Translations under genes and position numbers: made by a program
The notes under the pieces: generated by a model
What the model was told of the DNA's origin: nothing
What the model saw: only the letters and a program-made list of their open reading frames with translations
Database searches by the model: none
NCBI GenBank assembly: GCA_002898315.1
Contig: BEHV01000015.1
Span: forward strand, 1 to 45,680
Source: a bacterium HR19
GTDB lineage: Bacteria; Calescibacteriota; Calescibacteriia; Calescibacteriales; Calescibacteriaceae
Length of the DNA stretch: 45,680 nt
Reading direction: 5' to 3'
Part shown: positions 1-45,680 of the stretch, in pieces
Position numbering within the stretch: the first letter of the stretch is position 1
Layout of the letters: every line of letters starts with the position of its first letter

Positions 1-2
1 CG

Positions 3-77
3 CACGAGTACGCTAAAAATAAAAAAAAGATAGAAAAGATTTTCCAATTCTTCATAAAACTGTTTATTCTTCGCTAA
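3..77 (+). CDS. possible 3' end of an upstream gene (partial)
   Basis: One plus-strand frame is open from the left edge to a TAA at 75-77 and would encode a Lys-rich tail ending in LFILR. The other two plus frames stop within the first 35 bases. The stop lies in the first copy of the 27-base tandem repeat. Nothing identifies a family, and a run this short could be open by chance. Confidence 0.2.
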   Translation, partial: HEYAKNKKKIEKIFQFFIKLFILR

Positions 78-126
78 TAGTAAATTTAATAAAAGTTTTG
101 CTAATAGTAAATTTAATAAAAGTTTT
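73..126. repeat. perfect tandem duplication of a 27-base unit
   Basis: Bases 73-99 and 100-126 are identical and directly adjacent. The unit begins GCTAATAGTAAATTT and ends AAAAGTTTT. Its length is nine codons, so it keeps frame on either strand. It lies between the possible end of an upstream gene and the start of the flippase gene, and the second copy separates the two by a further 27 bases. It looks like a replication-slippage duplication; no function can be read from it. Confidence 0.9.
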
Positions 127-157
127 CGGGATAAAATTATTCCTTTTTAATGAGAAA

Positions 158-1510
158 ATGGATTTAAAGATAAATCCACATGAGTTAGAACTCCGGAAAA
201 TTAAGACAAAAATTTCATCTTTGAAATCTTCTTTGAGCGGAAGAAGAGTTCTGACAAAAATTCTTGAAAACATAGCTTGGCTACTTGTAGATAAGATTAT
301 CAGGATTGGTATAACGATGGTGGTATCTGTTCTTGTAGCGAGATACCTCGGTCCAGAAAAATATGGTATTTTGAGTTATGCTTCTGCACTGACTTTTTTA
401 GTTCTTCCCTTAGCTACGCTATCTTTTGACTCATTAATCATAAGGGAGCTTTCACAGAAGGGGGAAAAAATTATGATTTTGGAGAACGCCTTTACTTTGA
501 GGTTCATAGGTTCTTTTCTCTGCATCGCTTTTCTTATACTATTTTCTATCTTAAATGAAAAAGATATTACAGCAAGAGGAGTTATAATGGTCTCGTCTTT
601 TTCTCTTATTTTTTACTCCACGTATGTCGTTGACCTCTACTACCAATCTTTTCTCAAAAATTCTATTTCTGTGCTTGTTTTCATATCTGCGGTAATTATC
701 TCCTCTATTATAAAAATAATCTTCATTTTGACGAAAAGAGATGTTATATTCTTTGCGTTTGCAAACATCACAGAACAAATAATTTCTGCTTTCGCTTTTA
801 TTATTGTTTTTCGGACCAGAGAAAAAAGCTCATTCCCAAAATTTTCTCTCTCCATATCAAAAGGAATACTTTTTACTTCTTTACCTCTTATTGCAGTTGG
901 GATTATGAACTCAGTACAGGCAAGAATTGACCAAGTTTTTATCAACAAAATGATAAGTTCTCGCGAGTTAGGATACTATTCAGCGGCGCTGAAAATAATT
1001 GAAATCTTATCGTCTATACCTATGGTTTTATTTCAGGTATCACTCCCACCAATAGCCGAAGCAAAAAAAATAAATGAGGAAATATATTTATCAAGATTGA
1101 AAAGAGTTTATAGAGCTGTAATAACGATAACTTTCGTTTTCTGCCTTATAACCACAATATTTTCAAAACAAATAATAGATTTCGTCTTCGGTAAAGAATA
1201 CGAAACTTCTTCAACTTTTCTAATGCTACTCGGTCCAAGATTAATTCTGGGTGGAATAGGTATTGTAAGGGGGATATACATAACCTGTGAAAACGCATTC
1301 AATTATTATCTCATTTCGTCTGCTGCAGGAGCTATCTTGAACTTAATCCTAAACCTTATCTTTATACCGAGGTTCGGAGTAATAGGAGCTATAATATCTT
1401 CTCTCACATCTTTCACCATCTCAACAGTTGTTTTAGACGCACTGTTTCCGAAAATGAGAGGAAATGTGAAAATAATGGTAAAAAGCGTACTTCCTTCAAA
1501 AATTTCCTAA
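158..1510 (+). CDS. polysaccharide/lipid-linked oligosaccharide flippase (Wzx/MOP family)
   Basis: Predicted 450-residue integral membrane protein of the MOP exporter superfamily, which flips undecaprenyl-linked sugar repeat units across the inner membrane for O-antigen, capsule or exopolysaccharide synthesis. About 50 charged N-terminal residues precede roughly twelve hydrophobic segments. The family signature is the stretch reading VARYLGPEKYG, after the first membrane helix, typical of RfbX/Wzx proteins. The frame is open from a TTG at 98, but I place the start at the ATG at 158 because the upstream part lies in the 27-base repeat. Neither start has a good Shine-Dalgarno sequence. The 3' end overlaps the 3' end of the convergent GDP-mannose dehydratase gene by four bases. 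That neighbour makes a deoxysugar precursor, which supports a role in surface polysaccharide export. The transported glycan is unknown. Confidence 0.85.
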   Translation: MDLKINPHELELRKIKTKISSLKSSLSGRRVLTKILENIAWLLVDKIIRIGITMVVSVLVARYLGPEKYGILSYASALTFLVLPLATLSFDSLIIRELSQKGEKIMILENAFTLRFIGSFLCIAFLILFSILNEKDITARGVIMVSSFSLIFYSTYVVDLYYQSFLKNSISVLVFISAVIISSIIKIIFILTKRDVIFFAFANITEQIISAFAFIIVFRTREKSSFPKFSLSISKGILFTSLPLIAVGIMNSVQARIDQVFINKMISSRELGYYSAALKIIEILSSIPMVLFQVSLPPIAEAKKINEEIYLSRLKRVYRAVITITFVFCLITTIFSKQIIDFVFGKEYETSSTFLMLLGPRLILGGIGIVRGIYITCENAFNYYLISSAAGAILNLILNLIFIPRFGVIGAIISSLTSFTISTVVLDALFPKMRGNVKIMVKSVLPSKIS

Positions 1511-2496
1511 CGCAACGCACTTTTTAATCTTCTGATGTCTTCTTCTACCATTATTCTTACGAGCTCCTCAAAAGTTGTTCTTGGCTCCCATCCCAGCTTT
1601 TTTTTAGCTTTTGAGTAGTCGCCACGAAGCTCGTTTATTTCACCAGGTCTATACAATTTTTCATCTATAACAACATAATCTTTCCAGTCAAGACCGACAT
1701 AGCTGAAAGCCAACTCAACAAGCTCTCTTACAGAATGAGTTCTGCTTGTTGCTATGACATAATCATCTGGTTCATCTTGTTGGAGCATAAGCCACATCGC
1801 CTCAACATATTCCGGAGCATAGCCCCAATCCCTTTTCGCATCAAGGTTCCCAAGCCGAAGCTCATTGGCAAGTCCCAATTTGATCTTTGCTACTGTGTAA
1901 GATACCTTTCTTGTGACAAACTCTATACCTCTTCTTGGGGACTCATGATTAAAAAGTATTCCGTTTACAGCGAAAATGTTGTATGTCTCGCGGTAATTTC
2001 TTGTGAGGTGGAATCCTGCAAGTTTTGATATACCGTAGGGTGAACGAGGATAGAACGGGGTTGATTCATTCTGCGGTGATTCCTTTGCGTTCCCGAACAT
2101 CTCACTTGATGCGGCAAAATAAAACTTACACTCAGGAGCTCTTTCTTTGATAGCGGAAAGAATAAAATGAGTTCCATTTATGTTCACATTCATAGTTGAG
2201 AACTCGTCTTCAAAAGAATAGCTAACATAGCTTTGAGAAGCAAGATGATAGCACTCGTCTGGCTTCACCTCTTCAACAACCTTGAAAATACTCGCATAGC
2301 TTTCAAGAGAAGCGGGATGCAAGATAATTTTATCAAGTATATGTTTTATTCTCCACAACCTGTGTTCTGGGTCTTCAAAAGCAACACGTCTCACAATACC
2401 ATGGACCTCGTACCCCTTTGACAGCAAAAACTCCGCAAGGTAAGAGCCATCTTGACCTGTTATTCCGGTAATCAGAGCTTTTTTCTTCTTTCCCAC
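1507..2496 (-). CDS. gmd: GDP-mannose 4,6-dehydratase
   Basis: Converts GDP-D-mannose to GDP-4-keto-6-deoxy-D-mannose, the precursor of GDP-fucose, GDP-rhamnose or GDP-perosamine for surface glycans. It is an extended short-chain dehydrogenase: the NADP-binding motif GITGQDGSYL is at the N-terminus, followed by YHLASQSYV, SSEMFG and the catalytic SPYGISK (YxxxK). The length of about 330 residues is slightly shorter than most Gmd proteins. The frame can be extended to a TTG at 2505, but I prefer the GTG at 2496: it gives the usual N-terminus (GKKKKALITG) and sits seven bases after a TAAATT hexamer. No fcl, rmd or per gene lies within the window, so the final sugar is not known. It converges on the flippase gene with overlapping stop codons. 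Confidence 0.95.
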   Translation of the reverse strand: MGKKKKALITGITGQDGSYLAEFLLSKGYEVHGIVRRVAFEDPEHRLWRIKHILDKIILHPASLESYASIFKVVEEVKPDECYHLASQSYVSYSFEDEFSTMNVNINGTHFILSAIKERAPECKFYFAASSEMFGNAKESPQNESTPFYPRSPYGISKLAGFHLTRNYRETYNIFAVNGILFNHESPRRGIEFVTRKVSYTVAKIKLGLANELRLGNLDAKRDWGYAPEYVEAMWLMLQQDEPDDYVIATSRTHSVRELVELAFSYVGLDWKDYVVIDEKLYRPGEINELRGDYSKAKKKLGWEPRTTFEELVRIMVEEDIRRLKSALR

Positions 2497-2503
2497 AAAA
2501 TAC

Positions 2504-2509
2504 AATTTA
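2504..2509 (-). promoter_or_regulatory. candidate -10 element of a leaderless gmd transcript
   Basis: TAAATT on the minus strand, seven bases before the GTG proposed as the gmd start. No Shine-Dalgarno sequence is present. It is one of eleven such placements in the window. Confidence 0.4.
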
Positions 2510-2561
2510 AGTCAAATAAAAATAACTCTTCTTCTCTTCAATTCCTTTGAAAAAAGTTTTT

Positions 2562-3053
2562 TTATTCCAGATTTTCCGAACCAATTTTCTGATTGTTCGG
2601 AACGGTTATCTCTATTTCTCTTTCGTTATCTTTTTCCAGAACCCTGATTTTTATGATGATGTAATTTTCATCTTTGTAATGATTTATATCTAGTTTTTCA
2701 GCCCACTCAACAAAAACCACATAATCGCCCTGATTTATCTTTTCATATATGTAGTTCAGAATATCTCCTAAATCTTCTTCTCTATCAATCCTGTAAAGGT
2801 CAACATGGGCGATATTTTTTTTCTCTCCGTAATACTCCTGAATTATTGAGAATGTTGGAGATGTTATCTCATCTTCTGGAACTCCGAAAACTTTTGACGC
2901 ACCTTTGACAAAAAGTGTTTTTCCACTTCCAAGCTCACCGAAAAGAAGAAAAAGCTTCTTTTCCCTAAATCTTGAAGCTACAGATGAAGCTATCTCCTTT
3001 GTTTCCCTTGGAGAGCGAGAGATAAAGGTTAGCTTTTCCACTTTATAGTGCAA
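2562..3053 (-). CDS. tsaE: tRNA threonylcarbamoyladenosine biosynthesis ATPase TsaE
   Basis: TsaE (YjeE family) is the cytoplasmic ATPase that works with TsaB and TsaD to load threonylcarbamoyl on A37 of ANN-decoding tRNAs. The Walker A motif GELGSGKT is at residues 39-46, followed by the family motifs TSPTFSIIQEY and HVDLYRID. At 163 residues it has family length. The start is a TTG at 3053, inside the end of the redoxin gene (25-base overlap); a GTG at 3041 is the alternative. The overlap suggests translational coupling to the redoxin gene. The partners tsaB, tsaC and tsaD are not in the window. Confidence 0.93.
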   Translation of the reverse strand: MHYKVEKLTFISRSPRETKEIASSVASRFREKKLFLLFGELGSGKTLFVKGASKVFGVPEDEITSPTFSIIQEYYGEKKNIAHVDLYRIDREEDLGDILNYIYEKINQGDYVVFVEWAEKLDINHYKDENYIIIKIRVLEKDNEREIEITVPNNQKIGSENLE

Positions 3054-3553
3054 CCCACTGGGGGTGTCTCTTGAATTTCCGGTTTCTTGCCTTCAAGCAA
3101 GCTCTTTATAGCGTCTTCAAAGTAGTGGTTTTTAACTTTGCTCTCATCTTCCCAGTTATCATCAGGCGCCCCGTGATAGACGAGCTTTCCTTCTGAATCA
3201 AACAAGAATATTTCGGGAGTTCTCTGGGCGCCGTAAGCTTTGGGGACACTCTGACTCTCATCAAAAAGATAAGGGAATGGATAACCCTTCTCCTCAGCTC
3301 TTTTTTTCATGTTCTCAAAAGAATCCTCGGGATACTTCGTGGTATCGTTTGCTGATATCAGAATAAAATCAACCTTATCTTTATATTTTTTTCCGAGTTT
3401 TATTATTCTATCTTCCCATGCTTTGACATAAGGACAGTGGTTCGCCCAGAATATAATCGCTTTTGGTTTCTTCGGGTCAAAAGAAGAGAGAGAATAAACC
3501 TTACCATCAACTCCCGGAAGTTTAAAATCAATTATCTTATCCCCTATCCTCAT
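3029..3553 (-). CDS. thioredoxin-fold redoxin, PRX-like family
   Basis: A 174-residue thioredoxin-fold protein of the AhpC/TSA-like 'thioredoxin family protein' group. The redox site region reads ANHCPYVKAWEDR, with Cys40 as the only cysteine, not a CXXC pair. A second conserved cysteine, Cys168, lies in the C-terminal VGCTIKWK motif that marks this subfamily. Known members have no firmly assigned substrate; a thiol peroxidase or disulfide-exchange role is inferred from the fold. No signal peptide is visible, so it is probably cytoplasmic. The start ATG lacks a clear Shine-Dalgarno sequence. tsaE overlaps its 3' end. The 179-base gap to the divergent mutL gene must hold both promoters. Confidence 0.85.
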   Translation of the reverse strand: MRIGDKIIDFKLPGVDGKVYSLSSFDPKKPKAIIFWANHCPYVKAWEDRIIKLGKKYKDKVDFILISANDTTKYPEDSFENMKKRAEEKGYPFPYLFDESQSVPKAYGAQRTPEIFLFDSEGKLVYHGAPDDNWEDESKVKNHYFEDAIKSLLEGKKPEIQETPPVGCTIKWKS

Positions 3554-3719
3554 AGTAATCTATTTTTATGAAGGTAGATTTAAATCTCTGATTTTTCAAT
3601 TTTTTCCAACTTCTATTTCACTTCTGAAAACGAATCTGGAAACGGAAACAAAACTTAAAGGTAAAAATTAATAAATTCACCTTGATGAGCAAATTTAACA
3701 TATTGACGAAAAATCAAGA

Positions 3720-3725
3720 TAGTTT
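3720..3725 (+). promoter_or_regulatory. candidate -10 element of a leaderless mutL transcript
   Basis: TAGTTT seven bases before the mutL ATG, with no Shine-Dalgarno sequence between them. A TTGACG at 3703-3708 lies only 11 bases upstream, too close to serve as a normal -35 element for this hexamer. Confidence 0.4.
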
Positions 3726-3732
3726 TTAGATT

Positions 3733-5406
3733 ATGGCAGATGAAGAGAGAAAAATAAAAATTTTGCCTGAGAAGGTAGCAAACCTGATAGCAGCAGGGGA
3801 GGTAGTTGAAAGACCGGCTTCTGTTGCGAAGGAACTTATAGAAAACTCAATAGATGCTGGCGCAAGAAAAATAGAAGTGTTTGTAAAAGGCAGAGACGAG
3901 ATTTCTGTTTTTGATGATGGAGAAGGAATGAGCGAGGGAGATCTGCTCCTATGTTTCCAAAAACACGCAACAAGCAAAATAAGTTCAGAGGAAGACCTGA
4001 CCTATATATCAACATTTGGATTTCGCGGAGAAGCTCTGCACGCCATATCTCTTGTCTCAAAAATGATAATAAGAACAAAGAGAGAAAATGATGAGATCGG
4101 AACAGAAATAAGTATAGAAGGAGGAAAACTCAAAAGCATAAAAAAAGTTTTCATTGATACAGGAACTCAGGTCATAGTAAAAGATATTTTCTTCAATACT
4201 CCTGCGAGAAAAAAATTTCTCTCAAGAGAAAATGTTGAGTTCTCCTACATAGTAGATGTTTTCTCAAGATTCGCACTCGCTTTTCCAAATTTATATCTCA
4301 AACTCATAAAAGACGAAAAAATAGTTTTAAACCTTAAACCAAAAAGAACTCTTTCAGATACAATATCATCTCTTTTCGGGAGCGAACCGCTTAAAAAAGA
4401 TAAGTTTGAACTCCTTCTATCAATAGGAGATATAAACTTGGAAGGAATTATATGGAGAGACAAAGTGGGAGCAGGAAGATGGATATTCGTAAACAAAAGA
4501 TATGTGAAAGATAAAACTGTGTTTTCTGCTATATCCAAATTCAATTTTCTCAAAAGCAGTGATTTCATAATTTTCATAAGCTGTCCCCCCGAATTCTATG
4601 ATGTGAATGTCAATCCAACTAAAACGGAAATAAGATGGAGAGCTCCCTCAAAAATAAAAGAGATAATAATAACTGCAATAGAAGAATCTATAAGGCACAA
4701 AGTCAAAAGAGATTATATTGAAGAAAAAAAATATACTCAAATATCAGAGGTGAGGACACGACTTGCAGAAAGTAAAATCGCACAACCAGAAAAAACCACT
4801 CAAACAGAAATCAAACAAGATAAAAAAGAGCAAACAAAAACCCGAGAAGAAGAAAAACTACTCAAAACCTCACCAAAAATACTTACAGTACTTAGGGGAA
4901 TCATAGCAGTCGTAGAGTGGGAAGGAGAACTTTACCTTGTTGATATACACGCATACCACGAAGGAAAAATATACTCATCTTTAAAGGAAAAATTTGAAAA
5001 CAAAAAGACAGAAAAATTAAGATTTGTGACTCCGTTTGAAGTGGAAGTCCCAAAAAGAACAGCAGAAATAATAAAAGAAAGAAAAAACGAGCTATATGAA
5101 ATGGGAATAGAAGCAGAGTTTCAAGAAAACAAAATAATCGTAAAAGCAATACCTTTTTATCTATCAGGAGTTGACCTAAAAGATTTCTTCTTGGAGGTAG
5201 AAGAAGGATTGGACAGCAAGAAGATTGAAAAGTTTCTTGCAGGGAACTCTTGCAGAACAGCTCTGAGAAAAGGAGACAGAATAAATATATGGGATATTTC
5301 AGCGATTTTGAGCGACTTTGATGTGAATCAACGATGTCCACACGGTAGACCCGCGGTCATAAAACTTGACATTGATGAGATAGAAGAAAAATTCGGAAGA
5401 TGCTGA
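3733..5406 (+). CDS. mutL: DNA mismatch repair protein MutL
   Basis: MutL is the GHKL ATPase that couples mismatch recognition by MutS to strand incision. The N-terminal ATPase (1-330) has the catalytic glutamate in AKELIENSIDAGA, DDGEGM, GFRGEALHAI and the transducer motif VNVNPTKTEIR. A charged linker (about 330-385) leads to a dimerisation and endonuclease domain. There, DIHAYHE (404-410) stands for the DQHA(X)2E core, SCR is at 506-508 and CPHGRP at 535-540, so this looks like a nicking MutL and not the MutH-dependent type. Two motif positions differ: Gln is Ile405 and the last Glu is Ser415. The length of 557 is within the family range. mutS is not in the window. The start ATG has no Shine-Dalgarno sequence. 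Confidence 0.96.
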   Translation: MADEERKIKILPEKVANLIAAGEVVERPASVAKELIENSIDAGARKIEVFVKGRDEISVFDDGEGMSEGDLLLCFQKHATSKISSEEDLTYISTFGFRGEALHAISLVSKMIIRTKRENDEIGTEISIEGGKLKSIKKVFIDTGTQVIVKDIFFNTPARKKFLSRENVEFSYIVDVFSRFALAFPNLYLKLIKDEKIVLNLKPKRTLSDTISSLFGSEPLKKDKFELLLSIGDINLEGIIWRDKVGAGRWIFVNKRYVKDKTVFSAISKFNFLKSSDFIIFISCPPEFYDVNVNPTKTEIRWRAPSKIKEIIITAIEESIRHKVKRDYIEEKKYTQISEVRTRLAESKIAQPEKTTQTEIKQDKKEQTKTREEEKLLKTSPKILTVLRGIIAVVEWEGELYLVDIHAYHEGKIYSSLKEKFENKKTEKLRFVTPFEVEVPKRTAEIIKERKNELYEMGIEAEFQENKIIVKAIPFYLSGVDLKDFFLEVEEGLDSKKIEKFLAGNSCRTALRKGDRINIWDISAILSDFDVNQRCPHGRPAVIKLDIDEIEEKFGRC

Positions 5407-5437
5407 AAAGTTCCTACCTTAAACCAAAAAAGAGTTT

Positions 5438-6613
5438 TTAAGACCTTTGGTTGATTGGCACATAGTTAAGTTCTTCTGGACCAGTGTATATTATTCTCGG
5501 TCTGAAAATTCTGTTATCTTTTAGCTGTTCAATAATATGAGCAAGCCATCCAACTATTCTTCCGGTAGCGAAAATAGGAGTAAACATTCTTGGTTCTATA
5601 CCAAGATAACTCATTACTATTCCCGAGAAGAAATCAACATTTGGGTAAATTCCTTTTTGCCCGAGGTTATCTATCATAAACTTTTCTATTCTTTTGCCTA
5701 TTTCAAGCCAGTGTTTTACTCTGCTATTTTTTTCTGCGAGTTTTTCTGCAATTGACTTTAAAATAGCAGCACGAGGGTCATAGTTTTTATACACCCTGTG
5801 CCCGAATCCCGGAATCTTCTCCTTCCTTGACAACTTTGATTTCACATATTCTTCTACATTAGAAGGGTCTTTTATCTCACTCAGCATGTTCATAACATCT
5901 TCATTAGCTCCACCATGCAATGGCCCTTTCAAGCTTCCTATTGCAGCAATAACAGCAGAATATATATCTGTGAAAGAAGATATAACGACTCTCGCCGAGA
6001 ATGTGGAAGCGTTTATTTCATGTTCAGCGTGCAGAATAAGTATTATATCAAATATTCTTTCTTCTTCTTCCGACGGTTTTTGACCTTTATATATCCACAA
6101 CCAATTTGCAGCCACAGAGACATTTTCAAGAGGATGAACAGGCTCTAAACCCCTTATAACTCTTCCTATTGAAGCGGTTATAGTGTGCAACTTTGATATA
6201 AGGCGAAGCGCCTTTATGTAGTTTAAATCATCTGTATTAATCTCAGCTTCTTCATCAAAAATAGAAAGATAATCAACAGCTACCCTCAAAATAGCCATAG
6301 GATGAACCCCGTATCTCGCAGAACTTTTGATAATTGAATAAACCTCAGACGGAATCTCTCTGTAAGAGTAAAGAAGTTTTTTGAAATCCCTCAGCTCTCT
6401 TTCGGTCGGGAGTCTATCGTTAAGAAGTAGGAAGCAGACCTCTTCATAAGTGGAATTTTCAGCAAGTTGTTCTATTGGTATTCCCACATAAGCTAAATAA
6501 CCTCTTTCACCATCTATAAAACATTTTTTAGATTCACCTATGATCACCCCTTCAAGCCCCTTTGAATATGAAGGTTTCCCATCTTTACCTGCCTTTTCAG
6601 AAACATAAGACAT
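5438..6613 (-). CDS. gltA: citrate synthase
   Basis: Condenses acetyl-CoA with oxaloacetate to citrate in the TCA cycle. The expected catalytic residues are present: His233 in LHGGANED, His272 in GFGHRVYK and Asp327 in PNVDFF. At 391 residues it matches the short bacterial citrate/2-methylcitrate synthase type, so a methylcitrate activity cannot be excluded. The frame runs on to 6772, but the ATG at 6613 is the likely start: it follows a clear GGGAGG site about 13 bases upstream, and the extra N-terminal part matches nothing in the family. It lies 73 bases downstream of the lytic transglycosylase gene on the same strand and may be cotranscribed with it. KorAB later in the window would supply the 2-oxoglutarate step. 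Confidence 0.95.
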   Translation of the reverse strand: MSYVSEKAGKDGKPSYSKGLEGVIIGESKKCFIDGERGYLAYVGIPIEQLAENSTYEEVCFLLLNDRLPTERELRDFKKLLYSYREIPSEVYSIIKSSARYGVHPMAILRVAVDYLSIFDEEAEINTDDLNYIKALRLISKLHTITASIGRVIRGLEPVHPLENVSVAANWLWIYKGQKPSEEEERIFDIILILHAEHEINASTFSARVVISSFTDIYSAVIAAIGSLKGPLHGGANEDVMNMLSEIKDPSNVEEYVKSKLSRKEKIPGFGHRVYKNYDPRAAILKSIAEKLAEKNSRVKHWLEIGKRIEKFMIDNLGQKGIYPNVDFFSGIVMSYLGIEPRMFTPIFATGRIVGWLAHIIEQLKDNRIFRPRIIYTGPEELNYVPINQRS

Positions 6614-6686
6614 AAAGTTCTTTTTCCTCCCTTCCTGCGAAAATTTTATTCCTATCCTAGCAAATTTAAAAATAATCAGGAAAGTT

Positions 6687-8693
6687 TCAATTCTCTGTCG
6701 CATATTTAAGACCTTTACATCCGAAAACATCATCAAGGTTGATCTCATCTCCGAGAAGTTTTGAGTATTCAAGATAGTAAGAGAGAGCTCTCATGGTGTA
6801 AAAACGGGTCTGTCTGTAAGGTATATTTTCAAGGAACAGTTCTGGATTTGAACAGATTATATCTTTCATATCCTCATGCCATTTTTTTACCGCATTTGGT
6901 CCAGCATTATACGCAGCTATTGCGAGCATGTAAGAGCCGAGCATGGTTTTGAGTTTCCAGATATAGTGGGTGCCAGCTTTTATATTTATTTCTGGCTCAA
7001 ATAAAAAATCCTGTGTGAAAGGAATTTTCATCTCGTAGAAGACCTCCTTTGCAGTTGGGAAGATTATCTGCATAACTCCGATAGCGCGAGAAGGAGAAAT
7101 TGCAATAGGGTTAAAATGCGACTCTATAAGAGCTATTGAGAATATGAGCGCTCGGGGAACTTTATATATAGATGATGCTTTTGCTATCTCCTTGACAAAT
7201 GATACGGGAGGGGGAGAATAAACTGAAAAAGTAGAGCGAAAATCTCCCGTCGGTAGAAAATATCTGAAAAATCCTCTTAATTTTAACCAAGAAATTTCCT
7301 CCTGCGTAAAAGAAAGAGAGTTTAAGATTGAATTTATGAGTCCATAAGTCAAAGATGAATCAGAAAGATAAATTTTCAAAAAATATAACTCCTCTACCCT
7401 TTTTGACGGTGCTGGGAAATCAATCTTTTCTATATCAATTTTTCTTACGTCATCAAACCTCAGATTAGAAAAGCCCTCTTTATATTTATCTATGAGGAAT
7501 AAAAAGCCCTCTGGCTTATAAGATATTTTGAAATTAAAAATGTGGTGCAGAATGTATCTTGCTCTGTTTTTTATGTCTTCATAAGCAGATTGAGATGCAG
7601 AAAGAAGGAGCTTTTGTGATTCAGCATGCAACTTTCTCTTCTCTTCCCCGTTCTCAATTGTAATTCCTTTCAGGTATTTTTCTACTGCAAGCTTTATAGC
7701 GAGGTCTCCAGCCAACCTTTCAGATGAGAACAACTCAATGTATTTGCGAGCAAAACTCTCAAATCTTTCGGTATCTGGGACTTTTTTTCTCGCATAAGAA
7801 AAAAGCAAAACAACATAAAGCTTTTCAAGATTTTCTTTTTTTCTTTCTTTGTCAATGATACTTTCGGCGTATGTTACAGCTTTCTCGTATTCTCTAATCC
7901 CAAAATAAGCTCTGGCAATTTTCAGCTTATCATCTGTCCACATCAGAACATCTCTATACATCCCTTTTTGGAAAAGCATATCTGCTATCTTTTCTCTCTG
8001 ATTTGGGTCAAGAGATTCCTTCAAACTTTTACCGTATAACCTCAGCGAAAAATCCTCGGCTCTTTTGATTCTATCTTGATAATAAGGAATAAAATCATGG
8101 GGGTTTATCAGACTATCTACATAACTATAAAGGAAAAGCTTCGCTCTCTCTTTGAGATTTTCACTTTCATATATATTTCCTCTCTCTCTGAGGAATATGA
8201 TTTTTCTTTCAAGACATGTGAGAGCAAGTTCAAAAAACTCTGGAATATAAGATTTAGGTAAAGCGAAGTTCTCACTTTCAAACCTCTCACATATTTTCTG
8301 CTCTTTACCCGTCTGAAAAGCTATGTAAGCGAGGAGTTGCAGGACAAGGTCGTAAAAAACAAAATAGCTCGTTATAGATGTAAGATATTTTTCCGCCTCG
8401 GAGAAGTTGCCAAGCATAATGTAAGCTCTTCCAATATAATACTTTGCCCAATCACTAAAATATGTATCTAACCCACTTTCCAGAAGAAAAATAGCCCTAT
8501 CATAGAGTTTATAGTCAGCAAGAAGTTTGAGACCGTAAGCAAATTTTGCGATATTGACTTCACTTTCTTTCGGCTCTCTCTCTATTATCTTCCCCAAAGT
8601 TCTTTCGGGAATGAACCAAAACTGAAAGGAAAAAGCAACGAGAAGAAAAAATTTCAGAACCAGATTTTTGAAAAATCCTTTCAGTAAGCGCAT
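6687..8693 (-). CDS. soluble lytic murein transglycosylase with helical repeats
   Basis: Exported peptidoglycan-cleaving enzyme of the Slt70 type (GH23). The N-terminus (MRLLKGFFKN followed by a hydrophobic run) is a signal peptide or anchor. A long alpha-helical, TPR-like region (about 30-500) precedes the C-terminal SLT domain. That domain shows the catalytic glutamate in ALIESHFNP, then SRAIGVMQI and AIAAYNAGPNAV, the order found in goose-type lysozyme-like transglycosylases. I choose the ATG at 8693 over the one at 8711. It gives a compact signal peptide and sits seven bases after TAAAAT, and neither codon has a Shine-Dalgarno sequence. The length of 668 is close to E. coli Slt70. Citrate synthase follows on the same strand. 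Confidence 0.9.
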   Translation of the reverse strand: MRLLKGFFKNLVLKFFLLVAFSFQFWFIPERTLGKIIEREPKESEVNIAKFAYGLKLLADYKLYDRAIFLLESGLDTYFSDWAKYYIGRAYIMLGNFSEAEKYLTSITSYFVFYDLVLQLLAYIAFQTGKEQKICERFESENFALPKSYIPEFFELALTCLERKIIFLRERGNIYESENLKERAKLFLYSYVDSLINPHDFIPYYQDRIKRAEDFSLRLYGKSLKESLDPNQREKIADMLFQKGMYRDVLMWTDDKLKIARAYFGIREYEKAVTYAESIIDKERKKENLEKLYVVLLFSYARKKVPDTERFESFARKYIELFSSERLAGDLAIKLAVEKYLKGITIENGEEKRKLHAESQKLLLSASQSAYEDIKNRARYILHHIFNFKISYKPEGFLFLIDKYKEGFSNLRFDDVRKIDIEKIDFPAPSKRVEELYFLKIYLSDSSLTYGLINSILNSLSFTQEEISWLKLRGFFRYFLPTGDFRSTFSVYSPPPVSFVKEIAKASSIYKVPRALIFSIALIESHFNPIAISPSRAIGVMQIIFPTAKEVFYEMKIPFTQDFLFEPEINIKAGTHYIWKLKTMLGSYMLAIAAYNAGPNAVKKWHEDMKDIICSNPELFLENIPYRQTRFYTMRALSYYLEYSKLLGDEINLDDVFGCKGLKYATEN

Positions 8694-8700
8694 AAAAGAA

Positions 8701-8706
8701 ATTTTA
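8701..8706 (-). promoter_or_regulatory. candidate -10 element of a leaderless transglycosylase transcript
   Basis: TAAAAT on the minus strand, seven bases before the ATG at 8693 (the longer version is TATAAAAT). It overlaps the first codons that would exist if translation began at 8711, which argues for the inner start. Confidence 0.45.
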
Positions 8707-8783
8707 TACATTTGACAGGAAATGAAAAATTTGAGACACGAATTATTTCCTAAAATTTATCTCTTTCCCCTAAATTCCTATTT

Positions 8784-8806
8784 TTTATATCTGTTAAAAA
8801 TATAAA
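8784..8806. promoter_or_regulatory. inverted repeat upstream of the TetR-type gene, possible operator
   Basis: TTTATAT and ATATAAA are separated by nine bases in the region between the divergent transglycosylase and TetR-type genes. TetR-family repressors usually bind such palindromes near their own promoter. The arms are entirely A/T, so chance is a serious alternative. Confidence 0.25.
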
Positions 8807-8841
8807 TTAAAATTCTTTAAAATATCGGGGAGGTGGAAAAT

Positions 8842-9426
8842 ATGAAAGAGAGAAGAAAAAGAGTCCCGAAAGACGAAAGGAGAAGAAAAATACTTGAGCT
8901 ATCAAAGAAAGTATTTGCAAAGTATGGATTCAGAAAAACGATAATGGAAGATATAGCGCATGAAATAGGATTTACAGCAGCAGCAATATACTACTACTTT
9001 GACTCAAAAGAAGAACTTTTCAGAGAAGCGATTTCAGACGAAATAGGAAAAGTAATTTCAAAGATTGAAGAAGAGATAAAGAACTTTCATTCACCTCAGG
9101 AAAAGCTCATAAAAATGATAGAGATAAAAGTTGAAGGAACAAGAGAGCTTATAAAGATGTTCGGAATATCAGATGAAATAGTGGGAGAGCTCAAAAGCGA
9201 GATAGACAGGTTAGGGTTAAAAGAGCTTGCATCAAGAGAATACAAAGTAATAGAAGACATAATAAAAGAAGGGATTGAGAAAGGAGTTTTCAGAGAAGTA
9301 GATATAAGGAAAGCTGCCTTTTTGATAAATGTTATAACGAAAGAGCTTGCGTCAAGACAGTATAAGAAAAAAGATATAGAAGACATAGTTGATATAATCT
9401 TGAAGGGATTGGAGAAAAGTTCTTGA
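8842..9426 (+). CDS. TetR/AcrR-family transcriptional regulator
   Basis: A 194-residue one-component regulator. The N-terminal helix-turn-helix (about 14-60) follows the TetR pattern: RRKILELSKKVFAKYGF, then TIMEDIAHEIGF and AAIYYYFDSKEELF. The C-terminal two thirds form the ligand and dimer domain, which cannot be assigned to a ligand. The start is the ATG at 8842, preceded by a strong GGGGAGGTGG site; a GTG at 8833 overlaps that site and is unlikely. Unlike most promoter-proximal genes here, it has a real leader. The TTG start of the NUDIX gene overlaps its stop codon, so the two are probably translated together. Likely targets are its own operon or the divergent transglycosylase gene. Confidence 0.92.
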   Translation: MKERRKRVPKDERRRKILELSKKVFAKYGFRKTIMEDIAHEIGFTAAAIYYYFDSKEELFREAISDEIGKVISKIEEEIKNFHSPQEKLIKMIEIKVEGTRELIKMFGISDEIVGELKSEIDRLGLKELASREYKVIEDIIKEGIEKGVFREVDIRKAAFLINVITKELASRQYKKKDIEDIVDIILKGLEKSS

Positions 9427-9866
9427 ACCTTTTGAATATGCCAGCACCAAAAACACCACTCGTTTCAGCAGACGCAATAGTTGAGCATCAAAATTCAATA
9501 GTTCTTATAGAGAGAAAAAACCCTCCTTATGGATTGGCTTTACCCGGCGGATTTATTGAAATAGGAGAAGATGTGAGAACCGCAGTTTTAAGAGAGCTGA
9601 AAGAAGAAACAGGACTTGACGCAAAAGTAAAAGCAATGCTCGGCGTATACTCCGACCCGAAAAGAGACCCAAGAGGGCACGTGATAACTCTTGTCTTTAT
9701 ATGCGAACCAGAAGACATAACAAAACTAAAAGGAGGAGATGATGCCAAAAGAGCTTTCCTGATAGAGATAGAAAAAATACCATTTGAAAAACTCGTCTTT
9801 GACCACTCACAGATAATAAAAGATTACATTGAATGGAAAAAAGCTCCAAAAGTTTTTATAAGATAA
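9423..9866 (+). CDS. NUDIX hydrolase, ADP-ribose pyrophosphatase-like
   Basis: Hydrolyses a nucleoside diphosphate linked to another moiety. The Nudix box is complete (GGFIEIGED through RELKEETGLD) and supplies the metal-binding glutamates. The N-terminal strand PLVSADAIVEHQNSIVLIERKN resembles short prokaryotic ADP-ribose pyrophosphatases, but the substrate is not proven by sequence. The length is 147 residues from a TTG that overlaps the TGA of the TetR-type gene; an ATG at 9438 is the alternative and would cost five residues. The overlap implies coupling to the regulator, so expression may respond to its ligand. Confidence 0.9.
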   Translation: MNLLNMPAPKTPLVSADAIVEHQNSIVLIERKNPPYGLALPGGFIEIGEDVRTAVLRELKEETGLDAKVKAMLGVYSDPKRDPRGHVITLVFICEPEDITKLKGGDDAKRAFLIEIEKIPFEKLVFDHSQIIKDYIEWKKAPKVFIR

Positions 9867-9895
9867 GTTTTTGATCTGAAAAATTTACCGGAAAA

Positions 9896-10462
9896 CTATT
9901 TTTTTAACTTCATGCTTTCAAGATATTTTCTGAAACCGATTTTCTCTACCAAAGATGCCTTCTCCTTTACTTCGCTATTTACTCTTTTCATGAAATCAAC
10001 GATTTTTTGTTCTATTTCTGGATACTTTATTGAGAGGATTCTCAGAGCAAGCAAAGCAGCATTTTTTGCGTTGTTTATAGCAACAGTGGCAACTGGCACA
10101 CCCGCGGGCATCTGAACTATTGAAAGAAGAGAATCAAATCCACCAAGAGAAGATGTTTTTATCGGAACTCCTATTACAGGAAGATGAGTTATTGAAGCAA
10201 CCATTCCCGGAAGATGCGCAGCTCCGCCAGCACCCGCTATAATAACCTCTATACCCCTCTCTCTCGCACTTTTCGCATACTCAAACATTCTATCGGGCGT
10301 CCTATGTGCAGAAACTATTGTGAATTCATACGGTATTCCAAAACTTTCAAGAACTTCCGCCGCGTCTTTCATCACCTCTATATCTGAATCGCTACCCATT
10401 ATTATACCAACAAGCGCACCTTTCCCTCTAAAAATATCTTCTTTTTTTCTCTTATTCCCCAT
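9896..10462 (-). CDS. purE: N5-carboxyaminoimidazole ribonucleotide mutase (PurE)
   Basis: Catalyses the carboxyl shift that makes CAIR in de novo purine synthesis. The class I motifs are clear: GIIMGSDSD, the catalytic SAHRTPDRM loop with its histidine, [12 protein letters not shown] and the [11 protein letters not shown] loop. The length of 188 is slightly above the usual 160-170 because of about 15 charged residues before the first strand and a Lys-rich tail. purK, its usual partner, is not adjacent. The gene is minus strand, between the convergent NUDIX gene and the uncharacterised 217-residue gene upstream. The start ATG is preceded by AAGTTT and no Shine-Dalgarno sequence. Confidence 0.96.
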
Positions 10463-10513
10463 CTTACAAAACTTTCTGAAAGAAAAGGTTTGACAAATAT
10501 CTTTCCTGTTGAA

Positions 10514-10529
10514 AGAAATATTTATTTCT
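10514..10529 (-). terminator. small hairpin centred on a stop codon, possible weak terminator
   Basis: AGAAATA and TATTTCT pair around a two-base centre; on the minus strand the TAA of the 217-residue gene lies in the middle. The sequence after it is TTCAACAGG, so there is no good T tract. It may be a weak terminator or mRNA end structure separating this gene from purE. Confidence 0.25.
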
Positions 10530-11175
10530 GCTCCTTCTTGTTTTTGCCCTTCCCCTTATCTTTTTTCCTATCACGCTCTTCCTCGTCTTCCTCAAAAAGA
10601 AGGAAATTTCCCATATCTGAGAAAAGTTTCTTTATATCGTCTGGTTCCTTGATTATAGCGGAAGGAACAAGTAGATTACTGAATTCCTCATCTTCGTCTG
10701 TTTGTTCAGGATTTGAAGATCTGAATTTTTTCAGCGCCTTGGTATTTAACCTTCCGGTAGCCAATCTCATGAAAAAATCAACAAACAGGTCTTGAACCTT
10801 CTTCTCATTGCTGAGTTCATCTGTAAGATATGTTATATTCAAAATCATTTTCTCGTGTCTATCAAGGTAATTTCTGAGTTCCTCATTAACACCTGAAAGT
10901 ATATCAACAACTCTGTTGTAATCTGGTTTTCCCGAGACAATCATCTGAACGACCTCTCTTAAAGAGTTAAGAGAGAGATTGACTATTTTATCTGTTGCTT
11001 TTATAAACATGCGGAAGTCATTGAAAAGGTCTCTTATAGCCCAAAAATAATCTTCAAGGTATTCTATCTTATAAGGTTCTGACGATTTTTTAGAACTTTT
11101 TTCTTCGCCGTTCTTATTATCTTTCTCCTCTCCTGCTTCTTCCTCTGATTTCTCTCCCTTATCTTTTTTTGACAT
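10522..11175 (-). CDS. uncharacterised protein with charged ends and a helical core
   Basis: I do not recognise this 217-residue protein. Residues 1-33 are almost all Lys, Glu, Asp, Ser and Gly, starting [17 protein letters not shown]. Residues about 35-150 look helical, with heptad-like hydrophobic spacing ([41 protein letters not shown]). The end is again highly charged ([17 protein letters not shown]). It has no cysteine, signal peptide or membrane segment. This design resembles cytoplasmic scaffold or nucleoid-associated proteins, or polymer-binding proteins of the phasin type; that comparison is inference only. The start ATG has TAAATT six bases upstream. It is divergent from the LPP20-like gene, with 98 bases between starts. 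Confidence 0.75.
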
Positions 11176-11181
11176 ATCAAA

Positions 11182-11187
11182 AATTTA
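11182..11187 (-). promoter_or_regulatory. candidate -10 element of a leaderless transcript (217-residue gene)
   Basis: TAAATT on the minus strand, six bases before the ATG at 11175, without a Shine-Dalgarno sequence. It forms a back-to-back pair with the element at 11262-11267. Confidence 0.4.
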
Positions 11188-11261
11188 TGTATAAAAATAA
11201 TAAAAGTCAAAAAAATAGAAAAACGAAGCGGTAAAAAAATTAAAACAAAAATAAACCACAC

Positions 11262-11267
11262 TAAAAT
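11262..11267 (+). promoter_or_regulatory. candidate -10 element of a leaderless transcript (LPP20-like gene)
   Basis: TAAAAT six bases before the GTG start at 11274; no Shine-Dalgarno sequence. Confidence 0.4.
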
Positions 11268-11273
11268 AAAAAT

Positions 11274-12611
11274 GTGAAGAAAACTCCGGAAAAAATTTAC
11301 GGAAAACTTTTCGTGCTTTTTTTTCTCATATCTTACTGCTCAAAAAAAATTCCAGAATGGATAGAAAGTCCGTATAAAAGGTTTGACGAAAGAAGGTTCA
11401 TAGTAGGAGTAGGAACGGGAGAGAGTCCAAAAATTTCTGATTCATCTGCGAGAAATGAAATCTTGAAGCAAATCAAGGTGAAAATAAAGGAGATGGTAGA
11501 AGAGGAAACTCATCTCAGATCAGAAGATAAAGGCAAAACGGTATCAATTCAGGAGTTTGCTCATAGAAAATTCGGAGAGAGTACAGAAGGAATACTCAAA
11601 GGCACAATAATAAAAGAGAGATTCTACGACTCAAAAAATAAAGTTTGGTACTCACTTGCAATAATAGATAAAGATGAAATAGCTTTCGCAGCATCTGAAA
11701 AACTCAACGAATCAGATATGGAAGCGCTCGGAATCCTGAAAAAAATAGAAAGAGAGATAGAAGAAGAAGGAAAAATTGATTACCAGAAAGTTCTTATGGC
11801 AATTTCATCAGCAGAGAAAATAATAGAAAACACCACAGAAAACAAAATAATTCTTGAACTTCTCGGAAGAAAATACACACTCATATCAGAAGAAAAAATA
11901 AAAGATATAAAAGATAAAATTGAAAGCCCTGATATAAAGGTTGAAGGGACTGAAAATCTCCCTAATCCCATCAGCGAAATACATATTTCCGCAAAGGCAT
12001 ATTCAGATGAAAAACCTATAACCGGACTACCCATAACCGTAAAAATAAACGAAGTGTTCGGAAGAAAAGAAATCACTCTATCAACCGATGGCAGAGGATA
12101 TGCTTCTTTATATCAAATTGTGTTTTTGAAACCCGGGGAAAACCAGATAGAGATAATATCTGGAAAAGGGAAAACACAAGTTTTCAATGTGAAAGTGGAG
12201 AGATGTTCTTTCGGAATTCAAACTGATTTCAACTTTCTCAAAGAAAAAATAAGTCAGTGTCTCACCAATGCAGGAATAAGAGCAGAAGAAATCAGAGATG
12301 AGAAAGCAAGCGACAACGAAAAATCAAGCGAAATAAAAATCATCGGAGATATAAAAAGCAGAGTGAATTACTCAGGGAAAAACTTCGCGGGGGAAGACAT
12401 TTTCATATCAGAGACATCAATAAAACTTGATTTTCGTAATACAAAGGGAGAAAAAGTATATGAAAAGAACTTTCTCGGAAGGGGGGTAGGAAAGAGGAAG
12501 GAAGAATCAGTTCTCAGCTCTCTTGAAAATGCGTTAGGTCAAATGTGCGAAGGAAAAATCAGCATAACAGGAAAAGAACTTGATTTGCTCATCAAGAAAC
12601 TGAACCTCTGA
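11274..12611 (+). CDS. LPP20-like secreted protein, possible lipoprotein
   Basis: A 445-residue envelope protein. The N-terminus (KKTPEKIYGKLFVLFFLISYC) is a signal peptide ending at a cysteine, but the residue before that Cys is Tyr, not Gly/Ala/Ser, so lipidation is uncertain. IPEWIESP followed by FIVGVGTGESP and a helical stretch matches the LPP20 domain pattern (about 25-140). A second part (about 225-310) looks like a beta-sandwich, with PITGLPITVKINEVFG and GRGYASLYQIVFLKPGENQIEI. The C-terminal third has alternating strands and one Cys near the end. LPP20 proteins are surface or periplasmic proteins of unclear function. The start is a GTG. The gene converges on the symporter gene with only five bases between the stop codons. 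Confidence 0.7.
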   Translation: MKKTPEKIYGKLFVLFFLISYCSKKIPEWIESPYKRFDERRFIVGVGTGESPKISDSSARNEILKQIKVKIKEMVEEETHLRSEDKGKTVSIQEFAHRKFGESTEGILKGTIIKERFYDSKNKVWYSLAIIDKDEIAFAASEKLNESDMEALGILKKIEREIEEEGKIDYQKVLMAISSAEKIIENTTENKIILELLGRKYTLISEEKIKDIKDKIESPDIKVEGTENLPNPISEIHISAKAYSDEKPITGLPITVKINEVFGRKEITLSTDGRGYASLYQIVFLKPGENQIEIISGKGKTQVFNVKVERCSFGIQTDFNFLKEKISQCLTNAGIRAEEIRDEKASDNEKSSEIKIIGDIKSRVNYSGKNFAGEDIFISETSIKLDFRNTKGEKVYEKNFLGRGVGKRKEESVLSSLENALGQMCEGKISITGKELDLLIKKLNL

Positions 12612-12616
12612 AAACA

Positions 12617-14275
12617 TCAGAAAAATATTATGTTGAGCAAGATGAGTATTGTAAGCGAAAGTAAAGCCCAAAACTCAGCTTTCTTGAAAAATGGTATGTT
12701 TTTCTTCTGACTTTCTTCACTTTCTGTATCCAACCCCAAGACAAGTCCTTTTATTTTTTCTTCTGGATTTGGTTTTGTGAAAAACGAAAGCGAAAGTGTT
12801 ATGATAAATGTTACAAGCCAGCTCCACCAAGCACGCCAGAGGTTCAAACTCATCTCGCTCGCATCACGACTGAATGCTATATGTGACGGAGATATAAACC
12901 CCTGTCTAACTCCGAAAAACAAAAAGAACGAAAAAATAATCCCTATGGTAAGTCCATAAAACGCAGAAGTCGGAGTAATTCTTTTTGAGACCATACCTAA
13001 AAGAACAACTGCAAACAAAGGCGCATTAACCCATGAGAAGATCGCCTGAATGTAATCCATTATTGTGGGGAACCTCATAGCCCAGTAAGCGGAGGATATT
13101 GAAAGGAGTATGCCGACAAAAGTTGAAATCCTTCCGACAAGAACGAGCTCATCTTCATCTGCTTTTGGTCTAAAGATGGGTTTATAAATATCTTGTGTGA
13201 AGACGGTATTGAAAGCGGTGATGTTTCCTGCCTGACCTGCCATAAACCCAGCAAGGAGAGCGGTAACACCAAGTCCTATAAGACCTGGCGAATAGTAGTG
13301 CATGATAAGAGCGGGAAGAGCGGAATCATAGACATGGTTGCCGTTCTCGTCTAAAAGGAGTTTTATCTCTCCCGTTTGGATAAGGCGCAGTGCTATAAGT
13401 CCGCCGAAAGAAACAACAAAAGGCAGAGCCATTTTGAAAAATGAAGCTATTATTGGAGCAAGGCGAGCCGACTCAAGGTCTTTCGCAGCAAAAGCCCTCT
13501 GAATGACTAAAAAATCAGTAGTCCAATAACCAAATGAAAGAACCCAACCCAATCCAAGAATAATTCCCAAAAATGTTATACCCATAGGATTTTGAGAAGG
13601 AGAAAGTGTATTGCTCCAGAGCGAAACCATGTCTTTTGGGAACTCCTTGATAAAGGAAAATCCTCCAAAATCTATTATACCTAATACAGCTACGAAGACA
13701 AGTCCGAACCACACAAGGAAAAACTGAACAACTTCGGTAAATATAGCAGATGTAAGTCCGCCGAGAGCAGTGTATATCGCAACAGTAAGAGCAGAAACCC
13801 ATATACTCACATGCCAGTTCCATCCCAAAATCAATTTGAAAATAAGAGCCATAAGGTATATGTTCACGCCTGACATAAGAACAGTCATGATGGCAAACGA
13901 TAGAGCGCTTACAAATCTTACTCTTTCGTCAAACCTGAAACTGAGGTATCCGGGCAAAGAAATTATGTTTTTTTTGTAGTAAAAACGCATCATGAAGAGT
14001 CCCAAAAAAAGCATTGCGGGAACCGCACCTATCCAGTAAAAGTGAGCTGTCAAAATTCCGTATTTCAAAGACGCACCCGTCCAACCCAAAATCTCCAACG
14101 ATCCAAGGTTAGCAGATAGAAAAGCAAAAGCTGAAACCAAAGCAGAATTCCTCCTTCCTGCAAGGAAAAAATCCTCATTACCATAACTCCATCTCCTCAG
14201 ATAAAAACCTATCGCAAGGATAAAAACAAAATAAAGAAAAACAATAAGCCAGTCCAGAAATTTCAGCTCCAACAT
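12617..14275 (-). CDS. sodium:solute symporter (SSS family)
   Basis: A 552-residue secondary transporter driven by the sodium gradient. It has at least twelve hydrophobic segments with the LeuT-like SSS layout. The family motif around FFLAGRRNSALVSAFAFLSANLGS is near residue 35, and AGFMAGQAGNITAFNTVFTQDIYK matches the conserved GxMAxxxSxxxsxxs...D region. Overall it is closest in pattern to sugar or inositol symporters (SglT-like), but the solute cannot be fixed from sequence. The frame opens at a TTG at 14281; the ATG at 14275 is better and has TAAATT seven bases upstream. Only 64 bases separate this start from the divergent murE start, so both promoters must be very compact. Confidence 0.9.
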   Translation of the reverse strand: MLELKFLDWLIVFLYFVFILAIGFYLRRWSYGNEDFFLAGRRNSALVSAFAFLSANLGSLEILGWTGASLKYGILTAHFYWIGAVPAMLFLGLFMMRFYYKKNIISLPGYLSFRFDERVRFVSALSFAIMTVLMSGVNIYLMALIFKLILGWNWHVSIWVSALTVAIYTALGGLTSAIFTEVVQFFLVWFGLVFVAVLGIIDFGGFSFIKEFPKDMVSLWSNTLSPSQNPMGITFLGIILGLGWVLSFGYWTTDFLVIQRAFAAKDLESARLAPIIASFFKMALPFVVSFGGLIALRLIQTGEIKLLLDENGNHVYDSALPALIMHYYSPGLIGLGVTALLAGFMAGQAGNITAFNTVFTQDIYKPIFRPKADEDELVLVGRISTFVGILLSISSAYWAMRFPTIMDYIQAIFSWVNAPLFAVVLLGMVSKRITPTSAFYGLTIGIIFSFFLFFGVRQGFISPSHIAFSRDASEMSLNLWRAWWSWLVTFIITLSLSFFTKPNPEEKIKGLVLGLDTESEESQKKNIPFFKKAEFWALLSLTILILLNIIFF

Positions 14276-14282
14276 AACCAAA

Positions 14283-14288
14283 AATTTA
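14283..14288 (-). promoter_or_regulatory. candidate -10 element of a leaderless symporter transcript
   Basis: TAAATT on the minus strand, seven bases before the ATG at 14275. The whole gap to murE is 64 bases, which leaves almost no room for leaders. Confidence 0.45.
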
Positions 14289-14339
14289 ATAAAATCTTCT
14301 CCAAATTTTTATGATTTTAGTTCGCAGATTTTTCAATTT

Positions 14340-15788
14340 ATGTGGAGCGGAACCGCAACTAAAAGTTTGAAAGAGGTCCTCGCAGGGATTGAAGCAGAAT
14401 TTTTTGGAGACCCCGAAATAAAAATAAGAGGAATAGAATACGATTCCAGGAAGGTAAGAGAAGGACACGCTTTCGTAGCCATCAAAGGAAGCAAGACCGA
14501 CTCCCACAACCTGATAAAAGACATATTCTTCACCAAAAATGTAAAAGCTTTCATAGTTGAAGATTTGAGAAATATTCCAAAATACGTTTTTGAAAATTCA
14601 TCTTTTGCGAAAGTAAAAAGCACAAGAGAGAACTTAGGAAAAATCGCAAGAAATTTTTATGGACAAAAAACGAAAGTCATAGGCATAACAGGAACAAAAG
14701 GTAAATCAACCACAGTCAAAATAACAGCAAAGTCGCTTTCGCTCCTCGGCAGAAGATGTGGCATATTAGGATCAGTATGGTGGAAGCTCACAACCCCAGA
14801 AGCACCTGATACACTAAAAATAATGAGCGAATCTTATTTTGAAATGTTCGCAATGGAAGTGACATCAATATCTGTTGTTCAAAAAAGAATTGAAGGCATT
14901 GATTTTGAATACGGGGCATTCTTGGGACTTGGAAGAGACCACCTTGACTTCCACAAGACCATGGAAAACTACTTTTATGCAAAACTTGAATTCCTCAGAA
15001 GAGCTAAAAAGGTTGTAGTATTTGAAGATGAATGGGGCAAAAAAGCAGTAGAGATTTTAAAAGGTGAGGGAAAAGAAGTTTTCTCTTTTCAAAAATCTCA
15101 GATAGATTACAAAGATGGAAAATTTATCCTGCATCTGAACGGAGAGAGAGCTATGTTCAGACCGAAAATTCTCGGCTCTTTCAACGGTATAAATTACATG
15201 ACCGCATACATAATACTCGGGGATTTAGGTTTCAGCAAAGACGAAATATGCAATGCTTTTGAAGAGATAGAAGGTCCGCCGGGAAGAATGGAAATTGTAT
15301 CTTATAATCCGCTTTCAATAGTAGATTATTCCCATACACCTGAATCTTTATCTTCTGCAATAGATGAGTGCTTGAAGTTGAAAAAGGACCAGAACTCACG
15401 GCTTTTTGTAGTTTTCGGATGCGGTGGAGAAAGAGATAGGGGCAAAAGACCCGAGATGGGAAAAATTTCTCTGAAAGCAGATTTCGTTATAATAACATCT
15501 GATAATCCCCGTGGTGAAAACCCTGATGAGATAATAAAAGACATCATAAGCGGTATAGACGAAGAATCATTAAAAAGTGGCAAAGTTTTTGTTGAGCCAG
15601 ATAGAAAAAGAGCCATTTTTTTTGCCGTTGAGAGAGCTGATGAAAACGATATAATCTTGGTCGCAGGAAAAGGGCACGAAGAATACCAAATAATCGGAAA
15701 TAAAGTTATTTCTTTTTCAGACAGAAGGACAATTTTAGAAGCACTTGAGAAAAAGCATAAAAACAAGAAAAAGAGCATTATTCTCTGA
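14340..15788 (+). CDS. murE: UDP-N-acetylmuramoyl-tripeptide synthetase, meso-diaminopimelate type
   Basis: Adds the third amino acid to the peptidoglycan stem peptide in the cytoplasm. The order of motifs is that of Mur ligases: DSRKVREGHAF in the UDP-binding domain, P-loop GTKGKSTT at 118-125, LGRDHLDFH, the carbamylated lysine in YFYAKLEFL (Lys215), and DNPRGENPDE at 388-396. DNPR is the signature of enzymes that select meso-diaminopimelate over lysine. The length of 482 is typical. The start is the ATG at 14340, without a Shine-Dalgarno sequence (GATTTT lies seven bases upstream). The gene stands outside any division/cell-wall cluster, at the head of a plus-strand run of metabolic genes. 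Confidence 0.95.
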   Translation: MWSGTATKSLKEVLAGIEAEFFGDPEIKIRGIEYDSRKVREGHAFVAIKGSKTDSHNLIKDIFFTKNVKAFIVEDLRNIPKYVFENSSFAKVKSTRENLGKIARNFYGQKTKVIGITGTKGKSTTVKITAKSLSLLGRRCGILGSVWWKLTTPEAPDTLKIMSESYFEMFAMEVTSISVVQKRIEGIDFEYGAFLGLGRDHLDFHKTMENYFYAKLEFLRRAKKVVVFEDEWGKKAVEILKGEGKEVFSFQKSQIDYKDGKFILHLNGERAMFRPKILGSFNGINYMTAYIILGDLGFSKDEICNAFEEIEGPPGRMEIVSYNPLSIVDYSHTPESLSSAIDECLKLKKDQNSRLFVVFGCGGERDRGKRPEMGKISLKADFVIITSDNPRGENPDEIIKDIISGIDEESLKSGKVFVEPDRKRAIFFAVERADENDIILVAGKGHEEYQIIGNKVISFSDRRTILEALEKKHKNKKKSIIL

Positions 15789-15848
15789 TGCGGGCGGACA
15801 AAAATTTAAAATATAAAAACAATAAACTTTAAAAGAAAACCTTAAACT

Positions 15849-16625
15849 ATGAGATGTATTTTTTTAGATAGAGATGGAACCCTTAACATAGATAAAGGTT
15901 ATTCAAATAAAATAGAAGACCTTGAAATAATAGGAGACCCGTTGCACGAGCTTTATTACCTCAAAAAGTTAGGATTCTACATAATTGTTGTATCAAACCA
16001 AGCCGGCGCAAAGTTAGGATACTACACCGAAAAAGATGTTGAAGTTTTCAACAAGGAGATTCAGAAAAAACTTTTTTGGCTCATAGATGATTTTTTTGTA
16101 TGCACCCACGCACCAGATGAAAACTGCAATTGCAGAAAACCAAAAACAGGACTTATAGAAAAAGCTCTTGAAAAATATCAAATCTCTCTTGAAAACTCAT
16201 TCGTCATCGGAGATAAAGCATCAGACATAGAGATGGGAGAAAGAGTTGGAGCGAAAACAATTCTTGTGCTGACGGGACACGGGAAAAAAGAAATCACAAA
16301 AGCCAGACCAGATTTAGTAGCAGAAAACATCACCCAAGCCCTCCGAATGATAAGAAAAAAAGCAGAAAATGAAATATTTCCAGTATCTGTAAGCTTAAAA
16401 AACAACAAAAAACTCCTTGGAGTGATAGATACAAAAGAAAAATCTTTTTGGATAAAATACCAAATAGAACCTGAAAGCTACAAAGAAATAATAGAAAGAG
16501 CTGTAATCTTAAATGAGAGAGAAAAAAGAATCAGAGAAGATATAGAAAATTATCTCACTCCAAAAATCGTTGAAAACATACCGGTAGATTTTATTTTAGG
16601 AACAGCCCTGCTTGCAAGGGATTAA
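15849..16625 (+). CDS. HAD-IIIA phosphatase, GmhB-like, with an extra C-terminal domain
   Basis: Residues 1-165 are a histidinol-phosphatase/GmhB-type HAD phosphatase: FLDRDGTLN gives the nucleophile Asp7 and acid Asp9, VSNQAG is motif II, and VIGDKASDIEMG is motif IV. The CTHAPDENCNCRKP stretch supplies the Cys/His zinc cluster of GmhB, which dephosphorylates heptose bisphosphate for LPS. Residues about 175-258 form an additional domain (starting near FPVSVSLKNNKKLLGVID) that I do not recognise; normal GmhB is 180-190 residues. No other heptose gene is near, so a different sugar phosphate substrate is possible. It lies 60 bases after murE and 57 before transketolase, all on the plus strand. 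Confidence 0.85.
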   Translation: MRCIFLDRDGTLNIDKGYSNKIEDLEIIGDPLHELYYLKKLGFYIIVVSNQAGAKLGYYTEKDVEVFNKEIQKKLFWLIDDFFVCTHAPDENCNCRKPKTGLIEKALEKYQISLENSFVIGDKASDIEMGERVGAKTILVLTGHGKKEITKARPDLVAENITQALRMIRKKAENEIFPVSVSLKNNKKLLGVIDTKEKSFWIKYQIEPESYKEIIERAVILNEREKRIREDIENYLTPKIVENIPVDFILGTALLARD

Positions 16626-16669
16626 AAATTCTGATAATTTATAATGATAGGTCAAAATATATAACTTTT

Positions 16670-16675
16670 TAGAAA
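16670..16675 (+). promoter_or_regulatory. near-match -10 element upstream of transketolase
   Basis: TAGAAA lies seven bases before the ATG at 16683. It fits the window-wide placement but has A instead of T in the last position. Confidence 0.25.
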
Positions 16676-16682
16676 TCTTGAA

Positions 16683-18749
16683 ATGGAGCTTTCTCTGACA
16701 GCACCTCAAAGCACTCAAGAAGAAGAAAGACCAGAGAGCGAAAAAGAAATCCTCAAACTCATAAGCACAACAATAAGAATAGTTTGTTCAGAGATGGTGG
16801 AGTTTGCAAAATCGGGGCACCCGGGCGCTCCGCTCGGGCTTGCAGAAATAGCCACCGTTCTCTGGGGCAAAATCTTGAAAATAAACCCAAAAGTCCCCCT
16901 CTGGGAAGATAGAGATAGATTCATTCTTTCAGCAGGACACGCCTCTGCTCTCCTCTACACAATGCTTCACCTCGCAGGATACGACATCACAAAAGAAGAC
17001 CTGAAAAATTTCAGAAAGTGGAAAAGCAAAACCCCGGGACACCCCGAGGTTGACCAAAAACTCGGAATAGAGACAACAACAGGTCCTCTCGGACAAGGAT
17101 TCGGTATGGGAGTTGGAATGGCAATAGCAGAAAGAAAACTCCGAGAAACCTTCAACAGAGAAAACTATGAAATAGTAAATCACTTCATATATGCAATAGT
17201 GAGCGATGGAGATATTATGGAAGGAATTTCCTATGAATCAGCTTCAATAGCAGGTCACCTTGGTCTCGGCAGAATAATTTACCTTTATGATAGCAACAGA
17301 ACAACAATAGATGGTTCAACATCGCTCACATTTTCAGAAGATGTGAAGAAAAGATTTGAGAGCTTAGGATGGCACACGCTTGAAATAGACGGACACGATA
17401 TAGATGCCATAGAACAAGCCATAAAAGAGGCACAAAAGGTAGAAGATAAACCCTCGCTTATCATCTGCCATACTATAATGGCGAAAGGGAGCATAAAGAA
17501 AGAAGGTTCATCAAAAGCTCACGGCGCACCGCTCGGAGAAGAAGAAGTGAAAATGATGAGAGAAAAATTCAACTGGAAACTCCCACCCTTTGAAATACCC
17601 GAAGAAGTCAAAAAGTTCTTTGAGAAAAGGAGAAAAGAATGGGAAAAAGAATACAAAAAGTGGGAAACAAAATTCAACGAGTACAGAAAAAAGTTCCCCG
17701 AAATGGCGGAACTATGGGATAGTTTCTTCAAACTCAAAATTCCAGATGACCTTGAAAAATTTTTCCCAAAATACGAGAAAGGTAAGAAAATAGCGACAAG
17801 GAACGCATCGGGAGATACAATACAAATACTCGCGGAGAAAATCCCCAATCTCATAGGTGGGGCAGCAGACCTTGCTGAATCTGTAAAAACATACATAGAA
17901 AAATCTCCTTTCTTAAAAAAAGATAGCTTTCAGGGGCAAAACATACACTTTGGAGTAAGAGAGCACGCTATGGGAGCGATAACTAATGGAATAGCTCTGC
18001 ACGGCGGATTCATACCTTTCTGTGGAACCTTTCTTATATTCAGCGATTACATGAGACCTGCAATACGCCTCGCAGCGCTTATGAAAAACAAAGTCATATT
18101 TGTTTTCTCGCACGACAGTGTATTTTTAGGAGAAGACGGTCCTACTCATCAACCAGTTGAACACCTACCATCTTTGAGAGCCATTCCTAACCTTGTTGTA
18201 ATAAGACCAGCAGATGCGAACGAAGTACCATACGCATGGGAAATCGCCCTCAGAGAAAAAAGACCCGTTGCTATAATTTTGACACGACAACCAGTAGAAG
18301 TGATAGACAGAGAAAAATATGCTCCACCACACCTTATAAAAAAAGGTGGGTACATAATAGCGGGAGAAAATATTGAAAATCCAGACATGCTTATAATCTC
18401 ATCTGGATCAGAAGTCCCACTTGCTATTGAAGTTCATGAAAAACTCAAAGAAGAAGGATTGCTTTCAAAAGTTGTGAATCTTGCAAGCTGGGAAATTTTT
18501 GAAGAACAACCAGAAGAATACAAAGAAAATGTCATTCCGAAATTTGAAAAAATACCTTTCAGAGTTGTAATAGAAGCAGCGTCTTCATTTGGTTGGGCAA
18601 AATATGCAGGTCCATACGCACTTTATTTTTGCGTTGATTCTTTCGGACACTCCGCTCCTTACGAAGTTATAAAAGAAAAACTCGGATTCACAGCAGAAAA
18701 GATAGTTGAAAAAATAAAAACCGAAATCAGAAAGTTCAAGCGAGCATAA
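16683..18749 (+). CDS. tkt: transketolase
   Basis: Thiamine-diphosphate enzyme of the pentose phosphate pathway that moves two-carbon units between sugar phosphates. The N-terminal domain has SGHPGAPLGLAEIATVLW (His46 region), TTTGPLGQGFGMGVGMA and the cofactor motif SDGDIMEGISYESASIAGH with YLYDSNRTTIDG. The middle domain has FGVREHAMGAITNGIALHGG and the glutamate-bearing EDGPTHQPVEHL; the C-terminal domain starts near 560. The length of 688 is normal and the chain is complete, not split as in some thermophiles and archaea. A short Lys/Glu-rich insertion (about 310-350) is seen before the middle domain. The start ATG lacks a Shine-Dalgarno sequence. AMMECR1 follows after 43 bases. Confidence 0.97.
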   Translation: MELSLTAPQSTQEEERPESEKEILKLISTTIRIVCSEMVEFAKSGHPGAPLGLAEIATVLWGKILKINPKVPLWEDRDRFILSAGHASALLYTMLHLAGYDITKEDLKNFRKWKSKTPGHPEVDQKLGIETTTGPLGQGFGMGVGMAIAERKLRETFNRENYEIVNHFIYAIVSDGDIMEGISYESASIAGHLGLGRIIYLYDSNRTTIDGSTSLTFSEDVKKRFESLGWHTLEIDGHDIDAIEQAIKEAQKVEDKPSLIICHTIMAKGSIKKEGSSKAHGAPLGEEEVKMMREKFNWKLPPFEIPEEVKKFFEKRRKEWEKEYKKWETKFNEYRKKFPEMAELWDSFFKLKIPDDLEKFFPKYEKGKKIATRNASGDTIQILAEKIPNLIGGAADLAESVKTYIEKSPFLKKDSFQGQNIHFGVREHAMGAITNGIALHGGFIPFCGTFLIFSDYMRPAIRLAALMKNKVIFVFSHDSVFLGEDGPTHQPVEHLPSLRAIPNLVVIRPADANEVPYAWEIALREKRPVAIILTRQPVEVIDREKYAPPHLIKKGGYIIAGENIENPDMLIISSGSEVPLAIEVHEKLKEEGLLSKVVNLASWEIFEEQPEEYKENVIPKFEKIPFRVVIEAASSFGWAKYAGPYALYFCVDSFGHSAPYEVIKEKLGFTAEKIVEKIKTEIRKFKRA

Positions 18750-18792
18750 TTTTAGAAAAACGCTTCTTCCGCAACAAAATCTTTGCTTTTTG

Positions 18793-19359
18793 ATGGAAGA
18801 AGAAAAGAGAAAAAAAGTTTTACTTGAACTTGCGAGAAAAGCAATAGAAAAAACATTAGCAAACAACAGATTAACCATAACTCCGCTCAGCGAAATCATA
18901 GATATAGAAAAAGAAAAAGAACTCGCAGAAATTCTTGAAGAAAAAAAAGGTGTTTTCGTCACTTTGAAAAAATCTGGTCAAGTAAGAGGATGCATAGGAA
19001 CAATCTCAAAAGACGAAATATGGATTCAGGTCCAAAAATACGCTGTCTTTTCGGCTTTCAACGACCCGAGGTTCCCACCCGTAGAAAAAGAAGAACTCAA
19101 AGACATAAAAATAGAAATATCAGTATTAGATGACCCAAAAGACATAAAAAATATAGAAGAGATAGAACTCGGAAAAGATGGAATAATTATGGAAATAGGA
19201 GGTAAGGGGGGAGTGCTTCTTCCAGAAGTCGCAGTTGAATACGGAGTGAAAACACCACAGGAATTCCTTGAAATGCTGTGCAGAAAAATAGGAATCCCAA
19301 ACGACTCATGGAAAAAAGCAAAAATAAAAAAGTTCAGGACCGAAAAAATAACAGAATAA
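18793..19359 (+). CDS. AMMECR1-domain protein (AmmeMemoRadiSam protein A-like)
   Basis: A 189-residue AMMECR1 family protein. The signature hexapeptide region reads VRGCIGTISKDEIW, and the conserved AFNDPRFPPVEKEEL and IEISVLDD segments follow. The C-terminus (VLLPEVAVEYGVKTPQEFLEMLCRK) is also typical. In many prokaryotes this gene sits with a MEMO-family gene and a radical-SAM gene; neither is present here, so it is an orphan AMMECR1. The biochemical function of the family is not established, although the conserved cysteine suggests a catalytic or modification role. I start at the ATG at 18793, not the TTG just before it. It lies between transketolase and korA on the same strand. Confidence 0.9.
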   Translation: MEEEKRKKVLLELARKAIEKTLANNRLTITPLSEIIDIEKEKELAEILEEKKGVFVTLKKSGQVRGCIGTISKDEIWIQVQKYAVFSAFNDPRFPPVEKEELKDIKIEISVLDDPKDIKNIEEIELGKDGIIMEIGGKGGVLLPEVAVEYGVKTPQEFLEMLCRKIGIPNDSWKKAKIKKFRTEKITE

Positions 19360-19434
19360 AGAAAACTACCAATTTATACCCCAAAAACCCAAAGAAACAG
19401 AAAAAACAAAAAAATAAAGAAAAATTTACTAATA

Positions 19435-19440
19435 TAGATT
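19435..19440 (+). promoter_or_regulatory. candidate -10 element of a leaderless korA transcript
   Basis: TAGATT (within TATAGATT) seven bases before the korA ATG. The 88-base gap after the AMMECR1 gene is A-rich and contains no Shine-Dalgarno sequence. Confidence 0.45.
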
Positions 19441-19447
19441 TAATCAA

Positions 19448-21406
19448 ATGGAAGAATCAGAACTTGGCGCAAGAAGAAAATTAGAAAAGGTAACGGTAAA
19501 ATTCGCAGGTGATTCAGGAGACGGAATACAGCTTATTGGTTCTCAATTTACTGTATCAACAGCAATATATGGGAATGATTTTGCTATTTTCCCGGAATTT
19601 CCAGCAGAGATAAGAGCCCCGGCTGGAACAACCTATGGGGTTTCAGCATTCCAGATACAATTTGGAGCGATAAACATAATGACGCCGGGAGACGAACCAG
19701 ATGCTCTTGTCGCTTTCAATCCCGCAGCTCTGAAAATTAATTTAAATCTTCTCAAACCCGGGGCGCTTGTAATCTTGAACATTGACGAGTTTGACGAAAT
19801 AAACTTCAAGAAAGCAGAATGGCACAGCATAATAAAAGGAGAAGAAAACCTTGATGAAATACTCTCAAAATACGAAGTGATAAAAGTTCAGATGAACAAA
19901 CTCGTATTAGATGCTCTCAAAGATGTAAATCTTCCTCACAAAGAAAAATTAAGGTCAAGAAACTTCTTTGCTCTCGGTCTTGTATGCTGGATATTTGTAA
20001 GACCCCTTGAACCAATCCTCAAATTCATAAAAGAGAACTTTGGAAAGAAACCAGAGATAGCTAAGGCAAATGAACTCGCTCTCAAAGCTGGCTATAACTA
20101 CGGAGAAACTCTTGAAATTCAACACAAATTTGTCAAAATAGAAATACCAAAATACAAATTTGAGCCTGGAAAATATAGATACATTTCTGGGAATGAAGCT
20201 TTTGCACTCGGTATTCTTGCGATAAAAGAGAAGGCGAAAATTCCCATTGTTTTTGCATCGTATCCGATAACTCCCGCAAGCGATATTTTGCACTACCTTG
20301 AATCATATAGAAACTTCGGCATAATAGCTTTGCAGATGGAAGACGAAATTTCTGCTGTAAACACAGCAATCGGAGCATCTTTTGCAGGTGCTCTTGGAAT
20401 TACTGCAACAAGTGGTCCGGGTCTTTCCCTCAAATCAGAAGGAATAAACCTCGCGGTGATGACAGAACTTCCTCTTATTGTCATAGATAAGCAGAGGTCA
20501 GGACCATCAACAGGAATGCCTACAAAAACAGAACAAACAGACCTTCTATTCGCACTCTTTGGAAGGCATGGTGAATCACCCCTGATCGTCATAGCTCCAA
20601 TAAGTGCAGGAGATTGCTTCTACTCAATAATAGAAGCAGCAAAACTAGCAATAAAATATATGACTCCTGTGATAATACTTTCTGAACTTTACATCGCCAT
20701 GGGTTCAGAACCCTGGAAAATACCAGATATAAGTAAAATACCAGATATAGAAGTCAAGTTCTGGAAAGATGGAACAAAATTTTATCCATACTCACGAGAT
20801 GAGAACACACTTGCGAGACCGTGGGCAAAGCCAGGAACTCCGGGGCTTGAACACAGAGTCGGAGGGCTTGAAAAATCTCACATATACGGCAGGGTTTCGT
20901 ATGACCCACAAAACCACGACTTTATGGTAAAGCTGAGAGCTGAAAAAATAAGAAGAGCTCAGGCAGATATACCAGATGTTGAAGTTTACGGAGAAGAAGA
21001 CGCAGAACTTCTGGTCCTTGGATGGGGAAGCACATTCGGACACATAAGAGCAGTAGTTGAAAGAGCAAGAGAAAAGGGCTGGCCAGTCGCTCACGCTCAA
21101 CTAAAATACATCAACCCATTCCCCAAAAACCTTCCAGATGTACTCAAAAAATTCAAAAGAATCCTTATTCCTGAACTTAACCTCGGTCAGCTACTCCTGC
21201 TTATAAGAGGAAAATTCCTCGTAGATGCTGTTGGTTTCAACAAGGTGACAGGAACTCCTTTCAAAGAATCAGAGCTCATGATGGCAGTAGAAAGAGAACT
21301 TATGAACATGGAAAAAGAAGGAAAACTCTCAAAACCAGTTCACATACAGGAAGGAAGATTTGAAGAAAAAGAAAAAGGAGGTGCGGTAAAACATGCAACA
21401 GCTTGA
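19448..21406 (+). CDS. korA: 2-oxoacid:ferredoxin oxidoreductase, fused gamma-alpha subunit
   Basis: With KorB it oxidatively decarboxylates a 2-oxoacid to acyl-CoA, or runs in reverse, with ferredoxin as electron carrier. The first 200 residues are the gamma domain (KFAGDSGDGIQLIGSQ, PAEIRAPAGTTYG). The rest is the alpha domain, with YPITPASDILHYLE, MEDEISAVNTAIGASFAG, TSGPGLSLKSEG and RSGPSTGMPTKTEQ. This fused two-subunit form is most often annotated as 2-oxoglutarate:ferredoxin oxidoreductase; a different branched or straight 2-oxoacid cannot be excluded. No ferredoxin-like delta subunit gene is adjacent. At 652 residues it is slightly longer than most. It overlaps korB by 14 bases. Together with citrate synthase it implies an oxidative or reductive TCA cycle. 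Confidence 0.92.
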   Translation: MEESELGARRKLEKVTVKFAGDSGDGIQLIGSQFTVSTAIYGNDFAIFPEFPAEIRAPAGTTYGVSAFQIQFGAINIMTPGDEPDALVAFNPAALKINLNLLKPGALVILNIDEFDEINFKKAEWHSIIKGEENLDEILSKYEVIKVQMNKLVLDALKDVNLPHKEKLRSRNFFALGLVCWIFVRPLEPILKFIKENFGKKPEIAKANELALKAGYNYGETLEIQHKFVKIEIPKYKFEPGKYRYISGNEAFALGILAIKEKAKIPIVFASYPITPASDILHYLESYRNFGIIALQMEDEISAVNTAIGASFAGALGITATSGPGLSLKSEGINLAVMTELPLIVIDKQRSGPSTGMPTKTEQTDLLFALFGRHGESPLIVIAPISAGDCFYSIIEAAKLAIKYMTPVIILSELYIAMGSEPWKIPDISKIPDIEVKFWKDGTKFYPYSRDENTLARPWAKPGTPGLEHRVGGLEKSHIYGRVSYDPQNHDFMVKLRAEKIRRAQADIPDVEVYGEEDAELLVLGWGSTFGHIRAVVERAREKGWPVAHAQLKYINPFPKNLPDVLKKFKRILIPELNLGQLLLLIRGKFLVDAVGFNKVTGTPFKESELMMAVERELMNMEKEGKLSKPVHIQEGRFEEKEKGGAVKHATA

Positions 21407-22445
21407 AGAAAAAAGTATATCGCAAGTGGTAATAAACTACACTCCGAAAGATTTTGACTCCGGAGAAGAACCAAGGTGGTGCCCGGGTTGTGGTGATTAC
21501 GCTATTCTCAACGCCGTAAGGTCTGCGTTCGCAGAACTCTCAAAAGAGCTTGGAATTCCAAAAGAAAAATTTGTTATCGTATCTGGAATAGGATGTTCTT
21601 CTCGTTTCCCATACTACATGAACACATATGGAATGCACGGAATACACGGCAGAGCCCCAGCAATAGCCACGGGAGTCAAAGTGGCAAATCCAGACCTTTC
21701 CGTATGGGTCGTCACTGGTGATGGAGATGGTCTCGCAATAGGAGGAAACCACCTCATACACGCAATGAGAAGAAACATAGATATAAAAATCCTTCTTTTT
21801 GATAACAGAATTTATGGTCTGACAAAAGGTCAATACTCCCCAACAAGCGTAATAGGACAGATCACAAAAAGCTCTCCGTATGGAGTTATAGAAAGATCTG
21901 TTGACCCGGTAATGCTCGCTTTATCGCAGGGAACCACATTTATCGCAAGAGCAATAGATAGAGATATAAAACGATTAACAGAAATAATTGTTGAGGCAGG
22001 AAAACACAAAGGGACAGCGTTCATTCAAATATATCAAAACTGTGTTGTTTTCAACGATAAAGCATTTGAAGATTTTGCTGGCAAAGAAGTGAGAAGCGAA
22101 AGGGTTATAGAATTGAGGCACGGAAAACCTCTTCTCTTCGGCAAAAACCTTGACAAAGGAATAGTAATTGAAAATGGAAAACCAAAAGTCGTGAAGATAG
22201 GAGAAAACGGTATAACAGAAGACAAAATAACCATCTATGACGAAACCGATTTTTACCTTAACTTCGTAATAGCCACAATGCACTACCCCGAGTTTCCAGA
22301 ACCAATAGGTATAATAAGAAGGGTAAAAGTTCCAACATTTGAGGAATTGCTCCACAACCAGATTGAGCATGCGAAAAAACTGAAAGGAGAAGGGAACCTG
22401 CAAAAACTCATAGATAAAAACTCATGGGAGATTTTGCCGTCGTAA
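21393..22445 (+). CDS. korB: 2-oxoacid:ferredoxin oxidoreductase beta subunit
   Basis: Thiamine-diphosphate and iron-sulfur subunit of the enzyme above. WCPGCGDY (Cys30, Cys33) and GIGCSSRFPYYMNTYGMHGIHGRA carry the cluster and cofactor-binding residues; GDGDGLAIGGNHLIHAMRRN binds the diphosphate and magnesium. The length of 350 is at the upper end for KorB. The ATG at 21393 lies inside korA and follows a good GGAGGTG site, a clear contrast with the korA start. nadB begins 39 bases downstream, so korA-korB-nadB may be one transcript. Confidence 0.95.
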   Translation: MQQLEEKSISQVVINYTPKDFDSGEEPRWCPGCGDYAILNAVRSAFAELSKELGIPKEKFVIVSGIGCSSRFPYYMNTYGMHGIHGRAPAIATGVKVANPDLSVWVVTGDGDGLAIGGNHLIHAMRRNIDIKILLFDNRIYGLTKGQYSPTSVIGQITKSSPYGVIERSVDPVMLALSQGTTFIARAIDRDIKRLTEIIVEAGKHKGTAFIQIYQNCVVFNDKAFEDFAGKEVRSERVIELRHGKPLLFGKNLDKGIVIENGKPKVVKIGENGITEDKITIYDETDFYLNFVIATMHYPEFPEPIGIIRRVKVPTFEELLHNQIEHAKKLKGEGNLQKLIDKNSWEILPS

Positions 22446-22484
22446 AAACATTTTTCCAACCAAAATTGCTTCAACTGAAAGAAA

Positions 22485-24077
22485 ATGAGCAGTATCTTTG
22501 ATTTTGTAGTAATAGGATCAGGACTTGCCGGTTTGTCATTCGCAATACGAGCAAGCAAATACGGGTCAGTAGCTCTGATAACAAAAGGAAAAATTGAAGA
22601 ATCAAACTCGTTTTATGCACAGGGAGGAATAGCAGCATCACCACTTTCAGATGAGGACTCAGTAGAAAAACATATTGAAGATACAATAAAAGCGGGAGAT
22701 GGGCTATGCAACACGGAAGTGGTCAGAACTATAATAGAAGAATCAAAACAAGCAATTGAAGAGCTGGTAAGCTGGAATGTTGAATTTGACAGAGAAGACG
22801 GAAATTTCCACCTGACAAGAGAAGGAGGACACTCTGCAAGAAGGATTCTTCACAAAGGAGATTACACAGGACAAGAAATTCAGACAAAACTCAGCGAAAT
22901 AGTAAGAAATCAGAAAAACATCTTCATCTTTGAGGAAAACATGGCAGTAGACATCATAACCAAATTCAAGTTCGTAGGAAGGAAGGGAGGAGAAGTTGAA
23001 GACGAATGCTACGGAGCATACATTCTCAACAAAAGAACAGGAAGTATAGAAACAATCTTTGGGAAATTTGTGATTTTAGCAACAGGTGGAGCTGGGAAAG
23101 TATATCTCATAACGACAAACCCTGATACCGCAACAGGAGATGGAGTAGCGATGGCGAAAAGAGCAGGAGCAAAAATAGCTAATATGGAGTTCTACCAGTT
23201 TCACCCCACAGTTTTATATCACCACAAAGAAAAAAATTTCCTTATATCAGAAGCAGTGAGAGGAGAAGGAGGTATAATCAGGAACAAAAACGGAGAACCA
23301 TTTATGAAAAAGTATCATCCTATGGGAGAACTTGCTCCAAGAGACATAGTAGCAAGAGCAATAGATATGGAACTCAAAAAATCAGGAGAAGACCATGTCT
23401 ATCTTGACATAACACATCTTCCGAAAGATTTTATAATAAAGAGGTTTCCAAAAATATATCAGAAATGTCTTTCGCTTGGGATAGATATAACGAAGGAACC
23501 TATACCTGTCGCTCCGGGCGCTCACTTTATGTGCGGTGGAGTTCTGACAGATTCGTACGGAGAAACATCTATTTCACGACTTTTCGCTATTGGAGAGGTG
23601 GCATATAACGGATTTCACGGAGCAAATAGACTTGCTTCAAACTCACTTTTGGAGTGTGTGGTTATGTCAAAGAGAGCATTAAAAAAGTGCCTTGAATACC
23701 CAAAAAAAATTCATATCCCTCAGGAAGACATACCGCCGTGGAAATCAGAAAAAACCATACCGCAAGATGAAAAAATCTTAATATCTCACACGTGGGACGA
23801 GATAAGACGACTTATGTGGAACTATGTTGGGATAGTCAGGTCAGAAAAAAGATTGCAGAGAGCATATGAGAGAATAAACATAATAAAAAAAGAAGTTATT
23901 GAGGATTACTGGAAGTATTATGTTTCTCCTGACCTTATAGAGTTGAGAAATATCGCCATAACCGCTGAGCTTATCATCATTTCTGCGATGCAAAGAAAAG
24001 AATCAAGAGGAACTCATTTTAACATAGATTATCCGTTCAAAAACGATATTGACTTCAAAAAAGACACAATACTATGA
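22485..24077 (+). CDS. nadB: L-aspartate oxidase
   Basis: FAD enzyme that oxidises L-aspartate to iminoaspartate, the first step of de novo NAD synthesis, using oxygen or fumarate as acceptor. The dinucleotide motif GSGLAGLSFAIRA is at the N-terminus, followed by FYAQGGIAA, TREGGHSARRILHKGDYTG and PTVLYHHK. The LFAIGEVAYNGFHGANRLASNSLLE region separates NadB from the fumarate reductase flavoprotein. The C-terminal helical domain (LMWNYVGIVRSEKRLQRA) is present. The length of 530 is typical. nadA and nadC are not in the window. Its place after korAB may mean coregulation with central carbon flux, since aspartate and fumarate are both TCA-linked. It converges on the aminotransferase gene with 21 bases between. 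Confidence 0.95.
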   Translation: MSSIFDFVVIGSGLAGLSFAIRASKYGSVALITKGKIEESNSFYAQGGIAASPLSDEDSVEKHIEDTIKAGDGLCNTEVVRTIIEESKQAIEELVSWNVEFDREDGNFHLTREGGHSARRILHKGDYTGQEIQTKLSEIVRNQKNIFIFEENMAVDIITKFKFVGRKGGEVEDECYGAYILNKRTGSIETIFGKFVILATGGAGKVYLITTNPDTATGDGVAMAKRAGAKIANMEFYQFHPTVLYHHKEKNFLISEAVRGEGGIIRNKNGEPFMKKYHPMGELAPRDIVARAIDMELKKSGEDHVYLDITHLPKDFIIKRFPKIYQKCLSLGIDITKEPIPVAPGAHFMCGGVLTDSYGETSISRLFAIGEVAYNGFHGANRLASNSLLECVVMSKRALKKCLEYPKKIHIPQEDIPPWKSEKTIPQDEKILISHTWDEIRRLMWNYVGIVRSEKRLQRAYERINIIKKEVIEDYWKYYVSPDLIELRNIAITAELIIISAMQRKESRGTHFNIDYPFKNDIDFKKDTIL

Positions 24078-24098
24078 CGAGATTTTGGTTTCATTTTG

Positions 24099-25172
24099 CT
24101 AATTTTGCAGGCATGCTTTCAGAACATTCCCGACATATATCATATCTCCTTCGTTGTAGTATCCCATATGAGCTATTCTTATGATTTTTCCTTTGAGTTT
24201 ATCTTGACCACCTGCGACCCACGCTCCGAGTTCTCTCATCTTCTTCCTTATCTCCTCAGCATTATCTATTTCTATTGTTGTAAGTCCCGGGGCAGGTCTT
24301 TTTGCAAAAATTTTCAGACCCAACCCCTCAACCATATTACGCAAAATTGATGCGAGTTTCCTGTGCCTTGCAAAAACATTATCTAAACCCTCCTCATCAA
24401 TTATCATACGCAGAGATTCTCTTAACCCTTTTATAAGAGATATTGCAGGAGTATAAGCGGTCTCTCCTTCTCTCTGCGCCTTCATCTCCCTCTTTATGTT
24501 GAAATAGAATTTAGGAAGGTCTGACTTCTCCATAAATTTCAGAGCCCTTTCAGAAGCAGAAATCATAGAAAGCCCCGGAGGAAGCATAAGAGCTTTCTGG
24601 GAACCAGTGAGCAAAATATCTATCCCCCAACCATCCATATCCACATCAAAAACACCAACAGCAGTTATACCATCAACAACGAACAGAGTATCATCTCCTC
24701 TTTTCTCTCTTACTATTTTTGCTACATCTTTTACTGGATGCTCAACACCCGTTGAGGTTTCACATCCCTGAATGAAAACACCCTTTACATTTCCGTTTTT
24801 CTCCAAAGCTTTTTTCACATCATCAGGTTCAACGGCATATCCCCACTCAACCTTTATCTCATGAACATCAAGCCCGTATGTTTTACATATCTGCGTCCAT
24901 CTTTCACCAAACTTTCCTCCGTTCACAACAATAACCTTATCACCTTTGCAGAAGAAGTTCACAACAGCCGATTCCATAGCACCTGTTCCAGACGAGGCAA
25001 AAACAATCACATCTTGCTTTGTTTTAAAAAGTTTTTTGAGCTTCTCTCTCACTTCAAAAAATATCTCCCTGAAATCCTGACTTCTGTGGTGTATTATTGG
25101 TTCCGAAAGCGCTTTGAGAACTCTTGGGGGGACCTCAGCTGGACCCGGCGTAAAAAGTGTGAACTTTTTCAT
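24099..25172 (-). CDS. class V aminotransferase (serine-pyruvate/alanine-glyoxylate type)
   Basis: PLP enzyme of the alanine-glyoxylate/serine-pyruvate group, which also includes proteins once annotated as 'soluble hydrogenase small subunit'. FTPGPAEVPPRVL opens the chain, IIHHRSQDF and FASSGTGAMESAV form the cofactor and substrate region, VDGITAVGVFD gives the Asp that pairs with the pyridine nitrogen, and TGSQKALMLPPG contains the Schiff-base lysine. The C-terminal domain ends IRIAHMGYYNEGDM, also typical. The length of 357 is normal. Substrate choice between serine, alanine and phosphoserine cannot be read reliably. The minus-strand gene starts 49 bases downstream of the gatA stop. Confidence 0.9.
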   Translation of the reverse strand: MKKFTLFTPGPAEVPPRVLKALSEPIIHHRSQDFREIFFEVREKLKKLFKTKQDVIVFASSGTGAMESAVVNFFCKGDKVIVVNGGKFGERWTQICKTYGLDVHEIKVEWGYAVEPDDVKKALEKNGNVKGVFIQGCETSTGVEHPVKDVAKIVREKRGDDTLFVVDGITAVGVFDVDMDGWGIDILLTGSQKALMLPPGLSMISASERALKFMEKSDLPKFYFNIKREMKAQREGETAYTPAISLIKGLRESLRMIIDEEGLDNVFARHRKLASILRNMVEGLGLKIFAKRPAPGLTTIEIDNAEEIRKKMRELGAWVAGGQDKLKGKIIRIAHMGYYNEGDMIYVGNVLKACLQN

Positions 25173-25221
25173 AAAGTCAATTTTGAGAATTTCCGAGCAA
25201 GAGAGAATTTTTTCTGCTTTT

Positions 25222-26718
25222 TTAGATTAAATCTTTTGGTATTTTTCCCGCACAACCTGAAACTTTTTCAACACACTTTGCTACATACAGAACAGAAACC
25301 TCATCAAATTGTTTTCCTATTATCTGTAATCCGACCGGCAGAGGTTTTCCGTTTTCTTCAACAAATCCAGCAGGAACAGAAATAGCGGGAAGTCCAGCTA
25401 AACTTGAAGGAATTGTAAAAACATCAGAAAGATACATCTTCAAAGGGTCTTGTGATTTTTCTCCGAGCTTAAACGGAAGCTCTGGAGAAGTCGGGCAAAT
25501 AACGACATCAACTTTCTTAAATGTCTCATCAAAGTCCCTTCTCAAAAGAGTTATAGCTTTTTGAGCTTTCAGGTAGTATGCATCGTAGTATCCAGATGAA
25601 AGGACGAAAGTTCCGATGAAAATTCTTCTTTTCACTTCATCTCCAAAGCGGTTTGTTCTTGTTTTCACATACATTTCAGAGAGTTCCTCAGAGTCATCTC
25701 TTACGCCGTATTTTACACCATCATAGCGTGCAAGGTTTGAAGATGCCTCAGCTGGAGCTATTATGTAGTATATCGGAACAGCATACTTAAAAGTCGGAAG
25801 AGAAACATACTCTAACTCAAAGCCAAATTCTCTGCATAACTTATCTGCAACCAAAACGATAATATCTCTCACTCTTTTATCTAAACCATCAGCTTCAACA
25901 AAATCTTTTATAACTCCAATTTTTACCCTGTGATTTTTCTCTTCAAGAATAGCTATTTCTTTTGAGTAATCTGGAACAGGAAAATATGGGCAGGTAGAGT
26001 CAAGTTCATCGTATCCAGCTATGTGATATAAAATATCTGCAACATCATCAACATATAGTCCAAACGGACCGATTCTATCAAGAGATGATGCGAAGGCAAC
26101 AAGTCCGAACCGGGAGACCCTACCATAAGTCGGGCAGAGTCCGACGATACCACAAAAACCCGCCGGTTGTCTTATTGAGCCACCAGTATCTGAACCGAGA
26201 GATAATCTGACCATAAGAGAAGCAACTGCGGATGCCGAACCACCAGAAGAACCTCCGGGAACCCTATCTAAATCCCACGGATTTTTTGTCGGGAAGAAAG
26301 CGGAGTTTTCTGTTGAAGAACCCATAGCGAATTCATCTAAATTCGTCTTACCTATTATTATCCCACCTGCGGACTTTATTCTCTTTACGACCGTGGCATC
26401 ATAAGGAGGTATCCAGTTTTCAAGTATTTTTGAACCACAGGTCGTTCTTATCTTGTATGTTGCTATGTTATCTTTTATGGCAATAGGTATTCCTGCGATT
26501 TTTGAATTTTGAAGTTCTCCCGAGTTTATCTTTTTCTGGACTTCCTCCGCCTGCAAAATCGCTTCTTTCTCACAAACGTATAAAAAAGCATTCAACTGTG
26601 GGTCAAATTTTTTTATTCTGTCAAGAAAAAATTCAACAACTTCTCTCACACTTATTTCTTTTTTCTTTATCAGCTGCGAAATCTCTCGGACTTTCTTTTC
26701 AACAAAAATCTCAACCAT
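25222..26718 (-). CDS. gatA: aspartyl/glutamyl-tRNA amidotransferase subunit A
   Basis: Glutaminase subunit of the GatCAB amidotransferase, which converts Glu-tRNA(Gln) and/or Asp-tRNA(Asn) to the amide form. The amidase-signature triad is visible: Lys82 in PIAIKDNI, the cis-Ser in PGGSSGGSASAV (about Ser158) and the nucleophile Ser181 in SDTGGSIRQPAG. RTTCGSKILENW and TNLDEFAMGSSTENSAFFPT are GatA-specific and separate it from general amidases. The length of 498 is typical. gatB and gatC are not adjacent. The ATG has TAATTT six bases upstream and no Shine-Dalgarno sequence, and a hairpin separates it from the upstream small gene, so it probably starts its own transcript. Confidence 0.96.
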   Translation of the reverse strand: MVEIFVEKKVREISQLIKKKEISVREVVEFFLDRIKKFDPQLNAFLYVCEKEAILQAEEVQKKINSGELQNSKIAGIPIAIKDNIATYKIRTTCGSKILENWIPPYDATVVKRIKSAGGIIIGKTNLDEFAMGSSTENSAFFPTKNPWDLDRVPGGSSGGSASAVASLMVRLSLGSDTGGSIRQPAGFCGIVGLCPTYGRVSRFGLVAFASSLDRIGPFGLYVDDVADILYHIAGYDELDSTCPYFPVPDYSKEIAILEEKNHRVKIGVIKDFVEADGLDKRVRDIIVLVADKLCREFGFELEYVSLPTFKYAVPIYYIIAPAEASSNLARYDGVKYGVRDDSEELSEMYVKTRTNRFGDEVKRRIFIGTFVLSSGYYDAYYLKAQKAITLLRRDFDETFKKVDVVICPTSPELPFKLGEKSQDPLKMYLSDVFTIPSSLAGLPAISVPAGFVEENGKPLPVGLQIIGKQFDEVSVLYVAKCVEKVSGCAGKIPKDLI

Positions 26719-26724
26719 AGCTTA

Positions 26725-26730
26725 AAATTA
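26725..26730 (-). promoter_or_regulatory. candidate -10 element of a leaderless gatA transcript
   Basis: TAATTT on the minus strand, six bases before the gatA ATG. Confidence 0.4.
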
Positions 26731-26770
26731 AATTAAAACGAAATCTCTGAATACAGAAAACAGAAACTTA

Positions 26771-26792
26771 TTTCCTCTTCAACAAGAGGAAA
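26771..26792 (-). terminator. intrinsic-terminator-like hairpin after the 90-residue gene
   Basis: TTTCCTCTT and AAGAGGAAA form a perfect nine-base-pair stem around a four-base loop, directly after the TGA of the 90-residue gene. The minus-strand sequence after the stem is TAAGTTTCTGTTTTCTG, T-rich but interrupted. It is the strongest hairpin I found between genes in the window and would isolate gatA from upstream transcription. Confidence 0.55.
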
Positions 26793-26795
26793 ATT

Positions 26796-27068
26796 TCAGA
26801 TATGAACTTTTGTTTTTTCTTCAATCTTTCCAGATTCTCCGATAATTTCATTCACTATTTTTTGGATTTTTTGCGAGTGTGGGAAAAACTTCAAAACCTT
26901 TGGAACCTCTTCAAATTTACCTAAAAAATTTCTTATATCCTCTTTGACTTTGATTTCGTTCTTGAAAAAATCGCTTACCTTTATCGGAAGTATTCCCAGA
27001 ACTCTCTCGTCTTTATCTTTCACTATAAATATTATGTATATTGAACCTTTTACCACCTCAACCGTCAT
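26796..27068 (-). CDS. small uncharacterised protein
   Basis: I do not recognise this 90-residue protein. It begins with a beta-rich stretch (MTVEVVKGSIYIIFIVKDK, then RVLGILPIKVSDFF) followed by a helical, Lys/Glu-rich half. It has no cysteine, signal peptide or clear membrane helix. It does not match GatC, although it lies just upstream of gatA. AAGGGGTG about ten bases before the ATG may be a weak ribosome-binding site. A strong hairpin follows the stop codon, which supports its being a real expressed unit. Confidence 0.55.
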   Translation of the reverse strand: MTVEVVKGSIYIIFIVKDKDERVLGILPIKVSDFFKNEIKVKEDIRNFLGKFEEVPKVLKFFPHSQKIQKIVNEIIGESGKIEEKTKVHI

Positions 27069-27156
27069 AGAGTAAAAACACCCCTTTTATTATATTCTTT
27101 CGGAAGTCATAAGGTTATTTTGTTGATACCATAAGAGGAAAAATAAAATCAATGTT

Positions 27157-27744
27157 TCAAATATCTATTTTCTGTTCCATTTTTGTCTTCATTATGAGCT
27201 TTGAAATAAGAAAAGCATAGCTCAAAATAGATAAGATACACAAAAATGCAACAGGGAACATAATAGCCCAAAGCACAAAAAAAAGTTCTTTCCTCTCAAA
27301 AATTTTCCAGATTATAAAAAGTATTATGAACGAGAATTGAGAGGCAACTGCTGATTTACCGAGTTTTGTCGGTGAAAAATTAAGCTCAACACCTCTTATC
27401 TTTCCAAGAAGCAAAATCAGGGGGATAGAAAGGTCTTTCAAAAGCATCAGTGAAGAGAACCAAAGAGGAGTAAGTTCTTTCAAAAAGAAGATGAAGAATA
27501 TTGAGATGAGAACAATTTTATCAACTGTCGGGTCAAACTTTCTGCCAAAGTCAGTTTGCATATTGAACCTCCTTGCAACTAACCCATCTAAAAAATCAGA
27601 AATTATGGTAACAGAACCAGTAAGAGCAGAATACCACCATCTCTCATGATAAATAAAAAACACAAGAGGAAAAGCGAGGATAAGTCGCAACAATGTTATA
27701 AAATTGGGCAGAAGAAAAAATTCTTTGACATAAGAGTTCCTCAT
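27157..27744 (-). CDS. CDP-alcohol phosphatidyltransferase (PgsA-like)
   Basis: Integral membrane enzyme that transfers a phosphatidyl or similar group from CDP-diacylglycerol to an alcohol. The full signature D(x)2DG(x)2AR(x)8G(x)3D(x)3D is present, running from DFLDGLVARR to FGRKFDPTVD; it binds the divalent metals and the CDP group. Five or six hydrophobic segments surround it. From the ATG at 27744 the length is 195, matching phosphatidylglycerophosphate synthases. The frame also allows ATGs at 27759 and 27828, and none has a good ribosome-binding site. The acceptor (glycerol phosphate, inositol phosphate or serine) is not determined by the motif. Confidence 0.88.
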   Translation of the reverse strand: MRNSYVKEFFLLPNFITLLRLILAFPLVFFIYHERWWYSALTGSVTIISDFLDGLVARRFNMQTDFGRKFDPTVDKIVLISIFFIFFLKELTPLWFSSLMLLKDLSIPLILLLGKIRGVELNFSPTKLGKSAVASQFSFIILFIIWKIFERKELFFVLWAIMFPVAFLCILSILSYAFLISKLIMKTKMEQKIDI

Positions 27745-27886
27745 AAATAACAAAAACATTTTAGAAATGAGAGATAGTTTATTTAAAATACCTGAATATT
27801 GGGAAAAGTTCACCCGGAAATTTTGCATTTTATCAAAGGGAAGAAGGTAAGGATTAACTTTTAAATTCAGGTTGATTCAAAGTAGT

Positions 27887-27892
27887 TAAAAT
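27887..27892 (+). promoter_or_regulatory. candidate -10 element for tRNA-Pro and the following gene
   Basis: TAAAAT ends nine bases before the first base of the mature tRNA; TATTTT at 27893-27898 is an alternative. The upstream gene lies on the other strand, so a promoter must exist in this 157-base gap. Confidence 0.3.
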
Positions 27893-27901
27893 TATTTTTA
27901 T

Positions 27902-27977
27902 CGGGGCATAGCTCAGGGGCGAGAGCGTTGGCCTTGGGAGCCAAAGGTCGCCGGTTCAAATCCGGCTGCCCCGACCA
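27902..27977 (+). tRNA. tRNA-Pro (anticodon UGG)
   Basis: All four stems fold by hand. The acceptor is CGGGGCA with TGCCCCG; the D stem is GCTC with GAGC and an eight-base loop. The anticodon stem is TTGGC with GCCAA around CTTGGGA; the T stem is GCCGG with CCGGC around TTCAAAT. The anticodon loop gives TGG, reading CCA and probably CCN, with the G37 expected for proline tRNAs. The variable loop is five bases. The 3' CCA is encoded (27975-27977). A protein gene starts with TTG only six bases after the CCA, so tRNA 3' processing would release an mRNA with an almost absent leader. Confidence 0.97.
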
Positions 27978-27983
27978 CATATT

Positions 27984-30944
27984 TTGAAAAAAGAAATCCT
28001 CATACCTCTCATAGCGCTCCTCATCTTAGCAGTCGGTATAGCGGTGGGATTAGCACTATGTCCGGAAAAAAAAGCACCAGCACCAGAAGTATCCGTCTTC
28101 CCATCCCCTACATCTGGAATATCACCACTTGAAATAACTATCAGCGTCAAAATTAATTCCCAAATTGAACTCAAAAGCATATCAGTATCAATAGACGAAA
28201 AAGAGATTTTCTCAAAAGATATAAGCGGAGATTTTTCCGAAACAATAACAAACTTTTCAATAAATATCACAGGAGGAAGGAAATTCGGAGACATAAACCT
28301 CTCTTACTTACTGGTGGTCACGGGAGCGCCAGCAAAAATATTCAAAATAAAAGCAGAAGCAACTAACTCAAAGGGGATAAAAAAAGACGCTTTATCAGAA
28401 GTCATCGTATATGAGAACAAGCCATGCTCTGTAAACATATATATTGTATCCCCACAGGAAACCCCCATATCTCCTCCACCCTTTCCAGTTCAGTTAGGTG
28501 CAGCAGTGACAGACGATAAATGTGGGAACTTCACAGCAGCTCAGGGAACCACCTGCAACTTCAAATTTATATGGGATGCAGATAATCAAGGTGGAGATTT
28601 CACTCCCGACGGCGAAACAAATCAACCATCTTTCACCTTCACATATAACTCTTTCGGAATCTATACCCCAAAAGTCAAAGTCATTGACGACGGAGGGAAC
28701 GAATGCGAAAGTCAAAACTTTGTCCCCGTTTATGTTGCAAGAAGAATAGAAAAAATTAATCCGCTCTTTTTCTCAAACATCTTCCCTTCTATACAATCCT
28801 TTCAGCTGAACGATAAAATAAAAGTTTTTTCATCACAAGTTGATTTCGGCGTATCTGAATACACAATAAATAAATCTCAACCAGAACTCATACTTGAATC
28901 AACAAAAAAAATCGGAGAAACAAATATCGGAGTAGATTTCGGGAAATATGATTCAACACCTGCGATATTTTACAAAACACCCGGAAAAATTTATGTTTTT
29001 CCTATATCAGACAGAGTTAATTGGGGAAATAAGATAACCGAAATCAATCTGACATACGAGGAAATGAGATTCTTATCTTTTGAGAACAAGGTGACATTTA
29101 TCGCTACTTTCACCGGGGATGTATTTTCTGCTTGCCCACTTATGCCATCGGCTGGATTCCTTGGTGAAGTATGTTTGAGGTATTCTTTAAAATACAGGTT
29201 TTCTTCTCCGTACTCATTTTTTATTGACGGAGACAATCTTCTCGTCGCCCACTATGTATCTGGATACCTAAAAGTCGTTGTATATTCTTTCTCTTTGAAA
29301 TTTTCTTCTTCTTACGGAATATATATTTTGGAGGGTCCGAACGAAACTTACGAGGTAGATGTTGCATATCCTTCATCACACATAGAGTTCTTCAAAGAAA
29401 ACGGAAAGATATATATTGCTATTTCCTCAGCAGACATAAATTTTTCAGTAGCTTACAGAACCTATATTTTAGATTTTTCATCTTGCAGAACAGGGAACTG
29501 CTCTTTTGTTCAGAGAACAAATATAAGTATGGAAAGCGTCATTTCAAATATAGCCCGTATGGAGATATGTCCAACGTCTGAGCCGTCGGAGTTCAGAGCG
29601 AACATTCTTGATTTCCTGATCCCAAGTGATTTTGCTTTCTGCGGAAACTTAAAGTGTATCTTATCGCTTTTGTGTCTTGATGACATCACGCGGGGGAGAA
29701 AGTGTGCCAAAAATGCGGTATATCCGTTTATCTTCTCCGGTGGAGAGGTGCTGAAAAACCTGAACGCAAACTGCGTAGAAACAGAACCTCAGAGCAATAT
29801 TGTTTATGCGTGGGGAACGACAGCGGTTCTATCATCAAAAGCATTTTTATCTTTATATGATTTCTCCGCAAAAACCAGCTCAAAAATTTTAGATATAGAT
29901 TCGCTCTTTCTTGAACCCGAATCTCTGTCGGGATATGAAAAAGAAGGGGACTTCTATGTATCTCTCGGAGGTGCAGGAGGAGTAAATATTTTGAAATTCA
30001 ACTTTGATGGGAACTTATCTGACCTTGTCTCTCATATTTATGTTAGACCTGAGGGAAAATTCGCTGATAACACATATTCCGTCAAAGAGCATTACTTAGA
30101 CGATAACATACTCGTTGCGGTTTTAGAGAAGCCGGGTTGCGGTGAAGAATGGATATTTTCAGGCATAATAATATATGATATGAAAAACTCTGACCTGCTC
30201 AAAAGAAGAAAGTACAAAGTGTATATACCCTACTCCCAAATTGATATACATTCGGTTTCAAATCTTTTTGTGATAAAAGATTCTGCATTCAAGTACAGAA
30301 TGATTGTATCTGGAACAAAATGCCAGACCACAGAATACACAACAATAACTTACGAAATTGATATTTCTGATTTCAGTGTGAGGGAAATTGGAAGAATCAA
30401 GTTCGGAGAGTCGCCCTTATCTTTTGAGGGAATACCTGGGGGAGAAATTTTTATAAGCTCACCGAAAAAAATCTTTCTCATAGATGGGAATCAGGTAAAA
30501 AAAGAATTAGATGAAGAAGGAGGAGGGATTCTCAGATTTTACAAGGGATTGCTGTATGAAGTCGGTTCGCGTGGCAATTACATCAGCATAAAGGTTTTTG
30601 ACACAAACCTTGTGAAAAAAGACGAGTTTTCTTTTTATGTTGGCGTTTATCCTTCTGTTTCATCTGTAAAGATAGCTTCGGCTTTTGATGAATTTTTTGG
30701 CACTGGAGATATTGACCTTATATTTGCCGGGCTTTCAATACCACAGATTTACTCAAAAGTTTCAGCTCTGATGGTGTTTGACGCAACAGAATACATAAAA
30801 TTCGGGAGACCAATAAGATTTCTTGGAGTAGTACCCGCGCAATTTGACATAGGAGCAGTAGATATTCTGTTTTTCAGAGGTTCAAAAAACATGATATTTC
30901 TGCTTGATTTCTCAAAGGTTCTATTCAGAATATTTTTGAAATAG
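27984..30944 (+). CDS. large exported protein with PKD-like domain, function unknown
   Basis: A 986-residue protein. Residues 4-26 are a strong hydrophobic segment ending in a cysteine (VGLALCPEKK). The residue before that Cys is Leu, so a signal anchor is as likely as a lipoprotein signal. Two Ig/PKD-like beta domains follow (about 35-145 and 150-252); the second has the PKD-style TFTYNSFGIYTPKVKVIDDGG. The remaining 700 residues are beta-rich with recurring aromatic strands and no recognised repeat family; a beta-propeller is possible. Several Cys pairs suggest disulfides outside the cytoplasm. The start is a TTG six bases after the tRNA-Pro CCA, with no room for a separate promoter or Shine-Dalgarno site, so it is probably cotranscribed with the tRNA. 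Confidence 0.75.
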   Translation: MKKEILIPLIALLILAVGIAVGLALCPEKKAPAPEVSVFPSPTSGISPLEITISVKINSQIELKSISVSIDEKEIFSKDISGDFSETITNFSINITGGRKFGDINLSYLLVVTGAPAKIFKIKAEATNSKGIKKDALSEVIVYENKPCSVNIYIVSPQETPISPPPFPVQLGAAVTDDKCGNFTAAQGTTCNFKFIWDADNQGGDFTPDGETNQPSFTFTYNSFGIYTPKVKVIDDGGNECESQNFVPVYVARRIEKINPLFFSNIFPSIQSFQLNDKIKVFSSQVDFGVSEYTINKSQPELILESTKKIGETNIGVDFGKYDSTPAIFYKTPGKIYVFPISDRVNWGNKITEINLTYEEMRFLSFENKVTFIATFTGDVFSACPLMPSAGFLGEVCLRYSLKYRFSSPYSFFIDGDNLLVAHYVSGYLKVVVYSFSLKFSSSYGIYILEGPNETYEVDVAYPSSHIEFFKENGKIYIAISSADINFSVAYRTYILDFSSCRTGNCSFVQRTNISMESVISNIARMEICPTSEPSEFRANILDFLIPSDFAFCGNLKCILSLLCLDDITRGRKCAKNAVYPFIFSGGEVLKNLNANCVETEPQSNIVYAWGTTAVLSSKAFLSLYDFSAKTSSKILDIDSLFLEPESLSGYEKEGDFYVSLGGAGGVNILKFNFDGNLSDLVSHIYVRPEGKFADNTYSVKEHYLDDNILVAVLEKPGCGEEWIFSGIIIYDMKNSDLLKRRKYKVYIPYSQIDIHSVSNLFVIKDSAFKYRMIVSGTKCQTTEYTTITYEIDISDFSVREIGRIKFGESPLSFEGIPGGEIFISSPKKIFLIDGNQVKKELDEEGGGILRFYKGLLYEVGSRGNYISIKVFDTNLVKKDEFSFYVGVYPSVSSVKIASAFDEFFGTGDIDLIFAGLSIPQIYSKVSALMVFDATEYIKFGRPIRFLGVVPAQFDIGAVDILFFRGSKNMIFLLDFSKVLFRIFLK

Positions 30945-30992
30945 CATCTATGTAAAGTTTCTGATTTTTCAACAAATCAACTGAAAATTTTT

Positions 30993-30998
30993 TATTTT
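30993..30998 (+). promoter_or_regulatory. candidate -10 element of a leaderless rpsL transcript
   Basis: TATTTT seven bases before the rpsL ATG; no Shine-Dalgarno sequence, in contrast to rpsG. Confidence 0.4.
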
Positions 30999-31005
30999 AA
31001 AGATT

Positions 31006-31401
31006 ATGCCACCTACCATAAATCAGCTTGTGAGATATGGGAGAACACCGAGAAAATGGAAGAGCAAATCTCCTGCTCTTGAAGGGTGTCCGCAAAAAAG
31101 AGGAGTATGTATAAGAGTGTACACAACAACACCTAAGAAACCAAACTCAGCACTTCGGAAGGTTGCGAAAGTAAGATTATCCAACGGCAGAGAAATAATA
31201 GCTTATATTCCAGGGATAGGGCATAACTTGCAAGAACACTCGGTTGTCCTTGTAAGAGGGGGGAGAGTAAAAGACCTGCCGGGCGTGAAGTATCATATAA
31301 TAAGGGGTTCTCTTGATGCTGCTGGTGTTGAAAACAGAAGAAAATCAAGGTCAAAATACGGAGCGAAAAGACCAAAAACAGAAACACAAAAAAGCAAATA
31401 A
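31006..31401 (+). CDS. rpsL: small ribosomal subunit protein uS12
   Basis: Decoding-centre protein of the 30S subunit. The core is almost invariant: [19 protein letters not shown] holds the lysines altered in streptomycin-resistant mutants (here wild type), and [23 protein letters not shown] holds the Asp (Asp90) that is methylthiolated in many bacteria. At 131 residues it has a short Lys-rich extension like S12 of thermophiles. The order rpsL-rpsG is conserved, but the fusA and tuf genes that normally follow are absent; a convergent membrane protein gene takes their place. The stop codon lies in a hairpin. The start has no Shine-Dalgarno sequence. Confidence 0.98.
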
Positions 31402-31409
31402 ATTTGCTT
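31392..31409 (+). promoter_or_regulatory. hairpin at the rpsL stop codon
   Basis: AAGCAAAT and ATTTGCTT pair perfectly around a two-base centre (in practice seven pairs and a four-base loop), with the rpsL TAA at the tip. In E. coli the rpsL-rpsG spacer binds S7 for feedback control; a comparable role here is only inference. There is no T tract, so it is unlikely to be a full terminator. Confidence 0.35.
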
Positions 31410-31448
31410 AAATGATAAACATTTAAAAAATTTTTCGGAGGGAAAGTT

Positions 31449-31922
31449 ATGCCGAGAAAAGGGAAAGTAGAACACAGAGAGGTAAAGCCAGACATAGTTT
31501 ACGGAAGTGTAGAGGTGGAAAAACTCATAAACAAGATAATGAAAGATGGGAAGAAATCTCTTGCAAGGTACATAGTTTATTCTGCATTTGACCTGATAAA
31601 GCAAAAGACCGGGAAAGACCCGCTTGAAGTTTTCAAAAAGGCACTAGAGAACACCCAACCAGAAACGGAAGTAAGAACAAGAAGAGTCGGAGGAGCAACC
31701 TATCAGGTCCCCATAGAATGTCTTCCGAAGAGAAAAATTCATCTCGAGCTAAAATTCATAGTTGAAGCGGCAAGAGAGAGAAAAGATAAAAAGACAATAA
31801 TAGAGAGGTTAGCTTATGAGATAATGGAAGCAGCAGAAGGTAAAGGTGAAGCGGTAAAGAAAAAGGAAGAACTGCACAAAATAGCAGAAGCAAACAGAGC
31901 TTTTGCACATTACAGATGGTAA
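31449..31922 (+). CDS. rpsG: small ribosomal subunit protein uS7
   Basis: Primary 16S rRNA-binding protein of the 30S head. Family motifs include [15 protein letters not shown] at the start, [41 protein letters not shown] and a C-terminus with [11 protein letters not shown]. The length of 157 is typical. The ATG follows GGAGGG with a six-base spacer, a strong ribosome-binding site expected for an operon-internal gene. It lies 47 bases after rpsL. No further str-operon gene follows. Confidence 0.98.
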
Positions 31923-31952
31923 AGCCCGAATTCAACCAAAAATTTTCAAAGA

Positions 31953-32573
31953 TCACTGAGAAATAACCTTAGCAATAAAGTATCTGACAAAGAGAAAAAT
32001 TATCACAAGCAAAACCCCAAGAGCCATAGTCACAGTATTGAAGTGCCTCTCAACAAAGCCCCTCACTCTATCTCCAAAGAAAAATATAGGAACAGCAACT
32101 ATAAGGTATCTTATGGCTCTTGAAAGCCCATACGACAGCAGAAAAACAGAGAAATTCACAGAGAATATTCCAGCAGTTATAAGGAAGACCTTATCTGGCA
32201 GTGGAGTAAAACCTATTGTGAAGATTGTTATAAATGCATTCTGGTCATAAACTTTGGATGCTTTTTTGAAAAGTTCTTCTGAAAAAACATATTTGAAGAA
32301 AAAATCCTGAGTTGCGTTCCAGAAAAATTTTCCTATAAGATAGCTTATAACTCCGCCGAGCAATGTGAATAGTGAAGATACTGCTGTGTAAAAGAGAGCT
32401 CTTTTTGGTCTGCTGAAAGACATTGTCATAAGGACGACTTCGGGAGGGATAGGAAAGAAGACCGGTTCGGTTAGAGCGACAAAAACAAGAACTGCAAAAG
32501 CCCACCTTGAATTGCTCGCCCCTATAACCCAATCATAAATCCTTCTCAAAAAAGAAAACACGTTGAAAACCAA
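31953..32573 (-). CDS. VTT-domain (DedA/YqaA-like) membrane protein
   Basis: A 206-residue integral membrane protein of the VTT/SNARE-associated family. The re-entrant motif region reads ALTEPVFFPIPPEVVLMTM, followed by helices containing LLGGVISYLIGKFFW and TIGFTPLPDKVFLITAGIF; these two halves are the hallmark of the YqaA-type branch. DedA relatives act in lipid carrier or phospholipid translocation, but the YqaA branch has no assigned substrate. The frame opens at a TTG at 32573, close to an AAGGGG sequence; a GTG at 32561 is an alternative. It converges on rpsG and lies just downstream of the MMPL exporter on the same strand. Confidence 0.85.
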   Translation of the reverse strand: MVFNVFSFLRRIYDWVIGASNSRWAFAVLVFVALTEPVFFPIPPEVVLMTMSFSRPKRALFYTAVSSLFTLLGGVISYLIGKFFWNATQDFFFKYVFSEELFKKASKVYDQNAFITIFTIGFTPLPDKVFLITAGIFSVNFSVFLLSYGLSRAIRYLIVAVPIFFFGDRVRGFVERHFNTVTMALGVLLVIIFLFVRYFIAKVISQ

Positions 32574-32624
32574 ATCCCCTTCAATATATTTTCAACACAA
32601 AAAACAAAAAGATCAATTTGAACA

Positions 32625-35381
32625 TTATTTTTCCTCATAAGATTTGAGTATTTTTTCTTTGAAGATTTCAAGGAATGCTGGGAGAAGGAAAACCGAAACG
32701 AAGATAGAAGTTGCGAGTCCTATTGTTATCAGAATTCCAAAGTGGCTCAATCCGGGAAATCTCGCAAGGGCGACAGTGCAGAATCCAGCAATTGTTGAGA
32801 GTCCGGCGATAAAAATAGCTCTTCCAGTTCCTGCAACCGCTTTTTTCACATTCTTTTCAGAAAAGAGCCGGTATATTATCTGAACTCCGTAATCTTCGGC
32901 AGTTCCCGCTATTATAGCGAAAGCTCCAATATTTATGTAATGTGCTTTTATGCCGATCAGAGCTGAAAAAGACGCAGCGAAAATCAATCCGATAGTGACA
33001 GGTATCATAGCCAAAATTGTAGGTAGAATCCTACGAAAAGCCAAAAACAGAAAGGTAAAAGTCAGCGAGAAAGCAAGAGAAAGAGAAAGTAAAAGGTCTC
33101 TTTTAGCTCTTTCTGAAATAGAGAGAAACAGAGCAGAGACCCCGAAAGCGGAAGGGTCTACCGAAAGCGCCTCGTTCAGATTTTTCCTCATATAAATTTC
33201 ATCTTCCCATATAGGCCTTTTAGGATAGGCGAAGATTATGAATGAGTTATCTTTACCTATGAACTCACGACGTATATCTTCTGGCAGGTCTTGGAGTTCA
33301 AACCCTCTGCTTTTTGCAGCGGTCTTTAAGTCCCGCAAGAATTCATCTAAACTTTCAGCATTCACTCTTTGCAAGGTAGAAATATCTATATTCCCATCTC
33401 CTAATTTATCTATTGAATCAAGGAGTTTCACTATATCTTGCTTGAGTTTTTTTGCTTCGTCTTCTGCTTCAAACATTCCAGAAAGAACAGCAAGTTCAGC
33501 CATAGCAGACGCAACAGACATCATTCTCTCAAAAGATGACTTTATATATAGTGCTGGAAAGACACCCCCAGATGGTATAACTCCACCCTTAAAATCAGAA
33601 ACTATTTTATTTATATCCTCAACATATTGCAATTTATCTTTTATATCGTCTGGGAAGAACACAAGTATTGATTCAACACTGCCGAAAGTTTCGGTTTGCT
33701 TCAGTTTCATTACTTTCTCTTTGAGTTCATCAATGTCTTTTGCAAGCATAACGGTGTAATCTTTTGACCTACCAAACTTTGATACGATAAAATCTTCTGC
33801 TTTTATGGCGGAAAGATGAGGTAGAATCTTCCGCAGGTTGTACTCAAAGCCAAATTTTTCAAATCCGAAGAAAATGACAAGAACTATTACTGGGACAGAA
33901 ATAGCAACAATATACTTGCTTTTTGAAACGACAAAGTCAGCAACCTTTTCAAAGAATACATCAACAACGCCTGAAACCTTTCCTCTTGCAAGTTGTTTTG
34001 AGAAAATCTTCATCAAAGCGGGTAAAAATATCCAAGAAAGGATAAGGTATATGAGTATTCCAGCAAAGGCAACAACTGCGAGAATTTTAGCACCCTTTAT
34101 CTGTGAAACATAAACACAGAGGAAACCAAGAGAAGTGGTTATTCCTGCCTCAAACATAGGCGGAATTAGCTCATATACAGCTTGCGAAATTGTTTTATCT
34201 CCCCTTTGTCCTTCTTGAATCTTTTCTTTCCATCTTGAAAAAACATATACTCCCCAATCAATGCCCATACCTATCAGTATGCTTCCAAAAAGAGCTGAGA
34301 TAACTGTGACATATCCATAAGTGAGCATGAGGAAGCCGAAAGTGAGAATAACCCCAACAACAAGGAAGATGGTAAATGTGAGAGCTCCGAAAAATCCTCT
34401 GAAAACTGTAAGGAAAACAGCCATAGTAAGTATGTAGCTCAGATTTCCGGTTCTCGCCATATCTTGTATGACAATTCTTCTCTGCTCTTCAAGACCTATG
34501 TGGTTTCCTCCTATGTGAAGGTTCATTCCTGCACACTCACCTTTTTGTACCCTTTCTTTCATATCCATCACCTTATCGTATATTATCTTGTTGAAGTTGT
34601 AGTCATCTGCTGGCTTTGAAGGGAGAGCGGTTATAAGTATTGTGCTTTTGTCTTCGCTTATCAGGAAATCTTCATAAACAGAATAGCCTTCTCTCTTTTG
34701 GTCTCCATACATCAAAAACGCTTTGCGAAAAGTATCTTTGTATTTTTCAGGGTCTAATTTACCATCAATTATAGCTTGGCGGATTTGCTCAACCCAAAGG
34801 CGAATAGCCGAGATTGATTCAAGAAATTCGTTCTTCCTATCTTCTTCTATTGTTTCTCTTTCTAAAATTTCCTGCGAAATGAGGTCAGCCCATTTGCTTA
34901 TAAAATCTGGGAAGCTATAAATCATAAAAAGTTTTTTCAGCTCTTCTTTCCTTCTTTTCATAAGGTCGTAGAGTTCTTGCAGGTCTTTTTTGTCAAGGTA
35001 GTAGAGAGCGTAATTTTTGAAAAATTCAACATCTATTTTTCCTCTTACACTTTTTATCTCTGGCATTTTTTTGAGTTCCTCTTGAACACGCAAAGCGCAC
35101 TCTTTCATACGAGAGAGATTATCTCCTTCTATACCTACAAACAAAATGTCAGTTCCACCATAATTTTCTGAGACATACTTGAACTTTTTGAGCTGTGGAT
35201 GGTCAGGCGGTAGTTCATCAAAAAGTGAAAGCTTTATCTGGAAGTTCCGAAGCGACCAGATAGATAATCCAGAAAGTATCACAACAGATAGAATAATCAG
35301 CAGAGGATACCTCAATGGTAAATCAGCGATGGTCCGCTTTATCTTCTCAAAAAACCCATCTTGACCGTTGCCACCGGGCAT
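32625..35381 (-). CDS. RND/MMPL-family exporter
   Basis: A 918-residue inner-membrane protein with the two-fold RND layout. One N-terminal helix (about 18-36) is followed by a large periplasmic loop to about 300 and then a cluster of five helices. The pattern repeats, with a helix near 490-510, a loop to about 755 and a final helix cluster. IGMGIDWGVYVFSRWKEK and AIIAGTAEDYGVQIIYRLF are the paired TM4-like segments with the acidic residues expected for proton coupling. Such single-gene MMPL proteins move lipids such as hopanoids or other hydrophobic molecules; the cargo here is unknown. No membrane-fusion or outer-membrane gene is adjacent, as is normal for this subfamily. The ATG has TACATT six bases upstream. 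Confidence 0.9.
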   Translation of the reverse strand: MPGGNGQDGFFEKIKRTIADLPLRYPLLIILSVVILSGLSIWSLRNFQIKLSLFDELPPDHPQLKKFKYVSENYGGTDILFVGIEGDNLSRMKECALRVQEELKKMPEIKSVRGKIDVEFFKNYALYYLDKKDLQELYDLMKRRKEELKKLFMIYSFPDFISKWADLISQEILERETIEEDRKNEFLESISAIRLWVEQIRQAIIDGKLDPEKYKDTFRKAFLMYGDQKREGYSVYEDFLISEDKSTILITALPSKPADDYNFNKIIYDKVMDMKERVQKGECAGMNLHIGGNHIGLEEQRRIVIQDMARTGNLSYILTMAVFLTVFRGFFGALTFTIFLVVGVILTFGFLMLTYGYVTVISALFGSILIGMGIDWGVYVFSRWKEKIQEGQRGDKTISQAVYELIPPMFEAGITTSLGFLCVYVSQIKGAKILAVVAFAGILIYLILSWIFLPALMKIFSKQLARGKVSGVVDVFFEKVADFVVSKSKYIVAISVPVIVLVIFFGFEKFGFEYNLRKILPHLSAIKAEDFIVSKFGRSKDYTVMLAKDIDELKEKVMKLKQTETFGSVESILVFFPDDIKDKLQYVEDINKIVSDFKGGVIPSGGVFPALYIKSSFERMMSVASAMAELAVLSGMFEAEDEAKKLKQDIVKLLDSIDKLGDGNIDISTLQRVNAESLDEFLRDLKTAAKSRGFELQDLPEDIRREFIGKDNSFIIFAYPKRPIWEDEIYMRKNLNEALSVDPSAFGVSALFLSISERAKRDLLLSLSLAFSLTFTFLFLAFRRILPTILAMIPVTIGLIFAASFSALIGIKAHYINIGAFAIIAGTAEDYGVQIIYRLFSEKNVKKAVAGTGRAIFIAGLSTIAGFCTVALARFPGLSHFGILITIGLATSIFVSVFLLPAFLEIFKEKILKSYEEK

Positions 35382-35387
35382 ATCAAA

Positions 35388-35393
35388 AATGTA
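35388..35393 (-). promoter_or_regulatory. candidate -10 element of a leaderless exporter transcript
   Basis: TACATT on the minus strand, six bases before the ATG at 35381. Confidence 0.35.
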
Positions 35394-35424
35394 AAAATCT
35401 TTTTTCAGAAAAATGTGAAAATTA

Positions 35425-35438
35425 ACCTAATTTTAGGT
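35425..35438 (-). terminator. small inverted repeat between the kinase-like and exporter genes
   Basis: ACCTAA and TTAGGT flank a two-base centre; on the minus strand TAATTTTC follows. It sits between the end of the HPt-ATPase gene and the start of the exporter gene and could be a weak terminator. The stem is short. Confidence 0.25.
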
Positions 35439-35461
35439 AGGTTTTTGAGAAGGGAAAAAAT

Positions 35462-36268
35462 TTACGATGAAAAGTAGTATATTTTCATTGAAGTTCCTTT
35501 GTTTTTTTCGCTTTTTATTATAATTCCACCCTTCTTATCTTTTGCGAGTTTATATATTGAATATAGCCCCATACCTCTTCCTGAGTGTAAAGATGGTTCC
35601 TTTGTAGAAACACCGAGTATCGCCTCAAATCCTTTTTTTTCTATTTTCTTTATAATTTCTGGGTCAAAGCCTGAACCATTATCTTCGTAAAAGATTTCTA
35701 TCTTGCTTTTTCCAGCTTTTTCTGTTTTACTTACAGAAAAGACCATTTTATTGTTTTTCTCATAGGAGAAAGCGTGTTCAAATGCGTTTCTTACAAGATT
35801 TATGAAGATATGTAGAACCTCTGAGATTTCACTTTGAGAGAGATTTGAAGAGATTTGTATATCCATATCTGCTGGCTTTCCGAGAATTTTTGAATATTCA
35901 TCAAAAAACCTTTTCATTTGCTCTATAACATCTCTGATAGTTTCTTGTTGCGGGATAAAAGACCTCAGCATAGCATCGGAGAAAACGAGCTTTTTTTTGA
36001 CAAGTTCAAGAGAATCGGGAGAAACTTTCTTTTCGTTTCTCCATTTTATAATTTCGTCTTCAACAGAGTGAAGCGTTTGAGCGACATCTTTCAATCCAAA
36101 AAAAACAGATTCACCTTTCACAGTATGCACAGATGAGTAAACTTCAAAGAGGATTTTTTCATCGTATTTTTCGGTCAGCTTCTCAATGTTATGAAGAGAT
36201 TTATCAAGAAGAGATATAGCTTCTTTTCTGAAAATCTCAAAAAGCTCTCTTTCAGAAGTCAGGTTCAT
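35462..36268 (-). CDS. HPt domain plus histidine-kinase ATPase domain protein
   Basis: A 268-residue two-domain signalling protein. The N-terminal HPt domain (about 1-105) has the phospho-accepting histidine, His48, in VHTVKGESVFFG. The C-terminal GHKL ATPase domain shows the N box in FINLVRNAFEHAF, G1 in DNGSGFDPE (196-204) and G2 in GRGMGLYSIYKLAK. This is the P1 plus P4 content of CheA without the P2, P3 dimerisation and P5 CheW-binding parts; a short helical stretch (105-140) joins the two. No CheY, CheW or receiver gene is in the window. The frame opens at a TTG, but the ATG at 36268 is the better start. How it dimerises or is activated is not visible. Confidence 0.85.
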   Translation of the reverse strand: MNLTSERELFEIFRKEAISLLDKSLHNIEKLTEKYDEKILFEVYSSVHTVKGESVFFGLKDVAQTLHSVEDEIIKWRNEKKVSPDSLELVKKKLVFSDAMLRSFIPQQETIRDVIEQMKRFFDEYSKILGKPADMDIQISSNLSQSEISEVLHIFINLVRNAFEHAFSYEKNNKMVFSVSKTEKAGKSKIEIFYEDNGSGFDPEIIKKIEKKGFEAILGVSTKEPSLHSGRGMGLYSIYKLAKDKKGGIIIKSEKNKGTSMKIYYFSS

Positions 36269-36455
36269 AAACAAAACAAAGCAAAATCAAAAAGCAATAA
36301 ATGAAAAGTTCAATCTCAAATATAATAAAATTAATATCGTTAAAAAATTTTTTAATCTTTACATAAGAGATTTTAGGAATTTGTCGGGTTTAGCCAGAAA
36401 TTTTCCGAACAACAAAAAATGCAAAAACAAAAAACATCAGAGCACTGCTTAAAGA

Positions 36456-36461
36456 TAGAAT
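36456..36461 (+). promoter_or_regulatory. candidate -10 element of a leaderless pheS transcript
   Basis: TAGAAT six bases before the pheS ATG, the best -10 match in the set, with no Shine-Dalgarno sequence and no visible leader-peptide attenuator. Confidence 0.5.
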
Positions 36462-36467
36462 AATAAA

Positions 36468-37511
36468 ATGACAGAAAAAGAAATCACAGAAGAGATAAGA
36501 GAAAGAATAAAAAAAATAAAAGAAGAATTTGAAGAGGAAATTAAAAAGTCAAAAAGTGAAGAAGACATAAAAAGAGCGAAATCAAAATTCCTTGGGAAAA
36601 AGGGTTTGATACAAGAACTCTTCAAAATCATACCACAAATAAAAGAAGAAGAAAAAAGAAAGGAGATAGGGAAACTCATAAACGACCTGAAGGAATACAT
36701 AGAAGAAAAAACGAAATATGAATCAGAATCTCAGATTCTTATTCTGAAAGACGAGGAAATTCCAGATATAACATTACCTGGGAGGAGAGGATTTCTCGGC
36801 TCACTACACCCTATAACCATAACACTGCAAAAAATAATCCTTATATTTGAAAAAATGGGATTTGAGGTTGAGCATGGTCCGGAAATAGAAGATGATTGGC
36901 ACAATTTCACCGCACTCAACATACCTCCAGACCATCCCGCAAGAGATATGCAAGATACATTCTATCTTGAAGATGGACGACTTTTGAGGACTCATACATC
37001 GCCAGTTCAAATAAGAGCGATGCTCAAAAGGAAAGGAATACTTCCCGTAAAAATAATCGCTCCCGGTAGAGTTTTCAGAAGGGACTTTGACGCCACTCAC
37101 TCCCCCGTATTCCATCAGGTAGAAGGGCTATTCGTTGATAGAAAAGTCAAAATGTCAGAACTTTTCGGAACTCTTGATTTCTTCTTCAAGAAATTCTTCG
37201 GAGAAAAAACAAAAGTGAGGTTCAGACCTTCTTATTTTCCCTTCACAGAACCATCAGCAGAAGTTGATGTCTCTTGCTTATGCGAAGGTAGAGATAAAAA
37301 CTGCAAAGTGTGCAAAGGTTCGGGATTCCTTGAAGTCGCAGGATGCGGTATGGTTCACCCTGAGGTCTTCAAAAGCGTAGGATATGAAAATGTTCAGGGA
37401 TTTGCTTTCGGCATGGGAGTTGAGAGGTTAGCTATGATAAAGTTCGGAATAAAAGATATAAGATTGCTTTTCGGAGAAAACTTCTCTGCGTTCAAAAAGA
37501 GATTTTTGTGA
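36468..37511 (+). CDS. pheS: phenylalanyl-tRNA synthetase alpha subunit
   Basis: Catalytic subunit of the class II (alpha-beta)2 enzyme that charges tRNA-Phe. The N-terminal coiled coil (1-90) binds tRNA. Motif 2 is RRDFDATHSPVFHQVEGLFVD and motif 3 is GFAFGMGVERLAMIKFGI; FRPSYFPFTEPSAEVDV is the phenylalanine pocket region. A four-cysteine knuckle (Cys270, 272, 279 and 282) lies after it, as in many non-enteric PheS proteins, and may bind zinc. The length of 347 is typical. pheT does not follow; malQ starts seven bases after the stop. The beta subunit must be encoded elsewhere. Confidence 0.97.
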   Translation: MTEKEITEEIRERIKKIKEEFEEEIKKSKSEEDIKRAKSKFLGKKGLIQELFKIIPQIKEEEKRKEIGKLINDLKEYIEEKTKYESESQILILKDEEIPDITLPGRRGFLGSLHPITITLQKIILIFEKMGFEVEHGPEIEDDWHNFTALNIPPDHPARDMQDTFYLEDGRLLRTHTSPVQIRAMLKRKGILPVKIIAPGRVFRRDFDATHSPVFHQVEGLFVDRKVKMSELFGTLDFFFKKFFGEKTKVRFRPSYFPFTEPSAEVDVSCLCEGRDKNCKVCKGSGFLEVAGCGMVHPEVFKSVGYENVQGFAFGMGVERLAMIKFGIKDIRLLFGENFSAFKKRFL

Positions 37512-37518
37512 AAAACAT

Positions 37519-38988
37519 ATGATCAGAGAAAGGAGAGCAGGAATACTGATACATATAACATCTCTTCCGTCTGATTTCGGCGTAGGAGATATAAAAAGCG
37601 GATTTGAATTTGTTGATTTTTTAGAAAGGTCTGGTCAAACTCTCTGGCAGATACTTCCTATTCATCAAACATCATCAAAGTTTGGTAATTCGCCTTACCA
37701 TCCACTCTCCACATTTGCAGGGAACTACATACTCATAAGCCCAGAAAAACTCCTTGAACTTGGACTGATAAAAAGAGAAGATTTAGAGGAGATAAAAGTG
37801 AGGTCTGAAAAGACAGATTACAAGAATGCATACTTCAATAAAAGAAAAATTCTCAAAAAAGCATTTGAGAAATTCAGGTGGAACGATGAGATAGAAAAAT
37901 TCTTTTCAGAAAACACATGGCTCAAAAAATACTGTGCTTTTTCAGTAATAAGAGAGAGAAGCGGAAAAGAGTGGTATGAATGGGATGAAGAGACGAGATG
38001 GAGCGGGAAAGATGAAAAGATAGCAGAAAAAGTGAGGAATAAGATGAGAGATGAGTTTGATTTTTTTGTTTTTGAGCAGTTTATTTTTTTCTCTCAGTGG
38101 ATTGAGTTGAAAAAATATGCGAACTCAAAAGGAATATTCATAATAGGGGACCTGCCGATTTATGTCTCTTATGAAAGTTGTGATGTATGGGAAAACACGC
38201 ATATTTTCAAGATTGATAGAGACGGGAAACCAAAGTATGTTTCGGGAGTTCCACCCGACTTTTTCAGCATAACGGGACAGCTCTGGGGAACTCCTGTTTA
38301 TGACTGGAACGAACTTGAAAGAGAAGAGTTTTCGTGGTGGATAAAGAGGTTAAACTTTTCTTTTCAGCTTTATGACTATGTGAGGATAGACCATTTCAGG
38401 GGGTTTATTGCTTACTGGGAGGTGCCATATGGAGAAAAAACCGCGGAGAAAGGGAGATGGATAAAAGCCCCGGCTGAAAAATTTTTCAGAACAGTTTTCA
38501 GAAAAATAGCGAACGCAAACATAATTGCAGAAGACCTCGGTTTCATAACAGAAGATGTAAAATACATAAGAGAGCTTTTCAAAATTCCCGGAATGAAGGT
38601 TTTACAGTTCGGATTTTACGGAGATGACCAAGAACATCTTCCGCATAACGCCGATAAAAACTCCGTCATTTACACAGGAACACACGATAATCCGCCATCA
38701 AAAGCTTGGTTCAGAACGCTTGACGAAAACGCAAAAAAAAGATTTGAACTCTACACAGGCAAAAAAGTGAGCGAAGAAGATATACATTTTGAGATGATAA
38801 GATTGGCATATTCATCTCCATCAAACTTCGCAATCATTCCGATGCAGGATATTTTAGGTCTCGGAGAGGAGGCAAGAATGAACACACCGGCAAAACCATC
38901 GGGGAACTGGGAATGGAAGATGAACACACTCCCACGAGAAGAAATATCTGAAAAAATAAGAGAACTTTCAAAGATTTTCGGGAGATGA
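37519..38988 (+). CDS. malQ: 4-alpha-glucanotransferase (amylomaltase)
   Basis: GH77 enzyme that transfers maltooligosaccharide units in glycogen or maltodextrin metabolism. RRAGILIHITSLPSDFGVGD opens the chain; FGNSPYHPLSTFAGN is the substrate loop. The catalytic residues follow the family: nucleophile Asp291 in VRIDHFRGF, acid/base Glu338 in IAEDLGFIT and the stabilising Asp390 in GTHDNPPSKAWF. The length of 489 is typical of the short bacterial type without N-terminal extensions. It starts seven bases after pheS, without its own ribosome-binding site, so translation is probably coupled to pheS; no functional link between the two is evident. It converges on the relA-type gene. Confidence 0.95.
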   Translation: MIRERRAGILIHITSLPSDFGVGDIKSGFEFVDFLERSGQTLWQILPIHQTSSKFGNSPYHPLSTFAGNYILISPEKLLELGLIKREDLEEIKVRSEKTDYKNAYFNKRKILKKAFEKFRWNDEIEKFFSENTWLKKYCAFSVIRERSGKEWYEWDEETRWSGKDEKIAEKVRNKMRDEFDFFVFEQFIFFSQWIELKKYANSKGIFIIGDLPIYVSYESCDVWENTHIFKIDRDGKPKYVSGVPPDFFSITGQLWGTPVYDWNELEREEFSWWIKRLNFSFQLYDYVRIDHFRGFIAYWEVPYGEKTAEKGRWIKAPAEKFFRTVFRKIANANIIAEDLGFITEDVKYIRELFKIPGMKVLQFGFYGDDQEHLPHNADKNSVIYTGTHDNPPSKAWFRTLDENAKKRFELYTGKKVSEEDIHFEMIRLAYSSPSNFAIIPMQDILGLGEEARMNTPAKPSGNWEWKMNTLPREEISEKIRELSKIFGR

Positions 38989-39032
38989 AAAAAACAAATT
39001 CAAAAACCGGCTTGAAAAACTCAAATCGCTAT

Positions 39033-41195
39033 TTATATTCTGCTGACATTTTCTACGCTTTTCATCGCAGAGAGGTTATTTAGAATCTGCTCAACCTCTT
39101 GCTTGCTTTTGACTTTGACTTTCAGCTCAACCTGAAAAGCCCCGTTATCTTCTCTTGATATGAACTCGCTTATCTTAAATCCTTTTTTCCTCAGCGACTG
39201 CAATACATCGTTCAGAGAATCAAACGACTTTATGTTGAATTTTATCTTGCTTATGTAGTCAATATTATCTGGCAGATAATCTTTTGGTATTTTTATTATT
39301 CTTTCAGTATCAAGGTGAGACAATTCTGGGCAATCTGCTCTGTGTATTACTATTCCGTAACCTTTGGTTATATATCCGACGACATCGTCATGATACACCG
39401 GGGTACAGCAAAGGGCAAATCTCATCTGAACTCCTTTCAAGTCACCATAGAGAAAAGTTTGAAAGCTCTTTTGAGATATTTCTTTTGTATTATCTGTTTC
39501 TCTGGCGTTATCGCTTTCGGGAGAGACCTGCTTCTTTTGCTCTCCATCTTGCTCAATAAATCTTTTGAGAACGCGCAGGAATGAAGAGAGTGGAATCTTC
39601 CCTGCTCCTATGTACATATATAGGTCTTGCGGGGATTTCAGGTTAAGCGATGCTATTGCTTTTGATAAAATTCCTTTCCTGATAATATCGTTGAGATTCA
39701 GTCCGAACTTCCTGAGTTCTCTTTTGAGGATTTCTTCACCTGTTTCTATGTTGATCTGTTTTTCTCCCTTTGAGAGCCACTGCTTTATTCTGGCTCTCGC
39801 TTTTTCTGTGACGACAAAGTCAAGCCAGTTTCTCTTAGGTTTCTGATTTTTAGATGTTATAACTTCTACAATATCTCCGCTTCTCAAGACATAATCTATG
39901 GGTTGGAGTTTTCCGTTGACTCTCGCTCCGACGCACGAGAGACCGAGGTCTGTGTGGATTGTGAAGGCGAAATCAAGAACAGTAGCACCGCGAGGCAAAA
40001 TCTTGACATCTCCTTTTGGAGTGAAAACATATATCTCATCCGGATATATATCTTGGCTTATTTTCTTGACTTCGTACTCGGGGTTTTCTCTTGAAAGTTC
40101 AAGCACACTCCTTAACCAAGAGAATATTTTCAGACCTGATGGGGAAATAGGGGATTTTTCTTTGTAAGCCCAGTGAGCAGCAATTCCTTCTTCTGCTTCT
40201 TTATGCATCTCAAATGTTCTTATCTGAAACTCCGCTCTCTTACCTCCCTCTAAAATCACTTTTGTGTGAAGAGATTTATAACCGTTGGGCTTTGGTATAG
40301 CTATGTAATCTTTGAACTTTCCGGGAATGGGTTTGAAATATGTATGTAAAACTCCCAAAACCCTATAACAATCTTCAACGGTCTGAACAATTATTCTGAA
40401 TCCTATTATATCATACACATTTTCTATGTCTATTCCCTGTCCCACCATTTTGTTCCAGATGCTGTATATTCCTTTTACTCTGCTTTCAACTTTGAAGTTT
40501 TCAATACCTTCTTTTTTGAGGATAGATGAGGTATAGTCCTCTACTTCTTTTATGAGTTTTCTGCCATCTGAGATTATATCTCTTATTTTGTTTTTTATGT
40601 ATCTTGCTGCGTTCGGATAAAGCACTTCAAATGACCTATCTTCAAGTTCTGTTTTTATATTGTAAAGTCCTAATCTATGGGCTATTGGAGCGAAGATTTT
40701 GAGGGTTTCATCTGCGATCTTCCTTGCTTTCTCTTCTGGCAAAAACTCAATTGTTCTTATGTTGTCAAGACGGTCCGCTATTTTAATGAGTATAACTCTC
40801 ACATCTCTTGCCATAAAGACGAACATTTTTCTGAGGTTTTCTATCTGCCTTTCTTCTGCTTTGAGATTAACATCAAGCTTTGAGATTTTCGTCACTCCGT
40901 CAACCAAGAAAGCCACTTCATCTCCAAAATGCTTTGCTATATCTTCTATTGTTTTTTGTGTATCTTCTGCAACATCGTGCAAAAGCCCAGCAGCAACTGA
41001 CTTATCATCTGTTTTCAGCTCTGTGAGAATCTTCGCAACAGAGAGGGGATGGACTATGTATGGCTCTCCAGAAAGTCGGAACTGATCTCTGTGGTAATAA
41101 GAAGCATATATGTAAGCCCTTCTTATAAGAGAGAGGTCAGGCATAGGATGATAGCTTGATATGGCAGAGCATATCTCTTTTATGCTAACAGACAT
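39033..41195 (-). CDS. bifunctional (p)ppGpp synthetase/hydrolase (Rel/SpoT)
   Basis: Stringent-response enzyme with both activities apparently intact. The HD hydrolase domain (about 25-180) shows His49 in YIVHP, HDVAED at 73-78 and IADRLDN with Asp144. The synthetase domain (about 235-345) has SRVKGIYSIWNKM, GKFKDYIAIPKPNGYKSLHT and Glu322 in AEFQIRT. A TGS domain (about 386-450) and a C-terminal ACT domain (about 645-720) complete the long-RSH architecture. The length of 720 is standard. As the only RSH gene in view it is probably Rel-type, but paralogues elsewhere cannot be excluded. The upstream gap holds an inverted repeat that overlaps the -10-like TATTTG. Confidence 0.96.
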   Translation of the reverse strand: MSVSIKEICSAISSYHPMPDLSLIRRAYIYASYYHRDQFRLSGEPYIVHPLSVAKILTELKTDDKSVAAGLLHDVAEDTQKTIEDIAKHFGDEVAFLVDGVTKISKLDVNLKAEERQIENLRKMFVFMARDVRVILIKIADRLDNIRTIEFLPEEKARKIADETLKIFAPIAHRLGLYNIKTELEDRSFEVLYPNAARYIKNKIRDIISDGRKLIKEVEDYTSSILKKEGIENFKVESRVKGIYSIWNKMVGQGIDIENVYDIIGFRIIVQTVEDCYRVLGVLHTYFKPIPGKFKDYIAIPKPNGYKSLHTKVILEGGKRAEFQIRTFEMHKEAEEGIAAHWAYKEKSPISPSGLKIFSWLRSVLELSRENPEYEVKKISQDIYPDEIYVFTPKGDVKILPRGATVLDFAFTIHTDLGLSCVGARVNGKLQPIDYVLRSGDIVEVITSKNQKPKRNWLDFVVTEKARARIKQWLSKGEKQINIETGEEILKRELRKFGLNLNDIIRKGILSKAIASLNLKSPQDLYMYIGAGKIPLSSFLRVLKRFIEQDGEQKKQVSPESDNARETDNTKEISQKSFQTFLYGDLKGVQMRFALCCTPVYHDDVVGYITKGYGIVIHRADCPELSHLDTERIIKIPKDYLPDNIDYISKIKFNIKSFDSLNDVLQSLRKKGFKISEFISREDNGAFQVELKVKVKSKQEVEQILNNLSAMKSVENVSRI

Positions 41196-41198
41196 AAA

Positions 41199-41231
41199 CT
41201 CACAAATAAAAATTTAGTGATATTTTGTGAG
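41199..41231. promoter_or_regulatory. inverted repeat overlapping the Rel gene promoter region
   Basis: CTCACAAA and TTTGTGAG are separated by 17 bases, directly before the Rel start codon. The proximal arm overlaps the -10-like hexamer. It could be an operator for a dimeric regulator, or a hairpin that ends pyrD transcription. Confidence 0.35.
41203..41208 (-). promoter_or_regulatory. near-match -10 element upstream of the Rel gene
   Basis: TATTTG on the minus strand, seven bases before the ATG at 41195; the last base deviates from TANNNT. Confidence 0.25.
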
Positions 41232-41268
41232 AAATTTTGAGATTTCTGGAAAGGACTGAAAACCGATT

Positions 41269-42222
41269 TCAATTTCTCTGATAAGCGGTGATTTTCAATC
41301 CAGAACCAATAATTTCCCTTAATGTCTTTCCAGATTTTTTAAGTTCGGAGAGCAAGTTATCGTAAATTTCTTCTGCGGTCTTTGGGTTCAAAAATGTAGC
41401 TGTTCCAATCTGAACAGCGGTAGCCCCGGCTAAAAAGTACTCCATCGCATCATCAAAGTTATAAATACCTCCGCAACCGATTATCTTGATGTCTTCAAAC
41501 CTTTCACAGAGTTCTATAACACACCTCAGAACGACTGGCTTTAATGGATAGCCAGACATACCACCTTTGAAAAACCCATATTTTTTATCCCACAGCGCAG
41601 ATGGAAGAGTGTTTGAGATAGTAAAAGCATCTGCTCCCTCGGAAAGAGAGATTCTGACAAGTTGTGGGAGTATTTCGGAAAACGGCGAGAACTTGACAAG
41701 GATTGGTCTTGAAGTGGACTTTCTGCATAAGCGAACAATTCTCTGAACGGACTTCGGATTCACTCCAAACTCAATACCACCTTTTTGTGTGTTAGGACAC
41801 GATAGGTTCAGCTCGTATGCGTCGGGAGGGTTTTCAGAATTCTCAAGAACCTTTATGACATGTGGATAATCTCTTTCCTTTTCTCCGAAGACATTGGCTA
41901 TAATTTTTGTTGGGATTTTTTTGAGCTTTGGCATGTGGTCTTTTGCGAAGGCGCGAGCCCCCGGATTTTGCAGTCCGATTGAGTTCAAAAGAGCTATCTG
42001 GAAACCTTTTACCGAGAACTCCGCTATTCTTGGAGATGGATTACCATCGCGTGGCTTTGGAGAAATACCTTTTGTGACCACAGCTCCTATCTTTGAAAAA
42101 TCAAGAATACCTTCAAGCTCATAGCCATATCCAGCAGTCCCAGAAGCTAAAATAATGGGACTTGAAAACGAAGCCCCCTTTATCTCAAAAGATAAAGCGT
42201 CGCTCTCCCATACATCAACCAT
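41269..42222 (-). CDS. pyrD: dihydroorotate dehydrogenase, class 1 catalytic subunit
   Basis: FMN enzyme of pyrimidine synthesis that oxidises dihydroorotate to orotate. SPIILASGTAGYGYE, VVTKGISPKPRDGNPSPRI and LLNSIGLQNPG form the FMN and substrate site. The active-site base is Cys142 in ELNLSCPNTQKGG, which marks class 1 and, with the overall sequence, class 1B. GCGGIYNFDDAMEYFLAGATAVQIGTA binds the FMN phosphate. Class 1B needs a PyrK electron-transfer subunit, which is not adjacent. The usual KxSPN motif reads KFSPF here, losing the Asn. The length of 317 is typical. It lies between the Rel gene and the large repeat-protein gene on the minus strand. Confidence 0.94.
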   Translation of the reverse strand: MVDVWESDALSFEIKGASFSSPIILASGTAGYGYELEGILDFSKIGAVVTKGISPKPRDGNPSPRIAEFSVKGFQIALLNSIGLQNPGARAFAKDHMPKLKKIPTKIIANVFGEKERDYPHVIKVLENSENPPDAYELNLSCPNTQKGGIEFGVNPKSVQRIVRLCRKSTSRPILVKFSPFSEILPQLVRISLSEGADAFTISNTLPSALWDKKYGFFKGGMSGYPLKPVVLRCVIELCERFEDIKIIGCGGIYNFDDAMEYFLAGATAVQIGTATFLNPKTAEEIYDNLLSELKKSGKTLREIIGSGLKITAYQRN

Positions 42223-42290
42223 AAAATTCTATTTTTACTCTATCTGACAAAAAATAAATAAGCACACAAATTTTGAACCCAGAGTTTTTT

Positions 42291-42314
42291 GAGATACAAG
42301 ATAATCTTTATCTC
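42291..42314 (-). terminator. imperfect hairpin overlapping the stop of the large repeat protein
   Basis: On the minus strand GAGATAAAGA and TCTTGTATCTC pair with one bulge, and the TAA stop lies in the left arm. The downstream sequence is A-rich, not T-rich, so it is not a standard intrinsic terminator. It may instead protect the 3' end of the mRNA. Confidence 0.25.
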
Positions 42315-45300
42315 AACCGTGCTTTTCTCTTGCGAAAGAGAAATCTCAAAAGCATATAGAGAAAGATAATGTATGTGGTTTGAGCTGTAAATGAAGAACA
42401 TCCCACCAGAGAGTGCGACTTATTAGCGGTATCGGAAATCTTTCCTTCACCGAGCTTAATTTGAGGAGCAGGCACTGTCGTCTTCCTTTTAAACGAAACA
42501 ACACAACCGTTGTTATAAACCATAACCACATCATCAAAAGTATCGTTATTCACATCTACAACAGCAAACGGAGAATAGCTGATGGGACCCGCATTATCAA
42601 CATTACTGAAATAACTTGATGTGTTCTTCGGATAACTATCTGAAAAAGCTATCTCTGTTGTCCCATTTTGGAAACTCAGATCAAAGTAAGTGAGACCTTG
42701 TGGGGAACTTGTATAAGCTGTCCAGAGAATATCGGGCACTCCATCTTTGTTCATCTCGGCTGATTCAAGAAGGTAAGAGTTTGCAGGTGAAGCAATTAAT
42801 GCATTAGCCGTAGATGAAAAAGAAAAACTTGTACCACCCCCATTCCTGAAAAGATATAGAATTTGATCAGAAGAAATGGCTATTATGTCTTTTTTGCTGT
42901 CAAGGTCAAAGTCAGCAATATCAAACGACTCAATAGTGATACCGCCCGGCAATGTCAAGGTAGCAGATACACCAAAAGCATTTCCAAGAGCAAAGAATAT
43001 GTTTTTATTATCACGGTCAAGACCCACTATGTCAGGTTTTCCATCACCATTTATATCTGATATTTTTGCTCTTCTGACCCAGCCATTAAACCCAAGAGTT
43101 GTTCCACCTGAAAATGAACCGTTCCCATTACCAAAAGCATAAAAGCTATACCCGGAGCATCCAACGAACACATCTTTTTTCCCATCTCCATTCAAGTCCG
43201 CAGAACGAATATCAAAAGATGAGCAGTGAATTACCCCATTTGGATCAGAAACAGCAGATACAAATGAGGAAACCCCAGATGAGAACCCCGAAACAGAATT
43301 TTTGAAAAAGACAAGAGAAGTTATAGAATCATCAAAGACCAGAACATCGTTTTTGCCATCGTTATCAAAATCGGCTATATCAAATGTGAAGCAAGGAGAT
43401 GATGATGAGCAGACCTGAAGTGAAAGCGAATACGAGTAAGTTCCATCTCCCGAACCAGTTGCTATGTGTAGGTAACCCGTTGAGACATCTATTACAGCGA
43501 CATCTTGAAATCCGTCTCCGTTGAGGTCTGAAACCCTGAAAGAAGCATCGTTTATGATAGAGGCAGAGGTGAAAACGCAGCTTGACACAGGAGTGAAAAA
43601 GTCAGCAGAGTGTTTCTGAGGAACAGTTATAGTAATTGGAGTAGAAGCTGACGCAGAGCCGCCGCAGGAATTCACAACTGTAACCTTAGCGGTAACCGTG
43701 GTAGTATAACTTTTGATATATGTATAAGATGTGGTAGGGCTTGAAGTAGTAATATCTATCACATTATCTCCATTAAAATCCCAACTATACTCAGAGATGG
43801 TAAACTGGGTGGAAACATTTGCGGTAAATGTGACGGTAAGAGGTAAATTGCCCGAAGAGGGATTTGCAGAGAGGGATACAGAAGGTGTATCACAAGAAGG
43901 TTGGGTAAGAACCTGAATTTGTAAAGATTTGGTATCAGTATCTCCGTCTGTATCGTATGCGGTAACGGTGGCTGTGAAAGTGCCTGATGAATACTGGTGA
44001 GAAATAGATGAGGTTGTCGTTTCAACAACATATCCATCTCCGAAAACCCATTTATACTTTGTTATTCCCGCATCATCTGTTGCTGAAACAGAAAATGTTA
44101 TAGATAAGGGAGCATATCCAGATGTAGAAGACGCAGAAAAGCTCTGTATAGTTGGAGGTGAGTTGAGAACAGTTATTGGTATGTAATTTGAAGACCTTTC
44201 TGTGCCGTATTGAGATACCGCTATAACTCTTGCGTAGTAGGTTCCTGCCAATCTCGGGTTATATGTGTAAGATATAGTGTTTTGATATGTTTCGGCTCCG
44301 GAGCCATCTCCGAAAAACCATACATATTTTGATGCATTGGTGATGGTCTGGACTGTGAAATTAACCCGAAGCGGTCTTTTGCCCTGAGTCACACTCGCTG
44401 AAAACTGAGTTATTTTGAACTCGGGGAAAACATAGATATTTACCGAGCTTTCAGCAGGAATTCCATCTTCGCTTACGACCTTGGCTCTTACGGTATAATT
44501 CCCTTCTTTATCAAATGTTTTCTGGACATAATCTGAGTATAACCTCAAATCTTCTTTGCCGTCTCCATCAAAATCAAAAGATACATATCCTATATGGTCT
44601 TTTGCTTGAACACGGAAAGAGACATTCAAAGGAGCATTACCGCTTACTTTATCTGGGAAAATAGAAATAGAAGGAGTAATGGGTTTATTCTTAACTTTTA
44701 TTTTTATTTCTTTTTCGACAAAGTTCCAGTCAGAATCCCAAGCATTAAATATCAATGAAAAAGTGCCATCTTGTTTCACGCTTCCGGTATATAGCACAGG
44801 AGAAAGAGAGTAAATATACGAGAGCGCAAGAGGATAATCACTCCGAATTGAAAAATTAAGTTCCTCCTTAGGAGAATCTGGGTCAGATATTGATATTTTC
44901 AAAGGAACATAGGTTTTTTCGTCAAATTCATACTCTGTTTTCTCTTTGAGTTCCGTTCCATCGCTCAAAAACACTTTTATTTCCGGTGGTTCTGTTATAA
45001 CGATTACCGAGGTGCATCTTGAATCACCTCCACTTTTATCACGAACTTCAACGCAAATATAAGAAGATTTTTTGAGCGTATATGATATTTTCTCGGTATT
45101 GCCTATCTCTGCCCCTCCTTCTTCATAATAATTCCATCTAAACCACTTAACAGAAGGAGATTCTCCTCCGATAAAACTGACTTCAAATTCAGCGGTCTTA
45201 CCCTTCTCAATACTTGTAGGACCTTTCACACTAACAATTTGTGGTGGAATACCCTCAATAACTATATCACCCAGGTTTATTTCGTTTTGATCTCCTACCT

Positions 45301-45680
45301 CTATGTTTTTTGAGTAGCTCCACGGCCAATATAATGCATAAAATTGCAGAACCCCTCCTTTGAAAGCATTGATGGAAGCGGAGAAAGTTCCATCTGAACC
45401 TGACAATATCCATATCCCTCTTCTACTGCCTGTAATACTTATATACACATTAGGGATTGGTTTTCCCGCTTTATCTACGAACCTGCCTTTTATATTTTTC
45501 ACACCCGAGAGAACTATTTTACCTATGTAAAGATATGGTTTTTTCGCCTCTTTACTCCATCCGTAAAGGTCATGATGTGCTGTTGATGACTCAACAGGTG
45601 AAGGAATATCGGAAATATCAAATCCGAGCGAAGTTATAAGTTTCAATCTATAACCATCTATGATCAATTTTGAGCGGGTT
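42308..45680 (-). CDS. large surface protein with PKD and FG-GAP repeats (5' end outside window)
   Basis: The frame is open to the right edge, so the N-terminus and any signal peptide are missing; about 1,123 residues are visible. Counting from a TTG at 45667, the order starts with a carboxypeptidase-regulatory-like beta domain (about 57-140) and an Ig-like domain (about 142-226). Four PKD-like domains follow (about 330-413, 416-500, 503-588 and 590-683), with FFGDGSG and VFGDGYV turns. Next come seven FG-GAP/VCBS-type repeats with calcium-binding-style loops such as DLNGDGFQD (714-722), DFDNDGKND, DLNGDGKKD, DINGDGKPD and DVNNDTFDD (1038-1046), probably a seven-bladed propeller. The end is Gly-Cys (1089-1090), a hydrophobic stretch (about 1098-1110) and RKRKARLR. 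Extracellular adhesion or polysaccharide binding is inferred. Confidence 0.88.
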   Translation of the reverse strand, partial: TRSKLIIDGYRLKLITSLGFDISDIPSPVESSTAHHDLYGWSKEAKKPYLYIGKIVLSGVKNIKGRFVDKAGKPIPNVYISITGSRRGIWILSGSDGTFSASINAFKGGVLQFYALYWPWSYSKNIEVGDQNEINLGDIVIEGIPPQIVSVKGPTSIEKGKTAEFEVSFIGGESPSVKWFRWNYYEEGGAEIGNTEKISYTLKKSSYICVEVRDKSGGDSRCTSVIVITEPPEIKVFLSDGTELKEKTEYEFDEKTYVPLKISISDPDSPKEELNFSIRSDYPLALSYIYSLSPVLYTGSVKQDGTFSLIFNAWDSDWNFVEKEIKIKVKNKPITPSISIFPDKVSGNAPLNVSFRVQAKDHIGYVSFDFDGDGKEDLRLYSDYVQKTFDKEGNYTVRAKVVSEDGIPAESSVNIYVFPEFKITQFSASVTQGKRPLRVNFTVQTITNASKYVWFFGDGSGAETYQNTISYTYNPRLAGTYYARVIAVSQYGTERSSNYIPITVLNSPPTIQSFSASSTSGYAPLSITFSVSATDDAGITKYKWVFGDGYVVETTTSSISHQYSSGTFTATVTAYDTDGDTDTKSLQIQVLTQPSCDTPSVSLSANPSSGNLPLTVTFTANVSTQFTISEYSWDFNGDNVIDITTSSPTTSYTYIKSYTTTVTAKVTVVNSCGGSASASTPITITVPQKHSADFFTPVSSCVFTSASIINDASFRVSDLNGDGFQDVAVIDVSTGYLHIATGSGDGTYSYSLSLQVCSSSSPCFTFDIADFDNDGKNDVLVFDDSITSLVFFKNSVSGFSSGVSSFVSAVSDPNGVIHCSSFDIRSADLNGDGKKDVFVGCSGYSFYAFGNGNGSFSGGTTLGFNGWVRRAKISDINGDGKPDIVGLDRDNKNIFFALGNAFGVSATLTLPGGITIESFDIADFDLDSKKDIIAISSDQILYLFRNGGGTSFSFSSTANALIASPANSYLLESAEMNKDGVPDILWTAYTSSPQGLTYFDLSFQNGTTEIAFSDSYPKNTSSYFSNVDNAGPISYSPFAVVDVNNDTFDDVVMVYNNGCVVSFKRKTTVPAPQIKLGEGKISDTANKSHSLVGCSSFTAQTTYIIFLYMLLRFLFRKRKARLR

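Follow-up and report, generated by a model that had tools for sequence, protein, structure and literature searches.

TANNNT hexamers set against start codons point to frequent leaderless transcription in a Calescibacteriota genome

Introduction

Leaderless genes marked by a TANNNT hexamer are already established in bacteria (PMC3160421, PMC12340547). In Deinococcota, genes of this kind account for about 30% of ORFs, and the role of the hexamer as a promoter -10 element has been shown by experiment; the phylum is the most prominent one for leaderless TANNNT genes in the same survey of 2025 (PMC12340547). TA-led genes were found in 207 of 953 bacterial genomes by Zheng et al. (2011, PMC3160421). 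According to the account of the GeneMarkS-2 survey given in PMC9581028, leaderless transcription occurs in 21.6% of bacterial species and reaches up to 40% of transcripts.

Here we analysed the draft genome of bacterium HR19 (GCA_002898315.1; Calescibacteriota), starting from one window, the whole 45,680-nt stretch of contig 15 (BEHV01000015.1). As in Deinococcota, TANNNT hexamers lie a few bp before ORFs that lack a Shine-Dalgarno (SD) sequence, and the share of such genes seems comparable (PMC12340547). The present case differs in its low-GC genome, its TAaawT consensus, its spacing of 6–9 bp (the peak in a Thermus plasmid is at 6–7), its unrelated phylum and a sigma factor without W433, and it is known from sequence alone. 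The signal also resembles that of Zheng et al. in its distance of some 10 bp from the start and in being resolved by an expectation-maximization (EM) mixture of SD and TA motifs. Their low-GC cases (Firmicutes) have TAtAAT, whereas TAAAAT and TAAATT dominate here, and candidate phyla like the present one are absent from the groups listed in the text of that paper (PMC3160421). Leaderless and SD initiation are mixed in one genome, as in genomes of the GeneMarkS-2 survey as described in PMC9581028. Our search of the literature, apart from the species lists of the surveys, returned no report of leaderless genes for this lineage. The extent of leaderless genes seems to be among the largest known in bacteria, and a deep, poorly known phylum would thereby join the few bacterial groups with leaderless transcription as a main route of expression.

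Materials and Methods

The 1.876-Mb draft comprises 22 contigs, which we joined from stretches; contig 22 reads as N. The joined genome (1.87 Mb) has a G+C content of 36.9%. Genes were called from 3-periodic hexamer coding statistics alone, with no use of upstream signals, yielding 1622 genes and 89.7% coding DNA. In an E. coli benchmark, 39 of 41 3' ends and 25 of 39 exact starts were recovered, so that the leaderless fractions given below are uncertain. Wrong start calls dilute the measured share of TA genes.

We call a gene TA when a TANNNT-type box lies close to its start, and promoter-proximal when it is divergent from its neighbour or separated from the preceding gene by 40 nt or more; operon position was thus judged by distance alone. 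Upstream regions were decomposed with an EM mixture on a third-order background; the seeds were SD plus either TATAAT or an almost empty second motif. With a zero-order background, only A and T runs were recovered besides SD, and the third-order model was needed. The phylum was sampled by five genomes from one family, denoted G000 (the genome studied) to G004; for G001 and G003, parts of the sequence were used and called independently.

Results and Discussion

We found a position-locked excess of TANNNT upstream of start codons, the genome-wide peak for which the earlier note had suggested a search and whose absence it had named as a refutation. A hexamer starts at -16 to -12 in 442 of 1247 promoter-proximal genes, compared with 183 ± 14 in slid windows (z 18.5; 42 windows, maximum 215). 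By position, TANNNT occurs at 7.0% (-15), 8.1% (-14), 9.5% (-13) and 6.7% (-12), corresponding to spacers of 9, 8, 7 and 6 nt. At -11 (spacer 5) it is 3.3%, back to the 3.2% per position that is the background of the upstream DNA in this genome, so that the cut-off is sharp. The spacing of 'exactly six or seven' bases claimed before therefore holds for two enriched spacers and is too narrow, because spacers 8 and 9 are enriched too. No TANNNT peak was seen at decoy ATGs (three sets of 1187, 1491 and 1013, covering intergenic, out-of-frame and in-frame downstream ATGs), nor with the identical pipeline in 250 kb of E. coli, the negative control. The positive control, Thermus thermophilus pTT27, gave a peak at -13 and -12 and a cut-off at -11. 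These results confirm that the position-locked TANNNT is real and genome-wide.

The hexamers are very probably promoter -10 elements that produce leaderless mRNAs, a reading of the sequence patterns to which we give a probability of about 0.92. They would be sigma-70-type elements with the consensus TAaawT (mostly TAAAAT or TAAATT), located 6–9 bp before the start, from which RNA polymerase would begin at the first base (A or G) of the start codon or 1–3 nt earlier. A -10 element at this distance would yield an mRNA with neither a leader nor a ribosome binding site; spacers of 8–9 may give leaders of 1–3 nt. From established knowledge on leaderless mRNAs, the 5' end would lie at the start codon, and ribosomes, typically as 70S particles, would bind the 5'-terminal AUG directly to start translation, as described in the literature. 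Similar promoters placed 21–50 bp before the ATG would serve the SD-led genes. The anti-SD at the 3' end of the 16S rRNA (GGATCACCTCCTTTC) is intact. Among 446 TA genes, the start codon is ATG in 406, GTG in 38 and TTG in 2.

The distance to the neighbouring gene separates the two types of start. In divergent gaps of 60–79 nt, 62–64% of genes are TA and 0–4% are SD, whereas beyond 150 nt the TA share drops to 22–26% and that of SD reaches about 25%. A gap with room for a promoter alone goes with a leaderless gene, and more room goes with an SD leader in many genes. This rule is simple and can be tested in other genomes. It predicts the signal better than the division into first and internal operon genes drawn in the earlier note, which turned out to be graded: a gene on the same strand lies upstream of many TA genes, among them gmd, korA, gatA, rpsL and MMPL, and internal genes (gap below 40 nt) are TA at a rate of 18%, so that the TA class is not clean. 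The many TA genes with same-strand neighbours 40–100 nt away make read-through conceivable. Thus, the hexamers could be real -10 elements while upstream promoters also transcribe many of the genes, leaderless mRNA being only part of the output. We regard this as possible but doubtful; it qualifies the leaderless explanation rather than excluding it, and no direct counter-evidence was obtained.

Several features of the upstream DNA argue for a promoter. In 236 promoter-proximal genes with an SD-like site, matches to the -10 weight matrix (PWM) are scarce close to the start but in excess at -50 to -21 (115 vs 58 expected, p 3e-11). A weak TTGA element is over-represented at 23 bp from the hexamer start, which corresponds to a 17-bp spacer (p 6e-5), and a second time at 32 bp, some 9 bp farther away, with 13 and 15 hits at the two sites vs about 3. 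A classic TTGACA -35 element sought upstream of the hexamers is rare, TTGA alone being enriched, and just 9 of 380 carry an extended -10 (TGn). AAA runs are phased about 10 bp apart, near -19, -28 and -39 from the hexamer. They resemble the A-tracts of UP elements. T precedes the start codon (-1) in 66% of TA genes and in 76% of those with spacer 7, compared with 46% of SD genes and 34% of decoy ATGs, which fits transcripts whose +1 is the first base of the ATG. Enrichment ends below spacer 6, where RNA would begin inside the codon. The motif of the SD genes, TTGA, the A-tracts, the -1 T and the spacer cut-off together support the proposal of a -10 element that sets +1 at the start codon or directly beside it.

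The same box could instead be imagined as a translation signal inside a real leader, either an AU-rich element for ribosomal protein S1 or a non-SD site like that of Bacteroidetes. Other bacteria are known to use AT-rich non-SD signals (PMC9581028, PMC6847099), the genome encodes a divergent S1-like protein, and the T-richness runs up to the ATG. However, a start-proximal translation signal could not occur as the identical motif at -50 to -21 of SD-led genes, and it does not account for TTGA and phased A-tracts at promoter spacing. Furthermore, the cut-off at spacer 5 and the -1 T suit RNA polymerase, and divergent gaps of 60–79 nt hold little space for a promoter plus a leader. We therefore consider a translation signal quite improbable and retain the -10 element of leaderless genes as the preferred reading.

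The window, in which the pattern was originally noticed, agrees with the genome-wide result (Table 1). All eleven genes named in the earlier note lack an SD and have TANNNT at a spacing of 6 or 7 bases from a plausible start. Nine of them have it at the ORF start tested, and the transglycosylase and the symporter have it only at an alternative ATG. For MMPL we used the first ATG of the ORF, the coding-only caller having placed the start at a downstream GTG (35282). The near matches (transketolase, murE and Rel) and the GGAGG-type SD sites of citrate synthase, korB and rpsG are broadly as described before; tetR is a further window gene with an SD. The chance of a hit, previously put at about one start in eight, is about 1/16 for two positions from the measured background, so that the former estimate was conservative. 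With about 28 promoter-proximal genes in the window, counted by hand, eleven hits have a binomial P of 6e-7, and nine have 4e-5. Mere AT-richness combined with biased start-codon choice has next to no chance of explaining the pattern: some starts were indeed first picked with it in mind and 2/11 need alternative ATGs, but our starts come from coding potential alone, admitting alternative starts hardly alters the excess, and the position-locked excess, with no peak in slid windows, decoy ATGs or E. coli, already refutes it.

Table 1. Predicted -10 hexamers, near matches and contrasting SD sites in the window (contig 15), and the RpoD-like gene on contig 11
Feature	Position	Strand	Spacer (nt)	Gene and start codon	Assignment
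-10 hexamer TAAATT	2504..2509	-	7	gmd, GTG 2496	GDP-mannose dehydratase
-10 hexamer TAGTTT	3720..3725	+	7	mutL, ATG 3733	TIGR00585
-10 hexamer TAAAAT	8701..8706	-	7	transglycosylase, ATG 8693 (second ATG of the ORF)	SLT domain
-10 hexamer TAAATT	11182..11187	-	6	217-aa gene, ATG 11175	
-10 hexamer TAAAAT	11262..11267	+	6	LPP20-like gene, GTG 11274	LPP20
-10 hexamer TAAATT	14283..14288	-	7	symporter, ATG 14275	SSF
-10 hexamer TAGATT	19435..19440	+	7	korA, ATG 19448	TIGR03710
-10 hexamer TAATTT	26725..26730	-	6	gatA/amidase, ATG 26718	PF01425
-10 hexamer TATTTT	30993..30998	+	7	rpsL, ATG 31006	TIGR00981
-10 hexamer TACATT	35388..35393	-	6	MMPL, ATG 35381	PF03176
-10 hexamer TAGAAT	36456..36461	+	6	pheS, ATG 36468	TIGR00468
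Near match TAGAAA	16670..16675	+	7	transketolase, ATG 16683	sequence
Near match TATTTG	41203..41208	-	7	rel, ATG 41195	sequence
SD GGAGG (contrast)	31431..31449	+		rpsG, next after rpsL	
SD AGGAGGTG (contrast)	21375..21393	+		korB, overlapping korA	
Best RpoD-like protein	contig 11, 57234-58610	-			TIGR02393 RpoD_Cterm, 226 bits

The EM mixture separated an SD motif (AAGGAGGTG) in 17% of genes from an A/T motif, wTAaawTt, in 39%, with its hexamer mostly at -16 to -12. The latter is assigned to 46% of divergent genes and, among genes following a same-strand neighbour, to 48% at 40–100 nt, 25% beyond 100 nt and 29% below 40 nt. TAAAAT (112 vs 13.7 expected) and TAAATT (66 vs 11.7 expected) dominate, whereas exact TATAAT is rare (12 hits vs the 112 of TAAAAT). 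The PWM excess amounts to 44.6% of non-SD promoter-proximal genes, that is, about 450 genes or about 28% of all, and the strict TANNNT excess (442 - 183) corresponds to 16% of all genes. Hence the leaderless or nearly leaderless share is probably 16–39%, and roughly one gene in four to one in three seems to have a promoter directly against the start codon. SD and TA are mutually exclusive (380 vs 1), partly for the geometric reason that the sites overlap, and neither signal is present in about 40% of promoter-proximal genes. The TA genes of this low-GC genome, where SD sites are few, include the core genes rpsL and pheS among others. Gene-start prediction that relies on an SD is liable to put starts in the wrong place in such DNA.

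We also investigated the sigma factor that might read these boxes. The best RpoD-like protein (Table 1) has sigma-70 regions 2, 3 and 4, and it and its counterparts in the other four genomes of the phylum have TIGR02393 scores of 208–229 bits, below the cut-off of 354 bits. In G000 its gene comes immediately after dnaG, and the 3' end of dnaG precedes the counterpart in the other four genomes. A position adjacent to dnaG is the classic one of rpoD. The protein is probably the primary sigma factor and would read the TAAAwT boxes. The genomes are all 82–86% complete, and an identical gap hiding a missed primary sigma in all five is unlikely.

Region 4.2 keeps RERVRQ, and region 2.3/2.4 reads KFSTYAVPWLRQA. 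With reference to E. coli, W433 is replaced by P, T432 by V and Y425 by T in 5/5 genomes, and W434 is kept; P at W433 breaks the otherwise invariant W-dyad (W433/W434) of group 1 sigma factors. YATWW is present in every sigma from other lineages that was readable by motif. W433 (W256 in Taq) is invariant in 100% of 1002 housekeeping sigmas and acts as a wedge in promoter opening (PMC4593229), and Y425, Y430, W433 and W434 are all named as important (PMC4496690). At the DNA level, the pattern F[ST]TYAVPW was found in the five genomes of this phylum and in one other of 386. The match in that other genome was rejected as a sigma factor, there being just a 14-residue fragment. The canonical F[ST]TYATWW was found in 72 of 98 genomes and in none of the five. 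The replacement of W433, invariant elsewhere, by proline in the dnaG-adjacent RpoD-like sigma of this phylum is new, and a sigma factor without the W433 wedge provides a natural test of how essential this residue is. More speculatively, a primary sigma remodelled at W433 (P), T432 (V), Y425 (T) and T440 (M/I) might open promoters unlike every housekeeping sigma studied, and the TAAAwT -10 and the abutting promoters might be adaptations to it, perhaps eased by a high growth temperature; we hold this only tentatively.

Promoter-proximal genes of G001 and G003 are TA in 26% and SD in 13–14%, an elevation like that in G000. Between orthologues, 15 TA–TA pairs were observed vs 10.7 expected, a modest conservation per gene; the upstream DNA is saturated, which explains the weak orthologue-by-orthologue agreement and made a per-position comparison with G001 and G003 uninformative. 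Where the starts of orthologues agree, 30 of 59 G000 genes are TA. The box of rpsL is present in G000, G002 and G004, in the last as TATTAT at -14.

In the RpoD-like sigma factor encoded next to dnaG, proline replaces the otherwise invariant W433 (E. coli RpoD numbering) in all five genomes of the phylum. The change is accompanied by Y425T and T432V, likewise conserved in 5/5, and each of the five proteins scores under the RpoD cut-off.

Across the HR19 genome (G000), more than 60% of genes at divergent gaps of 60–79 nt have an abutting -10 box (TANNNT, 6–9 bp before the start codon), and Shine-Dalgarno sites are nearly absent among them. A single gap of this length would have to serve as space common to two promoters. 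Upstream of the -10 boxes genome-wide, A-tracts are phased at ~10 bp, and TTGA shows a second peak, ~9 bp farther upstream than the usual -35 location.

The transglycosylase and symporter probably start downstream of their longest-ORF starts, since the -10 box overlaps or directly precedes the longer start. The low score of the S1-like protein may be ordinary, because only 2 of 14 control genomes reach the S1 cut-off of 577 bits.

Locations of the features discussed
Feature	Location	Strand	Remarks
RpoD-like sigma, dnaG-adjacent (L259)	G000 contig 11, 57234-58610	minus	counterparts L261-L264
S1-like protein (L257)	G000 contig 13, 29054-30544	minus	210 bits vs cut-off 577
Transglycosylase start region	window 8693-8711		
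Symporter start region	window 14275-14281
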